A program made the position numbers and the translations under genes. DNA of 64,000 nt from Brevundimonas bacteroides DSM 4726 (GTDB taxonomy: Bacteria; Pseudomonadota; Alphaproteobacteria; Caulobacterales; Caulobacteraceae): assembly GCF_000701445.1 (NCBI RefSeq), contig NZ_KL370782.1:1-64000 (forward strand), in the 5' to 3' direction. Below the pieces are notes generated by a model. It made no database searches and was not told where the DNA came from. It worked only from the letters and a program-made list of their open reading frames with translations. Positions 1 through 64,000 of the stretch are shown piece by piece; the first letter of the stretch is position 1; every line of letters starts with the position of its first letter.

Positions 1-371
1 AGCGGCAAGGCTCTAACAGGGCCGTTGGTCCCCGGTCAGTCGGCTTCGAGCGACGCGGGGCCGTCCGCTTCCGGTCAGACCAGCCGCGCGGAGCAGTCAG
101 CGTTCGCCGAAACACAAACCCATACGGTCTCCGGGCGAAGGCCCGGCTGCTCCGCCCGCCCTTCCCACCCGTTCACAGCGAAGAGCGATGACGCATGGCC
201 CCACCCGCTCTCCGCCCCCCGGGCGGAGACAGGCGGCGGAGCCGCCAGAGGCGGGCCCGTCACAGCATACCCCATGCGACATCGCCGGAGGAGGATGACG
301 ACGAGATCGGGGCGTCGTGGCCCTCGAAAGCCCCCTCCCATTCCCCACCGATTCCCCTATGTCCTGACCCC
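1..371. other. Intergenic region upstream of recQ, no gene recognised
   Basis: No reading frame here has convincing coding character. The frames that are open run through GC-rich sequence and resemble no family I know. There are several GC-rich inverted repeats, for example around 210-265 where cggcgg/ccgcc blocks face each other. They may be terminators or rho-independent hairpins of an upstream transcript, but none has a clear T-run. Confidence 0.4.
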
Positions 372-2231
372 ATGATTCACGACGCCCTCGCCGACGCCCG
401 CGCCGTTCTGGAGCGCGTCTGGGGCCATGCCGACTTTCGGGGCCTGCAAGCCTCCGTGGTCGCCGAGGTGCTGGCGGGACGCGACGTGCTGGCCGTCCTG
501 CCGACCGGCGGCGGCAAGAGCGTCTGCTATCAGGTCCCGGCGCTCATTCGTCCCGGGCTGGGCCTCGTCATCTCGCCGCTGATCGCGCTGATGACCGACC
601 AGGTCGAGGCGCTGCGCCAACAGGGCGTCCGCGCCGCCCGTCTGGATTCCGGCCTGACGCTGGACGAACGCTCGGCCGTGCTCCGCGCCGCCCGCTCCGG
701 CGATCTCGACCTGCTCTACGTCTCGCCCGAAGGCCTGCAATCCGGGGCGCTGCTGGACCGTCTGTCCGAAACGCCGTTGGCCCTGATCGCCATCGACGAG
801 GCCCACTGCGTCAGCCAGTGGGGCCACGACTTCCGCCCCGATTACCGGACGCTGGGCCGCCTCGGTCAGATGTTCCCGGGCGTGCCCCGGATCGCCGTCA
901 CCGCCACCGCCGACGCCCGCACCCGCGACGACATCCTGGCCTCCCTGCACCTGGAGGGCGCCGCGGTCTTCGTCGACAGCTTCGCCCGGCCGAACCTTCA
1001 GCTGTCCGCCATCCGCAAGGACTCGGCCTCTCGCGCCAAAACGGATGCTCACGTCATCGAACTGGTCCGCGCCCGTCGCGGTCAGTCCGGCGTCGTCTAT
1101 TGCGGCAGTCGCGATGGCTGCGAACGCGTGGCCGATGCGCTCAAGGCCGCCGGAACCAACGCCATCGCCTATCACGCCGGCATGGCCGGGCCAGAGCGCG
1201 ACCGGCGCCTGGAACGCTTCCTGGCCGAAGACGGGGCCGTCATGGTCGCCACGATCGCGTTCGGCATGGGCGTGGACAAGGCCGATGTCCGCTTCGTCAT
1301 CCACGCCGATCCGCCCGGGTCGCTGGAGGCCTACTGGCAGGAGATCGGTCGCGCGGGCCGCGACGGCGAACCGGCCGACGGCATCACCCTGTATGGCCCG
1401 TCGGACATCGCCTGGACGCTCCGCCGTCTCGAAACCCGGCCGATGGCCGAGGAGGTCAAGGCGGTACAGACGCGAAAGGCCCGCCAGCTGTTCGCCATGC
1501 TGGACGGCGCGACCTGCCGCCCCCAGGCGGTTCGCCGCTACTTCGGAGAGACCGACGCCGGCGTCTGCGGGGTCTGCGACATCTGCCAGGATCCACCGGC
1601 CCTCTATGACGCCACCGTCCCGGCCCAGAAGGCGCTGGCGGCGGTTCAGCGGCTGGGCGGTCGGTTCGGCCGGGGCCGCATCGTCGATCACCTGACCGGC
1701 AAGACCAAGGACGTCCAGCCGTGGGAAAGCGACCTCTCGACCTGGAGCATCGGCAAGGACATCGCCCCCACCGGCTGGCGCGATATCCTGGATCACCTGA
1801 TGTTCGAGGGCCTGCTGGTCGAGGACCCGAACGAGGGCAAGCCCTTGGTCATGCTGGGCGACCCCGAACGCATCCGCGCCGTCTATCGCGGCGAGACCAA
1901 GGTGGAGGTGCGCCGCACCCCGCCCGGCTTCGGTGCCTCAGGTCGCTCAGCCGCTCCCCGAGACCGCACCCGCAACGACCGGAACGCCGCCGTCGAGGCG
2001 CTCGACGCCGACATCCGCGCCCGCTTCGACGCTCTGCGCGCCTGGCGCCGCGACCGGGCCTCGGAACAGCACGTCCCGCCCTACGTCATCTTTCAGGACA
2101 AGACCCTGCTGGAGATCGCCACCCGCGAACCCGGCACGCTTGACGCGCTGGCCGCCATTCCGGGCGTCGGCCAATCCAAGATCGACCGCTATGGCGCGGG
2201 CGTGCTCAAGGTGCTTGGGGAACTGGCCTGA
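372..2231 (+). CDS. recQ: ATP-dependent DNA helicase RecQ
   Basis: 3'-5' superfamily 2 DNA helicase acting in recombination repair and processing of stalled forks. The protein is 619 residues. Walker A TGGGKS is at residues 45-50 and the DEAH box at 142-145. A helicase-C domain carries the arginine-finger motif QEIGRAGRDG near residue 325. The RQC zinc-binding cysteines (C...CGVCDIC) lie near 380-403, and a C-terminal HRDC domain covers about 540-615. I chose the ATG at 372 because homology to RecQ starts there; the open frame extends upstream to 195 in sequence that looks non-coding. It converges with the minus-strand gene at 2247. Confidence 0.95.
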   Translation: MIHDALADARAVLERVWGHADFRGLQASVVAEVLAGRDVLAVLPTGGGKSVCYQVPALIRPGLGLVISPLIALMTDQVEALRQQGVRAARLDSGLTLDERSAVLRAARSGDLDLLYVSPEGLQSGALLDRLSETPLALIAIDEAHCVSQWGHDFRPDYRTLGRLGQMFPGVPRIAVTATADARTRDDILASLHLEGAAVFVDSFARPNLQLSAIRKDSASRAKTDAHVIELVRARRGQSGVVYCGSRDGCERVADALKAAGTNAIAYHAGMAGPERDRRLERFLAEDGAVMVATIAFGMGVDKADVRFVIHADPPGSLEAYWQEIGRAGRDGEPADGITLYGPSDIAWTLRRLETRPMAEEVKAVQTRKARQLFAMLDGATCRPQAVRRYFGETDAGVCGVCDICQDPPALYDATVPAQKALAAVQRLGGRFGRGRIVDHLTGKTKDVQPWESDLSTWSIGKDIAPTGWRDILDHLMFEGLLVEDPNEGKPLVMLGDPERIRAVYRGETKVEVRRTPPGFGASGRSAAPRDRTRNDRNAAVEALDADIRARFDALRAWRRDRASEQHVPPYVIFQDKTLLEIATREPGTLDALAAIPGVGQSKIDRYGAGVLKVLGELA

Positions 2232-2246
2232 GCGTCGGGACCGCTC

Positions 2247-2843
2247 TCAGGCCGGAGCCGTCTCACGGAAGCTGGGCCGCGTCTCCAACTCGGCCTGAAG
2301 CGCGACCAGCCCCGGACGCCCGGCCTTCCAGTCGTAATCCGGATGCCGGAAATCCAGCCAGGTCACCGCGCACCCCGCCGTGATGACGCCCATGTCCAGC
2401 GGCTCAGCCGCCACGCCCGCCGCCTCCAACGCATCGAGCGCACGTCCCATGTTTTCGATCCACCGCATCATCCAAGACGGCGACCGCTCGCTCTCGGGTC
2501 GTCGCTTCTCCAGCACCAGCTTGACGCCCATCTCCAGCACGGCTGCCGCCAGACCCTCGACCTGCTTGACCCGCCACCGCTCTGGGCCATCGATCGGCAG
2601 GAGGACCGGACCCGCCCCCTGCCGGTCCAGCCATTCGCAGATCACCGGACTGTCCAGGATCGCCTCGCCGCCGTCGGTCAGCAGGGCGGGCACCTGCGCG
2701 ATCGGATTGACCGCCAGCAGCGCATCGGGGCTCTCGTACGGATTGACGAGGACCTCCTCGACCCGGTCAAGCAGTCCCTTCTCGCGGACCACGATCCGGC
2801 ACTTGCGCGCGAACGGCGAGGGCGGGGCGATGAACAGCTTCAT
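2247..2843 (-). CDS. Glutathione S-transferase family protein
   Basis: 198 residues, the usual GST length. The N-terminal thioredoxin-like domain starts MKLFIAPPSPFARKCRIVVRE, with the Ser-Pro-x-Ala-Arg-Lys segment at the glutathione site, and continues with the conserved cis-Pro region (NPIAQVPALL) and the ILDSPVICEWLD segment. An all-helical C-terminal domain follows. It is probably a cytosolic detoxification or thiol-transfer enzyme; the substrate cannot be told. Four bases separate it from the upstream hydrolase gene (stop at 2848), so the two are probably co-transcribed. Confidence 0.85.
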   Translation of the reverse strand: MKLFIAPPSPFARKCRIVVREKGLLDRVEEVLVNPYESPDALLAVNPIAQVPALLTDGGEAILDSPVICEWLDRQGAGPVLLPIDGPERWRVKQVEGLAAAVLEMGVKLVLEKRRPESERSPSWMMRWIENMGRALDALEAAGVAAEPLDMGVITAGCAVTWLDFRHPDYDWKAGRPGLVALQAELETRPSFRETAPA

Positions 2844-2847
2844 GGGA

Positions 2848-3720
2848 TTAACGCCTTTCGATCTGCACGCCCGCAGGTGCCGGCAGGGCCGCCAGCCGCG
2901 CTTGTGCGGTCGTATCGCCCAGCGTGTGGGCTCGCAGGAAATCCAGGCTCACTTCGGCGAGGAAAGCCCTCTGCGCCTGCGTGCCCTCGACGACCAGTCC
3001 ATGTCCGCCGCCTTCGAAGATCACCAGCATTCGGTCTCCCGGCGGCGCTGTGTCGAAGGGAATACGGTGGTCGCGCCAGTCGGGCGCATAGGTCTCGACC
3101 ACATCCGCATCGCCCGTGACCATCAGCATCGGGACTGTCAGCCCGCCGTAGGTTTCAGGCTGGACCAGGCCCTGAATGGCTCCTGGGGAAGACAGGGCCA
3201 CGACCACGCGGACGTCGGGATCGCTCTGCGGACCGACCGCCGTCACCGCCCCGCCTGCCATCAGGGACAGCAGGGAGCCGAACGAGTGTCCGGCTGCGGC
3301 CATGGGCTTTCCGGCATGCTCAGCGCGCACATGGTCGCGCACCACCGCCAGATCGGCGATGCGCGTCATGAAGGCTACGGCTCCGCCCGCGCGTCCTCCG
3401 CCCGGGTGCCTCTGGCTATCGACATGGAGTGGCGCGACCACGGTGAACCCTGCCTGTGCCCACCGGCCGATGATCTCACGATAGGCCCGGGGGTCTCCGC
3501 CCAGGCCGTGGCTGAACACCACGACCGCCCGCTCCTCAGCGGCCGGAAAGACGAAGACCGGGATATCGCGACCATCAGGGGCCCGCAGCGTCAGGTCGCC
3601 CAGGACCGCGCTCGGTGCCGGCGCCGTCAAGGTCGCCGTATCCTGGGCCGCGACGGGGACGGCCGAAGCGAGCGCGAGGCTCGCAGCAAACAGACCAATA
3701 AGGCGCAGGTTGACGGTCAC
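2848..3720 (-). CDS. Secreted alpha/beta hydrolase (dienelactone hydrolase/chlorophyllase-like)
   Basis: A signal peptide (hydrophobic run LIGLFAASLALASAVPVAAQ with an Ala-x-Ala cleavage site) is followed by an alpha/beta-hydrolase fold. The oxyanion segment is SHGLGG, the nucleophile elbow is GHSFGS, the acid is in TGDADVVE and the histidine in GGGHGLV. It is probably a periplasmic esterase of unknown substrate. I chose the GTG at 3720 because GGGAGGGG lies just upstream and the signal peptide follows directly; an upstream in-frame start at 3747 is possible. The upstream gene ispG ends at 3778. Confidence 0.8.
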   Translation of the reverse strand: MTVNLRLIGLFAASLALASAVPVAAQDTATLTAPAPSAVLGDLTLRAPDGRDIPVFVFPAAEERAVVVFSHGLGGDPRAYREIIGRWAQAGFTVVAPLHVDSQRHPGGGRAGGAVAFMTRIADLAVVRDHVRAEHAGKPMAAAGHSFGSLLSLMAGGAVTAVGPQSDPDVRVVVALSSPGAIQGLVQPETYGGLTVPMLMVTGDADVVETYAPDWRDHRIPFDTAPPGDRMLVIFEGGGHGLVVEGTQAQRAFLAEVSLDFLRAHTLGDTTAQARLAALPAPAGVQIERR

Positions 3721-3777
3721 GAATCCCCTCCCTCGTACTCGCGGCACCCTAGCGTGTCGGGATCGAAAGAGGAGTGC

Positions 3778-4935
3778 CTACTCGGCCGCTTCCAGGGCGG
3801 CTGCCTGGGCAGCGCGGGCGGCGTTCAGCTCTTCGGCCTTCTGTTCGACCATCTCGACGATCTTGTCGACCATGCCCTCGTTGGCCTGTTTGTGGGCGAT
3901 CTTGCCGTTCAGATAGACCATGCCGGACCCTGCCCCGCCGCCGGTGAAGCCGATGTCGGTATAGAGCGCCTCGCCCGGCCCGTTCACGACGCAGCCGATG
4001 ATCGACAGGCTCATGGGCGTGGAAATGTGGGCCAGCTTTTCTTCGAGGATGCCGACCGTCTCGATGACGTTGAATCCCTGACGGGCGCAGGACGGGCAGG
4101 CGATGATGTTGACCCCCCGGTGGCGCAGACCCAGCGACTTCAGGATATCGAAGCCGACCTTGATCTCCTCGACCGGATCGGCGGCAAGCGACACGCGGAT
4201 GGTGTCGCCGATGCCGGCCCACAGCAGATTGCCCATCGCGATGGACGACTTGATCGTGCCGGTGCGCAAGGGCCCCGCCTCGGTCACGCCGACGTGCAGC
4301 GGGCAGTCGATCGCCTCGGCCAGCTGGTGATAGGCGGCGACCGTCAGGAACGGGTCGGACGCCTTCACCGATATCTTGAACTCGTGGAAATCGTGGTCCT
4401 GGAGGATTCGGGCGTGGTTCAACGCGCTCTCGACCATGGCGTCGGGACAGGGCTCGCCGTACTTTTCCAGCAGCTCCTTCTCCAGCGAGCCGGCGTTGAC
4501 GCCGATCCGCATGGAGCAGCCGTGATCCTTGGCCGCCTGGATGACCTCGCGCACCCGGTCCGGGCTACCGATATTGCCTGGATTGATCCGCAGGCAGGCC
4601 GCGCCGGCCTCGGCCGCCTCGATGCCGCGGCGGTAGTGGAAGTGGATATCGGCGACCAGGGGAACCCTGGCCTCACCCGCGATGGTCCGGAACGCCGCCG
4701 TCGACTCCTCGTCCGGGCAGGAGACGCGGACGATGTCAGCTCCGGCCTCCTCCAGCTGACGGATCTGGTCGATCGTGGCGGCCGCGTCCGACGTCGGCGT
4801 GTTCGTCATGGACTGGACGCTGATCGGCGCGTCGCCGCCGACGGCCACCGAGCCCACGCGAATCTGGCGGCTCTTCCTGCGTTCGATGGTCCGCCAGGGA
4901 CGGATGTGGCCGAGTTCAGTCGCGTCGTGGCTCAT
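3778..4935 (-). CDS. ispG: 4-hydroxy-3-methylbut-2-enyl diphosphate synthase (IspG/GcpE)
   Basis: 385 residues. This is the seventh step of the MEP isoprenoid pathway: reductive ring opening of ME-cPP to HMBPP with a [4Fe-4S] cluster. Recognised from the N-terminal TIM-barrel sequence ([17 protein letters not shown]) and the C-terminal cluster-binding segment with CPSC and a third cysteine in [12 protein letters not shown]. The C-terminus ends in an Ala/Glu-rich tail. It lies downstream of the RodZ-like gene on the same strand (57-bp gap), and this ispG-rodZ pairing is common in alphaproteobacteria. Confidence 0.96.
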
Positions 4936-4992
4936 GACGCGAGAATATAGGCGAGCAGTCGAGACAAGGCCATGACGGCCGTTCGGCGGCGA

Positions 4993-6111
4993 TCAGCGCG
5001 GAGCGACCGAGGGCGTCAGGGCTGTCTGGGCGGCCTGCGTCGTCTGCGTCATGGCCGCCTGGGTGGCGGACGCGGCGCGGGCGGCGGCGGCCTGACGGGC
5101 CGTGGCTTCCGCCTCGATGCGAGCTGCCGTCTGGCGCGCCAAGGCGGCGGCGCGCGTGTTGAGCTGGGCCAGAGGCGTGACGGCCGCAGGCAGGGTGCCG
5201 CCATGTTCGCCGTTCAGGTAGACGTCGAAGTCGCCGGGCTCGGACACGTCCACCAGTGCGCTGACCCCGACCGGCGCGCGCCAGGCTTCGCCGGCGGCGA
5301 GCTGGCGGGCGAAGAGGACGCGGCCGTCGTTCATGCGGACCACAAAGGCCGCGGCGCGACGGGCCTGGATCACCACCTGGGAGGCGGCGGCCTCGGTGCC
5401 ATAGACCGCGCCACGCGGATTGAAGGCGGCCTGGACCGGCGGGGCGTTGGCGGCGGCAGCGGCGGCGAGCGCCTCCGTGTCGGCTGGGTCGATGCCGGTG
5501 AGTTCAGCCTCCAGGCCGGGCGTCAGATAGAGCGCCGGCGTCGTCTGGTCCGGCGGTGCCGGAAGCGGCGCGCCGACGCTGACCGGTTGCTGGCCGATGA
5601 CGGCGCCCAGGCTCCAGCTCTCGGGCACTTCGGCAATGTCGGACGGCTGGGGCGCGCGCATCAGGCTGACGCGTTGCCAGACGTTCCAGCCGACGATGGA
5701 CAGCACGATCAGGGCGACGGCGCCGATGATGCGGGGCGAATAGCGACGGACGTCCTCGAACGCGATACCGACGGGCGGCTGCAGCGGCACAGCTGCGTCC
5801 GGCGTCTCGCGCTTGAACCGTTCGACCGCCAGCTGTTCGTCGAGGCCCAGCGCACCGGCATAGGCGCGCACATAGCCGATGGCGAACACCCGCGACGGCA
5901 GGGCCGAGTGGTCGTTCTGCTCAAGCGCCCGCAGATAGCGTTCATGAACCCGGGTGTCGGCGGCCAGTTCGGCGAGCGAGCGCCCCGCCTGTTCGCGGGT
6001 GCGTTTCAGGCCATCGCCGAGGGTCGGTGCGTCAGTGATGGAGGGCACAGGGTCCTTCCAATCCGGATGAGCCCGAAACTCGTCGGGGACGTTCCCCGTG
6101 TCCAGCGCCAT
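4993..6111 (-). CDS. RodZ-like helix-turn-helix membrane protein (DUF4115)
   Basis: An N-terminal XRE-type HTH (about LGDGLKRTREQAGRSLAELA... to ALGLDEQLA) is followed by a juxtamembrane basic stretch, one transmembrane helix (IIGAVALIVLSIVGWNVW), a long Pro/Ala linker, and a C-terminal RodZ-type beta domain with a GEAWRAP...DVSEPGDFDVYLNGE segment. RodZ links MreB to the cell-wall elongation machinery. The start is uncertain: the frame is open to an ATG at 6246, but only the ATG at 6111 has a purine-rich Shine-Dalgarno-like sequence (GGGGCAGGG). The Ala/Thr/Gln-rich C-terminal tail is low-complexity. Confidence 0.75.
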   Translation of the reverse strand: MALDTGNVPDEFRAHPDWKDPVPSITDAPTLGDGLKRTREQAGRSLAELAADTRVHERYLRALEQNDHSALPSRVFAIGYVRAYAGALGLDEQLAVERFKRETPDAAVPLQPPVGIAFEDVRRYSPRIIGAVALIVLSIVGWNVWQRVSLMRAPQPSDIAEVPESWSLGAVIGQQPVSVGAPLPAPPDQTTPALYLTPGLEAELTGIDPADTEALAAAAAANAPPVQAAFNPRGAVYGTEAAASQVVIQARRAAAFVVRMNDGRVLFARQLAAGEAWRAPVGVSALVDVSEPGDFDVYLNGEHGGTLPAAVTPLAQLNTRAAALARQTAARIEAEATARQAAAARAASATQAAMTQTTQAAQTALTPSVAPR

Positions 6112-6303
6112 GACGCCCTGCCCCATACTCAGCGACGGACTGACAGACCCCGTCGCAGTACCCCACACGGGTGCGCCTAGCATGGTGCTGTGACGAAACC
6201 CGCCCGGCCCTCCGGGGATACTGAAATCGTCTTGTGGATAACCCATTTCGGCCGCTGGTTCAACGTCTTGTTAAGCTTGTTCGCCGTCCCGAAAGGGAAC
6301 GGT

Positions 6304-8577
6304 TCACAGACCGACGTTCAGTTTCCGGGCCAGACTTTCGATCTCGTTCCGGACCGACCCAGCCGAGGAGCCGAGCAGCTTGTCCATGCCGCGACGCGCC
6401 GCCGCCAGATCGGTCGACAGGATCATGCGCTTGACCGGACCGACCCCACCCGCCGGAGCCGACAGGCGGGTAAAGCCGAGGCAAATCAGGGCGAAGGCCT
6501 CCAGCGGCCGCCCGGCCAGCTCGCCGCAAACCGACACCGGCGTGCCGGTCTCGGCGCAGGCCTTCTGGATGGTCTGGAGCGCCCGGAGCGCCGGGGGCGA
6601 CAGGGGATCGTAGCGATCCGACACCAGCGGATTGGTCCGGTCCGCCGCGTACATGTACTGAAACAGGTCATTGGACCCGACCGAGACGAAGTCCGTCAGC
6701 GGCAACAGCGCGTCCAGATGCCACAGCAGGCTGGGGCACTCGATCATCGCCCCGACCCGCAACAACGCTGGCAAAGGCCGCCCCCGCCGCCGCGCCCATT
6801 CGCACTCGACATCGACCAGATCGCGCGCCGCCCGGAACTCGTCGACCGTGGCGATCATGGGGAACATGACGCGCAGCTCGCGCCCCGCGCCGGCCGCCAG
6901 CAGGGCGCGCAGCTGGAGCCGCAGCAGGCTCGGCCGATCCAGACCCAGACGGATGGCGCGACGACCCAGCGCGGGATTCTCCTCCCGCTCGGTCGTCTCC
7001 ATGTAGGGCAGGACCTTGTCGCCGCCGATGTCCAGCGTTCGGAAGGTGACGGGCCGGTCGCCCGCCGCGTCCAGCACCAGACGATAGAGCTCGGTCTGGG
7101 AGTTCAGGCGCGGCAGCTCCTCGGACACCATGAACTGGAACTCGGTGCGGAACAGGCCGATGCCCTCGGCGCCGGTGGCGTCGAGGTTCTCGAGATCGAC
7201 GGCCAGACCGGCGTTGGTCAGGAGGGTGATCCGCGTGCCGTCCAGCGTGACGGCGGGCGTGTCCCTCAGCTTGGCGAACTCAGCCTGACGCTGGCTGCGG
7301 ACCGCCATGCGGGACCGCACCGAGTCCAGCATGTCCGCGCGTGGCCGCAGATGCGCCTCGCCCGTCTCGCCGTCGACGATCACGAGGTCGCGCTCGCTCA
7401 GCCGGTCACGCACGCCCTGAAGGCGCCCCACGCAGGGTATCTGCAGGGCCCGGGCCACGATGGCGGCGTGGCTGGCCGCCGACCCCTCCTCCATCAGAAG
7501 GCCCCGGATGCGGTCGCGCGGATATTCCAGCAGGTCGGCCGGGCCGAGGTTCTTGGCCACCAGGATGGCGTCGTCCGGAAGTTCCCGCTCGCTCGGATTG
7601 TCGCCCGCCAGGATCCGCAACAGCCGGTTGGCCAGATCCTCGAAATCGTGCAGCCGCTCGCGGATGTAGGGATCGCGCGCCTGGGCGAAGCGGGCGCGAT
7701 GCTCGTTTCGCACTCGGTCCACGGCCGCCTCGGCGGTCAGGCCGCCGCGCACCGCCTCCTCCAGCGACCGGTTCCAGCCCCGGTCGTCCGCGAACATGCG
7801 ATAGGTCTCGAGCACTTCGAACGACTGGCCCGCCAGCTTGCCCTGGCCCCCGTCCAGCAGGTCGTCGATGGACTTCTTGAGCGTGTTCAGCCCTTCGCGA
7901 AGTCGGATTTCCTCGACCTGCTGGTTCTCGGCCAGCAGCCGTTCAGGCGGCAGCGGCGCCTCGTGGAGCACGACGTGGCCGTACGCCAGGCCTTCGGCGA
8001 ACCTCTGGCCCTTGATGCGCTCGGGCCGGTGGGGCGCCAGTTCGACGTCGCGCAGTTCGTCGGCCGCCAGCAGCTCGCCGGACGCCACCGTCTCGGCCAG
8101 AACCATGGCGATGGTCTGGATGTCCTCGACCTCGTCTTCGTCATAGCGACGCTCGGCCCGGTTCTGGACGACCAGCACACCGATGGCCCGGCCGCCGCGC
8201 AGCAGGGGCGCCCCGAGGAAGGCGTGATAGGGGTCCTCGCCCGTCTCCGGTCGATAGGAAAAGCTGGGGTGGCTGGGCGCGTCCGACAGGCTGATCGGTT
8301 GGGCCAGCCGCGCCACCTCGCCGACCAGACCCTCGCCGGGCTTCAGCCGCGTGCGGTGGACGGCGTCGGGGTTCAGGCCCTGGGTGGCGAACAGCTCCAG
8401 CTCGCCGGACGCCCGCCGCAGATAGATGGAGCAGACCTCGGCCACCATCGACTGGGCGATGGTCTTGACCACGACATCAAGCCGACCCTGCGCCGGACCG
8501 CCGTCGGCCATCGCCTCGCGGATCTGGCGCAGGAGGACGCGCGGCCCCCTCGTCATCGCTCCGCCTGCTACGGCCAT
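6304..8577 (-). CDS. ptsP: Phosphoenolpyruvate-protein phosphotransferase with GAF domain (EI-Ntr)
   Basis: 757 residues, the length expected for nitrogen-PTS enzyme I. Order: an N-terminal GAF domain (about 20-165), the PEP-utiliser N domain, the phosphohistidine swivel domain with active-site histidine in GSAASHAAIVAR, and a C-terminal PEP-binding TIM barrel (GLFRTEFQFM, GSNDLFQYMYAADR, CGELAG). It transfers phosphate from PEP to NPr and so to EIIA-Ntr, a regulatory cascade. An in-frame ATG at 8556 with its own AGGCGGAG is an alternative start. It follows lysC on the same strand after 46 bp, the order seen in many alphaproteobacteria. Confidence 0.93.
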   Translation of the reverse strand: MAVAGGAMTRGPRVLLRQIREAMADGGPAQGRLDVVVKTIAQSMVAEVCSIYLRRASGELELFATQGLNPDAVHRTRLKPGEGLVGEVARLAQPISLSDAPSHPSFSYRPETGEDPYHAFLGAPLLRGGRAIGVLVVQNRAERRYDEDEVEDIQTIAMVLAETVASGELLAADELRDVELAPHRPERIKGQRFAEGLAYGHVVLHEAPLPPERLLAENQQVEEIRLREGLNTLKKSIDDLLDGGQGKLAGQSFEVLETYRMFADDRGWNRSLEEAVRGGLTAEAAVDRVRNEHRARFAQARDPYIRERLHDFEDLANRLLRILAGDNPSERELPDDAILVAKNLGPADLLEYPRDRIRGLLMEEGSAASHAAIVARALQIPCVGRLQGVRDRLSERDLVIVDGETGEAHLRPRADMLDSVRSRMAVRSQRQAEFAKLRDTPAVTLDGTRITLLTNAGLAVDLENLDATGAEGIGLFRTEFQFMVSEELPRLNSQTELYRLVLDAAGDRPVTFRTLDIGGDKVLPYMETTEREENPALGRRAIRLGLDRPSLLRLQLRALLAAGAGRELRVMFPMIATVDEFRAARDLVDVECEWARRRGRPLPALLRVGAMIECPSLLWHLDALLPLTDFVSVGSNDLFQYMYAADRTNPLVSDRYDPLSPPALRALQTIQKACAETGTPVSVCGELAGRPLEAFALICLGFTRLSAPAGGVGPVKRMILSTDLAAARRGMDKLLGSSAGSVRNEIESLARKLNVGL

Positions 8578-8623
8578 CCGGTCTCCCTGCTCGGCCCCAA
8601 AATGGGGCGGGCCTCAGCCAAAC

Positions 8624-9898
8624 CTATACCGCTTCCAGCCCATAGGCCGCATGCAGCGCGCGCACGGCGAGTTCGGCATAGGCCGCGTCGATCAGGACGC
8701 TGATCTTGATCTCGGACGTGGAGATGGCCTGGAACTTGACCCCCTTGTCGGCCAAGGCCCGGAACATGGTCTGGGCGACGCCGGCGTGGCTCCTCATGCC
8801 GACGCCGACCACCGAGACCTTGGCCACGTCCTCGTCGACGCGCAGGTCGGCGAAGCCGATCTGATCTTGCGCGGATCGCATCAGCTCGGCGGCGCGCGCA
8901 GCGTCGCGGCGACCCGTCGTGAAGGTCAGGTTGACCGCGCCTTCGGTGCGGGCCTGGCTCTGGACGATCATGTCGACGTTGACGTTGGCCTCGGCGAGGC
9001 GGGTGAAGACGTCGGCAGGGGCGTCGGTGCGATCGGACAGCCCCAGGAGCGTGATGCGGGCCTCGTCTCGGCTCATGGTCACGCCGGACACGATGCGTTT
9101 TTCCACGATTTCCTCCTCGTCGCAGATCAGGGTGCCGGACTTCGGCGGAAGGTTGCCATGCTCGTCGGGCTCGACGAAGCTGGACAGGACGCGCACGGGC
9201 ACGCGCATACCCATGGCCAGTTCGACCGAGCGGGTCTGGAGCACCTTGGCGCCCAGGGACGCCATCTCCAGCATCTCCTCGTAGGAGACCTTCTCCAGTC
9301 GCCGAGCCCGGCTCTCGATGCGCGGGTCGGTCGTATAGACACCGTCCACGTCGGTGTAGATATCGCACGCGCAGCCCAGCGCCGCCGCCACCGCCACCGC
9401 CGAGGTGTCTGAGCCGCCTCGGCCCAGGGTGGTGATCCTTCCGTCCCTCGTCACACCCTGGAAGCCCGGCACCACCACGATCTCGCCGCCGTCGACAGCA
9501 GTGGCCAAGGCGTCGCCGGGGATGTCCTCGATGCGCGCCTTGCCGTGGGCGTCGTCGGTCAGGATCGGCACCTGCCAGCCCATCATCGACCGGGCGCGAA
9601 AGCCCATGTTCCGGAGCGTCAGGGCCAGCAGCCCCGCCGTCACCTGCTCGCCCGAGGCAACGACGACATCATATTCGTTATCCGACAGGGCGATGCCTTG
9701 CGCAGGCGGACCGGCCCCATCGGTCCAGGCGACCAGCTCGTTGGTCTTGCCCGCCATCGCCGACACCACCACGGCCACGCCATGACCGGCCCGGACTTCG
9801 GCGGCGACGATGCGGGCGGCGCGGCGGATCCGCTCCAGGTCGCCCATGGAGGTGCCGCCGAACTTCATGACCAGCCGAGAGGCTGTTGGCCGCGTCAT
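8624..9898 (-). CDS. lysC: Aspartate kinase
   Basis: Phosphorylates aspartate, the first step of the Lys/Thr/Met branch. 424 residues. The kinase domain begins with KFGGTSMGD and carries [16 protein letters not shown], and two C-terminal ACT domains (from about residue 270) bind allosteric effectors. The length fits the alpha/beta-type monofunctional enzyme. An internal translation start for a separate beta subunit is possible but I could not pick one. It is divergent from ubiG with 57 bp between the start codons, which must hold both promoters. Confidence 0.95.
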
Positions 9899-9955
9899 CG
9901 TGACGGGGTCTCCCTGTTGCGCGGCCTTCCGAAAAGGGGTTCACCCTGTCAGCCC

Positions 9956-10759
9956 ATGGCCGCTTCTAACGACCCCTCCGCGATGCGCAAACCCCTTGCC
10001 GCCCAAGGATTCGAAGGCGAGGCGCAAGGCCCGTCCATCGACCCCGCCGACGTGGCCCGCTTCTCGGCCCAGGCGGCGGAATGGTGGGACGCGAAAGGGC
10101 CGTTCGCGCCCCTGCACAAGTTCAACCCGGCGCGGCTCGCCTTCATCCGCGATCAGGTCGGCGCCCGCTTCGGCCGCGACCCCCGGGCCATTCGCCCCTT
10201 CGAGGGCCTGAGCCTGATCGACATCGGCTGCGGCGGCGGCCTGGTGGCCGAGCCGATGCGGCGGATGGGGTTCAACGTCACCGCGATCGACGCCTCGTCC
10301 GAGAACATCGGCACCGCCCGCGCCCACGCCGAACAGATGGGGCTCGACATCGTCTACCGCGCCGCGACCGTGGAGCAGATCGAGGCCGAAGGGGGCGGGC
10401 CGTTCGACGTCGTCCTCGTGCTCGAGATCATCGAGCATGTGGCCGATCCGGAGGCCTTCATCCGCACCTGTTCGTGCCTGATCGCGCCAGGCGGCATCAT
10501 GATCGTCGCCACCCTGAACCGGACGCTGAAGTCGCTGGCCCTGGGCAAGGTTGCGGCGGAGTACGTCCTGCGCTGGGTGCCGGCAGGAACGCACGACTGG
10601 AACCAGTTCCTTAAACCCGACGAGATCCGGCGGATGCTGTCCGAGGAGCCCGTCGGCGTGCGAGGGCCCTATGGCCTGGCCTACAACCCCCTAACCGACC
10701 GGTGGTCCGAGAGCGCCGACGCCGACGTCAACTTCATGATGGTCGCCGAGCGGCCCTAG
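9956..10759 (+). CDS. ubiG: Ubiquinone biosynthesis O-methyltransferase
   Basis: SAM-dependent methyltransferase for both O-methylations of ubiquinone synthesis. 267 residues. The N-terminal signature [22 protein letters not shown] is typical of UbiG. SAM motif I is [19 protein letters not shown], and the later [10 protein letters not shown] and [13 protein letters not shown] segments are also family hallmarks. The ATG at 9956 was taken; an ATG at 9983 (MRKPLAAQG) is an alternative. The gene converges with the aminopeptidase gene, overlapping it by 4 bp at the stops. Confidence 0.95.
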
Positions 10760-12717
10760 GCGGCGGGCACCCCCACAACCTCGTCGACCGAGCCGGACGT
10801 CACCGGGTGATAGCCCGGCCGCGCCTGGGCGTAGAGCCGTGTCGCGATCGGGCGGCCCCAGTCGCCTTCGGCCCAGAGGCTGGTGAACAAGGGCAGGACG
10901 AACTTGCGGCGGCCCTGCGTCGTCAGGAAGCGCTCCAGCGTCGGGACGGCGGGCTGGTAGCGGTGGGCCACCGCGATCTGGAGCCAGGCGAACAGCACCT
11001 CGGCGTTGCCCTCGTCCTTCAGGGCCAGGGTCGTCTCCAGATCGGCCAGCTGTGCGGGTGTAAGCCAGTCGCGGGATGCCGCCGCGCCCGTCGGACGCCA
11101 GGCCAGGAAGTGCTGACGCTCCTGCGTCGACCAGCGCCGCCACGGGATGGCCGAGGCCGGACCCCTGGCGACGTAGAAGGCCTGGGCCGCCTGATCGACG
11201 GCGGCCAGAGCCGTGGAGGTCGGGGCCTGGGCGTTCGACGGCAGGCCGGGCTGGTCGATCCATTGCTCGAGCATCAGCTGCTGTTCAAGCGCGGCGTCGC
11301 CCTGGATCAGATTGGCGCGGATGTCGGCGAGGAAGCCGTCGGTCGTCATGGGGCGGAAGGCGTTCCTTTCGAAATAGCCCTTCAGCCAGGCGTCGAACCG
11401 CTCGCGCCCCACGATGCGCTCGATAGTGCGCAGGAAGGCGGCGCCCTTCTCATAGGCGATGTCGGTCAGGCCGTCGTCGGGATCGCGGCCGGTCAGGTCG
11501 AGCCGCAGCCGGGTGTCGGCGGGCGGCAGGTCGGCCAGCGTGTTCTGAAGGTCGTTCCAGCCCAGCACCTGCAGCATCTGGGCGCGCTCGCGGCCATAGA
11601 CCGCTTCCATGATGCGGTTCTCGAAATAGACGGTGAAACCCTCGTTGAGCCAGAAGTCCGCCCAGGTGGCGTTGGTCACCAGATTGCCCGACCAGCTGTG
11701 CGCCAGCTCATGGGCCACCAGGCTGACCAGGGATCGGTCGCCCGCGACAATCGTCGGCGTGGCGAAGGTCAGGCGCGGGTTCTCCATCCCGCCGAAGGGG
11801 AAGGACGGCGGCAGGATCAGCAGGTCGTAGCGACCCCAGCGATAGGGGCCGTAGAGGCCCTCGGCGGCGTCGACCATCTGACGCAGCTCGGCGAACTCGT
11901 TCTCGGCCGCCGCCAGCCGCGACGGCTCGGTCCAGACGCCGACGCCCTCGCCCACCTCGGCGAAGGCCAGGTCGCCGACGGCGATGGCCATCAGATAGGG
12001 CGGGACCGGATTGGTCATGCGGAAGCGGTAGGTCTTGCGCCCCTCGCCAACGTCCTCACCGTCGGGCGTCAGCATCTCGGCCGACATGACCGCCTTCAGC
12101 GCCTCCGGCACGGTGATCTTCGCCGAATAGGTCTGGCGGATGCCGGGGCTGTCCTGGGTCGGGACCCAGGTGCGGGTCAGGATGGCCTGGCCCTGGCTGA
12201 ACAGGAAGGGCTGTTGACCGCCCGCTGTCTGGGCGGGCGTGAGCCATTGGAGCGCGGCCGCGTCCGGGCGGGTCGAATAGGTGACGACGATCTTCTTCGT
12301 TTCGTCGGCCTCGAACGCGGGGACGGTGATCGTCAGGGGACGGCCGAGAATGGAGTCGTCTTCGCCGAGCGCGAACGTCAAGGGCCGGCCGTCCGCGTCG
12401 GCGACCGAGCGGATGTCCAGATTTCGGCTGTCGAGGATGACCTGGGTGGCGCCCGGCTCACCCGTCACGTCCAGCGTCGCCGTGCCCGACAAGGTCTGGG
12501 CCTCGAAATCGGCGACCAGATCCAGAGCGACGTGCTTGACCCGTGCGATCTCGGGCCGGGCGTAGGAATGGATGTCGCGCACGTAGTTCACCGGAGCGGT
12601 GGCGGAGGCGGGCAGCGGCGGCATGTCGGATCTAGGCTCTCCCAGGCCCTCACAGCCCGACAGGGCGGCGGCGAGGGCGAGAGCGGACGCCATCACGGCG
12701 AGACGGGCGCAGGACAT
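10756..12717 (-). CDS. M1-family zinc aminopeptidase, predicted lipoprotein
   Basis: 653 residues. The signal peptide ends in a lipobox (AALSGC), so the enzyme is probably anchored to a membrane in the envelope. The M1 core shows the exopeptidase motif GGMENP, the zinc motif HELAHSW and the downstream glutamate in NEGFTVYFE. The C-terminal helical repeats resemble the leukotriene-A4-hydrolase subgroup. The ATG at 12717 has GGAG upstream; a TTG two codons earlier is possible. The stop overlaps that of convergent ubiG. Confidence 0.92.
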
Positions 12718-12907
12718 GGGCAACTCCGAGAACAGCGGCCCGCAACGAGCCCCGAAAGCATGGCCAAATCAAGGGGCGGGGCCGTGGCGGAAGCCGAGCG
12801 GCGCCAGGCGAAAACAGCGTCTGAATCGTCTGAAATGTGCGAAATCCCCCCGAGCGATGGTCCAGGACGGACCTGCAGCCGACGCCTGCGTCGAAATCGG
12901 ACGCACC

Positions 12908-14161
12908 TCAGGACGCGGCGGCGAGCGGCGGCGCGTTCCGCGACACGAACAGTCGACCTCTCTCCGCCACGAGGACGAAGCCGAGCGCGATCAGGCCGCA
13001 GACGGTGATGCCCACCGCCATGGGGGTGACCGTGCCGTCGAACTGTTGTCCGATGAACAGGCCCGCCAGCGAGCCGAAGACGGTGGAGATGAAGCCCTGG
13101 GCCGAGGACGCCGTGCCCGCGATGTGGCCCATCGGCTCCATCGACATGGCCCCGAAGTTGCCCGCCAGAAAACCAAAGCAGAACATGGTCAGGCCTTGCA
13201 GCACGGCGAAGGTCCAGATGTTTTCGTGACCCGACAAGGCGACGGCGGCGTGGACGGCGGCGAAGCCGATGAAGCCCAGGAGCGCCGTGTGCCCGATCAG
13301 CCGCGAGCCCAGCCGCTCGACCAGCCGCGCATTGGTGACGGCGGCCACCGCGATGCCTGACGCGATCACGGCGAAGGTTCCGGCGAACAGATGGGGCGCT
13401 TCAAACACATCGAAGAAGATCTGCTGCGAGGAGTTGATGAAGGCGAACAGGGCCCCGGTGATCGCCGTCATGGCCAGGGTGTAGCCGATGGACTGGCGGT
13501 TGGTGACGGCCTCGGCGAAGGCGCGGGCGATGCGCCTGGCCTGGACCGGTTGGCGATGTTCGGGATGCAGCGTCTCGGGAAGCCGGATCGCGATCCAGAG
13601 GATGAGGGCCAGGCCCGCCACGCCGAGCAGGCCGAAGATCGCCTCCCAGGGGGCGACGGACAGCACCAGTTGGCCCACCGTCGGCGCGATGATCGGCACG
13701 CCGAGGAAGACGAGGAAGCTCAGCGACATGACCCGCGCCATGGTGCGGCCAGAGTAGCGATCGCGCACGATCGAGACAGCCAGCACCCGCGTCGCCGCCG
13801 TCCCCATGCCTTGGCCGACGCGCGCCAGGATCAAGGTCTCGAAGCTGGGGGCCAGCATGGCGACGGCGCTGAAGACGACGAAGACGCCGATGCCTGCGAG
13901 GATCAGCGGCTTGCGCCCGTACCGATCCGCCAGCGGGCCATAGACGATCTGCAGGGCGCCGAAGCCCAGCAAATAGGCGGTGATCACCCACTGGCGGCTG
14001 TTCTCGTTGGCCACCCCCAGCGCCTCGCCGATCTGCGGCAAGGCGGGCAGCATGATGTCGATCGACAGGGCGTTGATCGCCATCATCGAGGCAATGAGGC
14101 AGACGAATTCGGGAAACCCCGGCCCTTTCGCGGGCGGAGCGACGGCGTCGGGGGAGGTCAT
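12908..14161 (-). CDS. Bcr/CflA-family multidrug efflux MFS transporter
   Basis: 417 residues with about 12 hydrophobic segments. The N-terminal half has MMAINALSIDIMLPALPQIGEALGV and the loop GPLADRYGRKPL (MFS motif A). RVGQGMGTAATRVLAVSIVRDRYSGRTMARVMS is characteristic of the Bcr/CflA drug:H+ antiporter subfamily. It is an inner-membrane exporter; the substrate is not deducible. The gene stands alone, with 190 bp to the next gene downstream and 72 bp upstream. Confidence 0.92.
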   Translation of the reverse strand: MTSPDAVAPPAKGPGFPEFVCLIASMMAINALSIDIMLPALPQIGEALGVANENSRQWVITAYLLGFGALQIVYGPLADRYGRKPLILAGIGVFVVFSAVAMLAPSFETLILARVGQGMGTAATRVLAVSIVRDRYSGRTMARVMSLSFLVFLGVPIIAPTVGQLVLSVAPWEAIFGLLGVAGLALILWIAIRLPETLHPEHRQPVQARRIARAFAEAVTNRQSIGYTLAMTAITGALFAFINSSQQIFFDVFEAPHLFAGTFAVIASGIAVAAVTNARLVERLGSRLIGHTALLGFIGFAAVHAAVALSGHENIWTFAVLQGLTMFCFGFLAGNFGAMSMEPMGHIAGTASSAQGFISTVFGSLAGLFIGQQFDGTVTPMAVGITVCGLIALGFVLVAERGRLFVSRNAPPLAAAS

Positions 14162-14233
14162 TCAGGCCAGATGCGCGTCGGGTGCGACAGGCGCAACCGC
14201 CGCGCCGTCACATTCTGCAACGCCGTTCGACGG

Positions 14234-14539
14234 TCAGGGCGTGAAGACGATGGTCCGGGCGAACTGGACGTCGCGCGGCCCCGGCTCGACCTCGGCCCCG
14301 TTCATCAGGGCGACGGCCGCCTCGCCAAAGCCCAGGCCGGGATGGGTTTCGTCCATCACCCGGCAGGCCTCGACCTTGCCGCTGGCCTTCGCCGTGCATT
14401 CCAGCGTCACCGTCACCCCCTGAAGCAACGGCGCCGGGGCCGGAGCCGAGGCGGTCGCGGCGGCGGGCGCGACGCGGAGCGCGCTTGGCACGATCGAGGG
14501 ATTGGCGACGAGGGCGACGGAAAGGATCAGCGGGATCAT
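14234..14539 (-). CDS. Small secreted protein with TonB C-terminal-like domain
   Basis: 101 residues. An N-terminal hydrophobic segment (MIPLILSVALVANPSIVPSAL) is a likely signal peptide. The remainder (GVTVTLECTAKASGKVEACRVMDETHPGLGFGEAAVALM) has the pattern of a TonB_C/energy-transducer-like domain, with a beta strand, a conserved Gly-Lys turn, and a final amphipathic helix and strand. Such stand-alone periplasmic domains are common in Caulobacteraceae but have no assigned role. Moderate certainty. Confidence 0.65.
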   Translation of the reverse strand: MIPLILSVALVANPSIVPSALRVAPAAATASAPAPAPLLQGVTVTLECTAKASGKVEACRVMDETHPGLGFGEAAVALMNGAEVEPGPRDVQFARTIVFTP

Positions 14540-14604
14540 GACGTTGGACCAGGGTTGCCCCTTTCAAATGTCTTAACGGCGCTTGCGTTCCGTGGGCGCG
14601 GAGG

Positions 14605-15375
14605 TCACCCGCCCAGGGCGTCGATCACCTTGACGGCGGTCTCGGCCCCGGAGAAGTTCTGCTGACCGGTGATCAGATTCCCGTCCCGGACCGCGAACCC
14701 GCGCCAAAGCCCCGCCTGTATGAAGTTGGCACCCAAGGCCTTCAAAGCGTCCTCGATCCGCCAAGGCATGACATGCTGGTCGCGCGGCAACACACCCATG
14801 GACCAGACGGCCTCGTCGGCAAAATCCTCCTCCACGTTGGCGAAGCCGGTCACCGTCTTGCCTTCGACCAGAAGACGACCGTCTGACAGACGGGCATAGC
14901 GAAGGATGGCCGTGCCGTGACACAGGGCGGCGGTGACCTTTCCCGCTTCATAGAAGGCGACGAAGGCGCGGTGCAGCGCCTCGGCCCGGTCGAAGGTGAA
15001 CATGGGCGATTGCCCGCCGGCCACCACAAGGGCATCGAAATCCTCGACCCGCAGGTCCGACACGGGTCGTGTCGTCTCGACCAGGGCGGCGAGCCTGGGG
15101 CTGGCGATGAAACCCATGGAGACGAGATCGGTCTCGGAATAGCCCGACGGATCGCGCGGATCGCTCATGGCATCGGCCTCGCAGCGGCCGCCGTCGGGCG
15201 AGAAGATCGAGACCGAATAGCCCCTCTCCGTGAAGGCCAGATACGGGTGGGCCAACTCCGACCACCAGAATCCGACCGGCCAGCCGGTCGTCGTGGAAAC
15301 CGCAGGATTGGCGATGACGATGGCCACGCGCCGGGGCCGGCGGGCGTTGACAGGGTTGGGATCTCTGAGGCTCAC
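14605..15375 (-). CDS. DJ-1/PfpI-family protein (Hsp31-like, class I glutamine amidotransferase fold)
   Basis: 256 residues starting at GTG (15375). Recognised from AFTERGYSVSIFSPDGG, the glutamate-containing strand, and the nucleophile elbow VTAALCHGTAIL with the catalytic Cys. The family includes chaperones, glyoxalase III and isocyanide hydratases, so the activity is uncertain. It is divergently transcribed from the LysR gene at 15467, with 91 bp between them, and is the likely target of that regulator. Confidence 0.85.
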   Translation of the reverse strand: MSLRDPNPVNARRPRRVAIVIANPAVSTTTGWPVGFWWSELAHPYLAFTERGYSVSIFSPDGGRCEADAMSDPRDPSGYSETDLVSMGFIASPRLAALVETTRPVSDLRVEDFDALVVAGGQSPMFTFDRAEALHRAFVAFYEAGKVTAALCHGTAILRYARLSDGRLLVEGKTVTGFANVEEDFADEAVWSMGVLPRDQHVMPWRIEDALKALGANFIQAGLWRGFAVRDGNLITGQQNFSGAETAVKVIDALGG

Positions 15376-15434
15376 GACCGACGCTCCACTTTTATTTCGC
15401 TGATCACACCCCGTCGGGATATGAGCAAAGTGAA

Positions 15435-15449
15435 TTCAGCCCTACTGAA
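15435..15449. promoter_or_regulatory. Candidate LysR-type operator
   Basis: TTCAG-CCCTA-CTGAA is a perfect inverted repeat (15 bp) between the divergent DJ-1/PfpI and lysR starts. A flanking pair GGATATG / CATATCC surrounds it (about 15417-15463). LysR-type regulators commonly bind such sites and control the divergent neighbour and themselves. The position, not any experiment, is the argument. Confidence 0.5.
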
Positions 15450-15466
15450 ATAGGCGCATATCCGAT

Positions 15467-16369
15467 ATGCAGGATGCTCAACTCAGGCGGCTGGACCTCG
15501 GCCTGCTGTTGGTCCTTTCCGAGACCCTGAGGCATCGGCGGTTGACCCTCGTGGCCGCGCGGCTGGGGCAGACCCAGTCAGGCGTCAGTCATGCCCTCGG
15601 CCGGCTCCGGCAGATTTTCGACGATCCGCTGTTTCTGCGACGACCGCATGGGCTGGAGCCCACGGCGCGGGCCTTGGCGCTGGAGCCCACCGTCAATGCC
15701 ATCCTGGCGCTGGCGCGGCAGGCGGTGGCGGGGGCCGAGTTCGATCCCGCCGTCGTCGAGGGCGAGGTCCGCATTGCGGCCCAGGACTACCATTGCGGTC
15801 TGTTCGCCGCCCCTTTGATCGCGAAATGCCAGGCCGAGGCCCCGGGCCTGAAACCCGTGTTCTTGCCTCTGACGCGACGGCGTGCTCTCGACGCACTGGA
15901 AGCCGGCGAAGTCGATCTGGTCATCGGCTTTATCGTCCGCCCGGGCGACCGGTTCGTATCGGCACCGCTGTTCGAGCAGGACTATGCGGTCACGGCCCGG
16001 GCGGATCATCCGCGTCTGGACGACCTGTCCGACCTGGACGCCTATGCGGCCGAGCGACATCTGCTGATCAGCCAGAACGGCGAGCGGACCGGGGTGGTCG
16101 ACGGTGTGCTGACCCAAATGGGACGGCGGCGCGAGGTGGCGGCGGCCTTGCCCTATGCGCTGGCGGCTCTCGCCACAGTGGCGACGACGGACCTTATCGC
16201 CACCGTCCCGCGAAGACTGGCGGAGCGGTTCGGACCCACCTTCGGCCTTGCGATGGTGGAGCCGCCCCTGGCGATCCGGCGGTTCACCCTTAGCCTGATC
16301 CGGCGCAAGCGTGACGTCGGCTCAGGACGGCTGGACTGGATCGAGGCGGCGCTGAAGGCCGAAGCCTGA
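15467..16369 (+). CDS. LysR-family transcriptional regulator
   Basis: 300 residues. The N-terminal winged HTH has the LysR pattern (LDLGLLLVLSETLRHRRLTLVAARLGQTQSGVSHALGRLR then FDDPLFLRR), and a type-2 periplasmic-binding-protein-fold effector domain follows from about residue 95. The HTH spacing resembles the NodD/NahR branch. It probably regulates the divergent DJ-1/PfpI gene. It is the last chromosomal gene; the tRNA-Leu remnant begins 5 bp after its stop. Confidence 0.92.
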   Translation: MQDAQLRRLDLGLLLVLSETLRHRRLTLVAARLGQTQSGVSHALGRLRQIFDDPLFLRRPHGLEPTARALALEPTVNAILALARQAVAGAEFDPAVVEGEVRIAAQDYHCGLFAAPLIAKCQAEAPGLKPVFLPLTRRRALDALEAGEVDLVIGFIVRPGDRFVSAPLFEQDYAVTARADHPRLDDLSDLDAYAAERHLLISQNGERTGVVDGVLTQMGRRREVAAALPYALAALATVATTDLIATVPRRLAERFGPTFGLAMVEPPLAIRRFTLSLIRRKRDVGSGRLDWIEAALKAEA

Positions 16370-16373
16370 CAGG

Positions 16374-16435
16374 TGGTGCCCCGGGTCGGGCTCGAACCGA
16401 CACTCCTCTCGGAACCGGATTTTGAGGCCGGTGCG
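16374..16435 (-). pseudogene. 3' half of a tRNA-Leu(CAA): likely attL
   Basis: Read on the minus strand this ends CCGACCCGGGGCACCA. It contains a normal T-arm (GTCGGTTCGAGCCCGAC), a long variable arm and an anticodon loop CTCAAAA (anticodon CAA). The sequence stops resembling a tRNA just beyond the anticodon stem: there is no D-arm and no 5' acceptor strand. The stem base before the loop is mismatched (C opposite U), as expected at a recombinant junction. This is the pattern left when a phage integrates within a tRNA gene and rebuilds the intact copy at its other end. Confidence 0.75.
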
Positions 16436-16539
16436 ACGTTAGCAAAATCAGATACTTAGGCAGTCTGCGGCGCTATCGCGGCGCTCAGAGCGTTTGCGGA
16501 GTCGTCGGAAGCATACCGGAAAGCCCGGGAATAGCGCGA

Positions 16540-16624
16540 TGGTGCCCCCTCCCGGACTCGAACCGGGACGCCTTGCGGCGGGGGATTTTGAGTCCCCTGC
16601 GTCTACCAATTTCGCCAAAGGGGC
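16540..16624 (-). tRNA. tRNA-Leu (anticodon CAA)
   Basis: A complete 85-nt class II tRNA. Acceptor strands GCCCCTT / AGGGGGC pair (one G-U), followed by an encoded CCA. The D-arm contains AATTGGTAGACGC, and the anticodon stem GGGGA-CTCAAAA-TCCCC gives CAA. The long variable arm is CCGCCGCAAGGCG and the T-arm is CCCGGTTCGAGTCCGGG. It differs clearly from the tRNA-Leu fragment 104 bp to its left, so the two are not copies of one gene. It lies inside the inferred left border and so appears phage-borne. Confidence 0.93.
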
Positions 16625-16779
16625 GCGCGGCGATCGTCATAGACGAAGGGGCGCCCGGCGCAAGTCGCCTGTCGGGCGGCCCCTCCCGCCGAGCGGAACA
16701 ATAGCGGAACATTCTCTTGCGCGCGAACCTATCCCGGGCGTACGGGTGCGCGGGTCGACCGCCCGTTTGGAGCCGAGGG

Positions 16780-17025
16780 ATGAACGACAACGAACCCGGC
16801 CGATCCAGCCGATCGCCAGCTGCGCGACGGGCGCGCCTGGTTCTCCTCGCGACCAATCTGGAACACGGCCCCGACGGCCGCCCCCTGATCGGCGAGATCT
16901 TGCGCGAGATCGAGGCGCTTCACCCGGGCGCGATCGAGCGGGAAGCCTCGCGGCTGCAGCGCCGGCGAGCCGCGCCCCGATCAGGAGGGCTGGATCTCGC
17001 CCTCCTCGACGATCCGAGGAGCTGA
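16780..17025 (+). CDS. Small phage protein of unknown function
   Basis: 81 residues, basic, no recognised domain; the C-terminal half looks helical (EILREIEALHPGAIEREASRLQRRR). I chose the ATG at 16780, preceded by GGAGCCGAGGG; an upstream in-frame start at 16717 is less likely. It is followed after 4 bp by the next plus-strand gene. These two genes at the attL edge face against the late operon and could be lysogen-expressed cargo. Confidence 0.6.
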   Translation: MNDNEPGRSSRSPAARRARLVLLATNLEHGPDGRPLIGEILREIEALHPGAIEREASRLQRRRAAPRSGGLDLALLDDPRS

Positions 17026-17029
17026 GGCG

Positions 17030-17497
17030 ATGCGCGATCCGTTCGCGCATCTGGGCGACGATCGCTTCCCCATGGTTTCGGGTCAGGGCGGGGGCGCCGG
17101 TCCGCTGATCGATCTTCCGCACCGCGGAAACGCGCTGGACGTCCGCTGTCTGAGCTGCGGCCGCGAGGCCAGGCTTTCGGGGAGACGCCTCGCGACAGAG
17201 TTCCGCAGCCGACTGGCGGCCTCAGTCGGCCAGTTCGTTCGTTCCCTTCGCTGCGGCGAATGCCAAGGGAAGCGCCTTGTCGCCTATGTCGCGAGTGATC
17301 CCATGGCCGAGGGCTTCCGGCGTAGCACCCTGGACCCCGCGCAGATGATCTGGGCCCGCCGCCTTGACGCCTGGCTGCAGGAGGCCGGATCAAGCCTGGG
17401 CGAGTTTCGGGACGTGCTGCGCGATCTTCCGTCCGAGGCCGACCGCGTTGTTACCGGGACCCGTGCCAAACCGTCGAACGATGGTCCGGTCGCGTGA
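17030..17497 (+). CDS. Phage protein with two CxxC motifs (putative zinc-binding)
   Basis: 155 residues. Two Cys-x-x-Cys pairs (C40/C43 and C75/C78, in RCLSCGRE and RCGECQGK) probably form one zinc ribbon. Between them lies an amphipathic helix, and the C-terminus is helical. I do not recognise the family. It pairs with the preceding gene as a short plus-strand operon and ends just before a palindromic repeat and a bidirectional terminator. Confidence 0.7.
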   Translation: MRDPFAHLGDDRFPMVSGQGGGAGPLIDLPHRGNALDVRCLSCGREARLSGRRLATEFRSRLAASVGQFVRSLRCGECQGKRLVAYVASDPMAEGFRRSTLDPAQMIWARRLDAWLQEAGSSLGEFRDVLRDLPSEADRVVTGTRAKPSNDGPVA

Positions 17498-17498
17498 A

Positions 17499-17517
17499 AT
17501 GCGAACCCGGTTCGCAT
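17499..17517. repeat. Dispersed palindrome, copy 1
   Basis: ATGCGAACCCGGTTCGCAT, a perfect palindrome of 9-bp arms around a central C. It lies intergenically, right after the stop at 17497. It is one of eight copies across the prophage and the first from attL. Confidence 0.9.
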
Positions 17518-17566
17518 GCGCGGCGCACGGTCCGTCTCTTGCCCCGGAATCGGGCCCAGAAACGCG

Positions 17567-17611
17567 AAAAGGCCCCCGGGCCGCCCCGCATCTGCGGAGA
17601 GGCCCGGGGGC
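17567..17611 (-). terminator. Strong hairpin terminator at the end of the late operon
   Basis: Perfect 11-bp arms, GCCCCCGGGCC (17572-17582) and GGCCCGGGGGC (17601-17611), enclose an 18-nt loop that can itself fold. On the minus strand the hairpin is followed by CCTTTTCG. It sits between converging genes (stops at 17497 and 17641) and probably ends late transcription. Confidence 0.75.
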
Positions 17612-17640
17612 TAGGCTCAGGAGGGGGAATCCGATCGGGA

Positions 17641-17883
17641 TCAGTCAGTCGAGCGGAGCGCCCCGATCACGGCGCGCAGCTCGGGAACGCCGACATAGAT
17701 CCGGACATAGGAACTCCCCCCTTCGCCCAGGATCGGGCGATCGGCGAGTTCCGACCAGGTGTCGGCGATGGTCGCGAGATCAAAGAAACCTTCGCTGGGC
17801 CCGGGCGAGCCGTCGCTCTGGGCGACCAGGCTCGCGCCCAGCGTCTGGATCTCGGCGAGTGTCAGGGCCTTCGGATCCCGCAT
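17641..17883 (-). CDS. Small phage protein of unknown function, last gene of the late operon
   Basis: 80 residues beginning MRDPKALTLAEIQTLGASLVAQ. It has a helical N-terminus and a mixed C-terminal half (SSYVRIYVGVPELRAVIGALR). No family recognised. It lies downstream of the spanin pair and immediately before the terminator at 17567-17611, so it may be a lysis-linked accessory gene. Confidence 0.55.
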   Translation of the reverse strand: MRDPKALTLAEIQTLGASLVAQSDGSPGPSEGFFDLATIADTWSELADRPILGEGGSSYVRIYVGVPELRAVIGALRSTD

Positions 17884-17926
17884 CGCCAGCGAGGCGAGCG
17901 TCTGGACCCGGGCCGAGGGTTATTTG

Positions 17927-18274
17927 TCAGTCATCCGGCGGCCTCGGATCTGGCGGCGGCGGGGACGCGGGGCACGACAGCCGCGCGTCCGCGATCACCG
18001 CGTCGAGGAGATCCTCGCGGGCGAAACGGCGCGCGACGTAGTTCAGGCCTTCTGGACTGCCCTGCAGGGTCGCCCCGGCCGGAAGCGAGATCGCCTCCGG
18101 AACCGGCGCGAGCAGCTCGGGCGGACAGGCCGTCCGCGTTTCAACGCGGGTCGCGAGGACCGGCTGCGGAACCGACGGCGGGTCGGCCGCCGGCGAGCTG
18201 GCGCATGCAGTCAGCGTCGCAGACGACAAGGCCAGAAGGATCCCGAGGCGCAGCGTCGATTGCGCTTTGAGCAT
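17927..18274 (-). CDS. Outer-membrane spanin-like lipoprotein (Rz1-like, o-spanin)
   Basis: 115 residues. A signal peptide ends in a lipobox (SATLTAC) and a proline-rich mature part follows (SSPAADPPSVPQPV). These are the two hallmarks of Rz1 proteins, which fuse inner and outer membranes in the last step of lysis. Its start (ATG 18274) lies inside the upstream spanin gene in a different frame, overlapping by 134 bp, the classic nested Rz/Rz1 arrangement. It is longer than lambda Rz1 (60 aa). Confidence 0.75.
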   Translation of the reverse strand: MLKAQSTLRLGILLALSSATLTACASSPAADPPSVPQPVLATRVETRTACPPELLAPVPEAISLPAGATLQGSPEGLNYVARRFAREDLLDAVIADARLSCPASPPPPDPRPPDD

Positions 18275-18701
18275 TGGCGTAACTCCGGGCTTGAGAAGCG
18301 CCGCGGGCCTGGGCCCGGGCGATGGCGGCCGATTGGCCGGATCTGAGCTGCGCGATCTCCCGATCGCGATCTGCGACCGCATCGATCGCCACGTTCTGCG
18401 CGGCCGTCAGCTCATGGATCCGCGCGTCGCAGCCGACCGGCGCCGCCCAGCGCTGCGGATCCGCGTCGAGGCGACCGATCCGAGAAACGCAGGCCTGCGC
18501 CTCGGCGGCCGCCTTGAGCTGGTCGACGACGGGAGCCGGACAGCGCTCGCCCTTCTGTCGGCCGAGTTCGCCACCGGCGATGGACTGACAGTCGGCCAAG
18601 CGCTCCGAACGCGCGAACGCGCGCTGCATCTCGCCGACGATGACGACCAGGAGGAGGAGGACCGCGAGGCCGCCCAGGACTTTCAAGGCGAGACGGGTCA
18701 T
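18141..18701 (-). CDS. Inner-membrane spanin-like protein (Rz-like, i-spanin)
   Basis: 186 residues with an N-terminal signal anchor (ALKVLGGLAVLLLLVVIVG) and a periplasmic domain rich in predicted helix, including AAQNVAIDAVADRDREIAQLRSGQSAAIARAQAR and two cysteine pairs. The topology and the nested lipoprotein gene downstream support i-spanin. The start overlaps the endolysin stop by 4 bp. Confidence 0.75.
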   Translation of the reverse strand: MTRLALKVLGGLAVLLLLVVIVGEMQRAFARSERLADCQSIAGGELGRQKGERCPAPVVDQLKAAAEAQACVSRIGRLDADPQRWAAPVGCDARIHELTAAQNVAIDAVADRDREIAQLRSGQSAAIARAQARGASQARSYANAQSAIDAAPRDPSGLVVCDADCMRQLAGGRPAVGSAAGPRDPR

Positions 18702-19258
18702 GCGGCAAGCTCCACATTCGGGACGGTCGCCCAGACCGTGGCCAGGTGTTCGACCTCGGCCAGGCGGCGAAGCCAGCCCTTGCCGAACGTGTCGAAGGTC
18801 GACAGCGAGCGATAAAACTCCTCGCGGATCTCGCTCAGGCGATCGACCAGGCGTTCGGGGCGCAGAGCCAGGGCGGCGGCGATCGTTTTCGGGCCGACGA
18901 TCCCGTCCTCGGCGACGCCGGCGGCGCGCTGCAGATAGCGGATCGCCCGCTTCGTCCCCGAGTTCACCGCCAGGTCGAAGATCATGTAATCGACGCCGGG
19001 CGGAAGGCGGTCACAGGCCGCCTTGAGCCAGTACCCGTCATAATAGACGGGGGCGGCCGTGGTCGGCGTCAGTAGCCGCAGATCCGCGACGTCGACGTCG
19101 CCGTCGCCGTCCAGATCCAGACGCCAGGCCTTGGCCGTTCCGAGGGTGATCCCGAGGTTCGTCGCGCCCCCGGGGTCGCGGGGGTGATTGACGAAGCCGC
19201 CCTCATGACGAAGCAGGAAAGGCAAGGCGCGCTGAAACCGCGCCCGTTCGCTGAGCAT
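18698..19258 (-). CDS. Endolysin: GH108 muramidase with peptidoglycan-binding domain and an EF-hand/dockerin-like insert
   Basis: 186 residues. N-terminal glycosyl hydrolase 108 signature LLRHEGGFVNHPRDPGGATNLGIT with catalytic Glu19; the C-terminal part (AVNSGTKRAIRYLQRAAGVAEDGIVGPKTIAAA) matches the PG_binding_3 domain usually paired with it. It cleaves the glycan strands of murein at lysis. At residues 48-60 the sequence DLDGDGDVDVADL fits a calcium loop of dockerin/EF-hand type, where family members more often have a short linker. No signal peptide is seen, so export depends on a holin. Confidence 0.88.
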   Translation of the reverse strand: MLSERARFQRALPFLLRHEGGFVNHPRDPGGATNLGITLGTAKAWRLDLDGDGDVDVADLRLLTPTTAAPVYYDGYWLKAACDRLPPGVDYMIFDLAVNSGTKRAIRYLQRAAGVAEDGIVGPKTIAAALALRPERLVDRLSEIREEFYRSLSTFDTFGKGWLRRLAEVEHLATVWATVPNVELAA

Positions 19259-19309
19259 GGTCGTTCTCCGGATTTGGGGTCTGAGGCGACGCGGCCGTCG
19301 GGCGCGCCG

Positions 19310-19645
19310 CTATCGGCGCGGGCGGTGGGCCGTCGTGACGATCTCGGGCCCGCGATCGCCGCCGAGGAAGGGTGAATCGATCGAGCGGGCCCGCTGCTCG
19401 ATCCGGCGGCCGTACGTCAGGACGACCAAGCCGAGGACGCCAGCGAGGAACACAAGGTCGCCCAGGCCGACGCCGCCGGCGCTCAGGCGCGAAGGGGCGG
19501 CCATGACCAGGCCTGACGCGATGGCGCAGAGGGCGATGCGTTCGCCCCGGGGCGCGGACGCCCAATCGAGCAGCGCGACCAGGACGACGATCGCGACGAT
19601 GGCGCTCGCCAGGGCTCCGCAGGGGATCAGGAACAGCGCGCTCAT
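19310..19645 (-). CDS. Small membrane protein, lysis cassette (holin candidate)
   Basis: 111 residues with about three hydrophobic segments (FLIPCGALASAIVAIVVLVALL; IALCAIASGLVMAA; GDLVFLAGVLGLVVLTYG) and a charged C-terminus. I chose the ATG at 19645, which overlaps the preceding stop as ATGA. Position directly before the endolysin and length fit a holin or antiholin; no family is recognised. Confidence 0.65.
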   Translation of the reverse strand: MSALFLIPCGALASAIVAIVVLVALLDWASAPRGERIALCAIASGLVMAAPSRLSAGGVGLGDLVFLAGVLGLVVLTYGRRIEQRARSIDSPFLGGDRGPEIVTTAHRPRR

Positions 19646-19998
19646 GCCGGACCGACCTTGACCTTGAGCAGGCTCAGCGGATCGCCGGCCAGTTTCTGCA
19701 GCCAAGCCAGGAGCTTCGGCAGGCATCCCATGGCGCAGAGGCCCGTCAGGAACAGGATCGCCTTGGCCACCGTCCCGGGAAGGTCGCCTGGCCAGAACAG
19801 GTCGAGGAGCGAGCAGATCGCCGGCGCGAGGAAGATCGCCGAAAGCAGGCCGACCAGAACGGCGACCATGCGCCCCCGGATCGTCAGCGTCTCGACGAAG
19901 GCGAGCGACAGCACCGCCCCGGCGAACCCGGGGGCGAATGCTATGACTTTCGCCAGGACGCCAGCGATGGCGGGTTCGGTAAGCGGAGCGTCGGCCAT
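19642..19998 (-). CDS. Membrane protein, lysis cassette (holin candidate)
   Basis: 118 residues with three predicted transmembrane segments (VIAFAPGFAGAVLSLAFVETL; MVAVLVGLLSAIFLAPAICSLL; TVAKAILFLTGLCAMGCLPKLL) and a basic C-terminus (LLKVKVGPA). This is a class I holin-like topology. It is translationally coupled to the following small membrane protein. Which of the two is the holin and which a partner cannot be told from sequence. Confidence 0.65.
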   Translation of the reverse strand: MADAPLTEPAIAGVLAKVIAFAPGFAGAVLSLAFVETLTIRGRMVAVLVGLLSAIFLAPAICSLLDLFWPGDLPGTVAKAILFLTGLCAMGCLPKLLAWLQKLAGDPLSLLKVKVGPA

Positions 19999-20093
19999 GC
20001 GGCCTCCTATGGATTCGATGATGCAACAGGGTTGTCGTCGCCTCTGACGGGCGACTTGACTTCGACCGCCGCGGGAGGGCCCGGCGACGCGGA

Positions 20094-20918
20094 TCAGAGC
20101 TGGTCTGAGAAGGCGATGGCGTTCAGGCGATCCATGACCATGCGACCGGCGTCGACGGTGTGGACGTAGGTTCCGAGGAAGAGGGCCGGCGAGCGCCAGC
20201 CGCCCGCTTCCATGGCGACGCGGACATTGACGCCCGCATTCAGAGCATTCGTCGCAAAGGCGTGACGCCCGACGACATGGCTGGACTTGTACGGCAACCC
20301 CGCCCGGGCACAGACCGCCTTGATCCGCTCATTGACGGAGTATCGGCTTGTGTAGCGAAACACCCGTTCGCCCGGCCGCGGATCGAGCGCGCGGATCCGC
20401 TCGATCAGGGGATCCGGAAGCCAGCGGAGACTGTCGACGTCGGTTTTCGTCCGGACCAGGACTGCAGTCCGCCGAACCAGGTCGACGGACTGGCCCTCCA
20501 AGGCGACGGCCTCCGATACGCGCGCAGCGGTCATGTTCATGAACAGGACGCAGCCCGCGAGATGAAACAGACCGTCAGCGTCGCAGCGCTCCAGAAAGCG
20601 TTCCATCCACCGGCGGTTCGCCGGGAGAGCCCTGCGGGTCGGCGGGGCCCTCAGAAGGCGTATCCGGACAGGCGTTCGCCATCCGAGATCGTGCGCGTGG
20701 TAAAGGACGGCCCGGGCCGGGGTTATCACCTGACGATTGCGCGTCGCATTGGATGCTTCCGGATACAGATCAAAGGCCGCCCGATGCACCGCCATAGGCG
20801 TCACGGTCGCCACGTCCGATGCGCCGAAGATGGCGATCAGCCGCGAGATGAACCGGGCCTCGCCGCCATGCTCAACGTAGCTTGCGGCGGCCTGGGCGAA
20901 GGTGAAGGGAGCGGTCAT
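20094..20918 (-). CDS. int: Tyrosine recombinase (phage integrase)
   Basis: 274 residues from the ATG at 20918. Catalytic set visible: Arg133 (TAARVSE), Lys158 (RTKTDVDS), His214 and Arg218 (SSHVVGRHAFATNAL), Trp241 (GGWRSP) and Tyr251 (FLGTYVHT). The N-terminal part is a SAM-like core-binding domain. It would integrate and excise this prophage at the tRNA-Leu site. Unusually, it lies on the late strand between tail-fibre and lysis genes, 3.7 kb from attL. Upstream in-frame ATGs at 20933 and 20978 are alternative starts. Confidence 0.9.
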   Translation of the reverse strand: MTAPFTFAQAAASYVEHGGEARFISRLIAIFGASDVATVTPMAVHRAAFDLYPEASNATRNRQVITPARAVLYHAHDLGWRTPVRIRLLRAPPTRRALPANRRWMERFLERCDADGLFHLAGCVLFMNMTAARVSEAVALEGQSVDLVRRTAVLVRTKTDVDSLRWLPDPLIERIRALDPRPGERVFRYTSRYSVNERIKAVCARAGLPYKSSHVVGRHAFATNALNAGVNVRVAMEAGGWRSPALFLGTYVHTVDAGRMVMDRLNAIAFSDQL

Positions 20919-21085
20919 CCGCCCAAGGATCATCCGACGCGGGAGGGGCCAATGCCCTACATCCGACAGGGGATGCATCTCGCCCGAGGGCTGAGATTAA
21001 CCATCTAAGCGTTCAGAGATACAGCCTCCGGGCGTCCAATGGATCGAGGTTTGCCCCCCCCACATTTTTGAGAGGGGCGTGGGGG

Positions 21086-22198
21086 TCAGCCGATCCTCCA
21101 GTTGGTTCCATCGCTGTAGACAGGAACGCCATTCGAGCCCCCGCCCGCGACGATGGAGGCGAAGGTCGTCGCATTGGCATCAGAGACGAAGGCCCGCGCT
21201 CCAGCGCCCGCGCCTGTTCCAGAGGCACTCGGGAGCGTGGCAACGGTGTAGACCGTTCCCTTCTGGACACCGCGCAGAACGGTCTGGGTGACGTTCACGT
21301 TGCCGATGACGACCTGATTGTCGAGCGTGCAGGTCGCTTGGTAGCCGAGCGCCGTCTGATTGGTGCCCGTGGCAACGCCGCCCGTGCCCCAGCCAAAGTA
21401 GGAGTTGAACTGGCCGGTCGTGTTGCTTTGACCAGCGGACAGACCTACGGCGGTGTTCCTGATACCGGTCGTGGTGCTGAATAGAGCGTCTTTGCCGAAG
21501 GCAGTCACATCGGCGGCGGTCGTAATGTTGTAAACGACGCGATGGCCCACCGCAGTGACGCCGTCGCCACCTGCGCCAGTGTTGATCAGGGCCGCTTGAG
21601 AACCGATGATGACGCTGAAGGCGCGAGACGTAGTGCTCTTGGCGACCCCGCCTCCGATCAGCACATTCTCTCTGCCCTGGGCCAGCAGTTCGGCGGCCAC
21701 ATAGCCCATGATGACGTTGTCATAGCCGGTCGTGAAGCCGAGGGCCAAGTTACCGGCATCAACCGGAACCGGGGCCAGGCTCCAACCTGACGAGTCACCA
21801 ACACACGTATTGTTCGCCGCATAACCGGCTTTTCCGAGGGCGCGACGACCCACACCAACATCACCGACTCCGGCGGTCTGAAGTTCCCCTGCTTCCCAGC
21901 CGATATGAACCACGTCGATGCACGCGGTGGAGAGGCGGCCCGCCTCCGACCCAATCCAAACGTTACCGGTGCCGGTGAGGTGGTTCGGAGCTGCGTTCCA
22001 TCCCAGCGCCACGTTATGCGTTGCTGATCCGACCGCTGCCAAAGCGTTGACGCCGATACCCGTGTTGGCCACGCCGGTCGTAGTGGTGTTTCCTGCGTTT
22101 TTGCCCGCGAACAGAAGGTCGGTCGTGCTCGCCTCGTTTACGAGGGAGCCCAAATCCCTGAGGGCCGATTTGTCGAGGATGCCGTCTGCAATTGTCAT
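21086..22198 (-). CDS. Receptor-binding tail fibre with YadA-head-like repeats
   Basis: 370 residues. After a short N-terminus, repeats of the form N-x-(A/V/G)-(V/L/I)-G-x-x-A recur every 14-30 residues (NTGIGVNAL, HNVALGWNAA, GNVWIGSEAG, GNLALGFTTG, ENVLIGGGVA, RNTAVGLSAG). This is the left-handed beta-roll repeat of trimeric autotransporter heads and some phage fibres. The C-terminus (ARAFVSDANATTF...PVYSDGTNWRIG) is a motif common at fibre tips. Base composition and codon use look less GC-rich than the neighbouring genes, consistent with separate acquisition. It starts 1 bp after a tiny upstream ORF. Confidence 0.75.
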   Translation of the reverse strand: MTIADGILDKSALRDLGSLVNEASTTDLLFAGKNAGNTTTTGVANTGIGVNALAAVGSATHNVALGWNAAPNHLTGTGNVWIGSEAGRLSTACIDVVHIGWEAGELQTAGVGDVGVGRRALGKAGYAANNTCVGDSSGWSLAPVPVDAGNLALGFTTGYDNVIMGYVAAELLAQGRENVLIGGGVAKSTTSRAFSVIIGSQAALINTGAGGDGVTAVGHRVVYNITTAADVTAFGKDALFSTTTGIRNTAVGLSAGQSNTTGQFNSYFGWGTGGVATGTNQTALGYQATCTLDNQVVIGNVNVTQTVLRGVQKGTVYTVATLPSASGTGAGAGARAFVSDANATTFASIVAGGGSNGVPVYSDGTNWRIG

Positions 22199-22199
22199 G

Positions 22200-22334
22200 T
22201 CAGGAAGCCTTCAGCCAATAGCCGCCTTGGGCGCGGCGGACAGGAGTGGAGTTGGGAAAGCGCCACGCATTTCCGGGCACACCCTTCGATGGGGAGAGGG
22301 CGGCCAGGCGGCGAGAGAGCGGTCCGGCGAGCAT
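22200..22334 (-). CDS. Possible 44-residue phage protein
   Basis: An ATG at 22334 with AGGGG upstream opens a 44-codon frame that exactly fills the gap between the gene ending at 22345 and the fibre gene starting at 22198 (TGA then C then ATG). The peptide is basic (GPLSRRLAALSPSKGVPGNAW...) with a WLKAS end. Tight packing and the ribosome-binding site support it; no family is recognised. Confidence 0.45.
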   Translation of the reverse strand: MLAGPLSRRLAALSPSKGVPGNAWRFPNSTPVRRAQGGYWLKAS

Positions 22335-22344
22335 GACGAAACCC

Positions 22345-23025
22345 CTAGGGCTGAATGATCACCGTCAACGTCCGGGCGGCGACCTGAGGGACCGCGGCGC
22401 CGTTCAGGACGCTGCGCAGTTTGAAGCGGCTGAGATGCAGGAAGTCGGCCGCGTCGATCGCCACGCGCCGCGCCGCCGTCAGCGCGCCGACCTTGACCAG
22501 CTGCTCGACGCCGAGCTGATCGAACGCCGGCGAGAAGGCGGCCCCGTTGGCGACGGAGACGGCCAGGTCGGCGGTCGTCCAGCCGTTCGGAACGGTGATC
22601 CCGACGACCTTGGCGGACCCGATATCGATCTCGGCGGATATGCTGTCCCCCGCTGCGAACGCGACGGTGATCTCGACCAGCGGGGCGTTACCGACCGGGG
22701 CGGCGATCGCCGGGGCTTCGATGAACGCCAGTCGCTGTCCGGGCGTGACCGCGATCGTCTGCGGCGAGCCCGGAAACGCGAGGACGTCCTCGCCGTCCGC
22801 CGTCGCATCGCCCCATCCGGTCACATAGACCGCGCCGGACAAGACGATCACGCGCGCCAGGCCCCGTTCGCCCGCGAAGCCCGGAGCGGCCTCGCTTTCG
22901 AGTGAAACCGCGCCGACGTCGAGGGTCTGGGATCCGTACGACCGGGCGATCGCTTCCTCGACCTGGCCACGCGCGGAATCGACGCTGGCCATCGCCAGCC
23001 ACTCAAGGCGAACCTTGGCCGTCAT
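22345..23025 (-). CDS. Phage structural protein of unknown function
   Basis: 226 residues, beta-rich and acidic-neutral with few charged clusters (VIVLSGAVYVTGWGDATADGEDVLAFPGSPQTIAV...). The composition resembles virion or decoration proteins. Its place between the tail genes (gpD, DUF1353) and the fibre suggests a tail-tip or fibre-attachment role. No family recognised. Confidence 0.6.
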   Translation of the reverse strand: MTAKVRLEWLAMASVDSARGQVEEAIARSYGSQTLDVGAVSLESEAAPGFAGERGLARVIVLSGAVYVTGWGDATADGEDVLAFPGSPQTIAVTPGQRLAFIEAPAIAAPVGNAPLVEITVAFAAGDSISAEIDIGSAKVVGITVPNGWTTADLAVSVANGAAFSPAFDQLGVEQLVKVGALTAARRVAIDAADFLHLSRFKLRSVLNGAAVPQVAARTLTVIIQP

Positions 23026-23057
23026 CTTGATCTCCGATGTTGGATTTGTGCGAGGCG

Positions 23058-23075
23058 ATGCGAACCGGGTTCGCA
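23058..23075. repeat. Dispersed palindrome, copy 2
   Basis: ATGCGAACCGGGTTCGCA, missing only the final T of the 19-bp consensus, with a central G on the plus strand. It lies in the 54-bp gap between genes ending and starting at 23080 and 23025. Confidence 0.88.
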
Positions 23076-23079
23076 GCCC

Positions 23080-23634
23080 TCAAAAGGAAAGCAGAAGGGC
23101 GAACGCACACTCGATCAGCGCCCAGCCGATCGAGGACCAGCATGTCGCCGCGACCAGGACGCCGAGCGTCCAGGCCAGCGCGACGCTGGAGACGATGCGC
23201 CGGCGGGGCGGACGGTTCGCGGGATGACGCGGGCCGAAGCTGCGTCCGCCGAAAAGGCGGACGAAGGCGAAGCGCAGAAGCCGCCACCACATCGGGGCGT
23301 ACGTCTGGCCCTCGGCCTTGAGCTTGGCCGCCTCGACGCCCATCGCCTCAAGCCAGATCCGATCGGCCTCCAGCCTTGGCCGGGCGCCGGTCCGATACAG
23401 TTCGTCATGAACGACGTCCGACTTCGCGCAGAGGCCGAACGGCGGGTCGATCAGCCAGGTCAGCCGGGGCGTGCTTCCGTAGTCGGAACCGCAGCCCGGC
23501 TCGATCTCGACCAGGTCGCCGGAGCCTTCGAAGCCGACTTCGTAAGCGAAGGGCTCGACGACGTCGACGCAGCGCCGGCCGTGTTCGGTGCGGTACGCGA
23601 CCCGGACGATCAGGTCGCGAGTGAACGAACTCAT
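23080..23634 (-). CDS. DUF1353-family phage protein with C-terminal membrane segment
   Basis: 184 residues. The N-terminal half matches the DUF1353 pattern common in tailed phages: a GCGSDYGSTPRLTWLIDPPFG stretch followed by the conserved VVHDELYRTG with a His-Asp pair. The C-terminal end is a hydrophobic helix (SVALAWTLGVLVAATCWSSIGWALI). The function of the family is unknown; it is frequently found near tail and lysis genes. Confidence 0.75.
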   Translation of the reverse strand: MSSFTRDLIVRVAYRTEHGRRCVDVVEPFAYEVGFEGSGDLVEIEPGCGSDYGSTPRLTWLIDPPFGLCAKSDVVHDELYRTGARPRLEADRIWLEAMGVEAAKLKAEGQTYAPMWWRLLRFAFVRLFGGRSFGPRHPANRPPRRRIVSSVALAWTLGVLVAATCWSSIGWALIECAFALLLSF

Positions 23635-23651
23635 GATAGCCCCCCGACTGT

Positions 23652-24725
23652 TCAGGTTGTCGGCGAGGACCCCTGTCGTTCATCGCGGCCGGCGGATCCC
23701 TGCGGCTGGCCGAGTTCGATCGACGTCGTCAGCCCGCCCGATCGATCGATCGAATGTTCGACGGCGTCGATACGGTAATCCCCGTCGATCCCGGGGCGAG
23801 CGCCGATGACGCGGCAAATCCCCTCGGGCTTGGCGCTGACGTCCGCGTCGATCGAGACTGTCCCTGCGCCCGACGATCGTTCGGCCTCGGCCGCCGATGC
23901 GTTGGCCTGGTCGCGTGACGCGCCTTCGTCGGCCGCCGGATAGCGGACGACCAGGTCAGCGTCTGCGGTGTCCTCGGCGATCGGCGCGGTCTGCTCGCGA
24001 ACCGTCGCGGAGTCGGGATCGTAATGGCGGGATCGAGCCCGGGTATGACGCGGCCGCCCGATGAACGGCGCGATATCCCAGCTCAGAAGGTTTCGGCCGT
24101 ACTCTGCGATGGTGACGTCGAGCTGACGTCCAGAAACGGCCGTCCCCGCGTTTCTGCGGATCAGGAGCGCCCGATCCCCGATGACCTTGAACGTCCCGCC
24201 GACTTCGCGGCCGAGGCGCTGGCCGAAAGCGAGGAAACTCTCGCCTTCCATGGCGAGATACGGGCGCTGGATCTGGGAAAGTTCGGGATCGACCCTGACG
24301 TCCGAGATCCCGGCCGATTGGCCCGCCTGGCGCAGCGCCTGCTCGATCGTCACGTCGTCGAAATGACGTTCCTGGATCTGCTTGGCCCGTCCTAAGACGT
24401 CTGCGCCCTTAGCTGAAACTGTCAGGATTCGGCCCCCACTGCGATCCCCCCGTGAACGGGTTTCGTCGACCGTCCCGACGAAGGCCAGGCTGAGGCCGCG
24501 AGCGTCCGATAGGCGGATCTCGATCCTCGCCCGGGGCCTGGGGAGAACGATCGAGCCCGCCCGGTCGTCGAGTTCGATCTCGGCCGTGTCTGACGACTGG
24601 CCCGCCGCATCCCTGACGCGCAGGGACTGCAGGACGGGCGCAAGGGCGGGCGATATGTCCCGCCCGTTCACGTCGACGCGGAAGCGGGCCAAAAGGGCCG
24701 CCGCCGCCGATGCGTCTCGCGCCAT
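23652..24725 (-). CDS. P2 gpD-like tail protein (late control D / tail hub)
   Basis: 357 residues from the ATG at 24725. It matches the phage late-control gene D family: an N-terminal beta domain (FRVDVNGRDISPALAPVLQSLRVRDAAGQSSDTAEIELDD) and a central KIQERHFDDVTIEQALRQ...GISDVRVDPEL segment. In the P2 virion gpD forms the hub under the baseplate. It directly follows tail protein X, the P2 order U-X-D. Confidence 0.85.
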   Translation of the reverse strand: MARDASAAAALLARFRVDVNGRDISPALAPVLQSLRVRDAAGQSSDTAEIELDDRAGSIVLPRPRARIEIRLSDARGLSLAFVGTVDETRSRGDRSGGRILTVSAKGADVLGRAKQIQERHFDDVTIEQALRQAGQSAGISDVRVDPELSQIQRPYLAMEGESFLAFGQRLGREVGGTFKVIGDRALLIRRNAGTAVSGRQLDVTIAEYGRNLLSWDIAPFIGRPRHTRARSRHYDPDSATVREQTAPIAEDTADADLVVRYPAADEGASRDQANASAAEAERSSGAGTVSIDADVSAKPEGICRVIGARPGIDGDYRIDAVEHSIDRSGGLTTSIELGQPQGSAGRDERQGSSPTT

Positions 24726-24729
24726 GGCG

Positions 24730-24957
24730 TTAATCCCAGAGCTGGATGATCTCCCGCTCGGCCGGCTGGGCGGCCTCCTGCAGGACGGGGAGGACGACAA
24801 CCGTCCCGAGGGGAATATAAGGCCCGAGCTGGGCGAGGCCGGGGTTCAGGGCGAGAACCTGTTCGACCAGGCCGGGGATCGGGCGGCGATACTTGCGCCA
24901 GACCAGGTCGGCCAGTGTTAGCTGATCCGCCGAAACGGTGATCGAGTCCGTCGTCAT
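24730..24957 (-). CDS. P2 gpX-like tail protein (LysM-like)
   Basis: 75 residues, with a LysM-like fold signature TLADLVWRKYRRPIPGLVEQVLALNPGLAQLGPYIPLGTVVVLP. This is the typical tail protein X of P2-like phages, which joins tube and hub. It overlaps the gpU stop by 4 bp and ends 4 bp before gpD starts. Confidence 0.85.
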   Translation of the reverse strand: MTTDSITVSADQLTLADLVWRKYRRPIPGLVEQVLALNPGLAQLGPYIPLGTVVVLPVLQEAAQPAEREIIQLWD

Positions 24958-25376
24958 TGGATCAGCCCCAGCTGCGCGCCCTGATACTCGCCCTCGGGCG
25001 GGGGATCCCCTTCCTTGAGCTGGATCTCGAACTCGATCACCCGGGCGACGCCCTGGGCGTTCAGGCTCCGTCCGGATTCCCGAAGCCCGAAGATCAGATA
25101 CCAGCCCATGGCCTGGCCATCGCCGCGTATCAGATGCTGGGCGGCCCCTGCGCTCTTGAGCTGCTCCAGCTCTTGCCATTCTTTCTCGCCGCCGAGCGCC
25201 TCCGGAAACAGCTTGCCCCGGAACGTCAGCTCGCGGGCGCTTTCGCCCATGAACTCGAATCCGGGCCGCCGCCCGAGGATCGGCTTTTCGGCGAAGTCGG
25301 CCCCCCCGGTCCGTTCGACTTCGTCGACGTTCAGGGGGGACACTTCGAAAACGATCGAGCCGAGGGCGTAGAGCAT
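24954..25376 (-). CDS. P2 gpU-like tail protein (tail terminator)
   Basis: 140 residues, the usual gpU length. It starts MLYALGSIVFEVSPLNVDEVERT and contains ILGRRPGFEFMGESARELTFRGKLFPEALGG...GWYLIFGL, the recognisable gpU core. It caps the tail tube at the head-proximal end. It sits after the tape measure gene, whose stop it touches. Confidence 0.88.
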   Translation of the reverse strand: MLYALGSIVFEVSPLNVDEVERTGGADFAEKPILGRRPGFEFMGESARELTFRGKLFPEALGGEKEWQELEQLKSAGAAQHLIRGDGQAMGWYLIFGLRESGRSLNAQGVARVIEFEIQLKEGDPPPEGEYQGAQLGLIQ

Positions 25377-27688
25377 TAGGCGAACTCCCCGTTATCCGCG
25401 TGAATCCCGCCCATGAACTGACGGAACTCGGCGCGAAGCTGGGCCATGACGTCGCGAAACACGGTCTGGGCATCCGCGCCGGTGACGTGAAAGGGCCCGA
25501 TCTGCGGGGCGAAGGTGTATCGCCGCTCCCCGCCGCGACCGCTCCCGGCGCGCTGCAGCTGGTCGTTCGGATAAACCGTCCCCGATCGCCCAGCCTTGAA
25601 GATCTCGGGACCTTCCTCGCCGACCAGATACTCGGCGCCCTGGCGGACGTGACCGCCCCGGGCGCGAGCGCCCGCAAGACGGGGAGCTGCGCCAGGGGCG
25701 GGCGGACGTCCGGGCCCAGGCGGGCGGGTCCCGCCGGCGCGTGGCGTCGGAAGGTTCGGAGCCTGTCCGCCGTTGCGCAGGCGGGCCCACATTTCCCCGG
25801 CCTTCTGGATCACGGTCGCGATCCCGCCGATCAGGCGGGCGATCCAGACGACAACGCCGCCGATCGCCCGTCCGGCCGACTCGCCCCAGCCGCGCCAGCT
25901 TCCCTCGGACCCCCCGCTGTCGCCGAGGAGCCTGCGAACCCATCCGACGACGGAGGAGATCCCGTCGATCAGGGGCTGCAGAGCCGGACGAACGGGCGCG
26001 ATCGCGGCCATGAAACCGCTCGCGAACCCGGCGAAGAAGGCTTTCACCTTGGACCAGTTTTCGATGATCCAGGCCGCAGCCAGGACCAGGATCCCGATCC
26101 CGCTTCCGATCAGAAGCCCCCGGAAAGCGAGCTTGGTAAGCGCCAGGGCGCCCCGGACCATGCGCAGGGGGTTGAGCATCGTAAGCAGCCCGGTCGCCAT
26201 GCCGCGAACGCCACCCGCCCGCATGCTGCGCGAGAAGATCGTCGCCTGCAGCGTTGCCGCCATGTATGCGCCGACCAGCTGGCGGCGCAGCCCCAGGGCC
26301 AGCTCGACGACGGCCGAACCCATGCCGACCATCCCGCCGCGCGTTCGATTCAGCTGGCCCCGGAATCCGATCAGCCCGAGGCCGAGATCCGCAAGGCCGG
26401 CCAACATCTGCGCCTTGCCGAACCGGAAAGCGAGCGTCGCGAGCCGAAGGGCGATCAGGGCCGCGACAGAGCCGACGACAAAGCGTGTCAAGCCAGGGAA
26501 GCGCTCGGCCATGGCCGCGACGCCGTCGGCGAAGGGACCGATGACGCCGAGGACACTGTTAATCCCGGGAAGCAGAGCCGTTCCGAAGCTGATCGCCAGG
26601 TTCTGGATCTTCGCCTTGAACGCGTCCGCCGCAGCGGCCGACGTCTGCATGCGCCGGGCGAAGTCCTGGTCGACGACGTCGCCGCCGTTAGCCGCAGCCG
26701 CCCGGATCCGGCGATACTCTTCCAGGTTCTGGATTAGCGGACGCAGCCCCTTCTGAACCTGCGCGTCCTCGAACAGGTCGCCGATCTTCGACAGATCGCC
26801 CCGGAGCGTCCGGTTCGTGATCTCGGCGATCGCCTCGATCGGCGTGAGCCCGCGCTCGGCGGCCTGGCGCAGCGAGGCCTCCAGGTCGACTCCCATCGCC
26901 GCGAACTTCCGCCGCGTCGCCGGCGCGTTGATCTTCTGCAGCACGTTCGACAGGTTCGTCGCAGCCTCGGCGCTGTCGCCCGCGCCCTTTCGAGCGATCT
27001 GCAGGGCGGCGGCCAGATCGGCGACGGCGGGCGTCCCCGTCTGGCCCAGCGCCGCAGCCGCAGCCGTCAGGCTGGGGAAGTACTGCGCCATGTCGCGCAG
27101 CTCGAACGCGCCTTCCTTGCCCGCGATCGCCATGACGCTGAGCGCCCGCGACGTCTGATTGAACGGGACGTCCAGGTTATCGACGGCAGCGAAGCTGGCC
27201 CGGGCGAGATCTTCGATCTGGGCCCGATAGGCCGTCGCCGCCCGGCCGATCGGCCGCATCATCGTGACCGCCTGGTTCGGATCCAGGCCGAAGCCGGCCA
27301 GGACGTCGACGCCGGCGGCGATCTCCTGCGCCGAACGGTTCACCTGCGGCCCAAGCGCCCGGATCGAGGATCCGAGCTGGAGCTGCGCCCGCCGGCTCAG
27401 GTTGGCCTTCTGGCCGATATCCTCAAGGACGGATTCGAACTCTCGCGCCGCCGCATAGGGACGCGAGAGGGCGAAGCCGAGGGCGACGGCCGTCGCGGCC
27501 GTGTCGACCAGGTCGGCGCGCAGCCGTCCGATGTTCTGACGGTTCGCGTCGGCCATCGCGCGCAGGCGCTGGCCATTGGCTTCGGAGATCGCCTGAGTGA
27601 TCCCCCGGACCGACTGCGCCGCCCGGCGGGCGGGAGCCGTCACGCGATCGATCAGGGACAGGATCAGCTGCGACGTGCGGCGGGACAT
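25376..27688 (-). CDS. Tail tape measure protein
   Basis: 770 residues, the longest tail gene. The N-terminal half is helical and matches the TP901-core tape measure family (ILSLIDRVTAPARRAAQSVRGI..., LPGINSVLGVIGPFADGVAAMAERFPGL). The middle has hydrophobic segments (GLLIGSGIGILVLAAAWIIENW; FAGFASGFMAAIAP), and a Pro/Gly/Arg-rich linker precedes the C-terminal end. It sets tail length and enters the cell envelope at injection. Its size suggests a tail of roughly 110-115 nm by the usual 0.15 nm-per-residue rule. Confidence 0.9.
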   Translation of the reverse strand: MSRRTSQLILSLIDRVTAPARRAAQSVRGITQAISEANGQRLRAMADANRQNIGRLRADLVDTAATAVALGFALSRPYAAAREFESVLEDIGQKANLSRRAQLQLGSSIRALGPQVNRSAQEIAAGVDVLAGFGLDPNQAVTMMRPIGRAATAYRAQIEDLARASFAAVDNLDVPFNQTSRALSVMAIAGKEGAFELRDMAQYFPSLTAAAAALGQTGTPAVADLAAALQIARKGAGDSAEAATNLSNVLQKINAPATRRKFAAMGVDLEASLRQAAERGLTPIEAIAEITNRTLRGDLSKIGDLFEDAQVQKGLRPLIQNLEEYRRIRAAAANGGDVVDQDFARRMQTSAAAADAFKAKIQNLAISFGTALLPGINSVLGVIGPFADGVAAMAERFPGLTRFVVGSVAALIALRLATLAFRFGKAQMLAGLADLGLGLIGFRGQLNRTRGGMVGMGSAVVELALGLRRQLVGAYMAATLQATIFSRSMRAGGVRGMATGLLTMLNPLRMVRGALALTKLAFRGLLIGSGIGILVLAAAWIIENWSKVKAFFAGFASGFMAAIAPVRPALQPLIDGISSVVGWVRRLLGDSGGSEGSWRGWGESAGRAIGGVVVWIARLIGGIATVIQKAGEMWARLRNGGQAPNLPTPRAGGTRPPGPGRPPAPGAAPRLAGARARGGHVRQGAEYLVGEEGPEIFKAGRSGTVYPNDQLQRAGSGRGGERRYTFAPQIGPFHVTGADAQTVFRDVMAQLRAEFRQFMGGIHADNGEFA

Positions 27689-27697
27689 TCGGATCTC

Positions 27698-27799
27698 CTA
27701 TTTCGTCCAGCCCCTGGCCCGGGCGATGCGCAGCGCCTCGGAATGCCAGAGGCGCAGCCTGGACCAGCGAAGCCGAAGCAGCTGGTCCAGGTCGCCCAT
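27698..27799 (-). CDS. gpE'-like frameshift extension (tail assembly chaperone)
   Basis: A 33-codon frame from ATG 27799 to TAG 27698, too short for usual ORF calling. The peptide ends WHSEALRIARARGWTK. It lies in the -1 frame of the upstream E gene, and that -1 frame is open without a stop from the slippery heptamer at 27880-27886 through to 27698. It is therefore probably made as an E-E' fusion of 142 residues, as in P2 and lambda (G/GT), rather than from its own ATG. Confidence 0.7.
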   Translation of the reverse strand: MGDLDQLLRLRWSRLRLWHSEALRIARARGWTK

Positions 27800-27801
27800 G
27801 T

Positions 27802-28125
27802 TCAGGACGTGTGCCGTATCGGCAGCGAGGGCTCGCCACCCTCGCCAGTCGGAACCGGCGAGGAGCCCGTCGAGGAGGGCAAAGGGTCGAGCTGTTTGAC
27901 CTCGGCCATGGCCGCCTCCAGATCCGACTGGCGCATCTTGCGGACGACTTCGATCGGCGTGTCGCCATCGGCGGCGATCAGTTCGATCATGGCCTTGATC
28001 TCGTTACCCCCGGCCATCACCGCCTCCTGGAACGTCTCCAGGGCGCCGAGCGAGGGGTCGAAGTCGACGACGGTCCAAGCCTTGCCGTCGTGGTGGATCG
28101 TCTTTTTGAGCGTGACCTGGGCCAT
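27802..28125 (-). CDS. Tail assembly chaperone, P2 gpE / Mu gp41-like
   Basis: 107 residues, located between tube and tape measure as in P2. Core sequence VTLKKTIHHDGKAWTVVDFDPSLGALETFQEA...MIELIAADGDTPIEVVRKMRQSDLEAA is typical of the phage tail assembly chaperone E/gp41 family. Residues after the frameshift site (80-82) are unlike the core (Pro/Ser/Gly-rich), which fits a zero-frame terminal tail with the alternative -1 product as the second form. Confidence 0.85.
   Translation of the reverse strand: MAQVTLKKTIHHDGKAWTVVDFDPSLGALETFQEAVMAGGNEIKAMIELIAADGDTPIEVVRKMRQSDLEAAMAEVKQLDPLPSSTGSSPVPTGEGGEPSLPIRHTS
27880..27886 (-). other. Programmed -1 frameshift heptamer C CCT TTG
   Basis: On the minus strand the heptamer is CCCTTTG, in the E reading frame as (ga)C-CCT-TTG, i.e. 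X XXY YYZ, covering codons Asp80-Pro81-Leu82. After a -1 slip the frame reads CCC TTT GCC CTC... and stays open for 60 further codons to 27698. The position, phase and downstream frame match the conserved tail-chaperone frameshift of dsDNA phages. Confidence 0.75.
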
Positions 28126-28129
28126 CGGC

Positions 28130-28666
28130 TTAGCCCTGGATCCCCAGCATGCGGTTCGTTTCCGCTTGCTGGTCGACGCCGTTCATGCGGAGCGTATTGG
28201 TGAAGAAATCCCAATAGATCAGCTCGCGCCCGCCGAAGCTCAGCTCATAGTGCATGACCTGGCTGATCGAGTACTCGTCGCCGTTCAGCTCGCCGCGCTT
28301 GTACGCGTCGGGCGCGACCTTGCCGAGGCGTCCCTCGATCGAGGCGATCGACTGGATCGCCTGGCCGGTGCGCTGATCGCGCATCACGCCATACCCGGTG
28401 AAGCGGGTCAGCCGTTTCGCGCCCAGACCGAACTGCGTCAGCAGCTCGGGATCGAAGCCCTTGAGCTTGAACGTCGGCTCCAGCTTCTGGATTCCGACGG
28501 CGAACTCGACCTGAACGGCCGCGCCGCCGGCCATATGCTCCTGATACATCTCCTGGAGATCGGGGAGCTTGAACTCCTCCAGGGTCAGATGCTTCGAGTT
28601 CGACGGGTCATGGTCGCCCGCGAACAGGTTCACGGCTTCCATGAGATAGAAGGTAGATGCGGCCAT
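28130..28666 (-). CDS. Major tail tube protein (P2 FII-like)
   Basis: 178 residues, usual length of gpFII. Recognised from AASTFYLMEAVNLFAGDHDPSNSKHLTLEEFKLPDLQEMYQEHMAGGA and the later LTQFGLGAKRLTRFTGYGVMRD. It forms the inner tube of the contractile tail. It follows the sheath gene by 54 bp. Confidence 0.92.
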   Translation of the reverse strand: MAASTFYLMEAVNLFAGDHDPSNSKHLTLEEFKLPDLQEMYQEHMAGGAAVQVEFAVGIQKLEPTFKLKGFDPELLTQFGLGAKRLTRFTGYGVMRDQRTGQAIQSIASIEGRLGKVAPDAYKRGELNGDEYSISQVMHYELSFGGRELIYWDFFTNTLRMNGVDQQAETNRMLGIQG

Positions 28667-28720
28667 CGGCCTGCGCTCCTCTTGAGGGGGTGATTAGGAA
28701 GGCGAGGGAGCGGCCCGGGC

Positions 28721-29971
28721 TCAGGCCGAGGCCTGGCCCGAGAGGCTTTCGAGCAGGTCGTCCAGGGCGTCGCGGTAGCGGGCCGACTGGATCGTCATAT
28801 GACGCAGGACCGGGGCTTCCTCGAACGCGGTCCGGATCACGATCCGCCCCAGCCGCAGCTGATCGGGCTGGTTCTGGTCCGCGCGGAACTCGACCTTGGA
28901 TCCGAGGATATCGCCGTCGGCTTCCCGGTCGCGCAGCTCATACTTCACCGTGTCCAGGATCGTCCGCAGGACGTTGCCCGTCAGGTTGAAGCGGCCGAGG
29001 TAGAACCGCAGCGTCCGCAGGAAAAACAGGTGAACGTAATCGCGGCCGCGCACCTGATGGTACTGACGCCAGAGTTCGTCCGGACCCGCGTTGTCGGTTC
29101 CGACGAAGACGAAGCCGCCGTCGGCGATCGCGCCGTCGACGCCACCTTCGCCGCGGACCACGATTCCGATCTGGTTCGCCAGGAGATCTTGTCCGCTGAT
29201 CGCGCCGTCCGTCAGGCTGAACGCGATCGCCCGCGCCGGTCCGACGCCGCCCAGGATCGGGCGGTTCGCCCAGCTCCGGAAGGGGCGGCCGCCGTTTTCA
29301 TGATCGACCTTGACGGCAAGGCCGAGGATCCTCGGCGCGAGCGGAACGGCCGTCGCGACGTTGCCGACCATGACTTTCCAGCCGCCGGTGATCGGGATCA
29401 GGCGCTTGTGCGCGATCGTCGCCCGCCAGGCCTTGTCGTTCGCGTCTGTGTCGTTCGGGCCCTCGACGACGGCGACGGCGAGCAGGCTGTCCAGGACAGC
29501 GCCCAGCGCCGCGCAGACGGCGTTCGCGGCCGCGCCGACGCGTTGATGCGTATAGCCCGGGACAGCGACCAGGCGGGGCGTCACGCCATGGGCGGTCGCG
29601 GCGGCCTTGAGGGCATGGATACCGCGATTGGCTGCGGTGATGTTCGCGATCGTCGCGGTGTCCTTGGCGGCCTGGTCGGCCCCGGCGCCCTCGGCGACGC
29701 GCACGATCACGATCTGCGCGGCCGTCTGGAACTCGCCGAGCTGATCATTGATCGCCGTCACGGCGTCGACCAGGGTTCCGGTCGCGCCGAGATCCGTCAG
29801 CGCCTGGGCGTCGTTCGAATAGATCAGAACCGGCGTGTCGACCGGATACTTGGCCTGGTCGGCCGCCGGGGCGGTGCCGACCAGGCCGACGACGGACATA
29901 TTCGCGCCAGCGACGCTACGCGGCTCCGTCGCCTCCTGATTGATGGAAAAGCCGAAAGTGGGGTCGGCCAT
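28721..29971 (-). CDS. Tail sheath protein (P2 FI-like)
   Basis: 416 residues. Sheath-family features: N-terminal TFGFSINQEATEPRSVAGANMSVVGLVGTAP, the PVLIYSNDAQALTDLGATGTL segment, and the C-terminal LFFLRTLRFYLGRFNLTGNVLRTILDTVKYELRDREADGDI. It drives injection by contraction around the tube. A terminator-like hairpin (29993-30015) lies just upstream, so sheath and tube probably have their own promoter. Confidence 0.93.
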   Translation of the reverse strand: MADPTFGFSINQEATEPRSVAGANMSVVGLVGTAPAADQAKYPVDTPVLIYSNDAQALTDLGATGTLVDAVTAINDQLGEFQTAAQIVIVRVAEGAGADQAAKDTATIANITAANRGIHALKAAATAHGVTPRLVAVPGYTHQRVGAAANAVCAALGAVLDSLLAVAVVEGPNDTDANDKAWRATIAHKRLIPITGGWKVMVGNVATAVPLAPRILGLAVKVDHENGGRPFRSWANRPILGGVGPARAIAFSLTDGAISGQDLLANQIGIVVRGEGGVDGAIADGGFVFVGTDNAGPDELWRQYHQVRGRDYVHLFFLRTLRFYLGRFNLTGNVLRTILDTVKYELRDREADGDILGSKVEFRADQNQPDQLRLGRIVIRTAFEEAPVLRHMTIQSARYRDALDDLLESLSGQASA

Positions 29972-29992
29972 GGTGGTTTCTCCTGGGGCATG

Positions 29993-30015
29993 AAAAAGCC
30001 GCCCCGAAAGGCGGC
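29993..30015 (-). terminator. Intrinsic terminator between fibre and sheath genes
   Basis: On the minus strand GCCGCC-tttcgg-GGCGGC is followed directly by TTTTT (plus-strand aaaaa at 29993-29997). It ends transcription from the fibre/baseplate genes just before the sheath start at 29971. Confidence 0.75.
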
Positions 30016-30029
30016 GCGGGATGGTCGGA

Positions 30030-30048
30030 ATGCGAACCGGGTTCGCAT
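30030..30048. repeat. Dispersed palindrome, copy 3
   Basis: ATGCGAACCGGGTTCGCAT, the full 19-bp consensus with a central G. It is intergenic, between the sheath gene and the gene ending at 30095, next to the terminator. Confidence 0.9.
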
Positions 30049-30094
30049 GGGGAGGCGGCTAGGCGATCTGGTTCGACCTTGGCCGCCAGGATCG

Positions 30095-30625
30095 TCAGGG
30101 CGTGATGATTTCGATCACGCGGGCCTGGGTAAGCACGCCGAGGTACGCGAACAGGGAGAGGCCTGCGAACGTATCGGGGTGGTTCAACTCGATGAACTCC
30201 GCCGGCAGATCGAACGCCTGCAAAACATCCTCGGCAGCCAGGAGCAGCGCGTTCGCTGGATCCTGATAGTCGGCGGCCGTGAGCGCGTTCAGTTCGCGCC
30301 GCAGCGCATTGACCGCGTAGCGCTCAGCTGGCGTCAGACGCCGCTGGAAATCCGCCTTAGTCACGCGCAGAGGCTGACGCGGCAGATCAACGAAGGCCGC
30401 GACCCTGACGACCTCGTCGCCCTCAACCGCAAGGGTCGAGGACGCGATCATCTGGCCAGGCGGAACCTCGGGCTCGACAATAGTGTAAACGCCGATCGCA
30501 GCCCGATCCTCAGCCGCCATAATGCTGAGGCTGGACCAGGAATGATCATTGTCGTCGCCGTCCCGATAGTCGACGCCGGGTGTAAGCTCGACGGGAACGC
30601 CGTCGAGGATGGTAGCGAATGCCAT
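30095..30625 (-). CDS. Tail fibre-associated protein of unknown function
   Basis: 176 residues. An N-terminal beta-rich part (AFATILDGVPVELTPGVDYRDGDDNDHSWSSLSIM) precedes a helical C-terminus with FQRRLTPAERYAVNALRRELNALTAADYQDP...LQAFDLPAEFIELNHPD. The latter resembles the helical part of fibre-assembly/fibre-associated proteins in other phages. Its place after the fibre and adhesin genes supports a fibre chaperone role, but this is an inference. Confidence 0.55.
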   Translation of the reverse strand: MAFATILDGVPVELTPGVDYRDGDDNDHSWSSLSIMAAEDRAAIGVYTIVEPEVPPGQMIASSTLAVEGDEVVRVAAFVDLPRQPLRVTKADFQRRLTPAERYAVNALRRELNALTAADYQDPANALLLAAEDVLQAFDLPAEFIELNHPDTFAGLSLFAYLGVLTQARVIEIITP

Positions 30626-30652
30626 TTTGGCCGCCCCTTTGTTTGAAGCTGA

Positions 30653-31300
30653 TTAAGCGACGTCGGCGGTTTCGATCGCTGGGAACTCTCGCCCCGGGCC
30701 CCAGATGATGCGCGCACCGGCAACGGAGTCACCCGCGCCGGACCCCTGCTGGCCGCAGAGACGCGCAATGGTGTCGGCCGCACCGTTAAGGGATGTCGGC
30801 GTATAGCCTGGCGGGCCCGAGTACTTCGCCGCGCCAGCACCGGGTCCCAAATCGTATCCGTGCCCGCCAGTCCTCAGGACCGCGCCAACGACAGAAGCAT
30901 CCGCCGAGCCTGAGCCGCCAGCCGAGCCAAAATAGGCCGCAACGCTGACAGAGCCGTCCCCCCGGCTTCCGCCGCCCGCAGTCAGGAGAGAGGTTGCGCC
31001 CCTGAGCAGCCTGGCAGAACCGCCGGAGCCCGCCCAAGAATCCGTGATGACAGTTAGGGTCTCGCCGGGCGTGACTGGCAGGCCGTTCACATAGACCAGG
31101 CCACCGCCGCCGCCGTATGCGACGATAGTGTTACCTTCCCCATCGTCGATGTTGTAGTTCGCGCCGCCTCCGCCGATCAGAACGACAGAGATTGCGGTTA
31201 CTAGCTCCGGCACCACGAAGGACTGACTGCCCTGGTTTCTCCAGAAGGCCTGTCCTTTCGGGCCGCCGGCGGCCGCGCCGACAAGGGCAGATCCGCGCAT
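30653..31300 (-). CDS. Glycine-rich fibre tip / adhesin candidate
   Basis: 215 residues from ATG 31300, which overlaps the fibre stop (TGATG). Glycine-rich clusters recur (IGGGGANY, YGGGGGLVYV, TAGGGSRGDGS, SAGGSGSADAS, RTGGHGYDLGPGAGAAKY). This pattern resembles glycine-rich motif adhesins such as the gp38 type that cap tail fibres and determine host range. A TTG at 31303 is an alternative start. Confidence 0.6.
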   Translation of the reverse strand: MRGSALVGAAAGGPKGQAFWRNQGSQSFVVPELVTAISVVLIGGGGANYNIDDGEGNTIVAYGGGGGLVYVNGLPVTPGETLTVITDSWAGSGGSARLLRGATSLLTAGGGSRGDGSVSVAAYFGSAGGSGSADASVVGAVLRTGGHGYDLGPGAGAAKYSGPPGYTPTSLNGAADTIARLCGQQGSGAGDSVAGARIIWGPGREFPAIETADVA

Positions 31301-32634
31301 CAAACGAAGCCCTTCATGAGCGGCGAAACGTTAGGGATGGCGCCGTCGTACCAAAGCGTCAGCTGATCGACCGCGTTGGCGGCGGTCGAGAGCGTGATCG
31401 CCGACGTCTTCTTGATCGCTGAGTTAACAGCAACCGTTCGCCCGCCCGTCGCGTCCTGGCTGATCTTGATGATCCCGACGTACCCATCATATGCGCCGAT
31501 CGGAGCGGCGATAACGATGTTTCCGATTGCTCGCATCTTGAAGTTAATGCCGGTGGAGAGATCCAGCGTCACCGCGCCTGACACGTTCCCCAGATCGACA
31601 AACGCCTGAGCATCCTTGAGAGCCTTCGCCACGACGAAAGCCGTGTCGTCAGCACCCTGACGGATCTGCGCGGGTGTGGCCGTATAGATGTTGAGGCCTA
31701 CGGTACGCATGAGGGCTTGAGACGCCTGGCCCAGCAAGGTTCGCGCGACCGCGGACAGGTCCGTAAGCGCCAACGCTCCCGCGCCTGTCGCGTAGGGCAG
31801 TTTGTTCGCCGCCAGGCCCAGTCCGGCCAAGGCGTCGCCGTTGGCGCTCTGGTTTTGTTTTCCGGCCAAGCCAGCCAGGATCGGAGCGGACGCATCCGCC
31901 ACGGCTTGCTGAATAGCGGCGGCCGCGTTCCTGAACGCCTCGGCTGCATCCCGGAAGACGCCCGCTTCGTTACGCTTCTCAGTGGCCACGCCTGCGGCGG
32001 CGGTTGATACGTCACGGGCGGCGACTGACACGCCAGCGGCGGCGATCGAGGCGTCGCGATGCTCAAGCGCAGTGTTTCGCGCGGCGACCGTCTCGCCGCG
32101 GACCGCCCGCCCTTCACTCAGCAGCGCTCTCTGGGAAAGCGTCGATCCAGCGATCGCCGCAATCTGCCATGAGGCCCAAGGGCCTGGGGCGCCGGTGAAC
32201 GCCTCGACGCGCACGTCCCACTGTCCGATAAGGCGATCATAGCCGAGCGTCCGGACGACCGCGTAATCCTCGGGCCCGCCGCCCGTCCAGGTTAGGACGG
32301 CGTAAGGGCCGGGAGCAAAGAGATCCCGTTCCTCCTCGATAATCTCAAGCGCGAACTGCGCCTCAAGGGCGAGGGTCCGAGCCGTCGTCGAACGCGCCGT
32401 CAGCCACTGCAGTTGAGTGATCTGCAGGAGGCGATCCCGTAGCGATGCGATCACCTCCTCTGATCGGCCGAGGACCCGGTCGAGAACCAAGGAAAACCCC
32501 TGGTCCTCGCTCATTCGGGCGATCTCGGCCTTGGACAGCCTGTCGTCGAGATCCTTGAACCGGCGGTTCAGGAGATCGTCCGTCAGGGAGTCGTCGGGCT
32601 TGATCCGATAGATCTCCTCGAACCGGGTCGTCAT
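31300..32634 (-). CDS. Tail fibre protein with coiled-coil shaft
   Basis: 444 residues. The N-terminal region (EEIYRIKPDDSLTDDLLNRRFKDLDDRLSKAE) is helical and probably attaches to the baseplate. A long Ala-rich coiled coil covers about 190-270 (SVAARDVSTAAAGVATEKRNEAGVFRDAAEAFRNAAAAIQQAV), and a beta-rich C-terminal domain follows (NVSGAVTLDLSTGINFKMRAIGNIVIAAP). It is co-transcribed with the adhesin candidate downstream. Confidence 0.75.
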   Translation of the reverse strand: MTTRFEEIYRIKPDDSLTDDLLNRRFKDLDDRLSKAEIARMSEDQGFSLVLDRVLGRSEEVIASLRDRLLQITQLQWLTARSTTARTLALEAQFALEIIEEERDLFAPGPYAVLTWTGGGPEDYAVVRTLGYDRLIGQWDVRVEAFTGAPGPWASWQIAAIAGSTLSQRALLSEGRAVRGETVAARNTALEHRDASIAAAGVSVAARDVSTAAAGVATEKRNEAGVFRDAAEAFRNAAAAIQQAVADASAPILAGLAGKQNQSANGDALAGLGLAANKLPYATGAGALALTDLSAVARTLLGQASQALMRTVGLNIYTATPAQIRQGADDTAFVVAKALKDAQAFVDLGNVSGAVTLDLSTGINFKMRAIGNIVIAAPIGAYDGYVGIIKISQDATGGRTVAVNSAIKKTSAITLSTAANAVDQLTLWYDGAIPNVSPLMKGFV

Positions 32635-32637
32635 GGA

Positions 32638-32856
32638 TCAGTCCCCTTTCGGAGGCTCGGCGACCAGCTCGGCCGACGCGATCGCGTCCTCCAGCTGGGC
32701 CGCGACGTCGCCCCGCAGTTCGAGGGCGTCTGCGCCGGGCGACAGGAACCGGCCTGAACCGGCCGGATATTCGACGGACCGCGACAGCTGGACGCTGTAG
32801 CGGCGCGCAGGATCGAACCGCGCCCCGGAAGGCGCGGCTGCAGGTTTTCTGGCCAT
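32638..32856 (-). CDS. Small phage tail-region protein of unknown function
   Basis: 72 residues, no recognised family. The central segment FDPARRYSVQLSRSVEYPAGSGRFLSPGADALELRGDVAAQL resembles short proteins often found beside fibre genes in alphaproteobacterial prophages. It sits between the fibre and a large baseplate-region protein with gaps of 3 and 13 bp. Confidence 0.55.
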   Translation of the reverse strand: MARKPAAAPSGARFDPARRYSVQLSRSVEYPAGSGRFLSPGADALELRGDVAAQLEDAIASAELVAEPPKGD

Positions 32857-32869
32857 CGTTGGCTGGTCC

Positions 32870-35167
32870 TTACTGAGCGATCTCGACCAGCTCGGCGACA
32901 GACCAGTTCGAAAACTCGCTGTCAGTCGTTCCGTCGAGGATCGAGCGGTACGCGTTCGTCGCGGCCGCCAGGTTGAAGGTTGCGCGTTTCTCGACGACGC
33001 CGTCGCTCTGGGCGACGGTCGTCACGGTGTCCGCCGTTTCGATCACCCCGTCCGCCCGTCGGACAGTCGGCGTGAACGTATGGTGAGCCGGGTCGAACCC
33101 GCGCAGACGCCAGATCTGGGTGATCGTGTTCGCATTGGCGGGAAGCGCCTTAGAGGGCGTCACGCCCTTGAGGATCTTCGCCATGCGGGACACGCGGACC
33201 CGGGATCCGGTAAGCCGCAGCGCGGGCGCGACGTCGGGCGTACCGACGAAGGTCGCCCGCAGCGGGAGCAGGGCGTTCAGGGCGGCCAGGAGGCCGGGAT
33301 CCGTCTCGCCCAGCTTGCGCCAGAAGCCGCCGATCTGGACGCTCCAGACCAGGTCGGTCGAACCGGGGACGATGGCATCCGAGAGGATGTCGATCCCCTG
33401 GATCCCGCCGGCCAGCTGGAGAGGCGCGAAATCGACGTCGACGGTCGCCTTGGGGAAGGCGGCCCGCCAGTCTCGCCAGATCAGGTGAACGGAAGGCTCG
33501 GCGAACCAGGTCCCGCCGTTCATCCCGTAGAAGTAGGTCCCGGTCGCGCCCTGCGTCGCGGCGCCCTGGGCGTCCGCCACGCCGATCTGGAACGCGTGCT
33601 GCGTCACAAGGAAGTACCCGTACCGCTTGCCGCCTTCTAGGAAGGTCGGCTCGATCGGGAACTTGGCCGGAAACTGCGCCGTCTGTTCTCCGATCGTGAG
33701 AACCTGGTTCGCATTGAGCGTGACCATGGCGAGGACCCGGCTCAGGTCCGGCTGACCTCGATCCGTTTCGCAGATCCCGATCGTCAACGTCCCGGCGGCG
33801 GGCTTGGCCGTGATATGCGGGCCCAGCGCCGTGATCCAGGCATCCTGAGAGTTCAGGAAGGTTTCGACGTGCGCGTATCCGAGCAGGTTCTCCTCAGTCG
33901 GGAGGCGCGACCAGTACGGCGCAGACGTGCTGTCGATCCAGAGCTTGGACAGCCGCAAAATCTTGTGACCTTCGGAGTCGACGCGGCCCGTATCGAACAC
34001 CTGGAACACTTCGCCCGCGCGGGAGAAGGTGTTTCGGACCCCCGCATTCAGGCGGTCGCCGTACGCGCCCTGAGCCCACCAGGCCGAGCCGGTCGAAACT
34101 TCGAAGTCCGCGCCGTAGCGGATCCGGTCGCGGCTCATGCTCAGGCGGACCAGAGCGCGGTTTTCCAGGTTGGAGTACTCGGCCAGGGAGAGGATCCCGC
34201 TCTGGCCTTTCGTGATCCTGCGCTCGATCTCCGTATAGGCCGGCATAAGCAGGCCACCGGCCGACTTCACCACGCCCGGCGCGTTCGGATTGAGCAGGGC
34301 GAGTTCGCCCTCATGCTGGGCCGCGAACGGGAACCGCAGGCCTTCGTCGACCCGGGCCGCATAGCCCGCGAAGGCTGCGTCGACGGACGTCGCCGGATCC
34401 AGAAACTGCGTCCCGCGATATCCGACGTACGTCGAGGGGACGTCGAGGCGCGCCTTGAGCAGGGCGACGTCCGCCGTCGTCGACAGGAGCAGTTCCTTGT
34501 CGCCGCCATCGGACAGCTGCGACGCGATGCGGGCAAGGTCCGACTTCAGGGTCGACACCTGCGGACGGATCTCCTGATCAGAGGCGACCAGATCCTCGAC
34601 CTGGTCGGCGACCTGGGAAAGCGGCCGCAGCTCGCGCGACACGTTGCGCGAGATCGAGACGATCCCCGCCGGATCCATTTCAACCAGGGCGACGATCACC
34701 GCCGAGGCGTCGATCACCGGCGCTTGCGGCGAAACCGCCTCGGCCCCGCCGACCGCCTCCAGGCGAGCCTGGCGACGACGTTCCATGGCGACCGGCTGGG
34801 GCTCATAGGTCAGCGTCTCGGCGTCCGTCAGGAACTGGCGCTGCTCGACGTCCGTCTCGATCTCCTCGGGCCAGGCGACGACCGCGACGATCTTGCGCTG
34901 CAGGTTCGGACGCAGGCCATTTAGATCCAGCGGGACACCGCCGGGTTCGTCCCGGAAAAAGCGCTTCCCGTCGAACCAGAGGCGACCGGCCGCGACCTTG
35001 ACCGACGTCGCCGTCGATTGCGTCACGGCGAAGCCGACGAAGCGCCGACCCGGCTCGATCGCATCCATGGCGATATGGTCGTCGGACTCCTGGCCAAAGC
35101 GGCTGATGTTGTTCAGGTCGTCCGGTGTGACTTCCTGGCGGTCGCGAAAAATAGGCCGCTGTTCCAT
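32870..35167 (-). CDS. Large baseplate/tail-fibre region protein, family not recognised
   Basis: 765 residues from ATG 35167 (a TTG two codons earlier is possible). It begins EQRPIFRDRQEVTPDDLNNISRFGQESDDHI, contains a helical segment near 190-240 (LSQVADQVEDLVASDQEIRPQVSTLKSDLARI), then long beta-rich sequence with many aromatic residues. It lies between gpI and the fibre genes, where P2 has gpH. It is likely a baseplate-to-fibre connector or a second receptor-binding protein; that role rests on position only. Confidence 0.6.
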   Translation of the reverse strand: MEQRPIFRDRQEVTPDDLNNISRFGQESDDHIAMDAIEPGRRFVGFAVTQSTATSVKVAAGRLWFDGKRFFRDEPGGVPLDLNGLRPNLQRKIVAVVAWPEEIETDVEQRQFLTDAETLTYEPQPVAMERRRQARLEAVGGAEAVSPQAPVIDASAVIVALVEMDPAGIVSISRNVSRELRPLSQVADQVEDLVASDQEIRPQVSTLKSDLARIASQLSDGGDKELLLSTTADVALLKARLDVPSTYVGYRGTQFLDPATSVDAAFAGYAARVDEGLRFPFAAQHEGELALLNPNAPGVVKSAGGLLMPAYTEIERRITKGQSGILSLAEYSNLENRALVRLSMSRDRIRYGADFEVSTGSAWWAQGAYGDRLNAGVRNTFSRAGEVFQVFDTGRVDSEGHKILRLSKLWIDSTSAPYWSRLPTEENLLGYAHVETFLNSQDAWITALGPHITAKPAAGTLTIGICETDRGQPDLSRVLAMVTLNANQVLTIGEQTAQFPAKFPIEPTFLEGGKRYGYFLVTQHAFQIGVADAQGAATQGATGTYFYGMNGGTWFAEPSVHLIWRDWRAAFPKATVDVDFAPLQLAGGIQGIDILSDAIVPGSTDLVWSVQIGGFWRKLGETDPGLLAALNALLPLRATFVGTPDVAPALRLTGSRVRVSRMAKILKGVTPSKALPANANTITQIWRLRGFDPAHHTFTPTVRRADGVIETADTVTTVAQSDGVVEKRATFNLAAATNAYRSILDGTTDSEFSNWSVAELVEIAQ

Positions 35168-35169
35168 GT

Positions 35170-36384
35170 TCAAAGGCTCCTGATGATCTGGCCGACGCGG
35201 AAGGTCCCGTCGAGCGGGACGCCGTCGCCGGCGGTAATGCGGCGGTGAAGGGCGGTGCGAACCTCGACCTTGTCGCGGCCGAGCTTCGCGGAGCGGATGG
35301 CGGCCATGGCCTCCTCAGTCCGCTGCGGATCGAAGGCTTCGATGAAGCCGGGCAGATGCGGGAAGCGGCGGGCCTTGCGGCGGCGCTGCGACAGGTCGAC
35401 GGCCAGTTCCAGGTGGAACGCGGGCTGTCCGAGGCGTGAGAAGCCTGCGGTAAGGCCCGCCCGCCTGCGGACCTTGCCCCGCTGGACGCGGCTCGGCTCG
35501 AACAGTCGGATGCTGTCGTAAACGGCCTCCCGCGCGCGCGAGGCTCGGACGAAGCGGAAGGGCCCGGCGAGCGCCTGGCCGACGGGGAGGGCTATCAGGC
35601 CGGGCTGAGGCGATGCGACACGCTCTGGCCGGACGTCGATCGGCTGCAGGCCTGGCCGCAGCGTATCCGGACCCGCAGCCCCCGGCCGGAAGGCGTACAG
35701 GCGATCCGCAGCTTGGGAAGCCAGCGGGACCAGGAAGCGCGCCGAGGCGATCCCGAGAACGCAGCGGCGACCAGGCGAGGGAAGCGCGATCCTTACGGAC
35801 TGCGCAAACTCGCTCGCGCCGCTGACGACCTGAACGGCCGCCGAGGACTCGAGTCCCCGATCAACGATAACCGCCCGAGCGCCCGCATAGATCGGGCCCT
35901 CGCTCGACCGAACCGTCCAGCGTTCTGACAGCCAGCGTCCGGGCGTCGCGACGCCGAGCTGACGGTTCCGGTTCCGATAGTGATAGACGCGCAGCTCCGG
36001 GAACTGCTCCAGCCATCGCTGGCGCTCCTCGACCGTCATCGCGTCACGCGTGACGGCTCGCTGAGGCGGCGCAATGATCTGGACCAGCTCGGCGTCGAGG
36101 AACGACAGGTGCCCCTCGAAACAGGGGACGGTTCCGCGTTGTCGCTTGAGCTGGATCGAAGCCGTGATGACCTGGCGCTTTTTCGCGTCCGCCCAGTCGG
36201 ATCGCCAGACGGAGACGCCATGGGCCGCCGCCAGATAGGGCAGGACGGCTGCAGGGGCCGTCAGTGGAGCCCAGAGCGTCGACAGGTCCGCCGGCGCTAT
36301 CGGGCGACGCCCTGCGTTCGTCAGCGATACCGCCCGCATGAGCGGCGTCGCGTTCTGCGGTTGCAGCGAAACCTGATCAGACAA
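35170..36384 (-). CDS. Baseplate protein, P2 gpI-like, with long C-terminal extension
   Basis: 404 residues against roughly 180-230 for typical gpI. The N-terminal 90 residues have the gpI pattern (LQPQNATPLMRAVSLTN...LSTLWAPLTAPAAVLPYLAAAHGVSVWRSDWADAKKRQVITASIQLKRQRGT). The remainder is unlike gpI and may be a fused domain. The TTG start at 36384 is needed to keep the conserved N-terminus and has GGAG 7 nt upstream. It overlaps the gpJ stop by 8 bp. Confidence 0.8.
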   Translation of the reverse strand: MSDQVSLQPQNATPLMRAVSLTNAGRRPIAPADLSTLWAPLTAPAAVLPYLAAAHGVSVWRSDWADAKKRQVITASIQLKRQRGTVPCFEGHLSFLDAELVQIIAPPQRAVTRDAMTVEERQRWLEQFPELRVYHYRNRNRQLGVATPGRWLSERWTVRSSEGPIYAGARAVIVDRGLESSAAVQVVSGASEFAQSVRIALPSPGRRCVLGIASARFLVPLASQAADRLYAFRPGAAGPDTLRPGLQPIDVRPERVASPQPGLIALPVGQALAGPFRFVRASRAREAVYDSIRLFEPSRVQRGKVRRRAGLTAGFSRLGQPAFHLELAVDLSQRRRKARRFPHLPGFIEAFDPQRTEEAMAAIRSAKLGRDKVEVRTALHRRITAGDGVPLDGTFRVGQIIRSL

Positions 36385-37264
36385 GAGGCGTCTCCAGTGT
36401 CAGGTTCACGACGCCCAGAACCGCGACGCCCGCGGCGCCGGGATCGACGTCGGCGGCGGGTACGGTGCGAACGACACGCTCGACGGCCGAGGCGTGAAGC
36501 GCGGCGTCCAGGCCGCTCTGCGCGACGACCCGGCCGCAACGGCGGCGGTCGTCGGCGTATGCGTCCAGACGCTTGCGGATCTCGGCCAGGACCAGAGCAG
36601 GATCCGGGCCTCTCGCGATCTCGATAGTCGCCGCGACGTCGTAAACAACGGGCGTCGCCAGGGAAACGGAAAGGACGTCGCTGGCGGCTGCGGTGTCCCG
36701 GTCGAACACGGCCGCGCGCACCGCAGCAAGGACGTCGGCCTCGACCTGATCCCGCTCGCAAACGATCTGGATCCGGACTTCGCCGGGAGGGACAAGGCCG
36801 GAAGCGTGGTTCAGCGCCAGCGCGTCGCGAACGCCGGGATGCGCGCTGAGCGCCTGGTACTCATAGCCGCCGAGGGTGCCGGGGCTGGCCGCCTCGGCCG
36901 CCAGCGAGATCCGCTTGCGGAATCGATCGTCGGCCTCGCCCTCGATCCGGCGAACGCCGACCGTAGGGAACAGGGTCGCGGCCAGCTGGTCGAGGATCGC
37001 GCCCCGGGCATAGGCCAGCGTCAGGCTGCGCCCGGCGTCATTGATGGCCTGACGTTCCAGAAGCTCGCGATACGCGTCCTCCTGTTCAAGGATGGCCAGA
37101 GGATCCGTCTCAAGGCCGCCGACGTCATAGTCGAGGCCCGCGTCGGCCAGGCGCAGTCGCAGGCTGGCCAGCCGTTCGGACAGGATCTGTTCGTAATCGG
37201 CCGCGACCAGCTCGAACGACGGCAGTCGCGAGACGTCCAGGGTTTCGGCGAGGAAGCGGCTCAT
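36377..37264 (-). CDS. Baseplate assembly protein, P2 gpJ-like
   Basis: 295 residues. The J core is seen in YARGAILDQLAATLFPTVGVRRIEGEADDRFRKRISLAAEAASPGTLGGYEYQALSAHPGVRDAL and a C-terminal beta domain. It forms the wedge periphery of the baseplate. It is translationally coupled to gpW (4-bp overlap). Confidence 0.9.
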   Translation of the reverse strand: MSRFLAETLDVSRLPSFELVAADYEQILSERLASLRLRLADAGLDYDVGGLETDPLAILEQEDAYRELLERQAINDAGRSLTLAYARGAILDQLAATLFPTVGVRRIEGEADDRFRKRISLAAEAASPGTLGGYEYQALSAHPGVRDALALNHASGLVPPGEVRIQIVCERDQVEADVLAAVRAAVFDRDTAAASDVLSVSLATPVVYDVAATIEIARGPDPALVLAEIRKRLDAYADDRRRCGRVVAQSGLDAALHASAVERVVRTVPAADVDPGAAGVAVLGVVNLTLETPLV

Positions 37265-37650
37265 GACGTTCGGATCCCCTCCCCCTGCTCGCCTGTCGCG
37301 AGCGTGATGCGGCGCGTCCCCTCGGGCCGGGGGTCGCCTAGATGACCGCGCGGGCGATACTCGCCCTCGATCCAGATCTCGACGCGCCCGCTACGCTCCA
37401 GCCGGACGGGGACGACGCGGGAAACTTTGAAGCGCGGCTCGAACAGCTCGATCGCGACGGCGATCGACTGGAGCAGGCGCAGAAGGTTGGCCCGGTTCAC
37501 AAGGCGGCCGAGAAGGGCGGCCGTGACCGCGCCGACGTAACCGCGCATCTGGCGCTCGCCCAGCCGGGTCGTCAGGAGGATTCCGACGGACTGGACGACG
37601 TGCGACCAGCCGCCGAGCGGGCGGCCCGTTCTGGCGTCGATACCGGCCAT
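37261..37650 (-). CDS. Baseplate wedge protein, P2 gpW / T4 gp25-like
   Basis: 129 residues. The gp25-type lysozyme-like fold is recognised from VQSVGILLTTRLGERQMRGYVGAVTAALLGRLVNRANLLRLLQSIAVAIELFEPRFKVSRV. It links the sheath to the baseplate and is the most conserved wedge component of contractile machines. Neighbouring J and V confirm it. Confidence 0.9.
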   Translation of the reverse strand: MAGIDARTGRPLGGWSHVVQSVGILLTTRLGERQMRGYVGAVTAALLGRLVNRANLLRLLQSIAVAIELFEPRFKVSRVVPVRLERSGRVEIWIEGEYRPRGHLGDPRPEGTRRITLATGEQGEGIRTS

Positions 37651-37665
37651 GAGGGCCTCCTGAGT

Positions 37666-38220
37666 TTAGACGAACACGCGGTCGGACCCGGTGCTGTTCA
37701 GGTCGCCCCCGCTGTCGCTGGAGCCCTTGAACACGACGCCGCGCTCGCCACGGTCGAGGCGGGTCTTCCCGTCAGTCACGATCTCCGATCCCTTGAGCAG
37801 GATCTGATCGCTGCGGATCTGGATCTCGCTGGACCCGAACCGCACGTCGAGGCCCTCGGCGGTGATCTCGATCCGAAGATCTCCGAAGGTCAGGACGTGG
37901 CGATCGACGTCGTCGCTCGGCGAGGGTTCGGCGTTCGACCAGGTGAACGGGATCGCCTGGCCCCGACGAATGTCCCCCGCAGGCGCGAGCAGCGTCATTT
38001 GCTGGCCCTCGCTGGGCGGACTGTGAAACTTGAGCGCCCCGGCGGTCTGCGAGTACGGGATCCAGGGCGAAAGGAAGGGTTCGCCGTCGGATCCGCCAAG
38101 CCGCAGACGGACCCGCTTGCGACTGGCGTCGACCGCTTCGACCGTTCCCTCGCGCATCGTATTGGAGAGACGACGCTCGACGTCGGCCAGGCGGCGCGAC
38201 AGTTCCGCAAGCTCGCGCAT
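37666..38220 (-). CDS. Baseplate assembly protein / spike, P2 gpV-like
   Basis: 184 residues. An OB-fold region (GTVEAVDASRKRVRLRLGGSDGEPFLSPWIPYSQTAGALKFHSPPSEGQQMTLLAPAGD) is followed by a beta-helical C-terminus (LTFGDLRIEITAEGLDVRFGSSEIQIRSDQILLKGSEIV). This is the cell-puncturing spike of P2-type tails. It lies 15 bp upstream of gpW. Confidence 0.88.
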   Translation of the reverse strand: MRELAELSRRLADVERRLSNTMREGTVEAVDASRKRVRLRLGGSDGEPFLSPWIPYSQTAGALKFHSPPSEGQQMTLLAPAGDIRRGQAIPFTWSNAEPSPSDDVDRHVLTFGDLRIEITAEGLDVRFGSSEIQIRSDQILLKGSEIVTDGKTRLDRGERGVVFKGSSDSGGDLNSTGSDRVFV

Positions 38221-38223
38221 GAG

Positions 38224-39027
38224 CTACTCCTCAGGCGGATCGATGACGCGATCGGCGTCGTCCCCGGCGATGGTGATCCTCGAAAGCAGAGGCGCGTCCT
38301 CGGACAAGGCCGCGTCGAACGGAGGCGCGAGGCCGATCCCCTCGACGCCCTCGCGCGTCAGGCCCAGAAGCCCCTGCGCGACCCGCCAGTCCGGCAACGC
38401 TTCGCCCGAGATCTCGGCCTCCAGGAGCGGAACTAGATCCTGCAGATCGGGCTCGCCCTGCAGGGCGTCGAGAACGCGCCGCCAGATCCCCTCGGCGGCC
38501 CGGCCGAAGCCCGGCTCGGGCAGGGGCTGGACCGTCAGGAGGAGCTGGCGCGCAGCGAACCGGACGCCTTCCTTGAACCCTGCGCCCCTTTGACATTCGA
38601 CCTTGCGGACCCGGCCGATCATGGATCGCCAGAGTTCCGGCCAAGGCGAGCCGTCGGCCTGCAGAACGCGCAGAACCTGTCGCTCCAGCAAGTCGAGCTG
38701 CAGCTCTAGGCCCTGATCCGTTTCGGGGATGCTGACGGAGATCTCCGTCTGCGGACCGCCCTCGCCCTCGACCGTGCGCTCGACCTGATCAGCGACCACG
38801 ATCTCGATCGAGATCTGCAGCGCGCGTTGCCCCGTCAGAAGATCGCGACCCTCGACCTGATCGGCCGCGAAGTCGTCGGTATAGACGACTAGGGCCGGGC
38901 GGCGCTGATCGGCGATCCTCTGATCGACCGGCAAGATCGCGGAATCTGAAACCCGGTCGCCGGCCATCGTTTGCCCCTTGAGGGACAGGACCGTCGCCAG
39001 GCGCAGGAACAGGGCCGCGATCGCCAT
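38224..39027 (-). CDS. Phage protein between head and tail modules (tail completion candidate)
   Basis: 267 residues with no family I can name. The N-terminal part (MAIAALFLRLATVLSL... then RRPALVVYTDDFAADQVEGRDLLTGQRALQISIEIVVADQ) has the strand pattern of tail terminator/completion proteins. The rest is acidic. The position between the head-tail joining region and gpV is where P2 has its completion genes R and S. Confidence 0.6.
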   Translation of the reverse strand: MAIAALFLRLATVLSLKGQTMAGDRVSDSAILPVDQRIADQRRPALVVYTDDFAADQVEGRDLLTGQRALQISIEIVVADQVERTVEGEGGPQTEISVSIPETDQGLELQLDLLERQVLRVLQADGSPWPELWRSMIGRVRKVECQRGAGFKEGVRFAARQLLLTVQPLPEPGFGRAAEGIWRRVLDALQGEPDLQDLVPLLEAEISGEALPDWRVAQGLLGLTREGVEGIGLAPPFDAALSEDAPLLSRITIAGDDADRVIDPPEE

Positions 39028-39029
39028 CG

Positions 39030-39434
39030 TCAGCTCCTCCGAAGAACAGGGGCGTTGACGCGGTCGCCGTCGTCGGCGGCCGCGTCGAGGGTTTCAAACA
39101 GGTGGCCCGCGTTCGGACCCGTCTCGACCCGGATAAGGTCGCCCTTGCGGGGCCACTGATCGCGGGATGCGAACCCGGTTCGCATGAACGACGCCTCGAT
39201 CCCGCCCGCCTTTAGCTGCAGATCGAAGTGACGCGCCCCGGCCGTCTGGCCGTCGGCGGGGCCTTCGGCTTCGCCCTCGCTGATCACGCCCTGCAGCTGC
39301 AGCACGACGTCGGAATCCGCAGAGCCCTTGACGTACGCCGAGCCTTCACGCGGCCGCAGGATCGTGACCAGCTCCCCGAAGAAGCCGTCGGCCGCCCGGT
39401 TCAATCGGGCGGCCGCGCTGGCCCAGCGGGACAC
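39030..39434 (-). CDS. Putative head-tail joining protein
   Basis: 134 residues starting at GTG (39434). The N-terminal MSRWASAAARLNRAADGFFGELVTILRP and the following beta-rich domain are reminiscent of the lambda FII-like head-tail attachment family, and the position right after the capsid gene fits. It carries copy 4 of the dispersed palindrome in its coding sequence (residues MRTGFA). Confidence 0.55.
   Translation of the reverse strand: MSRWASAAARLNRAADGFFGELVTILRPREGSAYVKGSADSDVVLQLQGVISEGEAEGPADGQTAGARHFDLQLKAGGIEASFMRTGFASRDQWPRKGDLIRVETGPNAGHLFETLDAAADDGDRVNAPVLRRS
39167..39185. repeat. Dispersed palindrome, copy 4
   Basis: ATGCGAACCCGGTTCGCAT, the full consensus, central C. It lies inside the head-tail joining gene, where it encodes MRTGFA. 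Confidence 0.9.
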
Positions 39435-39439
39435 CCCGC

Positions 39440-40471
39440 TTAGACCTTGCGGAGGGTGCGAAGCGTTTTCGGACGGGTGCAGAGGTTCAGTTCGTTCATC
39501 TGGATATCCAGATTGACGCCCTTCCCATTCGGCATCTCGTACTGCTTCGCATACAGGCGCCGCCCGCGGGTGTTCACGGTTTCGATGTAGTCCGCCGGCG
39601 CATGGTAGGTGCGGAACAGGCCGGGGACGCCCTCAGGGAACGAATGCCCGTCGTCGATCTCGACGAACCGCGCGTTGCCGACCTGGCCCCGGTAGTTCTC
39701 GAAGATCACGTCGGCGAACTCGAACGCGCCGAAGGACTCGCCGTTGGCCTCGATATAGCCCTCGCGCAGAATCTGCGCTTCGGTCCAGCCCTTGAAGGTC
39801 TCGCGAACCTCCTGATTGCCGAGGACGTGGTCGAACAGGTTGTCGCCGCAGAACACGCGGACCTTGCCGGTCCAGGACAGGCCGCCCAGCTCGGCCGCCT
39901 GGGCGCGAACCAGGGCCGCGCACCACTTGCGGAACGCGCCGTCGTCCTTGGCGGCCTTGAGAGCCGCGGCGTCGAAGTTCACGACGCCCGGCGCTGCGAC
40001 GCCCATGGTCGTGAACAGGTTCAGCTCGGAACCGTCAGCGTAGGTGACGACGCCCTTGATCGCGCCGAGCTGGCTGAACTCCGTCGTCGCCGCCAGGTCC
40101 TGGCTGTGATCGGCGATCTTCTCGGCGACCTTGCCCATGACGGTTTCGAGTTCGGTTTCGGAGCCGAAGGCGCGAACGCCCTGGACTTCGTCGGCCATGA
40201 CGGCGTCGTTCCGTTCGAAGTGCGGAACGCTGATCGGGATCAGCTTGCGTTCCTTGTCGGTATTGACGGCTTCGCCGGGAGCGCCGCGCGGGGTCGGAGC
40301 GACCAGCGACAGGCGCGCGCCTTTGGTTTCGATCACCGCCGTCGTGGTGGTGATCCCGTCGGCGCGGAACAGGCCGCTTTTCGAGATGCGGCCCGGGACG
40401 AACGCAAGGTCGTTCGCCGCGTCCGTCAGGTTTACGACGGAGAACGCGTCGTTATTGAAGATATCCAACAT
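39440..40471 (-). CDS. Major capsid protein (lambda gpE family)
   Basis: 343 residues, close to lambda gpE (341). Recognised from LFRADGITTTTAVIETKGARLSLVAPTPRGAPGEAV, PISVPHFERNDAVMADEVQGVRAFGS and the C-terminal KQYEMPNGKGVNLDIQMNELNLCTRPKTLRTL. It has the HK97-type fold. It directly follows the decoration protein gene. Confidence 0.93.
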   Translation of the reverse strand: MLDIFNNDAFSVVNLTDAANDLAFVPGRISKSGLFRADGITTTTAVIETKGARLSLVAPTPRGAPGEAVNTDKERKLIPISVPHFERNDAVMADEVQGVRAFGSETELETVMGKVAEKIADHSQDLAATTEFSQLGAIKGVVTYADGSELNLFTTMGVAAPGVVNFDAAALKAAKDDGAFRKWCAALVRAQAAELGGLSWTGKVRVFCGDNLFDHVLGNQEVRETFKGWTEAQILREGYIEANGESFGAFEFADVIFENYRGQVGNARFVEIDDGHSFPEGVPGLFRTYHAPADYIETVNTRGRRLYAKQYEMPNGKGVNLDIQMNELNLCTRPKTLRTLRKV

Positions 40472-40525
40472 GAGGGTTGGTCTTTCCTAGGTTCGGTTGT
40501 TCGGAAGGGGCGGAGCGACGGGCGC

Positions 40526-41191
40526 TTAGCGGGCGATCAGGCCGTGCAGCGCCATTTGCTGCAGGGCCGTTTCCTTCTGCTCGGCCGTGACGCCGGCGGG
40601 CCAGGTGATCGAGTCCGCGATGATCTCCGCATCGCGCGCGATGGTGGCGATCGGGCGACGCTCGCCGACGGCCGTTTTCTCGGCATACAGCGGAAGGCAG
40701 GCCGCGATCTCCGTCCCGTCGTTCGCGGTCGGATCCCAGGCGACGACGGCCTCGCCGCCGGCGTCCAGGTCGACGACGATCTCGAACGAGTCCCCGACGA
40801 CGAAGTCGGCCGCGCCGTCGGCGATCGTGAACTTGACGGCCTTGTTGAAGGCCGCGCCGACGTTCACCTGGCCGATCTCGACGCCCTCGGGATCATCGAT
40901 CCGGAAGCGGCCGCCGTTGGCCGCCGCGGCGATGCAGATCGCCTTGTAAGCGCCCGGCTTGGCAGCGCGGCTGTAGGCGGGGTTCGCCAGCGTCAGAACG
41001 CCGTTTCCGGTGTTTCCGGCCACGGCGGCGGACGTCACCTGGACGCCGAGCGAGTCGAGGATGCGGGCCAGAGGCTGGCCGGGTTTGATGTCCTGTTCAG
41101 CGCCCAGGAACTCGGCGGCGCGCGAGCGCATGCCCTGGGCTTCGGACAGCACAAAGGCCGCCGCGACGCGGCCTGCAGTGAGGATGGTCAT
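40526..41191 (-). CDS. Head decoration protein (lambda gpD-like, enlarged)
   Basis: 221 residues, about twice lambda gpD (110). The position between protease/scaffold and capsid is that of gpD. The protein is beta-rich (LTLANPAYSRAAKPGAYKAICIAAAANGGRFRIDDPEGVEIGQV) with a helical C-terminus (VTAEQKETALQQMALHGLIAR) resembling decoration proteins of related phages. It would stabilise the expanded capsid. Confidence 0.75.
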   Translation of the reverse strand: MTILTAGRVAAAFVLSEAQGMRSRAAEFLGAEQDIKPGQPLARILDSLGVQVTSAAVAGNTGNGVLTLANPAYSRAAKPGAYKAICIAAAANGGRFRIDDPEGVEIGQVNVGAAFNKAVKFTIADGAADFVVGDSFEIVVDLDAGGEAVVAWDPTANDGTEIAACLPLYAEKTAVGERRPIATIARDAEIIADSITWPAGVTAEQKETALQQMALHGLIAR

Positions 41192-41261
41192 TTCGGGGTC
41201 CCGTATTCTGGGATTGAAGGGATCGCCGCAGCCTCAGGCGCGGCGGGTTCGATCGGACGCC

Positions 41262-41624
41262 TTACCGGGCGCCCGGGATACGCTTGTTCACGCTGGCGAC
41301 GGCCTTCGACCAGCTGGCCTTGGCCTTCGACTGGTCGTTCAGTTTCGGCGCGGGTCCGCCCAGGCCGTCGCCCTGGCTTTCCTTACGCTCCAGGAACGAC
41401 GCGGTCGGATCCGCGCCTTCGGAAGCGCCGCCGGCCGGGGCGACCTTGAGGAGCGCGATCGCGTCCTCGGCCGAATGCGCGGTCGAGAACGCCAGGTGCT
41501 GCGCCATGGCCTCGCGGCCGCGCGCTTCGTCGCTGGACAGGATCGCCTGGACCCGCGCATTCGCGGCGGCGACCGCCTTCGTCCGTTCGTCCGTGCGGAT
41601 TTCGTCTTCGTTCAAGTCAGCCAA
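41262..41624 (-). CDS. Possible nested scaffold protein (Nu3-like internal start)
   Basis: In-frame TTG at 41624 preceded by AGGAG (41631-41635, 6-nt spacing) at the exact boundary between the Pro/Ala linker and the helical scaffold domain (LADLNEDEIRTDERTKAV...). It would yield a 120-residue protein, as Nu3 does from lambda C. The ribosome-binding site and domain boundary coincide, but no experiment supports it. Confidence 0.5.
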   Translation of the reverse strand: MADLNEDEIRTDERTKAVAAANARVQAILSSDEARGREAMAQHLAFSTAHSAEDAIALLKVAPAGGASEGADPTASFLERKESQGDGLGGPAPKLNDQSKAKASWSKAVASVNKRIPGAR

Positions 41625-42377
41625 GGGGGGCTCCTGTGTGTCTGGCTGGGCGGCAGGAGCCGCCGGGGGGGTTGAGGCGACGGGCGTCGCCGGCGAAGCC
41701 CCGGCGGTTGCCGGTGCTGGGCCTGCAGCCGAGGTGGCCGCAGGCTTGATCGATTGGGGAGGCTTCCAGCCTTTGGCGTTGGCCAGGGCGACGATCCGCT
41801 CGGGCGCGCGGCCATACAGGCTGTAAGCGAAGGCCGTCGGCTCGGCGGCGTTGTCGTTGGCGGTCGCCAGCCGATCCGCGAACCCCTGATCGACGGCTTC
41901 CTGCGCCGTCAGCCAGGTTTCGGCCCTCATGAGCGCGCGCATGGCGTCCGGCTCGCCGCCCGTCTTTTCCGCGTAGGTCGCGGCGTAGGACGTGGCGAGA
42001 CTTTCGAGCATGCGGATCGCCAGCTCATGATCCGACGACGTGCCCCAGGTGATGGTGGCGGGGTCATGGATCATGAACACGGATCCGAGCGCCATCTCGA
42101 CGACGTCGCCGGCGCAGGCGATCAGAGAGGCGGCCGAAGCCGCGATCCCCTCGACGATGACCGTCACCCGGCCCTTGTGCGACGTCAGGGCCGCATGAAT
42201 CGCCGCGCCTTCCGTTGCGATACCGCCGCCCGAGTTCAGGCGAACGACGACGTCTGTTCCCCGGCCGAGCTGGGCCAGCGCTGCGATGACCTGGCCCGAC
42301 GTGAAGCCGTCGCCCCAGAAGTCGTCGCCGACCATGCCGGACAGGATGATCTCCCCGTCCTGGATTTGAACCGCCAT
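41262..42377 (-). CDS. ClpP-like prohead protease with C-terminal scaffold
   Basis: 371 residues. The N-terminal ClpP/crotonase-fold protease shows NSGGGIATEGAAIHAAL, the nucleophile Ser in GIAASAASLIACAGD and the His in MALGSVFMIHDPA. A Pro/Ala-rich linker (210-250) leads to a charged helical C-terminus (252-371) typical of scaffold. This matches the lambda C protease with nested Nu3. A TTG at 41624 with AGGAG six bases upstream could start the free scaffold. Confidence 0.88.
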   Translation of the reverse strand: MAVQIQDGEIILSGMVGDDFWGDGFTSGQVIAALAQLGRGTDVVVRLNSGGGIATEGAAIHAALTSHKGRVTVIVEGIAASAASLIACAGDVVEMALGSVFMIHDPATITWGTSSDHELAIRMLESLATSYAATYAEKTGGEPDAMRALMRAETWLTAQEAVDQGFADRLATANDNAAEPTAFAYSLYGRAPERIVALANAKGWKPPQSIKPAATSAAGPAPATAGASPATPVASTPPAAPAAQPDTQEPPLADLNEDEIRTDERTKAVAAANARVQAILSSDEARGREAMAQHLAFSTAHSAEDAIALLKVAPAGGASEGADPTASFLERKESQGDGLGGPAPKLNDQSKAKASWSKAVASVNKRIPGAR

Positions 42378-42435
42378 GGTTCCTCCGATGAAAAAGGCGA
42401 CCCGGGAGGGCTGCCTTGCAAGGATTGAGAGAGCG

Positions 42436-42702
42436 CTACGCCCCCGGGCCGCGCGGATTGAATCCGGCCCGAACCGCGTATCGAGCCCGGCGACCCTGGC
42501 GACGTTCGCAAGCCGCCTTGAGCTTCTGGATCTCGCGATCGAGCAGCTGCAGGTTTGCGCGCCCGAGTTCGACTTCGCGTTCCCGGAAGCGGACCCTCAC
42601 TTCCGTCTCGCCGGCCAGGAGCTTGAAATAAGCCTCCTGCAGGCGAGGCCAGACAAGGCAGGGATCCGTCAGGTCAAGGCCGTCGAGCAGGGCCATCGTC
42701 AT
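42436..42702 (-). CDS. Head-tail joining protein, lambda gpW-like
   Basis: 88 residues. The sequence WPRLQEAYFKLLAGETEVRVRFREREVELGRANLQLLDREIQKLKAACE has the helix-hairpin-helix pattern of gpW, and the gene lies between terminase/portal and protease, its usual site. The 5' end overlaps the portal gene by 29 bp. The C-terminal basic tail (RRQGRRARYAVRAGF) is also usual. Confidence 0.7.
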   Translation of the reverse strand: MTMALLDGLDLTDPCLVWPRLQEAYFKLLAGETEVRVRFREREVELGRANLQLLDREIQKLKAACERRQGRRARYAVRAGFNPRGPGA

Positions 42703-44296
42703 CCTCCAGGATCTTCGCGGGGTCCGGCGTCGGGATCGAGCCCGGCGGCGGGGCGTAGGGATCCGGGAGCCCCAGCCGTTCGGCCCGGGCCCGGTCCTGG
42801 GCGCGCTGTTGCTGCTCGGCGTCGGCGTCGAGGCCGACTTCGCCTGCGGCCGTCGAAGCCGACATGATCCCCAGATCCTTGACCAGGACCTTGAGGGCCA
42901 TTGCCGTTTTCAGTTCGTCCGGAGACGGCTTGGCCGGGCCTCGCCAAGTCGCCCGGGAGGCAGCCGCGCGTTGCCTGAGGAAGCGGCTGTAACCGCCCGG
43001 GAAAGGCGTCAGCCCCCTTGCGATCCGCTCCTCTAGCCAGGCCTCGAACACCGCCTGCAGGAACGGCCGGGGGATGACCCGGCGACGCCTGACGACGACC
43101 GGCCAGTCGGACGCGATCCCCATCTTGATCGAGGAGAACGTCGCCCCCTGATAGTCGCCGGTGTACTTTTCGTACGACGTGCCGATGCAGCGCGCGATCT
43201 CGCGGTTCAGGTTCTGCGAGAACGGCAGATAGTTTCCGCCAGGCGTCTGCGCAGTCGTGAACTTGAGCTGATCGCCCGGGAACATGGTCGCGATCCGCCC
43301 ATGCGTCCCCAGATCGATCCCGGAAGCCCCGTACCATTCCGCCCGGGAGGCCATGAGGGCGGCCATGCCTCCGGGGCCGGTCGGATCCGCCTGACCGCCG
43401 GAACCGGCCCCGAAGTCGCCCTCTGTCAGGAGGCCCTCAAGCGCTTCGGCCGGAAGCTGGGCGCTTTCGAAGGTGGCGGCGAAGATGGTCTGCAGAAGCG
43501 CCGTCGTCAGTGTGGCGTCGGCCAGTTGGTCGTACTGCCGCGTGACCTTGAGGGCGGGCGCGAACGGCGAGATCCCGCGCGTGGCGTCCGGATCGCCGTC
43601 GAAAACGTGAACGACCAGGGGGCGGCCGTCCAGGTCGCGCGCTGCGACGTCAAGATCCTGATCATAGCCGCCGACCTTCGTCCGGAAGCGATAGCCGATC
43701 GGCTGGCCGTCTCCGTCGAGGAATACGCCTTGATGAAGATCCTGCAGGTCGGACGATTGCTGCGACAGCCGGATCGGCGAGATCAGCTGAACCTTCGTCA
43801 GCATCGTCGCGCCGGGACGTTCCCGAAGCAGGATGCGGCCGACGCCCTCCCCGAAGGGCATGTACCAGCGGACCATGGCGTCAGCCATCGTCGCGAGGGT
43901 GGCCTTGCCGCGGGCGTCGCATTCCTGCGGACTGTTCGCGAAGGCGACGAACTCGCGCTCGACGTCCTCGGACCAGCTGTGCGCGAAGTCCTCGGACCAA
44001 CGCAGGGCGCGATGATCCGGAGCGACGTTGATCGTCAGGCCTTCGGGCCCGTTGATGTCGGCGATCATCTGCTCGATCGCGCCGGTGATCCAGCCGCTGT
44101 TATGCGCGGCGTCGATCGCGCGGGCGGAAACGCCGGTCCAGGCCTCGCGGACGTCGTCGCGAGCCTGACGCAGGGCGGGCCGCCAGCCGCCGAGGACGTT
44201 CGCGCTGTCCGGCCGCATGTAGCGGGCGGTCGGGCGCCGGTCCTGGCGGGCCTGGCTTTCCTTGCTACTGAACAGGCGCTGCAGGCCGCTGAGCAT
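42674..44296 (-). CDS. Portal protein (lambda gpB family)
   Basis: 540 residues. Lambda-family portal hallmarks: RDDVREAWTGVSARAIDAAHNSGWITGAIEQMIADINGPEGLTIN, then VQLISPIRLSQ and the C-terminal NREIARCIGTSYEKYTGDYQGATFSSIKMG. It forms the dodecameric DNA gate at one capsid vertex. The C-terminus is Asp/Pro-rich. It follows the terminase by 3 bp. Confidence 0.93.
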   Translation of the reverse strand: MLSGLQRLFSSKESQARQDRRPTARYMRPDSANVLGGWRPALRQARDDVREAWTGVSARAIDAAHNSGWITGAIEQMIADINGPEGLTINVAPDHRALRWSEDFAHSWSEDVEREFVAFANSPQECDARGKATLATMADAMVRWYMPFGEGVGRILLRERPGATMLTKVQLISPIRLSQQSSDLQDLHQGVFLDGDGQPIGYRFRTKVGGYDQDLDVAARDLDGRPLVVHVFDGDPDATRGISPFAPALKVTRQYDQLADATLTTALLQTIFAATFESAQLPAEALEGLLTEGDFGAGSGGQADPTGPGGMAALMASRAEWYGASGIDLGTHGRIATMFPGDQLKFTTAQTPGGNYLPFSQNLNREIARCIGTSYEKYTGDYQGATFSSIKMGIASDWPVVVRRRRVIPRPFLQAVFEAWLEERIARGLTPFPGGYSRFLRQRAAASRATWRGPAKPSPDELKTAMALKVLVKDLGIMSASTAAGEVGLDADAEQQQRAQDRARAERLGLPDPYAPPPGSIPTPDPAKILEDDDGPARRP

Positions 44297-44299
44297 GAC

Positions 44300-46297
44300 T
44301 TACCTCCTGTTCAGGCGGGCTGCGATCTCGGCCAGGGTCGGCCGGGGCTTGCGGGCGGCGGCGGTGCGAACCGGGTTCGTATCCGGACGATCCGGCTGGG
44401 CGGGGCCAGGCCCCGGATCCGTCGGATTGTCGAGAACCGTCGCCGGCTGGTTCATGAGATCTTCCAGGTCGAGCTGGAGATCCTCGGGCGGGGTTTCGCG
44501 CTCCTCCTCCAGTCGCGACCAGGTCGCGTCGGGAAGGGTGCGGATCCCCAGACGGATCGCGGCGGCCTCGGCCTGCAGGTGCGTGTCGAGGCCTTCGTTC
44601 GCCTGGGCCGCGTCCTTGACCCATTGGTACACGGTGAAGCCCTGACGATTGCGCTTAGGCTTCCGACGCTCGGACGTCAGCTGGCGGAAGTAATCGTCCT
44701 CCAAACCCTCGGGCAGGCCGACATAACCCCGCTCCAGCGGATCCGCCTTCGCGAGATTGCGATACAGCGCCATCTTCAGGACGGACGTCGCGAAGTTATA
44801 GAACCGACGCGAGTATCGAAGCAGCTTGCCCTGGCGGTTGCGTTCCCGCTTCACCCTGGCGAACAGCGGAGCGGTTTCAGCGCCGACGCCGCGGACCATG
44901 ATCACGCGTGTCGCCGGGTGCCGCTTGGCCCAGCTCCAGACGTCCTCGGTCCAGGCGTTGCCGTCGATCGCGGCCAGGTCGATCCCGATCCGCCGACCGA
45001 CGAAGTTCGGCCAGCGCTGCTGCAGGAGATCGTCCAGCTTGGCGCGGCATTCTTCGTCGCTGATATGCTTCGGGATCACGCCGTAAGCGATCACCCAACG
45101 GCGAAGGTCACGGCCCCAGCCGACCAACTGCCATTCGACGCGGTCGTCCTGACAGTCGATCCCGAGCGTGATCAGGAGCGCGCCCGACGGGATCTGGCCC
45201 ACCTTGTAAGAGCTTTCGGCCGCTCGATCGCGCAGCGTTTCCCAGGCGACCGCTTCGCCGGCCGCCTCATAGGCCAGCCCGCAGGTGTCGTTCAGGAAGG
45301 TCTGCTCGGCCGCCGGATCACCCTTGGCCGCCAGCCATTCCTGGGCGATCCGCGCGAACGACTGCAGGACGCTGTAAGCCGACCAGATCCAGAAGCTGCG
45401 ATGATGCGCCTTCGCCTTAGCGTTTCGGGCCGTCCAGCGCAGGCGTTTCTTGATCTCGGCGCGGTGATGCTCCCGGATCTCGCATCCGCACTCGACGCAG
45501 GTGAAATGCGGGTCCTCGGGGTCCGCCTCGATCGTCGCCCGCATGTTCTCCCATTCCAGAACCTGGAATGCGTCGCAGTGGGGACAGGGAACTTCGGGGA
45601 CTTCCTGCGATCCAGCTATGAAAGAGCGGGTGATCCGACAGCCCGGCAGGACAAGCGGCGTCGAGATCTTGAGGATCTTCGCGAACTCGAATGCGCGTGA
45701 CCGGCTGTCGGCCTGGCGCTCCGGATCGCCGGCGGTGTTCATCTCCCATTTCGCCAGATCGTCCTGGACCTGGCGACGCATGCTGACTTGCGACAGCGAG
45801 GCGGGCGAGTTCGCGCCCGAGATCTGGATCGAGCCTCGCCCGTCCGCCCGTTCCTTGAACATGACGGAGTCGGCGCTGTCGCGGGACCGCTCTGGGAACA
45901 GCCGCGCCAGAGCGGCCGTACCGCGCAGCATCGGCTTGAGTTTCAGCCTGGACCAGCGCCGCCCGTTGTCGTCGGTCGGATGCGTGTACAGGAAGTCGCA
46001 GGGATCCATATGGAGCGATCCCAGCGTGAAGATGTTCGCCAGGATCGTTCCGCCCAGCTGGGCGGACTTGGACAGCGTCACAACGCGGCAAGGATCGTCC
46101 GGACTGGCGGCCCGCAGGATCTCGTCGAACTCGGGAAAAAGCTCCGGATTGTACGGCCCTGGGATCGGGCTTTCCCGATCACTGAACTTGATGTTGTCGA
46201 TCGCCCAGGCGCGATAATCGACAGGCGGCGGCGGCTCCAGAACTTCGGCGACAGCCTCGGCGACCATGCGTTCCGGGTTCATGAGGTGGATCGACAT
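44300..46297 (-). CDS. Terminase large subunit (lambda gpA family)
   Basis: 665 residues, close to lambda gpA (641). The ATPase region is VTLSKSAQLGGTILANIFTLG, with a nuclease domain toward the C-terminus. Two CxxC pairs (CPHCDAF...CVECGCEI) as in other GpA proteins probably bind zinc. It packages DNA through the portal and cuts at cos. The C-terminal end (about residues 635-665) is basic and proline-rich and contains palindrome copy 5. Confidence 0.94.
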   Translation of the reverse strand: MSIHLMNPERMVAEAVAEVLEPPPPVDYRAWAIDNIKFSDRESPIPGPYNPELFPEFDEILRAASPDDPCRVVTLSKSAQLGGTILANIFTLGSLHMDPCDFLYTHPTDDNGRRWSRLKLKPMLRGTAALARLFPERSRDSADSVMFKERADGRGSIQISGANSPASLSQVSMRRQVQDDLAKWEMNTAGDPERQADSRSRAFEFAKILKISTPLVLPGCRITRSFIAGSQEVPEVPCPHCDAFQVLEWENMRATIEADPEDPHFTCVECGCEIREHHRAEIKKRLRWTARNAKAKAHHRSFWIWSAYSVLQSFARIAQEWLAAKGDPAAEQTFLNDTCGLAYEAAGEAVAWETLRDRAAESSYKVGQIPSGALLITLGIDCQDDRVEWQLVGWGRDLRRWVIAYGVIPKHISDEECRAKLDDLLQQRWPNFVGRRIGIDLAAIDGNAWTEDVWSWAKRHPATRVIMVRGVGAETAPLFARVKRERNRQGKLLRYSRRFYNFATSVLKMALYRNLAKADPLERGYVGLPEGLEDDYFRQLTSERRKPKRNRQGFTVYQWVKDAAQANEGLDTHLQAEAAAIRLGIRTLPDATWSRLEEERETPPEDLQLDLEDLMNQPATVLDNPTDPGPGPAQPDRPDTNPVRTAAARKPRPTLAEIAARLNRR
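44364..44382. repeat. Dispersed palindrome, copy 5 (one substitution in the core)
   Basis: gTGCGAACCGGGTTCGtAt: the core has one change (A instead of C in the right arm region, giving TTCGTA) and the outer A is G. It lies inside the terminase gene near its 3' end, encoding NPVRT. Confidence 0.8.
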
Positions 46298-46300
46298 TCG

Positions 46301-47053
46301 TCAGCCCTCCTCGCCCTGCGTCGCCTCCTCGGCCAGGTCCGCAGATCCGTCGTCAATTATCAGGAGCGGAAGCTCCTCGGCCTTCTGCCTGGCGGCGGCG
46401 GCGGCCCTCGACCTGAGGGCGCGGAACTCCTGTCGCAGGACGTGCGCGAGATCCCGCTGCGGGATCTCGAAATGCGTCGCCAGCGCCTGCGCCAGATCGG
46501 CGACCGCGCCGTCGAACACGTTGAGCATGCTCTGAGCAACGCCAAGGAGGGCGACCCTTGAATGATCAGCCCGGACGTACACGCCGCGGCGCGCGAGATC
46601 GTCCTCCAGCGCTTGCCGCTCCCGCCGCTCGGCGTCGTTCAGCTTGAGCTGTTTCAGGCGGTCCGCGACCGGATCCGAAGGCCCGGGCGAGGGCTGCGTC
46701 GGCGACGGTTGGCGCAAGCCGTCCTCGGCCCCGGCCAGCCGCGGCGCGTCGTCTGCGACGCGGTCAGTCAGCTGGGCGTCGGCGACCAATGACAACGCGC
46801 CGTCCAGGCGCGTTGTCAGGCCGTTTCCGAGGCGCTGGCCCAGATCTGTCCGCTCGCGCAGCTGGGCGCGCGCCGTCTCGATCCGGATTTTTGCGCTGCG
46901 CCCCTCGCCGACCAGGGCCTCGGGCCCGATCTTACCTTCCGCGATCATTTGCGAAACGCGGCCGGGCGAGACGCCGATCAGCTCGGCGAACTGGCCTTTG
47001 GTTACGATCGGATCCGCGACAGGCTGGGCCAGGAGGACGGCTTCGGCGGTCAT
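46301..47053 (-). CDS. Terminase small subunit (Nu1-like DNA-binding protein)
   Basis: 250 residues. The N-terminal winged-HTH-like segment TKGQFAELIGVSPGRVSQMIAEGKIGPEALVGEGRSAKI matches Nu1/packaging-type HTH proteins. A Pro/Ser-rich linker (SPTQPSPGPSDPV) and a helical C-terminus follow, the latter probably for gpA binding. It would recognise cos. Position immediately upstream of gpA is standard. It ends 3 bp before the gpA start. Confidence 0.8.
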   Translation of the reverse strand: MTAEAVLLAQPVADPIVTKGQFAELIGVSPGRVSQMIAEGKIGPEALVGEGRSAKIRIETARAQLRERTDLGQRLGNGLTTRLDGALSLVADAQLTDRVADDAPRLAGAEDGLRQPSPTQPSPGPSDPVADRLKQLKLNDAERRERQALEDDLARRGVYVRADHSRVALLGVAQSMLNVFDGAVADLAQALATHFEIPQRDLAHVLRQEFRALRSRAAAAARQKAEELPLLIIDDGSADLAEEATQGEEG

Positions 47054-47370
47054 GCGAAGCCCTCCTCTTTAGCCGGGGCTTTAGCTGTTTAGGCTCTGAT
47101 TTTAGACTGCAACTGGCCAAGACCCGGACCGCAGCGGCGCCGCATACAAAACCGCCCCAGGGAGGACCCGCGATAGGGGGGGTGGTCGGCGCGGTCTAGG
47201 GAGAGCATGCGGGGCGGGGGGCAGACCCCGCTCTGCGGTTTCATTGCGCGCCCTTTAGCGACGCGCTCACCCGCGAAGATCAGCTGACGACCAGGCTCGC
47301 GCCGCGATACTCGCGCGCAGATCCTGGCCGTCAGCGCTCAGCTCCCCCGAAGGGACGGGGAGCGAGGCTG
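47054..47370. other. Intergenic region upstream of the terminase genes; candidate cos
   Basis: 317 bp with no credible gene. It lies just upstream of the Nu1-like gene, where lambda has cos. It is very GC-rich, with runs such as atgcggggcggggggcagac near 47208-47227 next to its inverted counterpart accccgctctgcgg. A hairpin at 47341-47363 ends the gene at 47371. I cannot fix the nicking site from sequence. Confidence 0.4.
47341..47363 (-). terminator. Weak hairpin downstream of the gpZ-like gene
   Basis: GCTCCCC (47341-47347) pairs with GGGGAGC (47357-47363) around a 9-nt loop, directly after the stop codon at 47371. No T-run follows on the minus strand, so termination would be partial or rho-assisted. 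Confidence 0.35.
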
Positions 47371-47964
47371 TCAGCCGAGCCGGGACAGCTCCCGGTCCAG
47401 CTCATGCGAAATGTCATCTCCCAGCCGGGCGTTCGCCGTGTCGAACACGTCGACGATCCGATCCTCGACCAGCTCTTTCGGGAGGGCCGGGCCCCATACC
47501 GTTTTGATCGGGAGCCTGGCGGCGCTAGTGCGGACGAACACGTTCCCCCGCATCCCGCCCTTCGTCAGGTCGACGCGGTCCGGCCAGCGGCCGCCGCGCA
47601 TGAACGCCCCTTCGAAGCGCTGGAACCGGCCCCAGACCTTGGCCCGGACGCCGAACTTGAACTCGGCCCGTGTAAAGAACCGAAGCGGCAAGGCCGAGCC
47701 CGTCGCCATGATCGTGTACTTGAGCTTCCCCGATCCGCTTTCGTCGCCTCCCCAGGCGCGCTGCGCGACGACCTGGCTGCGAACGACCGCCATAGGCGCG
47801 GACGTCGACCGGACCAGCTCGCGCCGGACCTTCGTCAGCGTCGGATTGCCTGCGCGGTTCAGCGCCCGAGCCATGACCTTGCGGGCGCGCCCCTCGCCCA
47901 GAGCGCCCAGGCCGTTCGCGAAGCGAGCGAGAACCTGGTCGTTTTCCCTCAGCCGGACTTCCAT
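47371..47964 (-). CDS. Prophage minor tail protein Z-like
   Basis: 197 residues. The N-terminal half (GEGRARKVMARALNRAGNPTLTKVRRELVRSTSAPMAVVRSQV) is the recognisable part of the GPZ minor-tail family, which has been related to tail completion or neck functions. It is placed upstream of the terminase, separate from the other tail genes, as if it were the first late gene. Confidence 0.7.
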   Translation of the reverse strand: MEVRLRENDQVLARFANGLGALGEGRARKVMARALNRAGNPTLTKVRRELVRSTSAPMAVVRSQVVAQRAWGGDESGSGKLKYTIMATGSALPLRFFTRAEFKFGVRAKVWGRFQRFEGAFMRGGRWPDRVDLTKGGMRGNVFVRTSAARLPIKTVWGPALPKELVEDRIVDVFDTANARLGDDISHELDRELSRLG

Positions 47965-48207
47965 TGGGATCGCTCCTGGAACCGGAGCGGCGCGCAGCGG
48001 TTAACCACGCGCCGCCGTCGGTGACACGACTTCGACCCTTTGGAGAAGGGGTGGGCGTTCTGGACCACTAGGCCCAATCATCGTCCGGAGTAGCGGACAC
48101 GAAAAACCCGCCTCGGGATCCCCGGGCGGGCTCTGTCGCTTTTTCTGGCGATGACTGAATAGGGCCTCGATTCGGCCCCCTCCTCAAGTCCGATTTGAGC
48201 GTCCTGT
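47965..48207. other. Boundary gap between early and late operons
   Basis: 243 bp without a gene. It holds the terminator at 48102-48130, which ends the early minus-strand transcript, and must also hold the promoter for the late gene at 47964. A tRNA-like stretch (about 48010-48090) was examined and rejected. Confidence 0.5.
48102..48130 (-). terminator. Intrinsic terminator after the 390-residue early gene
   Basis: On the minus strand CCCGCC-cggggatcccga-GGCGGG is followed by TTTTT (plus-strand aaaaa at 48102-48106). It lies 78 bp downstream of the stop at 48208 and separates early from late transcription. A phage antitermination or new late promoter is implied. Confidence 0.8.
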
Positions 48208-49380
48208 TTAGGTCGCTGCGGATCTCTTTAGCCCCGCGTGAACCGGCTTCGACAGCACGTCGAGCGCGGCCTCGGCCGCCCGGATCAGGGCCTTCGTGTC
48301 AGCCTCCCGGGCATTGCCGCTCCCGCCGAGCGACCGGATCGTCCGCCCCTCGCCCGCGACCGCGCGCAGGACCCGCAGCTCGCGCGGACCCTTGCCGGCG
48401 ACGGCCAGTTCGATCTGGCGCAGGCGGGCGAGGACATAGGCCCGCTGCAGCTCGGCCGCTGATCGTGCGGCCAGGCCCGAGGCGAACCGGCGGCTAGGCG
48501 AAACTCCGAGCGGGTTCAGGTTGGCGACCCGCAGATCGGCCGCCGCCATTTCGAACGCGATCCGATAGCTGCGCAGGGCGCTGTATTGGCTGGTCGACAG
48601 CTTCCCCGTCTCGAACAGGGTCGCGAGGCCGTCGCGGCTGGAGATCCGGATCGGCTTGTACACTTCGCCGCCGTCGACGCGCCCCTCCAGATCGGCCGCC
48701 GCGACCTTGCCGAGCTGCTCGCCGCGCTGCTCGGCCATGGTCGCCGTCTCGACGACCGCCCGCTCGGACCATGCGGCCTCCAGCTGTTCACGACGCAGGC
48801 GATCCGCCTCGGCCGAGCGCTCCCGGACCAGGCCGAGCGCTTCCCAGGTCGCCGTGCGAGCCCGGTTCGCATCGTCCAGCATCTGGGCCGGGATCTCCTC
48901 GCCCTGCTTGCGCAGCTGGGCGATCGCCGCGCTCAGTCGCTTGGCTTCGACGCGGGCGGCGCGCAGGCGGACGGTCGCCTCCTCGACGCTCGCCAGCGCC
49001 TTGCGGACCGGCTTCGACAGCTCCGGGGCGGCAACGTCCCGGTTCGCCTGAACGACCTTGCGGCGAGCCTGTCCGGCCTGGCGACGCCGGGCCTCGCGCT
49101 GGGCCCGGGCGACGGCCGTCGCCGCCAGCTCGACGCCGGCGACGTGCATCTCGCCGCTGACGCCCAGCTCGCGCTGAACATGGGCGACGATCGCCTCGGC
49201 GACGGCGCGGCGGCCGATCCCGGCGAGGCGGGCCGCGCTGTTCAGAGCCGCGACCTGGGCCCCGGACAGGATCGAGGGAAGCGGCTGGACGAAGGCGACC
49301 CCGCCGATCGACAGCACCTGGAACGCGCCCTTGGCGCTGGTCCCCAGGTTTTGGAAAGAGTTTTTATCTTGATTGATCAT
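48208..49380 (-). CDS. Phage protein of unknown function with long helical/coiled-coil region
   Basis: 390 residues. The N-terminus starts MINQDKNSFQNLGTSAKGAFQVLSIGG. Residues about 85-220 are charged and helical with several coiled-coil-like heptads (ARAQREARRRQAGQARRKV; EATVRLRAARVEAKRLSAAI). The later SSRDGLATLFETGKLSTSQYSALRSYRIAFE recalls the DUF6456-like segments of alphaproteobacterial phage regulators, but this is weak. It is the last gene before the early/late boundary, where a late-gene activator would be expected. It contains palindrome copy 6. Confidence 0.6.
   Translation of the reverse strand: MINQDKNSFQNLGTSAKGAFQVLSIGGVAFVQPLPSILSGAQVAALNSAARLAGIGRRAVAEAIVAHVQRELGVSGEMHVAGVELAATAVARAQREARRRQAGQARRKVVQANRDVAAPELSKPVRKALASVEEATVRLRAARVEAKRLSAAIAQLRKQGEEIPAQMLDDANRARTATWEALGLVRERSAEADRLRREQLEAAWSERAVVETATMAEQRGEQLGKVAAADLEGRVDGGEVYKPIRISSRDGLATLFETGKLSTSQYSALRSYRIAFEMAAADLRVANLNPLGVSPSRRFASGLAARSAAELQRAYVLARLRQIELAVAGKGPRELRVLRAVAGEGRTIRSLGGSGNAREADTKALIRAAEAALDVLSKPVHAGLKRSAAT
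48854..48872. repeat. Dispersed palindrome, copy 6 (one core substitution)
   Basis: gTGCGAgCCCGGTTCGCAT: central C, one core substitution (A to G in the left arm) and the outer A replaced by G. Located inside the 390-residue gene, encoding ANRART. Confidence 0.8.
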
Positions 49381-49430
49381 TTCTCAGATCCCGAAGGGAA
49401 AGGCAGAGCCGAAGGCAGGGAAGCAGGGGA

Positions 49431-49668
49431 CGGACGGACGGACAGCACACAGGACAGGCGTGTCTCGCATGGGCGCAGCGGGCACATAGCGGCTAAGGCG
49501 GGAGGATCGTCCGTATCGTCCGTTCCGTCCGTTTCCCCAGCCAGATCAGGGGCTTGAGGGACGGACGATCCGGCGGCGACGGACGATCGATCGTCCGTTT
49601 TCGCGGCTCGGGCCGCCGCCTCCCCTTGCCGGGCGCGGCGGCATCGTCCGTTCGTCCGTTATCGTCCG
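49431..49668. repeat. Iteron-like CGTCCG cluster, candidate replication origin
   Basis: Eleven copies of CGTCCG/CGGACG in 238 bp: CGGACG at 49431 and 49435; CGTCCG at 49508, 49517, 49526 (exact 9-bp period, each preceded by AT or TTC-like bases); CGGACG at 49562 and 49580 with CGTCCG at 49592 forming GACGGACGATCGATCGTCCGT, a palindromic pair; CGTCCG at 49645, 49653, 49663. They lie just downstream of the helicase gene. Iteron arrays next to replication genes commonly mark origins. This is unproven. Confidence 0.6.
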
Positions 49669-51351
49669 TCATCGCCCGCCCCAATCAGTGGGGTCGTCCG
49701 AGAAGGTGTCCGCCGGGGCATGATCGCCCTCGATTCCGTCGCCGACGCCATCGGAAGCAGCATCGGTCCCCAGGCCCGACGATCGGGCGCGGTGCGCGGC
49801 CTCGGCCGCGTTCGCCTCGGCGGCGCGCTCCTCCAGGGTCTTGAGCCGGATCGGTCCGCGATACTTGAGCCCGGCGGCGTTCTTTCCCGCCACGCCGACC
49901 TGACGATCGCGCAGGGCGTCGCCGAAGGCCTTCGTACTCATGACGCGGTCGTTTCCGTTCTCCTCGCTCCAGTCCTGGAACGACTTGTACAGGACGCCTG
50001 ACAGCTCCCGATCGCTCGGCTGACACGCGTCGCCGGTCAGACAGCATTCGGCCAGCCAGTCGCCGAACGGGCTCGACGCCCGGCGGTAATCCTCAAGCAC
50101 CTGGTCGAGGCTGGCGGGCGGCTGCAGGCTCCCGGCGCGAAGCCAGTCGCCGACGCCCTCGATCAGCCAGTTCAGGATCCCGGCCTTCTCCTCGGCGAGC
50201 TTCTGCGGGAGCAGGCGATCGATCTGGTCCTTGGGAACCTGTCGCCGGAACAGCACCGGCCGGATCCGGCGCCAGATCCCATCGTCATCGCCCCGCGCGA
50301 CCATGAAGCTGTTCATTTCAAAAAACAGCTTGGCCTTCGGTCGGAAGTTTATCGGCTTGGAATGCAGATCCCGCGCCGAGATCGGCGAGCCCGACGTCCA
50401 GGCCTTGAGCAGGCCTTCGTTCATCTTCGACCCGCGCTTCGGTTCGGACAGAACCGCGAGCCGCGTATCGCCGGACAGGGCGATCAGATCCGGCGCTGCG
50501 TCCGAGCCCGAGCGGATCCCGCCCTCAAGGAACGTGTCGGGCGAGGCGGCCAGGCCATAGGTCCCAACCGCCTCGCGACAGGCGTCCAGGATCGTCGACT
50601 TGCCGTCGCGGCCCCGGCCCTGGAACATGAAAAACACCTGCTCATGCGCGCAGCCCGTCGAGCCGTATCCGAGGCATTGATGCGCGTATCGGCGCTCGGC
50701 CGCGTCCGGAAGCGAGTCGGCGACGACCCTTAGGAACTGCGGCGCGGTCGCCTTGGGATCGAATGCGGTCCCGCAGACGCGCGTGATCCGGTCGGCTGGA
50801 TCATGGGGGAGCAGCTCGACGTCGAACGCCCCCTCGGCGTCCGGCTCGGCCGGGGCGGTCCATTTCAGTTTGAGGGTCCCGTTCAGGACGTTCAGGGCGA
50901 ACGGATCGGCGTCGAACGCCCCGATCTCGACCGTCAGATACGACTGCGCCTGGCGCAGCATGGCCGACGTCTTTCCGGCCGATCCGGCGTCGTTCGCGAA
51001 CTTGTAGAAGTCCTTGGCCGGGACGTCGCTCGTAAGGTGCGAGAACAGGGACGGGAGCTGGTGCGCGACCTGGTGCGCGAGCTTGCGGGCCAGATCCTCG
51101 CCGAACTTCGTATCCCAATAGATCCCGTTGAAGCCGACCCAGCCGACGCCGAGCAGGTACAGCAGGGTCGAGTTCGTCGAGTCGACGACACCGCTGCGCG
51201 GGACCGCCCCGCCGGCGAGCAGGATCAGCCGCATGGCGTTTCCGATATCGTTCAAGGGGAAGGCGGCCAGGTCGCCCGGGCTCGGCCCGCCGCCGCCCTC
51301 GCGGACGCGGTCGCCAAACGCGGCCAGCTCGACAACATTGCTCGCGGCCAT
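49669..51351 (-). CDS. SF3 helicase / P4-type primase C-terminal (D5-like) replication protein
   Basis: 560 residues. SF3 ATPase motifs: Walker A GRGRDGKST (245-253), then the SGDTRLAVLSEPKRGSKMNEGLLKAWTSGSPISARDLHSKPINFRPKAKLFFEMNSFMV block, which matches the phage/plasmid primase P4 C-terminal family, and a C-terminal region ending in a charged tail. It would unwind the phage origin. It is 3' to the prim-pol gene (0-bp gap), so the pair probably forms one primase-helicase unit. Confidence 0.9.
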   Translation of the reverse strand: MAASNVVELAAFGDRVREGGGGPSPGDLAAFPLNDIGNAMRLILLAGGAVPRSGVVDSTNSTLLYLLGVGWVGFNGIYWDTKFGEDLARKLAHQVAHQLPSLFSHLTSDVPAKDFYKFANDAGSAGKTSAMLRQAQSYLTVEIGAFDADPFALNVLNGTLKLKWTAPAEPDAEGAFDVELLPHDPADRITRVCGTAFDPKATAPQFLRVVADSLPDAAERRYAHQCLGYGSTGCAHEQVFFMFQGRGRDGKSTILDACREAVGTYGLAASPDTFLEGGIRSGSDAAPDLIALSGDTRLAVLSEPKRGSKMNEGLLKAWTSGSPISARDLHSKPINFRPKAKLFFEMNSFMVARGDDDGIWRRIRPVLFRRQVPKDQIDRLLPQKLAEEKAGILNWLIEGVGDWLRAGSLQPPASLDQVLEDYRRASSPFGDWLAECCLTGDACQPSDRELSGVLYKSFQDWSEENGNDRVMSTKAFGDALRDRQVGVAGKNAAGLKYRGPIRLKTLEERAAEANAAEAAHRARSSGLGTDAASDGVGDGIEGDHAPADTFSDDPTDWGGR

Positions 51352-53169
51352 TTATGCGGCCCTCCCTTCACTGAAACCGGCCCCGGTCGAGGGCTTGAGG
51401 ATGCGAACCGGGTTCGCACCGGCGCGCCGCCAGGCCTGATCGGCCAGCCCGCCGTAAAATCGCGCCGCGGCGTCGCCCTGCAGGACGAACCGCTCGGATC
51501 CGCCGAACGTCTGGCGGCCCTTGAACTCGGGCGATCGCAGATCCCCACGCACCGCCAGGAACACCGGCCGGACGCCTTCCAGGGTCCAGGGCGGATTGGC
51601 CGGATCCGCATGCGGCGCTCGCGGATCGATGCGCCCCCAGCGATCGCCCAGCGCCTCGCCGGCGAAGGTGCGCAGCGAGGGGGCGACGATCGCCGCCAGA
51701 TCATGGCCGTTCGCCTGGGCGTTCTCGGCCAGCGTCCAGACGTCGACGAAGTCGATCCCGACCAGGAGCGACCCGTCCTCGGGAAGGTGTGTCAGCCAGC
51801 CGACGCGGCCGCGGGCTGGACCGACGAAGCGGGCGATGCGCGAGCCCTCCAGCGGGAGGATCGCCAGGGCGTCGGGAGCCTGGTTCCAGTTCAGGTCGTC
51901 CGGCGTCGAGATCAGCGGGATCAGAAGCGCCGGGCCCGTCAGATCCTCGCCGTACTCGCCGACCCCTACGGGCGCCGCCGCATGGGCGCGAAGCTGGGCC
52001 AGCGCTCCCGGGAGGCCGTCGGGATCCAGGCCGTGATGCGCGAACCATGAGCGGACGGCCCTGCAGTCGGCCGAGCGCGCGCCGTCCCAGAGCCGCCGGG
52101 CGGTCTGGATCTCGCCGTCCCAGAGCCGCCGGGCGGTCTGGATCTCGCCGGCGGCCTGCGCGGCCGTCTCGGCGGGCTTGGACGGCTCGCGCGGTCCCGC
52201 GCTTCGGAATGTCTCGGGCTCGGGCGCGGACTTGGGATGCGCAGCGCCCTTTTCCATGCCGCGCACGACGGCGCTTTCGACTTCCTTGCGCGTCCAGGCC
52301 CCCTTGGCGGCCGTCATCTGCAGCCCGGCGGCGATCAGTTCGTCGCGGGCCTGCGCATGCTCGATCTCGCCGCCGGCGACGTACGCCCCGATGAAGGCGG
52401 CGTATCCGAACAGGGTCGACTGTTGCTGGCCCGGCTGGGCCTGGGCGACGGTCCTGCAGGCGGTCCGCAGCGTCGCGGCCCCGAACCTGGACGTCCCGCC
52501 GATCGCCCGGAACTCGCGAGGCCTGACGGGCTCGGACGACGCCGCCGGCGCGGGCGGACAGACCAGCTGCAGAAGCCAGTCCGGGGCGTTCGCAAAGGCG
52601 CGATCGCGCGGCGATCGGCCCTCGGACCAGGCATAGACGCGGCCGGACGGATGGATCGACGGCGGGAGGACGATGTATCCGCCGGTCCCCCGGACGTCGA
52701 TTCCGCGCCCGATCTTCCCCGCCGAGTTCCGCACGTCGAAGCGCGGATCCCAGGCGAAGCAGAGATGACGGCCCTTGCCCGTGCCCTGCTCGACGGTTTC
52801 GGGCAGATCGCCATGCACGGCGATCAGGGCGGCGAGATCCTCCTCGGCCTCGGGCCCGTCGAGATCCAGAACCCAGAAGCCCGAGATCTCGCCCGTCGCG
52901 CAGGCCACGTTGCAGGACGGGTTCGCCCAGATCCGCGCAGGAAGGCGCTCGCCCTCGAACTTCGGATCCCGGATCGGAAGGTCCGCCCGTCCGGCCCAGC
53001 GGTCGGCCGCGACGTCGGCGTCGGCCGAGGCGGCCAGGAGGCCGGTCGAGAACGGAAGCGGCTTTTTCTCACGCTCGCGCAGCGGAAAGACTGCGATTCC
53101 GAGGCGCGCGTACGCCTGGGCGGCCGCTGCGAAACGCGGGCCGGTCAGGGGGCGGATCTCGGCGCTCAT
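51352..53169 (-). CDS. Bifunctional primase-polymerase (prim-pol) N-terminal domain protein
   Basis: 605 residues. The N-terminal AEP-type prim-pol has GFWVLDLDGPEAEEDLAAL (metal-binding DLDG), KGRHLCFAWDPRFDVRNSAGKIGRGIDVRGTGGYIVLPPSIHPSG and a PDWLLQL end. A variable linker follows, carrying an 11-residue tandem duplication (EIQTARRLWDG twice). The C-terminal region (about 370-600) shows no known domain. I chose ATG 53169, overlapping the upstream stop. It contains palindrome copy 7 at its 3' end. Confidence 0.9.
   Translation of the reverse strand: MSAEIRPLTGPRFAAAAQAYARLGIAVFPLREREKKPLPFSTGLLAASADADVAADRWAGRADLPIRDPKFEGERLPARIWANPSCNVACATGEISGFWVLDLDGPEAEEDLAALIAVHGDLPETVEQGTGKGRHLCFAWDPRFDVRNSAGKIGRGIDVRGTGGYIVLPPSIHPSGRVYAWSEGRSPRDRAFANAPDWLLQLVCPPAPAASSEPVRPREFRAIGGTSRFGAATLRTACRTVAQAQPGQQQSTLFGYAAFIGAYVAGGEIEHAQARDELIAAGLQMTAAKGAWTRKEVESAVVRGMEKGAAHPKSAPEPETFRSAGPREPSKPAETAAQAAGEIQTARRLWDGEIQTARRLWDGARSADCRAVRSWFAHHGLDPDGLPGALAQLRAHAAAPVGVGEYGEDLTGPALLIPLISTPDDLNWNQAPDALAILPLEGSRIARFVGPARGRVGWLTHLPEDGSLLVGIDFVDVWTLAENAQANGHDLAAIVAPSLRTFAGEALGDRWGRIDPRAPHADPANPPWTLEGVRPVFLAVRGDLRSPEFKGRQTFGGSERFVLQGDAAARFYGGLADQAWRRAGANPVRILKPSTGAGFSEGRAA
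51401..51418. repeat. Dispersed palindrome, copy 7
   Basis: ATGCGAACCGGGTTCGCA followed by C instead of T; central G. Inside the prim-pol gene close to its stop, encoding ANPVRI. Confidence 0.88.
52081..52146. repeat. 33-bp tandem duplication inside the prim-pol gene
   Basis: Two adjacent 33-bp units starting at 52081 and 52114 (gccgtcccagagccgccggg...) are identical, adding one 11-residue copy in frame. It falls in a linker, so it probably changes only spacing. It is a likely recent slippage event. Confidence 0.85.
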
Positions 53170-53885
53170 GCGGCGCGCTCCCGCTCGGCGACCGTCAGGC
53201 CGTCGAGGTTGCCCCATTGAGCAGCCATGGCGTCCGCGATCCCCTGGAACGTCTTAGATCGGAAGGCCCAGCGGTTCGGCCCGGGCGGCGCGCGATGGAT
53301 CGCGGACCATGCCTTGTGTTCGGCCGTCCCGGCCTTGGGCGGCGTCAGCCTGTTCGTCGGGACAAGCGGCGGGAGGCCGCGCAGGTAGAGTCCGGTCCCC
53401 TTGAAGGCCTTCTCGCCAAACCACCACGGCTGAACCGTCTGGCTGGCTGGTTCGAAGTTCGCGATCCGCGCCTTGGCGTGACGGTGCATGACCGGGTTCT
53501 CGACCGCGATGCGCGGGATCTTCGCGTTCCAGCATGCCGAGAACAGCGCGGCCCCTTCGTCGAGCAGCCGCCACATGATCGTCAGCTGCTCGGCCTCGCT
53601 CATGCCCGGCCAGCGTCGCTGTTCGTCCTCCGTCGCCATGTTCGGCGCATTCTTCGGAGGCCGGTTCAGCCAGCGGACGCCCGAGTTACAGAGCCGGGTG
53701 CAAGGCGGGTGCATCACCGCGAGCAGGTCCCAGCCGTCGCCCAGGACGTCGCGGATATCGCCGATGATATGGCGGTTCGACCGATCCTCGGCGGGAAGCA
53801 GATCGCAGGACCAGACGTCGTGTCCGAGCGCGGCGAACGCGTTGCGGACCACGCCCGAGGTTTCGCATCCGATCAGGATTTTCAT
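53166..53885 (-). CDS. DNA cytosine methyltransferase-like protein
   Basis: 239 residues. The N-terminus MKILIGCETSGVVRNAFAALGHDVWSCDLLP is a SAM-binding first strand with the partner loop, and HPPCTRLCNSGVRW resembles the catalytic PC motif of C5 cytosine methylases. Later WWFGEKAFKGTGLYLRGLPPL is typical of phage members of this family. Some homologues are of unproven activity. It may protect phage DNA. Overlaps by 4 bp with the neighbouring genes on both sides. Confidence 0.75.
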   Translation of the reverse strand: MKILIGCETSGVVRNAFAALGHDVWSCDLLPAEDRSNRHIIGDIRDVLGDGWDLLAVMHPPCTRLCNSGVRWLNRPPKNAPNMATEDEQRRWPGMSEAEQLTIMWRLLDEGAALFSACWNAKIPRIAVENPVMHRHAKARIANFEPASQTVQPWWFGEKAFKGTGLYLRGLPPLVPTNRLTPPKAGTAEHKAWSAIHRAPPGPNRWAFRSKTFQGIADAMAAQWGNLDGLTVAERERAA

Positions 53886-54547
53886 GCAGCGGCCCTCACG
53901 GCTGCGAACTGCAGATCGCTCGGCCGCGTCAGCCGGGCCTTCGCGCCCGGGGCGATATCGATGACGTAGGGATGCGGAGGCCGGACCCGGGGGCCGACGC
54001 CGGGTTTCAGCCAGAGGAACCAGGCATAGGCGGCCGCCGACGCCTGATCGGGATCCCAGCACCCCATGACCAGGGGGAGGCGCTCAGAGAACGGCGCGAC
54101 CGCGTGATACCGACATTCGCCGTAAAGCAGCGCGTGGCGTTCCTGGCCCTCCAGGAAGGCCAGCCGGACCAGCATCGCGACGCCTCGACGCGCCCGTCGA
54201 TACGCCAGCCGGACGAAGTCCTCGCAATGGTCGAACGGCGGATTGGTGACGATCCAGTCGGCGACGAACGGGGCCTGATCGTCGGGATCCCGGACGAAGT
54301 CGAAGATCCGATGACGGCCGTACTGGACGAAGTCGGACAGATAGACGGCGTCGAAATAGTCCTGCAGGCCGTGCGCCATCATGCCGGGCCCGCAGGCGCA
54401 TTCCCAGGCCGTGCGCGCGCGCGGATCCAGCTTGCGGATCAGCTCACCGCCGACCCGGCCTCCCCAAGGGGCCGTGGGGAACAGATTCACGGCGTCGCGA
54501 GCCGGGTTGACGTGCGCCATGGTGGCGCTCAGGCCGCGCGGTTTCAT
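53882..54547 (-). CDS. Adenine-specific methyltransferase-like protein (NPPF motif)
   Basis: 221 residues from ATG 54547. SAM site region RTAWECACGPGMMAHGLQDYFDAVYLSDF, and the catalytic motif NPPF in ADWIVTNPPFDHCEDFVRLAYRRA. It belongs to the phage N6-adenine or related class I methylase group. It is located between two other methylase-like genes. An ATG at 54520 (MAHVNPARD) is an alternative start. Confidence 0.7.
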   Translation of the reverse strand: MKPRGLSATMAHVNPARDAVNLFPTAPWGGRVGGELIRKLDPRARTAWECACGPGMMAHGLQDYFDAVYLSDFVQYGRHRIFDFVRDPDDQAPFVADWIVTNPPFDHCEDFVRLAYRRARRGVAMLVRLAFLEGQERHALLYGECRYHAVAPFSERLPLVMGCWDPDQASAAAYAWFLWLKPGVGPRVRPPHPYVIDIAPGAKARLTRPSDLQFAAVRAAA

Positions 54548-54792
54548 ACGAAGGGCTTTCCGCCCGACGGAGACTTCCCGGCCTTGGCCGCCTTGTTCCG
54601 CTCGCGGATGATCCAGTCGCGAGCGGTCGCCTCGGCCCGCAGCCGATACGCGTCCGGCTCGACGCCGGGCCGGTGCGAATGTCCGAGCGACAGCCGGATC
54701 TTGACCGGAAGGGCCGCCCAATGCGTCGCGCAGGCCCAGCCGAACCGCGAGGCGACGTTGCCGCAGCCCGGCCATTTGCAGTCGCTGCTCAT
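54544..54792 (-). CDS. Small zinc-binding-like phage protein
   Basis: 82 residues. A cluster CKWPGCGNVASRFGWACATHW provides Cys/His ligands in a treble-clef or small zinc-knuckle pattern. The C-terminal part is basic and helical (IRERNKAAKAGKSPSGGKPFV). It lies in the methyltransferase cluster with 4-bp overlaps on both sides, so it is translationally coupled to them. Confidence 0.6.
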   Translation of the reverse strand: MSSDCKWPGCGNVASRFGWACATHWAALPVKIRLSLGHSHRPGVEPDAYRLRAEATARDWIIRERNKAAKAGKSPSGGKPFV

Positions 54793-55364
54793 GCGGAAAC
54801 CCCGAGGGTCGGCGTTAGCGGTCTGACTTTCCGGAAGGGTGACGCGGCCTGACGCTGCATCACCACACCGCAAACGTCCTCGACGATCCTTGAGAGATCG
54901 ACATTCCAGCTGAGCAGCGCGCTCCCGTGGGAGGCGGCTTCCTGGCGACCGTTGTCGCGCATCACGCCGAAGCGCAGCCGTGCGTCGATAAACAGGACGC
55001 TGTCGCAGCTGCGCAGCGCGAGCTGAAAGACCTTCGATTCGGTATGGGCCGGGATAAGCAGAACGACCCGCGTCCGCGTCCCGGCCTCGACGCACCGCTC
55101 GACCCAACGCTTGCGGGCCTCGCCATAAGGGGGGTTCACAAAGATCGACGGCGCATCCCAAGGAAGCGACGCGCCATCTTGCGGGAGGCAGTAGAACCGA
55201 TCCGCTCCGGTCGGATTATCCGGGTCTGTGCAGGGATCTAGGCCGATCCCGCCCAGCAAGCGGCGGACCGGCTCCAGCACATAGGCCGGCGTGGCGAGCG
55301 CTTGGCGAGGGTGATCGTCGGATCTCCGTCGTTTCGCGTTGTCGAACCGATGCGACGCGCTCAT
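54789..55364 (-). CDS. DNA N6-adenine methyltransferase (phage Dam family)
   Basis: 191 residues. Phage Dam family (DNA N-6-adenine-methyltransferase) signature: DDHPRQALATPAYVLEPVRRLLGGIGLDPCTDPDNPTGADRFYCLPQDGASLPWDAPSIFVNPPYGEARKRWVERC with catalytic NPPY, then VVLLIPAHTESKVFQ. Its target site is unknown. It would methylate phage or host adenines, guarding against restriction or changing regulation. Confidence 0.88.
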   Translation of the reverse strand: MSASHRFDNAKRRRSDDHPRQALATPAYVLEPVRRLLGGIGLDPCTDPDNPTGADRFYCLPQDGASLPWDAPSIFVNPPYGEARKRWVERCVEAGTRTRVVLLIPAHTESKVFQLALRSCDSVLFIDARLRFGVMRDNGRQEAASHGSALLSWNVDLSRIVEDVCGVVMQRQAASPFRKVRPLTPTLGVSA

Positions 55365-55948
55365 GCGGCCCGCTCCCCGGCGCGCGTTGCGATCCCGGGC
55401 CGCATGCGGGTATCCGCGCCGAGCAGGGCCGCATGCCAGTTCGCCAGCCCCGCCGCCGTTGAAATGCAGTGATGCAGCGCCTTGGCCCGGTCGCCGGCCA
55501 GAGCGGCGGCCAGCGCCTTCCCGGCCAGATAGCCGATCAGGCAGAACCAGTCGGACGGCTGCTTTCCGGCGTCTTGTTCGGACGGCCAGCGCTCGCGTTG
55601 ATGCGCCGCCTCGCGGACGACACCGGACGCGAAGTCGACCAGCTCGGGCGCATTGAGGAGATCGACCAGGCGGGCGACTTCCGCCTCCAGTTCGGCGACG
55701 CCCTGGTCGAGGCCGAGGACGCAGGCGCCCGACTGGATCCCGAAACGCTCCTCCGTCAGGACGCAGGAGATCCGGCGGCGGCATTCGCGGCCGCTGTAGC
55801 TGTTCGCGACCGGATCGAACTCCCGCAGGTGCAGCACGTCGTCGACGGCGAAGTGACGATCGTTGAACCGGACTTCGAACGGTTTGCGGCCGCTTTCGAC
55901 GTCGTCGAAGTACGCGGGCCAGATCTTGATCTCATGAACGACGCTCAC
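55361..55948 (-). CDS. DUF3850/ASCH-like domain fused to a phage helical domain
   Basis: 195 residues starting at GTG 55948, overlapping the neighbour as GTGA. The N-terminal HEIKIWPAYFDDVESGRKPFEVRFNDRHFAVDDVLHLREFDPV (about 5-75) matches the DUF3850 ASCH-type RNA-binding fold. The C-terminal half (FASGVVREAAHQRERWPSEQDAGKQPSDWFCLIGYLAGKALAAALAGDRAKALHHCISTAAGLANWHAAL) is a conserved domain seen alone in many phages, with no assigned role. The fusion is unusual to me. Confidence 0.75.
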   Translation of the reverse strand: MSVVHEIKIWPAYFDDVESGRKPFEVRFNDRHFAVDDVLHLREFDPVANSYSGRECRRRISCVLTEERFGIQSGACVLGLDQGVAELEAEVARLVDLLNAPELVDFASGVVREAAHQRERWPSEQDAGKQPSDWFCLIGYLAGKALAAALAGDRAKALHHCISTAAGLANWHAALLGADTRMRPGIATRAGERAA

Positions 55949-56847
55949 GCCTCGCCCCCGCAGATCCGGCGGGCGACGCGGCCCAGCCTCCAGGCGAGGG
56001 GGCGGCGGCCGAGGCCGAGGACCCGGAAGCCCTCGATCACGGCCTCGGCCTGGTTCACCGCGTCCTGCAGGGCGTTGTGATGGATCCCCTTGGCGCGGTT
56101 CGGCGCGATGCGCGCGGCCGCATAGATCGTCCGGGTGCAACGCGTGTTCCAGAACGACCAGGGCGCTCGGCGTCCCGCCATGCGATAGGCCGCGCCGAGC
56201 AGGGTTTCGTCGAAGTTCGGACCATGGGCCCAGAACTCGGCCCCGCCGACCATGCGCCAGAAGGCGTCGAAACGATCGAGTGCGACCGTCAGATCGACAC
56301 GGTCCGGATCCGTCAGCACGGCCTGGGCCTCGGCGCTCTGGCGCGACCACCAGCTGCGCGTGGCGGGATCCTCCCGCAGGCCCAGCCGCAGGCATGAAGC
56401 GAGATCGATCGGTACGTACAGCTGCGCGCCAAGCGTCCCCTCGACGGGGTCGAACACGGTCGCGCCCAGCGACACGATCGCCGAGCCGGGCGTCGTTCCC
56501 ATGGTTTCCAGATCGACCATGACATGCGAGCGCCGGGCCAGACGGGGACGCCGAGCCTCGATCTGGCGAAGTTCGGATCCGATCTGGGCCAGCCGGGTCT
56601 GCGCATGGGCGACGACGGCTTCGCGGCGGGCGAGCGCATACAGTCCGTCGGCCCTCGGCCGAAGCACGATGCGGCCTCGCGACAGACCCTCGCGCAGGCT
56701 GGCGTCCAGCGTCGGGAGCAGCGAAACGAACTCGCCGTCGCGCAGGCCGTACAGCCGGGCGAGGCGACGAACGCCGACATAGCAGTCCTGGCCATCGGTA
56801 CGGCTGCGGATCCAGCCGGGCTCAAGAGCGAAGCGGGCCTCAAGCAT
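55945..56847 (-). CDS. DEDDh 3'-5' exonuclease with unrecognised N-terminal domain
   Basis: 300 residues from ATG 56847. The N-terminal 100 residues are not recognised. The C-terminal 180 residues are a DnaQ-like fold: VMVDLETMGTTPGSAIVSLGATVFDP (first acidic pair D-x-E), NFDETLLGAAYRM (second Asp), and HHNALQDAVNQAE (His and Asp). This matches the 3'-5' exonuclease family of Rv2179c type found in phages. It may act in recombination or nucleotide salvage. Confidence 0.82.
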   Translation of the reverse strand: MLEARFALEPGWIRSRTDGQDCYVGVRRLARLYGLRDGEFVSLLPTLDASLREGLSRGRIVLRPRADGLYALARREAVVAHAQTRLAQIGSELRQIEARRPRLARRSHVMVDLETMGTTPGSAIVSLGATVFDPVEGTLGAQLYVPIDLASCLRLGLREDPATRSWWSRQSAEAQAVLTDPDRVDLTVALDRFDAFWRMVGGAEFWAHGPNFDETLLGAAYRMAGRRAPWSFWNTRCTRTIYAAARIAPNRAKGIHHNALQDAVNQAEAVIEGFRVLGLGRRPLAWRLGRVARRICGGEA

Positions 56848-57292
56848 GGGCCGCGCTCCCGGCGGCGCGCCATTGATACTCGGCGAACCGGGGCGCGTCG
56901 GCGGGCATGGCCTCGACCGCGATCCGGGTCTGCGGGTCGAGACGGCGCTCGCCGATCCAGACCAGGACGCGGCGGTCGTCGGACAGCTGAACGTGCGAGG
57001 CATGGCCCCCGCCCCAGGCCTGAAAACTGCGCAGGACCATGGCCTCGCCCGGCCGGATCGGCCGGTCGGCGACTGGCGCGGGATCCTTGGGCGCGGTGAA
57101 GCGCTCCTCGCCGTCGGCCAGCGCTTGAGCGAGGCCCCGGACGCCTTGCGCCGCCCGGGCCGCCGCGTCGTTCAGTTCGGCCAGGCGCTTCTGGACCCGG
57201 GCCAGTCGCCATCCCATCGTCTGGGCGATCGACGGCTCGGACATTCGGGCCGCCTGCATGGCGAGCAGGGATTGATCGTCGATTTTACTCAC
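56840..57292 (-). CDS. Early phage protein of unknown function with HTH-like N-terminus
   Basis: 150 residues from GTG 57292. N-terminal DDQSLLAMQAARMSEPSIAQTMGWRLARVQKRLAELNDAAARAA looks like a helix-turn-helix followed by a helix. The C-terminal half is mixed (MVLRSFQAWGGGHASHVQLSDDRRVLVWIGERRLDPQTRIAVEAMP). No family recognised; it may be an early regulator. Confidence 0.55.
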   Translation of the reverse strand: MSKIDDQSLLAMQAARMSEPSIAQTMGWRLARVQKRLAELNDAAARAAQGVRGLAQALADGEERFTAPKDPAPVADRPIRPGEAMVLRSFQAWGGGHASHVQLSDDRRVLVWIGERRLDPQTRIAVEAMPADAPRFAEYQWRAAGSAAHA

Positions 57293-57369
57293 TGAGACGC
57301 CCCTTGCGTTCGATGATTTTGCGGGAGCGGGTCCCCGACGGACCCGCGAGGGTTCGGCCGTCCGACGGT

Positions 57370-57711
57370 TCAGCCGTCGATATCGGCCCTGACGCGCCGC
57401 TCGGGCGGATCGGGATCGGCAGTACGGGCGGCGCTCGACGTCAGCGCCTCGACCTGGCCGATCATGCCGAGCAGCTCGGGCAGGAGATCCCGGCGCTTGC
57501 GGACTGTCCCGTCGACGAAGGCGCGCGACAGACGGACCAGACGAACGCAGGGGTTCGACGGCGAAAGGACGCCGATCACGACGGAGAGGCGGGCCGCTTT
57601 CTCAGCCTTGGCCAGCGCAGCCGCAGCCTGGTCGGGAGCCTCAGCCGCCTTGCGGGCCTCCCGGGCCAGGCGACGCCACGGCGCAGGATCGACCACGGCC
57701 GGGACGGTCAC
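57370..57711 (-). CDS. Early phage protein of unknown function
   Basis: 113 residues from GTG 57711, overlapping the Cro-like gene as GTGA. It is highly helical and alanine/arginine-rich (ARKAAEAPDQAAAALAKAEKAARLSVVIGVL...RKRRDLLPELLGMIGQVEALTSS). No domain recognised. A 77-bp gap follows before the next gene (57292). Confidence 0.5.
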   Translation of the reverse strand: MTVPAVVDPAPWRRLAREARKAAEAPDQAAAALAKAEKAARLSVVIGVLSPSNPCVRLVRLSRAFVDGTVRKRRDLLPELLGMIGQVEALTSSAARTADPDPPERRVRADIDG

Positions 57712-57938
57712 TGGACGGCCTCAAGGACTGGAGCGAAGTCCGACCATGCAATCGGATTTTCAGTTTCCGCCGTCGCCTCGATCAGAAGGCGCTTGCGATT
57801 ATCATTGATTCCCCGGCCGTCCTTGAGCGCGGCTCGCCAGCGATACACCGTCTCCAGCGCCAGACCCGGTTGTTTTTCCGCGCATTTTTCGTGAACGACC
57901 TTCACCGTCAGGGCGTCGATCTTTTCGATAGCAATCAT
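57708..57938 (-). CDS. Cro-like HTH regulator (early lytic side of the switch)
   Basis: 76 residues. ALTVKVVHEKCAEKQPGLALETVYRWRAALKDGRGINDNRKRLLIEATAETENPIAWSDFAP has a helix-turn-helix with ETVYRWRAAL as recognition helix, in the style of the small YdaS/Cro-like proteins. It is divergent from the CI-like repressor and its start overlaps the operator region, so it is the likely first lytic gene. Confidence 0.7.
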   Translation of the reverse strand: MIAIEKIDALTVKVVHEKCAEKQPGLALETVYRWRAALKDGRGINDNRKRLLIEATAETENPIAWSDFAPVLEAVQ

Positions 57939-57954
57939 TTCACCGGTCGCTTAG

Positions 57955-57971
57955 TTTGCAGATTATGCAAA
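57955..57971. promoter_or_regulatory. Immunity operator O1 (TTTGC-N7-GCAAA)
   Basis: A 17-bp perfect inverted repeat, TTTGC-AGATTAT-GCAAA. It lies 17 bp upstream of the cro-like start (57938) and so is the cro-proximal site. Arms extend to TTTGCA/TGCAAA. Confidence 0.8.
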
Positions 57972-57986
57972 ACACGGCTGAACTGA

Positions 57987-58003
57987 TTTGCAGAGAGCGT
58001 CAA
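57987..58003. promoter_or_regulatory. Immunity operator O2 (degenerate)
   Basis: TTTGC-AGAGAGC-GTCAA. The left half-site is intact and the right half matches in 3 of 5 positions. Start spacing from O1 is 32 bp. Confidence 0.55.
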
Positions 58004-58012
58004 TCGCCACGT

Positions 58013-58029
58013 TTTGCGACTTCTGCAAA
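58013..58029. promoter_or_regulatory. Immunity operator O3 (TTTGC-N7-GCAAA)
   Basis: TTTGC-GACTTCT-GCAAA, perfect arms with an extra T/A on each side (TTTTGC/GCAAAA). It ends 10 bp before the repressor start chosen at 58040, so occupancy would block the repressor's own translation start region. Start spacing from O2 is 26 bp. Confidence 0.8.
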
Positions 58030-58039
58030 ATTCCGGCGC

Positions 58040-58681
58040 ATGAGCCCTCGCGCCGTTACAGTCCTGTCGCCCGAAGCCCGCGAGCTTTCGGAGCTGGTTT
58101 CCCGCTCAGGCCGGAACCAGAAAGAAACCGCCGACTATCTGACGCGTCGTCTCGGACGTGACGTCACGAACGTTCACGTCTCCCGCTGGGTAAACGGCGG
58201 GGTCAAGGTTCCTGTGGACGTTATGGACGCGATGCGGGAGCTGGCGGCCCAGCCCGCAGAATCTCCGCCGGTCGTCAGCGCTATGACCGATTCTGACGCA
58301 GTGGTCCCGCTATTTGGCTACGCCAATGCGGCGGGAGCGGTGCTTAGGTTGAATGAGGATCAGCGTGTCGGGGTCGTCCCCATCCACCCCGCCCAGCGGG
58401 GATCCCGGTCCGCGTTCGCGTTCATCGTGTTCGGGGAAAGCCTTTCGCCGCGCCTGTCGCACGGCGAGATCGCCTATGCCGTTCGCGGCCGCATGCCCGC
58501 CCGGGGACAGCCCTTCCTCCTGGAGCTGAAAAACGGCGACGTCCTGGTCAAGATCTTCGACACGATGGACGACCGGACGCTGTTCGGACGACAGCTGGAG
58601 CCGAAGAAAGATCTGTCCTGGCCCCTGCGCGAAGTCGAGGCCATTCACGCCGTCGTCGGCGTGTCGTTCGGCAGTCAGTGA
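58040..58681 (+). CDS. CI-like phage repressor with S24 peptidase domain
   Basis: 213 residues from ATG 58040. An N-terminal HTH (about 26-52, RNQKETADYLTRRLGRDVTNVHVSRWVNG) and a C-terminal LexA/S24 domain with Ser134 (FGESLSPRL) and Lys171 (LVKIFD). The linker GYANAAGAV is where self-cleavage would fall. It maintains lysogeny by binding the operators to its left and would be inactivated by RecA filaments. An upstream start at 57956 would place the operators inside the gene and is unlikely. Confidence 0.85.
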   Translation: MSPRAVTVLSPEARELSELVSRSGRNQKETADYLTRRLGRDVTNVHVSRWVNGGVKVPVDVMDAMRELAAQPAESPPVVSAMTDSDAVVPLFGYANAAGAVLRLNEDQRVGVVPIHPAQRGSRSAFAFIVFGESLSPRLSHGEIAYAVRGRMPARGQPFLLELKNGDVLVKIFDTMDDRTLFGRQLEPKKDLSWPLREVEAIHAVVGVSFGSQ

Positions 58682-58688
58682 GGCGAGT

Positions 58689-59282
58689 TTGCGCCGGGAG
58701 GATCTTGACCACCTGATCCGGTCCGGCTGGGGCCGGTTCACCGCGGGGCTTTTGGCCATGCTTTCCCTTGCATGGATGGTCGGTGCCAAGTTCACCGGCG
58801 TGATCGATTGGGAATCGACGATCGCATTTGTGGGTGCCGTGCTGGCTTGGGCCTACAGCTGCATTCCCAATGACCCGCCGCGCGAGGCGGCGACTGCGTC
58901 GCCTGCGCCAGCGCCCGGCCGTCGCGGCGCAGCCGCCGTTCCGGAACCGCCGCCCGAGAAACCGCTTGTTCCTGACGCGCCCGTCGCTGACGTCGCCCGC
59001 TATCTGCGGGAGGAAGCAGGGTTCGCCAGCGCCAGCGACGACCAGATCGGCCGGACGATCGTCGATGTCCTGGCGAACCCGGGGCTCAAGGTGAAGGGCT
59101 GGGTCAGGGACAGCGAACACAGCGCCCTCGTGGCGCGGTCGATCTCTTTCTGGAGCGAGGCCCGGCTCGACGTCCGCACGTCCCTGGCATTTGAGCCGAT
59201 GCTCTATGGCGAACCGCTTCCGAACTACGATCCACACCTGAACTGGAACCAGGTGCGCGCCGTCTGGCCGAAGAAGCCCTAA
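58689..59282 (+). CDS. Membrane-anchored protein downstream of the repressor (moron candidate)
   Basis: 197 residues from a TTG at 58689 with GAGGCGAG upstream. Two transmembrane segments (FTAGLLAMLSLAWMVGAKFTGVI; STIAFVGAVLAWAYSCI), then a Pro/Ala-rich linker and a soluble C-terminal domain (VADVARYLREEAGFASASDDQIGRTIVDVLANPGLKVKGWVRDSEHSALVARSISFW...). No family recognised. Being co-oriented directly after cI, it may be expressed in the lysogen. An in-frame ATG at 58758 would remove the first membrane segment. Confidence 0.6.
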   Translation: MRREDLDHLIRSGWGRFTAGLLAMLSLAWMVGAKFTGVIDWESTIAFVGAVLAWAYSCIPNDPPREAATASPAPAPGRRGAAAVPEPPPEKPLVPDAPVADVARYLREEAGFASASDDQIGRTIVDVLANPGLKVKGWVRDSEHSALVARSISFWSEARLDVRTSLAFEPMLYGEPLPNYDPHLNWNQVRAVWPKKP

Positions 59283-59295
59283 CCCTGCCCCTGTA

Positions 59296-59754
59296 TCAGC
59301 AGGCGCCCGCCTTCTCGGCCCCGTAACGCGCCTGCTCGGGCGTGTACCTGTCGCCCGCGCTGGACGACAGCTGGTCGATCAGGCCGGCGCAGGAGAAGCC
59401 GCTCATGCTCAGGTACTGCGCGGCGGATCTCGCGGCGTTCTCGTTCCAGTCGGCGTCGAGGCTGTCGACCGCGACCGTCGCGTCCTCGACGCTGTAGCGG
59501 TCGCCATAGTCGGACGACAGCTGGGCGATCAGGCCGGCGCGCGAGAAGCCCGTCATGCTCAGGTACTGCTCGGCGGATCGGACCGCGTTGCGCTGAGGTC
59601 CCGTCAGGCGAGGGCCTTCGGGCTCGGGAGGGCTGGCCGCTTCGGCCGGGCCTGACGCGCTGGTCGCTTCCGTTGAAGGCCCCTCTGCGCCGCACGACGC
59701 GAGCATCGCCGCTCCGGCAAGCACGGCCGCCGCAATCAGTCCCGGACGCGTCAT
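59296..59754 (-). CDS. Ltp-family lipoprotein, likely superinfection exclusion
   Basis: 152 residues from ATG 59754. Signal peptide with lipobox LASC (lipidated Cys21), an acidic/proline linker, then two Ltp repeats (about 56-103 and 106-152): NAVRSAEQYLSMTGFSRAGLIAQLSSDYGDRYSVEDATVAVDSLDADW and NAARSAAQYLSMSGFSCAGLIDQLSSSAGDRYTPEQARYGAEKAG. This family includes the Ltp protein of Streptococcus thermophilus prophage TP-J34, which blocks phage DNA injection. Next to the repressor it fits a lysogenic immunity gene. Convergent with the upstream gene (14 bp). Confidence 0.8.
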   Translation of the reverse strand: MTRPGLIAAAVLAGAAMLASCGAEGPSTEATSASGPAEAASPPEPEGPRLTGPQRNAVRSAEQYLSMTGFSRAGLIAQLSSDYGDRYSVEDATVAVDSLDADWNENAARSAAQYLSMSGFSCAGLIDQLSSSAGDRYTPEQARYGAEKAGAC

Positions 59755-59849
59755 GGTTTCCCCCTTTGCGATAGCGTTCCCTTGGGCGTACCCGTAACGC
59801 GCGCGCCTCGGATGGCAAGTCGGAAGGCTCTCCCTTGCGCCCCGGTCGG

Positions 59850-59932
59850 TCCGCGCGGACTGCAAACCGCGTGAAACTGAGCGGTAACAGGATTGCGTAA
59901 ACTGCAAATCTTGGATTGACACTTTCTGCAAA
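59850..59932. promoter_or_regulatory. Second operator cluster upstream of the XRE regulator
   Basis: Three copies of the right half-site GCAAA in the 17-bp frame used in the immunity region: 59850-59866 TCCGC-N7-GCAAA, 59892-59908 ATTGC-N7-GCAAA, 59916-59932 TTGAC-N7-GCAAA. Right halves are perfect; left halves match TTTGC in 3, 4 and 2 of 5 bases. The last site overlaps a TTGACA -35-like hexamer (59916-59921) for the plus-strand gene at 59985. No clear -10 was found. Confidence 0.6.
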
Positions 59933-59984
59933 CTGACGCTTGTCTGCGTCCGACGCGAGCATTTCGCGGGTCGGAGACAACGTG

Positions 59985-60416
59985 ATGTTTAATCAAGCGA
60001 GCGACCCCCTCGCTGCAGGCGACGCCGGCGGCCGGACGACTTCCCATCCCCTCGATAGACGGGCCGGAGCGCTGATCCGCCGGCGGCGGACTGAACTCGG
60101 ACTGACGCAGACCGATCTCGCCCAGCTCTGCGGCGTGACGTTCCAGCAGATCCAGAAGTATGAGCGCGGCGCGAACCGCGTGTCGTACTCGCGCCTGGTC
60201 CAGATCGCCCGCGCCCTGCAGGTGCGGCCGGGCTGGTTTTTCGAAGGCCTCGACGGCGAGGACCAGGACGAAGGCCCGGACGCCGCGACGACGCTCATGG
60301 GATCCCGCGAGGGGCGAACGATCGTCCAGGTGCTCCCCCGCCTCGACGCGGCCCAGCGCCGTCTGGTCGCCGATCTCGCCGCCAATCTGGCCGGCCAGTC
60401 CCCGGTGGCGGCATGA
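59985..60416 (+). CDS. XRE-family transcriptional regulator
   Basis: 143 residues from ATG 59985 (GGAG at proper distance; a TTG at 59940 is weaker). HTH at about 27-82: RAGALIRRRRTELGLTQTDLAQLCGVTFQQIQKYERGANRVSYSRLVQIARALQV. The acidic C-terminus ends in a helix. It is similar in build to RstR/ClgR-like phage regulators. It starts a plus-strand operon with the next three genes (ATGA overlaps). Confidence 0.85.
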   Translation: MFNQASDPLAAGDAGGRTTSHPLDRRAGALIRRRRTELGLTQTDLAQLCGVTFQQIQKYERGANRVSYSRLVQIARALQVRPGWFFEGLDGEDQDEGPDAATTLMGSREGRTIVQVLPRLDAAQRRLVADLAANLAGQSPVAA

Positions 60417-60658
60417 CGGCCGCCCCGATCGACGCCGAAGCCGTTGTCGGCGATTGGGATCCCCGGACCGGAACCTTCGCGATCTCGGCCGAGCAGGCCG
60501 CAGCGACTGCCAGCCAGCGGCTCGCGCGGATCCGCGAGCGTCAGCGGCTGCAGCGCAGCGCGGCCGACGCCGCCGTCGCTGCCGGGATCGTCCAGATCAT
60601 TCCCGCGCGCAGGAGCTGGCGGTCGCGCCTGTCGCGCTGGCTGGCCCGCCGATCATGA
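60413..60658 (+). CDS. Small basic phage protein of unknown function
   Basis: 81 residues. A helical charged centre (SEQAAATASQRLARIRERQRLQRSAADAAVAAG) is followed by a very basic C-terminus (RRSWRSRLSRWLARRS). No family. Overlaps both neighbours by 4 bp (ATGA), indicating translational coupling. Confidence 0.6.
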   Translation: MTAAPIDAEAVVGDWDPRTGTFAISAEQAAATASQRLARIRERQRLQRSAADAAVAAGIVQIIPARRSWRSRLSRWLARRS

Positions 60659-61035
60659 GCGCGATGGCCGCCCGCTATGCGAACCCGGTTCGCATGCCCG
60701 AGCCCGAAGCACGTCGGGAGGACGATCGCAGGGAAGCCTTCGCCTGGATCACCCCCTTCGCCCTTCTGGGCGATCGTCCGATCTCGATCCTCATGTTCGG
60801 CAAGGGGCCCGACGCAGCCGTCCGCAGCCTCCTGCGGACCCTCCGGATCCCCGCCCGGGATCTGCAGGCGCGCGCCCAGATGATCGGCGACGTGGCGATC
60901 CTGCGGCGCATGCCGCCGGACGTCGCCCGCGAATACGGCCCCGACACGATCCAGCCGGTCGCCTTCGTCGACGGCTTTTCACAACACGATATCGCCGAGT
61001 CCCTGAGCTGGATCAGCCGGGAACAGGGCGCCTGA
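60655..61035 (+). CDS. Phage protein of unknown function in regulator operon
   Basis: 126 residues from ATG 60655. Sequence (LRTLRIPARDLQARAQMIGDVAILRRMPPDVAREYGPDTIQPVAFVDGFSQHDIAESLSWISREQGA) is helical and slightly basic. No family recognised. Its 5' end contains palindrome copy 8 (ANPVRM). Followed after 7 bp by the ParB-like gene. Confidence 0.6.
   Translation: MSAMAARYANPVRMPEPEARREDDRREAFAWITPFALLGDRPISILMFGKGPDAAVRSLLRTLRIPARDLQARAQMIGDVAILRRMPPDVAREYGPDTIQPVAFVDGFSQHDIAESLSWISREQGA
60677..60695. repeat. Dispersed palindrome, copy 8
   Basis: ATGCGAACCCGGTTCGCAT, the full consensus, central C. Inside the gene at 60655, 348 bp upstream of the ParB-like gene start, encoding ANPVRM. Confidence 0.9.
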
Positions 61036-61042
61036 GGTTCCC

Positions 61043-63976
61043 ATGAGCATCACACTGACACCCCTTGCGGTCGAAAGCCGCCCGGTCCTTGAGGCGCTGC
61101 AGAGCGACCAGGTTCCGGACACCGTCAACGGCCTTGCGAAGCTGCTCGATCGCGACCCGTCCAACCTGCGGCGCAGCCTCAAGGGGCTGACGGCCGAAGG
61201 CTGGATCCTCGCTTCGGCCGAGACTGGCCGGCCGTACGTCCTCACGGACGCCGGGTCCCAGGCGCTGGCCGGGATGCGGGTCGCAGAGGGGGCCGCGAGC
61301 GCGGGCCTCCCGCCGCTGACGCGCGAACAGATCGCCCCTGATCCGGACCAGCCGCGCAAGGCCTTCGATCCGGACGCCCTGCAGGAGCTGGCGGAAAGCA
61401 TCGCCGATCGCGGCCTGCAGCAACCGCTCCTGGTCCGCATGACCGGCGACGGCTCGGCCCAGCTGGTCGCGGGCGAGCGCCGCTGGCGCGCGATCGGCCT
61501 CCTGATCGCCGCAGCCGATCCGCGTTGGCCGGCTGATCGCCACGTCCCCTATCATCTGAGCGCCCAGGCGGACGCGGCCGAGATCCTGGCCGACCAGGTT
61601 GTCGAGAACGTCCAGCGGGCGGGCTTGCATCCCCTTGAGGAGGCCGAGGCTTTCCAGACCCTCAAGGCCGAGCATGGCTGGGGCGTCGGCCGGATTTCGA
61701 AAACCGTCGGAAAGACCCGTCGCTTCGTCGAGCAGCGCCTCGATCTGCTTCTGCTCACCCCGGCCCAGCGCGACCGCATGCGTCTCCCCCGCGATCACGC
61801 CGACCACCTGACGGCGTCGCGGGCGCGGGAAATGATCCAGCAGCTGCGCCAGATCTCGGGCGCAGCTGCAGAGCAGCGCGATATCGAGGAGATCGCGCCC
61901 GGCGAGGGCGTCGCCGCCGTCTCGGCCGACGCCGAAGCCGCCGCCCGCAAACCGAAGCTGACGGCCCGGGAACTCATGGTCCTGGGCGAGATCGCCGCCG
62001 CCGCAGCGGCCCGGCCGTCCGCGCGGTTCCCCGATATCCCGGGCCCGATCGTCGACGTCGACTTCGCCCAGGCCGTCGCGGACGCCGGGCTGCGGAATCT
62101 GGACCAGTCAGGGCTGGTCGCGACCCTCCTCGACGCAGACGCCGAGGGAAGTTTCGGCGGGGCCCGGGTCGAGGATCTCGGACACCTTCGGCTGCGCCTT
62201 GAGAACCTTCACCCCGCCCACAATCCGCGCGCCCTGTTCCACCTGCGCCGCGAGGCCGGGATCTCGGCCGACCAGGCGCGCCAGCTGAACGCCCTGCAGC
62301 GCTGGGCGACGCCGTTCCTGAACGCGGCCCACACGGCGGCGACGGCCGACGCCAATCCGGCGACGCCCGAAAGCGCCCCGGCGAAGATCGCCCCGGCCCT
62401 TCCTGACTATATCGAACGCTGGAGCGCACCCTTTGCCGGCCCCGCTGGCCACCAGCCGTACGGCGCGCAAAAGGGCAGCGATTGGCATAGCCCGGCCGAG
62501 CGCCTGATCCTCCTAGAGCTGGCTGATAAGTGCCTCGCTGAACCGGAGACGATCGAAGGCCAGGCGGGATGGACGATCATCGGCGCAGAGCCGACGAAGG
62601 CCGACTTGGGCGGCCTGCATGGCGGGATCGTCGAGCTAGGCTCAGTTCGACGGCTCTTTTCGACGAAGGCCCAGCCAGTCGCGCGCCTTCATTTCTCGGC
62701 GGGAACTGCGAACGAGAGCGGCGGGATCCATGGCGCGCTGACGCGCCTCGGCTTCTATTCCGACCGCCAAGGGGCGCTTGCTCAGGCGCGACAGGATGCG
62801 GGGTACAGCGGCGAGGATCTCCAGATCCTCGAACAGGGCGGCCTTTATGCGACGCCTTGGCTGAACGTCGCGAAGGTCGAGGAGCCTAAAGCCGCCCAGG
62901 CCGGCCAACGGATGGAATGCCCGGTCGTTAACCCCGCATGGCGCCTTCCTTGGATCACGATCCAGGAGCTGCAGGATACGGCCGGCAATGTCGGATATCG
63001 CGCGCACGTCCGCCACGGATACGCCCAAACCATCGAGGCCAGCGAGTACCTCCCGAACCCGCCGCTCGCCCTGGGACGCGTGGCCGAAGGTCTGCAGCGT
63101 CGATTCCGTGCCTTGCTCCCGGCTGACGTCATGGCCTGGCTGGACCAGCTGCAGGGCGAACACTTCGTCAATGGGATAGACTATTTCAGCGCCGCTAGGG
63201 CGTCCGAGGCGAGAGCGAAGCTCGCAGCGGGAGGCGACCCCGGCTATCCGGTCGTCCAGGCCGAGGGCCCCGAAGTCTGGACCCAACCGCCGTTCGCAAC
63301 CCCTGGCGAGGCGGACGACAACAAAGTCCTCGGCGATCTGACGGAGCCGCAGATCCGGATCCTGAGGGAAGTCGGTCACGCGCTGGAGGCCTCGGCCGCC
63401 GGGCTGGGCGAGCCGGTCGCGGTCGGTCAGTACTGGCTGGACGCGGACGCGGTCGCCCTCTGGAAACGCGCGCCGGATGCGCTGCTCCTGTTCAGCGCCC
63501 AGCCGGGCGAGCCCTGGACGGTCCAGCTGACGGAGGCGGGTCGCAACGTCGTCCGGCTTCTGAACGCGGAAATGGATCCGCTGGCCCTTGCGATGCGGAT
63601 CGACCGGGAAGGCTATTCCTGCGCCTGGCTGCGCCCTGTCGAGACGCCGATCGGCGAGCAGCTGGGCGAGGCGGCCGAGGCCGAGGACGTCGCCGAGGAG
63701 TCGCAGCTCCTGATCGACGTCCGCGCCGAGATCGCCGCCGGCGCGCCGGATCCGGAGAAGCTGTTCCGTCTGGTCGGCCTGGTCGGCGACTTCGCGGCGG
63801 GCGGCGACGCCCAGATCACCCTGACGCCCCACGGCGGCGGACGGATCGTTGAACTGGCGGTCGCGGATCCGGATCGGGCCGAGCCCGAGGATCTCGCCAT
63901 CGCCCGCGCCGAGCTGATCGCCTTCGCCCTGAACGCCCTCGCCCGAAACGTCGCCGACGCCCGGGAGGCCGCATGA
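61043..63976 (+). CDS. Large ParB-like DNA-binding protein with N-terminal winged helix
   Basis: 977 residues, far longer than a typical ParB (about 290-330). N-terminal winged HTH (about 20-75: VNGLAKLLDRDPSNLRRSLKGLTAEGWIL), then a ParB N-terminal domain (92-200) with LTREQIAPDPDQPRKAFDPDALQELAESIADRGLQQPLLV, the GERRWRA box (144-150) and ENVQRAGLHPLEEAEAF (188-203), then the HTH about 214-235. The C-terminal 700 residues are not recognised, with a possible helical region near 280-310. No ParA is visible. Candidate binder of the dispersed palindromes. Confidence 0.8.
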   Translation: MSITLTPLAVESRPVLEALQSDQVPDTVNGLAKLLDRDPSNLRRSLKGLTAEGWILASAETGRPYVLTDAGSQALAGMRVAEGAASAGLPPLTREQIAPDPDQPRKAFDPDALQELAESIADRGLQQPLLVRMTGDGSAQLVAGERRWRAIGLLIAAADPRWPADRHVPYHLSAQADAAEILADQVVENVQRAGLHPLEEAEAFQTLKAEHGWGVGRISKTVGKTRRFVEQRLDLLLLTPAQRDRMRLPRDHADHLTASRAREMIQQLRQISGAAAEQRDIEEIAPGEGVAAVSADAEAAARKPKLTARELMVLGEIAAAAAARPSARFPDIPGPIVDVDFAQAVADAGLRNLDQSGLVATLLDADAEGSFGGARVEDLGHLRLRLENLHPAHNPRALFHLRREAGISADQARQLNALQRWATPFLNAAHTAATADANPATPESAPAKIAPALPDYIERWSAPFAGPAGHQPYGAQKGSDWHSPAERLILLELADKCLAEPETIEGQAGWTIIGAEPTKADLGGLHGGIVELGSVRRLFSTKAQPVARLHFSAGTANESGGIHGALTRLGFYSDRQGALAQARQDAGYSGEDLQILEQGGLYATPWLNVAKVEEPKAAQAGQRMECPVVNPAWRLPWITIQELQDTAGNVGYRAHVRHGYAQTIEASEYLPNPPLALGRVAEGLQRRFRALLPADVMAWLDQLQGEHFVNGIDYFSAARASEARAKLAAGGDPGYPVVQAEGPEVWTQPPFATPGEADDNKVLGDLTEPQIRILREVGHALEASAAGLGEPVAVGQYWLDADAVALWKRAPDALLLFSAQPGEPWTVQLTEAGRNVVRLLNAEMDPLALAMRIDREGYSCAWLRPVETPIGEQLGEAAEAEDVAEESQLLIDVRAEIAAGAPDPEKLFRLVGLVGDFAAGGDAQITLTPHGGGRIVELAVADPDRAEPEDLAIARAELIAFALNALARNVADAREAA

Positions 63977-64000
63977 CCGCCCCCGCTTTCAATCTCGACG
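63973..64000 (+). CDS. Start of the next gene (cut by the window edge)
   Basis: ATG at 63973 overlaps the ParB-like stop as ATGA; only MTAPAFNLD is visible. The overlap shows that the operon continues rightward. Nothing can be said about function. Confidence 0.5.

Follow-up and report, generated by a model that had tools for sequence, protein, structure and literature searches.

Palindromes dispersed across the prophage

This locus raises the question of which protein reads a 19-bp palindrome that recurs throughout a prophage of Brevundimonas bacteroides DSM 4726, and for what purpose. The window referred to below is the whole stretch of DNA analyzed, 64,000 nucleotides long; the prophage extends past it, with a 95-bp direct repeat bracketing contig positions 16415 to 68972. 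All eight palindrome coordinates given in the initial annotation proved correct, and a scan of the whole genome (3,220,540 bases) for copies with no more than three mismatches returned nine, all within the prophage, the ninth (GTGAGAACCTGGTTCGCAT at 33696, three mismatches) having been overlooked before. The copies at 17499, 30030, 39167 and 60677 are exact over 19 bp, those at 23058 and 51401 are off by one outer base, and those at 44364 and 48854 by two of the 19 bases. When the 17-bp core was scored, a tenth, degenerate copy emerged at 55388, in the longest gap between sites. One palindrome is just upstream of parB and the remaining eight are spread across 43 kb.

16415..16509, no strand: 95-bp direct repeat at the left prophage end; partner at contig 68878-68972, beyond the window
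17499..17517, no strand: palindrome copy 1, ATGCGAACCCGGTTCGCAT; directly after the end of a called gene
23058..23076, no strand: palindrome copy 2; intergenic
30030..30048, no strand: palindrome copy 3; intergenic
33696..33714, no strand: palindrome copy 4, 3 mismatches; within gene 32870-35167
39167..39185, no strand: palindrome copy 5; within gene 39030-39434
44364..44382, no strand: palindrome copy 6; terminase large subunit gene, near the 3' end; 16/17 identical in Phenylobacterium prophage G147
48854..48872, no strand: palindrome copy 7; within gene 48208-49380; 17/17 identical in G147
51401..51419, no strand: palindrome copy 8; Prim-Pol primase gene, near the 3' end; same place in six other phages
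55388..55404, no strand: tentative tenth copy, degenerate, TGCGATCCCGGGCCGCA; mismatched at 3 of the 16 positions scored
60677..60695, no strand: palindrome copy 9; start of the small gene preceding parB; 16/17 identical in G147

Gene calls confirmed that three copies are intergenic, as had been claimed, and with the copy at 33696 the number inside genes rises to six of nine; the peptides reported at intragenic sites (MRTGFA, NPVR, NRAR) are indeed encoded there, and the argument that an intragenic position speaks against promoter operators holds. The density of the motif in the host genome had been set beforehand as a refuting test, and no copy with up to three mismatches was found outside the prophage in the 3.22 Mb genome, in line with the earlier remark that none was seen in 16.4 kb of chromosome; the pattern read backwards gave no match either. 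Dinucleotide shuffles produced a mean of 0.03 matches against the nine seen, with 0 of 100 shuffles reaching nine, and by eye the copies have only the palindrome in common, the 25-base flanks not being shared. These counts, the absence of copies elsewhere in the genome and the unshared flanks leave virtually no room for a repeat family or a product of chance, for which the repetition itself is the one argument.

A ParB-family protein as the candidate reader

The right part of the prophage in the window encodes a ParB-like protein together with candidate regulators.

57955..58029, no strand: four TTTGCAGA-type boxes, clustered; candidate operators for a repressor, differing from the palindrome
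58040..58681, + strand: CI-like repressor candidate, 213 aa; weak matches (phrog_4, E 2.1e-4; Peptidase_S24, E 0.012, below cut-off)
59859..59932, no strand: three TTTGCAGA-type boxes, clustered; upstream of the HTH_3-parB genes
59985..60416, + strand: HTH_3 (Xre) regulator, 143 aa; PF01381, E 3.3e-16; upstream of parB
60664..61035, + strand: small gene preceding parB, encoding 123 aa; not assigned to a Pfam family; shared by 4 of 26 site phages
61043..63976, + strand: ParB-like protein of 977 aa; N-terminal winged helix, a ParB_N fold containing GERRWRA, HTH_ParB and a long, uncharacterized C-terminal part

The 977-aa protein matches PF02195 (ParB_N, E 4.7e-17) and PF17762 (HTH_ParB, E 2.7e-7, 31.1 bits against a cut-off of 22.6), contains GERRWRA (with the CTP motif GERR) and ENVQRAGLHPLEEAEAF, and is assigned to a ParB-like PHROG. 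Its matches in the PDB are ParB, Noc and KorB proteins, both by sequence (best E 6.4e-21) and by fold (best E 8e-12). The N-terminus was modeled as a winged-helix-like fold, for which wHTH profile matches are weak; beyond roughly residues 1-270 the model is of low quality (mean pLDDT 53.7), so nothing is read from the C-terminus. This protein of the prophage itself is very probably the reader of the palindromes.

A ParA of the AAA_31 family (PF13614) was not found in any of 16 virus records, this prophage among them, which makes ordinary partition unlikely and tells against segregation in the usual sense, one of the functions first proposed for the sites; the host genome has eight PF13614 matches, all outside the prophage. 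The sites could be centromeres that use host ParA to partition an extrachromosomal phage form, given that a ParB and several parS-like sites are present and that N15 has dispersed centromeres. This is highly improbable in view of the missing ParA, the presence of integrases and the lack of the canonical ParA-binding motif [LFI]G[KR]G[LFI] in all 22 ParB sequences searched, a pattern that misses divergent motifs like the one in P1. Nothing was found in support of a packaging signal, another of the first suggestions.

The palindromes were also considered as classical CI operators and rejected as unlikely, the repressor region having other boxes, of the TTTGCAGA type. The window shows no excess of this box pattern (22 matches versus 19 expected); 7 of the 22 are in two short intergenic spans, a clustering that was noticed after the fact. 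Scanning 57500-61500 for promoters and terminators gave no match.

Palindromes and ParB genes occur together across phages

The pairing of sites and ParB was examined from both sides. Searching with the palindrome led to six contigs that exceed 25 kb and have four copies or more; five of them encode such a ParB (G131, G141, G144, G147 and G133, not G137). ParB was not detected in G137, which is 27 kb long with five copies and is possibly a fragment, or in the shorter G135 and G143; of 15 IMG/VR records, all but G132, G136, G138, G139, G140 and G145 were covered by the ParB check. Genome contigs contributed 44 stretches, from which 20 loci in 20 genomes were taken further.

Starting from ParB, at least three dispersed copies of an own palindrome were found in 20 of 23 contigs versus 0 of 10 controls (Mann-Whitney p = 1.7e-5), in a comparison that was not blind, 14 of the 23 contigs being chosen for having both genes, one (L223) for having a site and eight from among the high-ranking ParB hits, and for which several contigs were read only in part. 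Hits passed over were L200, L202, L204, L205, L207-L209 and L211, and L149, L224, L233 and the loci of phages that were part of the set before were not used; the controls were 10 of 18 HTH_3-only records, and one had a ParB-like match. Only two copies were counted in three of the 23 contigs (G170, G174, G187) and only three in five; G170 fell short because the A/T filter hid its array, which was seen in another scan. The relatives from the alignment query were the best 80 of 474 matches and those of the companion listing the best 80 of 521, and full-length ParB as a single query against viral contigs returned the same prophage only.

Among the 52 prophage genes called in the window, parB is the only one for which every site phage (26 of 26) yielded a homologue, as did 1 of 10 controls, a count that is partly by construction since many of those phages were picked for having ParB. 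Families of at least three copies, some of them clustered and operator-like, were present in 22 of 84 versus 3 of 67 loci; 151 of 160 loci were used, those under 9 kb being left out, and the comparison is not fully independent because of shared contigs (L114/L115, L127/L233). Isolated phages with the pairing include VarioGold, Aval, RR1-B, Firecracker and Catdawg. As judged from sequence, many unrelated phages have both a ParB-like protein and a palindrome variant of their own, and this pairing is real and widespread.

The homologue survey also bears on readers other than ParB. Seven phages have a palindrome where the primase gene ends, which would fit reading by a common replication, recombination or packaging protein such as the primase; homologues of the genes at 51352-53169 and 49669-51351 occur in only 12 and 9 of the 26 site phages, which makes this explanation very improbable indeed.

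A stronger competitor is the HTH_3 regulator at 59985-60416, which could read the palindromes; these would then be stoperators of symmetric type, stopping transcription while the phage is a prophage. The HTH_3 gene has a palindrome downstream in this prophage and in G131, G141, G144 and G147, no more than about 12 bp from the stop codon in three of them, and a 17-bp palindrome with an odd center suits an Xre dimer. All phages with the site class flanked by TG have the HTH_3 gene as well (8 of 8). The N-terminal region of ParB in G131 and G144 is 28-29% identical to that in the window and its helix is different, yet the site is the same; in the subgroup of same-site phages that includes these two, the HTH_3 recognition helix is nearly invariant and the site invariant. 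Against this, exact matches to a generic core numbered 1 in 73 HTH_3-only loci (1.17 Mb), no more than the reversed control (1), compared with 31 in 67 ParB-only loci (1.06 Mb; reversed control 2) and 21 in 20 loci with both genes (0.32 Mb; reversed control 0), and the core was found in 0 of 18 whole HTH_3-only records. The HTH_3 gene is near parB in some phages and undetected in others, and arrays exist where it was not detected (G133, G172, G182, G183, G184, G188). The regulator is presumably a relative of PraR. According to the accessible part of the report, PraR binds CAAC-N5-GTTG, a register different from that of the palindrome (PMC5527310). The lack of core enrichment in HTH_3-only loci and records, together with the 26-phage survey, led us to reject the HTH_3 protein as the main reader, and we regard this alternative as improbable. 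The sites thus track the phage ParB-family protein and not the Xre regulator, in support of the parS-like reading that had been offered at the outset.

Conservation, spacing and co-variation of the sites

The positions corresponding to the sites were checked in a related prophage, as had been proposed. Four comparable palindromes are conserved in G147, at 16-17 of 17 positions, while their flanks are 44-73% identical. A DNA search of named phages with the piece 48800-53300 gave one short methyltransferase match only.

Spacing of the sites is more even than random (p < 0.05) in 11 of 22 phages, and the combined p is as low as the simulation can give (1 in 20,001); p < 0.05 was not reached in the other 11, among which G185, G170 and Aval show nothing. 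RR1-B, with four sites, was not part of this test, and this prophage and its relatives G131, G141 and G144 do not count as independent cases.

Site variants correlate with the HTH of ParB (Mantel r = 0.28, p = 0.005, 29 phages), and with odd-centered sites only the correlation is r = 0.36 (p = 0.0002, 24 phages), in a test that leaves shared ancestry in. The site classes had been defined before it, and the RR1-B HTH did not align. These correlations suggest that the site sequence varies in part with the DNA-binding helix of ParB.

Predicted loading and spreading of ParB on the phage genome

Taken as a whole, the palindromes are probably dispersed parS-like loading sites for the orphan ParB-family protein of the prophage. 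A ParB dimer would recognize the 15-17 bp core (TGCGAACC S GGTTCGCA) via its HTH domain, bind CTP through the ParB_N fold, close round the DNA and slide off the site; with sites about every 5 kb, clamps would cover most of the phage genome. The loading system would be under the control of the CI-like repressor. We infer binding, clamping, sliding, timing and function alike, and favor a use at the start of the lytic cycle or on DNA that has just entered the cell, in which the whole phage genome would be marked, organized or protected.

A different purpose for the same reader would be long-range silencing of the prophage in the manner of KorB, in which either the HTH_3 protein or the CI repressor would stop the clamps at promoters. 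KorB structures are among the fold matches of ParB, and parB is on the same strand as a CI-like gene and an integrase in G131, G184 and G168. Two indirect observations point the other way, namely that the candidate operators before the HTH_3-parB genes suggest co-repression with lytic genes, and that in the Mu-like phage RR1-B parB lies between the early repressor and the transposase. We consider KorB-like silencing unlikely. That a genome-wide coat of ParB is used in the lytic phase is itself a tentative proposal, and the coat may serve to mark, organize, protect or silence.

It is also conceivable, if somewhat speculative, that evenly spaced arrays kept through all modules, even within genes where necessary, mark the phage genome as self in many unrelated temperate phages with an orphan ParB, the clamp coat organizing, protecting or activating it. 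Phages that exchange modules would have to keep matching sites, so that the array would restrict which modules can be swapped.

Comparison with known systems

The prophage protein resembles that of ParABS systems in its ParB CTPase fold, HTH and palindromic sites and differs from them in that ParA was not found and in that the sites are genome-wide and not beside the par genes. It falls in the class of orphan ParB-CTPases, which have the fold without ParA and are on mobile elements; the survey of this class, in the part available, recognizes prophage orphan ParBs without known sites or roles and names no cognate DNA sites, which are proposed here (PMC12704722).

The RK2 plasmid has its own ParA-type protein, and its KorB is shorter than the prophage ParB. 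There is no evidence in the prophage of repression or of a KorA homologue, unlike in RK2. The likeness to KorB and its OB sites would be that of a ParB-family CTPase clamp with sites that act at a distance and a small DNA-binding partner, as described in the accessible text on RK2 (PMC11790492); on the prophage side, these properties are predictions.

Cluster A stoperators, as presented in the portion of the source at hand, are likewise dispersed sites for a phage protein (20-30 of them), most of them off promoters, but are asymmetric, 13-14 bp long, oriented with transcription and bound by a repressor monomer (PMC6550527). The term stoperator-like, used in the initial annotation, thus fits the palindromic sites of the prophage in the loose sense of dispersal and not in symmetry or orientation.

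In the open-licence literature searched, of which some sources were available in part, no earlier link of a phage ParB to dispersed palindromes was found, the nearest precedent being the Cluster O mycobacteriophages (Corndog group). Joining orphan ParBs with palindromes reported without a reader (PMC4351075, sections available) yields a testable pair in many phages, and the pairing suggests that phages may mark or coat their entire genome in a way that has attracted little notice. If clamps do coat whole phage genomes, the CTP-switch clamp would have a use not described before, and phage mosaicism would be subject to a further, new constraint.

The Cluster O phages have a 17-bp repeat, TGTTCGGNNNCCGAACA, at more than 30 dispersed dyad-symmetric sites, about one third of them intragenic; in the available sections, the authors state its function as unknown, doubt that the ParB-like protein has a part in genome stability and do not link it with the repeats (PMC4351075). 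Unlike the prophage, these phages have another site sequence, denser sites, no HTH_ParB match and, in the same sections, no integrase (PMC4351075). Firecracker gp94 and Catdawg gp90 match ParB_N (E 2.7e-6) and not HTH_ParB. As in the prophage, dispersed palindromes are paired with a ParB-like gene, and the 46-kb parts read contain 28 sites in Firecracker and 27 in Catdawg.

Nine dispersed palindromes are confined to one temperate prophage

At up to three mismatches the window holds nine copies of the palindrome ATGCGAACC(C/G)GGTTCGCAT, compared with 0.03 expected from shuffles, and all of them are confined to 17499-60695. The eight copies of the initial annotation are real, but the total at this threshold is nine, and three are indeed intergenic, while six rather than five lie inside called genes. 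As also claimed there for the chromosomal part, no further copy was found in the host genome, the whole of which (3,220,540 bases) returned the identical nine. By eye, the 25-base flanks show no resemblance between copies. No more than 3 kb separates 82% of the prophage sequence from one of the nine sites, and a tenth, weak copy at 55388 falls within the longest gap. With up to two mismatches allowed, 14 of 131 genomes from the genus had a match, and the window's genome alone had more than two. In other members of the genus, loci L005, L006, L008 and L009 hold single ATGCGAACG-type palindromes, which perhaps come from other elements.

PHROG and Pfam matches describe the carrier as a contractile-tailed temperate phage, including sheath, baseplate, head maturation protease, terminase, portal, Prim-Pol primase and methyltransferases. 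A 95-bp direct repeat places its right end beyond the window.

Features of the prophage (contig positions)
16415-16509 and 68878-68972, 95-bp direct repeat
20094-20933 (-), second integrase-like gene, 279 aa (phrog_1, E 9e-23)
53166-55784 (-), three neighbouring methyltransferase-like genes, a Dam domain among them
58040-58681 (+), CI-like repressor candidate
59296-59556 (-), small protein matching superinfection exclusion families (phrog_15667, E 2e-37)
59985-60416 (+), HTH_3 regulator
61043-63976 (+), parB, 977 aa (ParB_N, E 4.7e-17; HTH_ParB, E 2.7e-7)
~67444-68688, integrase, beyond the window

The right repeat is followed by ten N and, by eye, a tRNA-Leu-like stretch (contig 68878-69100) in which ARAGORN called no tRNA, leaving the exact right attachment site uncertain. 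The second integrase-like gene sits between holin and tail-spike-like genes, distant from the integrase, and the superinfection-exclusion-like gene falls between the CI-like and HTH_3 genes and is oppositely oriented. A tRNA-Glu called by ARAGORN at 38412-38508 (-), within a called gene (38224-39027), is probably false.

A large ParB is the candidate reader of the sites

The ParB contains the CTP motif GERRWRA, and both its sequence, searched against the PDB, and its N-terminal model match ParB, Spo0J, Noc and KorB. Ahead of the ParB part the protein has a winged-helix-like segment; its last 700 residues matched no Pfam family and gave a structure model of poor quality. Upstream on the same strand lie the HTH_3 regulator and a small gene. 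One phage record, G168, carries two large ParB homologues ~45 kb apart, the second at positions 7111-9558 of its joined stretch (L274).

Searching from the sites, we matched the 17-bp core exactly against IMG/VR and obtained 26 stretches, which fall on 15 records. Several of these hold many copies: at up to three mismatches, 10 in G131, nine in G134, seven in each of G141 and G144 and five in G137. G134 (2561511096_000001), which has the window's sites at a constant offset, was taken for the same prophage and excluded as an independent case. Genome contigs, scanned in the same way, yielded 44 stretches, and among the 20 genomes examined further a Phenylobacterium genome (G147) had four copies close together, three genomes had two and the remainder one. 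De novo search detected four or more copies in six contigs or stretches above 25 kb from these site searches, and five of the six (G131, G141, G144, G147, G133) encode a ParB of this kind. None was found in the sixth, G137, in the shorter G135, G143 and G142, or in five one- or two-copy stretches (G150, G151, G154, G155, G160); G137 and the shorter records may be fragments.

Searching from the protein with alignments as queries, we took the best 80 of 474 viral loci for ParB and the best 80 of 521 for the HTH_3 protein. Among the loci listed, the generic core GCGARCNSNGYTCGC had 31 exact matches in 67 ParB-only loci (reversed control, 2), 21 in the 20 loci that carry both genes (0) and one in 73 HTH_3-only loci (1), and it was absent from 18 whole HTH_3-only records. 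De novo search showed that the palindrome varies by phage (GCGAACC, GCGAACG, GCGAGCG, ACGAACG, ACGAACC, GCGCACG, with a one-base centre), with no version found in G167. Of 23 contigs picked mainly for ParB, 20 held three or more dispersed copies of a single palindrome and 15 held four or more, whereas 0 of 10 controls held three (p = 1.7e-5). Named phages agree with this: VarioGold carries six copies of GTGCAGAC/GTCTGCAC or near variants, Aval has four of GTGCACAC/GTGTGCAC, and in the Mu-like RR1-B a longer palindrome occurs four times. In "Aphanizomenon phage Yong-DA" (ON073792.1, L316), GTTCAGAC/GTCTGAAC is present five times; the record has genes for replication, ParA, ParB and polysaccharide but none for head or tail, and it looks like a plasmid.

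Among the 52 genes predicted for the portion of the prophage inside the window, parB alone had homologues in all 26 site phages and in only 1 of 10 controls. The HTH_3 gene was found in 19 of 26, yet in 9 of 10 controls, and every remaining gene in at most 13. Since many of these phages had been chosen on ParB, the weight rests on the site-first set and the controls. The HTH_3 gene was present in 8 of 8 phages of the TG-flanked site class and absent from most others compared.

Sites are conserved and co-vary in part with the ParB helix

Four of the nine sites are covered by the G147 contig, from a related prophage, and are retained there at corresponding positions, a check proposed in the initial annotation: they are identical at 16-17 of 17 bases, compared with 44-73% for 150-base flanks. 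The site at the primase gene end is conserved in seven phages, in G133 as its own version (AGGCGAACCCGGTTCGCCT). In 11 of 22 phages the sites are spaced more evenly than random (p < 0.05; combined p over the phages at the simulation limit).

Half-site and ParB HTH co-vary (Mantel r = 0.28, p = 0.005, 29 phages; odd-centred sites only, r = 0.36, p = 0.0002, 24 phages). FVQQRL helices go with an inner G, RFVEQRL or RYVEQRM with an inner C, and SR(A/S)Y with even-centred GTGCAGAC-like sites, although Yong-DA has even-centred sites with another helix. As counter-cases, G131 and G144 share the window's site despite a quite different helix, and G184 combines RFVQLRL with an inner C.

A probable role other than ordinary partition

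Of the roles first proposed, segregation in the form of ordinary partition is unlikely: none of 16 virus records matched ParA (AAA_31), the eight AAA_31 matches in the host genome all lie outside the prophage, the canonical ParA-binding motif was absent from 22 of 22 ParB sequences, and these are integrating phages. By analogy with the biochemistry of ParB, Noc and KorB, as described in the available text of two papers (PMC11790492, PMC12704722), ParB would load at each palindrome, close with CTP and slide along the DNA, so that an array at ~5 kb steps could place clamps across most of the phage genome.

Upstream of parB on the same strand, a CI-like repressor match occurs in G131, G184 and G168 and an integrase in G131, G184, G168, G133, G183 and G166; the candidate repressor of G133 gave no match. 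In VarioGold and Aval, parB shares its strand with a repressor-type gene, and the integrase gene is encoded on the opposite one. TTTGCAGA-type boxes cluster upstream of the CI-like gene and of the HTH_3-parB genes, and parB precedes the transposase gene in RR1-B; early lytic expression is therefore favoured, with a ParB that may mark, organise or protect phage DNA. The main rival reading is that the clamps would act in KorB-like silencing.

The VarioGold paper names a ParB-like domain in the available text, and its main text contains neither "palindrom" nor "repeat" (PMC9658991). For cluster O mycobacteriophages, the available text of one report describes more than 30 dispersed 17-bp palindromes, whose function its authors state to be unknown, and a ParB-like gene they judged unlikely to act in genome stability (PMC4351075). 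Firecracker gp94 and Catdawg gp90 have ParB_N, as does the window's ParB, but, unlike it, no HTH_ParB match; 46-kb stretches of these phages contain 28 and 27 palindromic sites, respectively.
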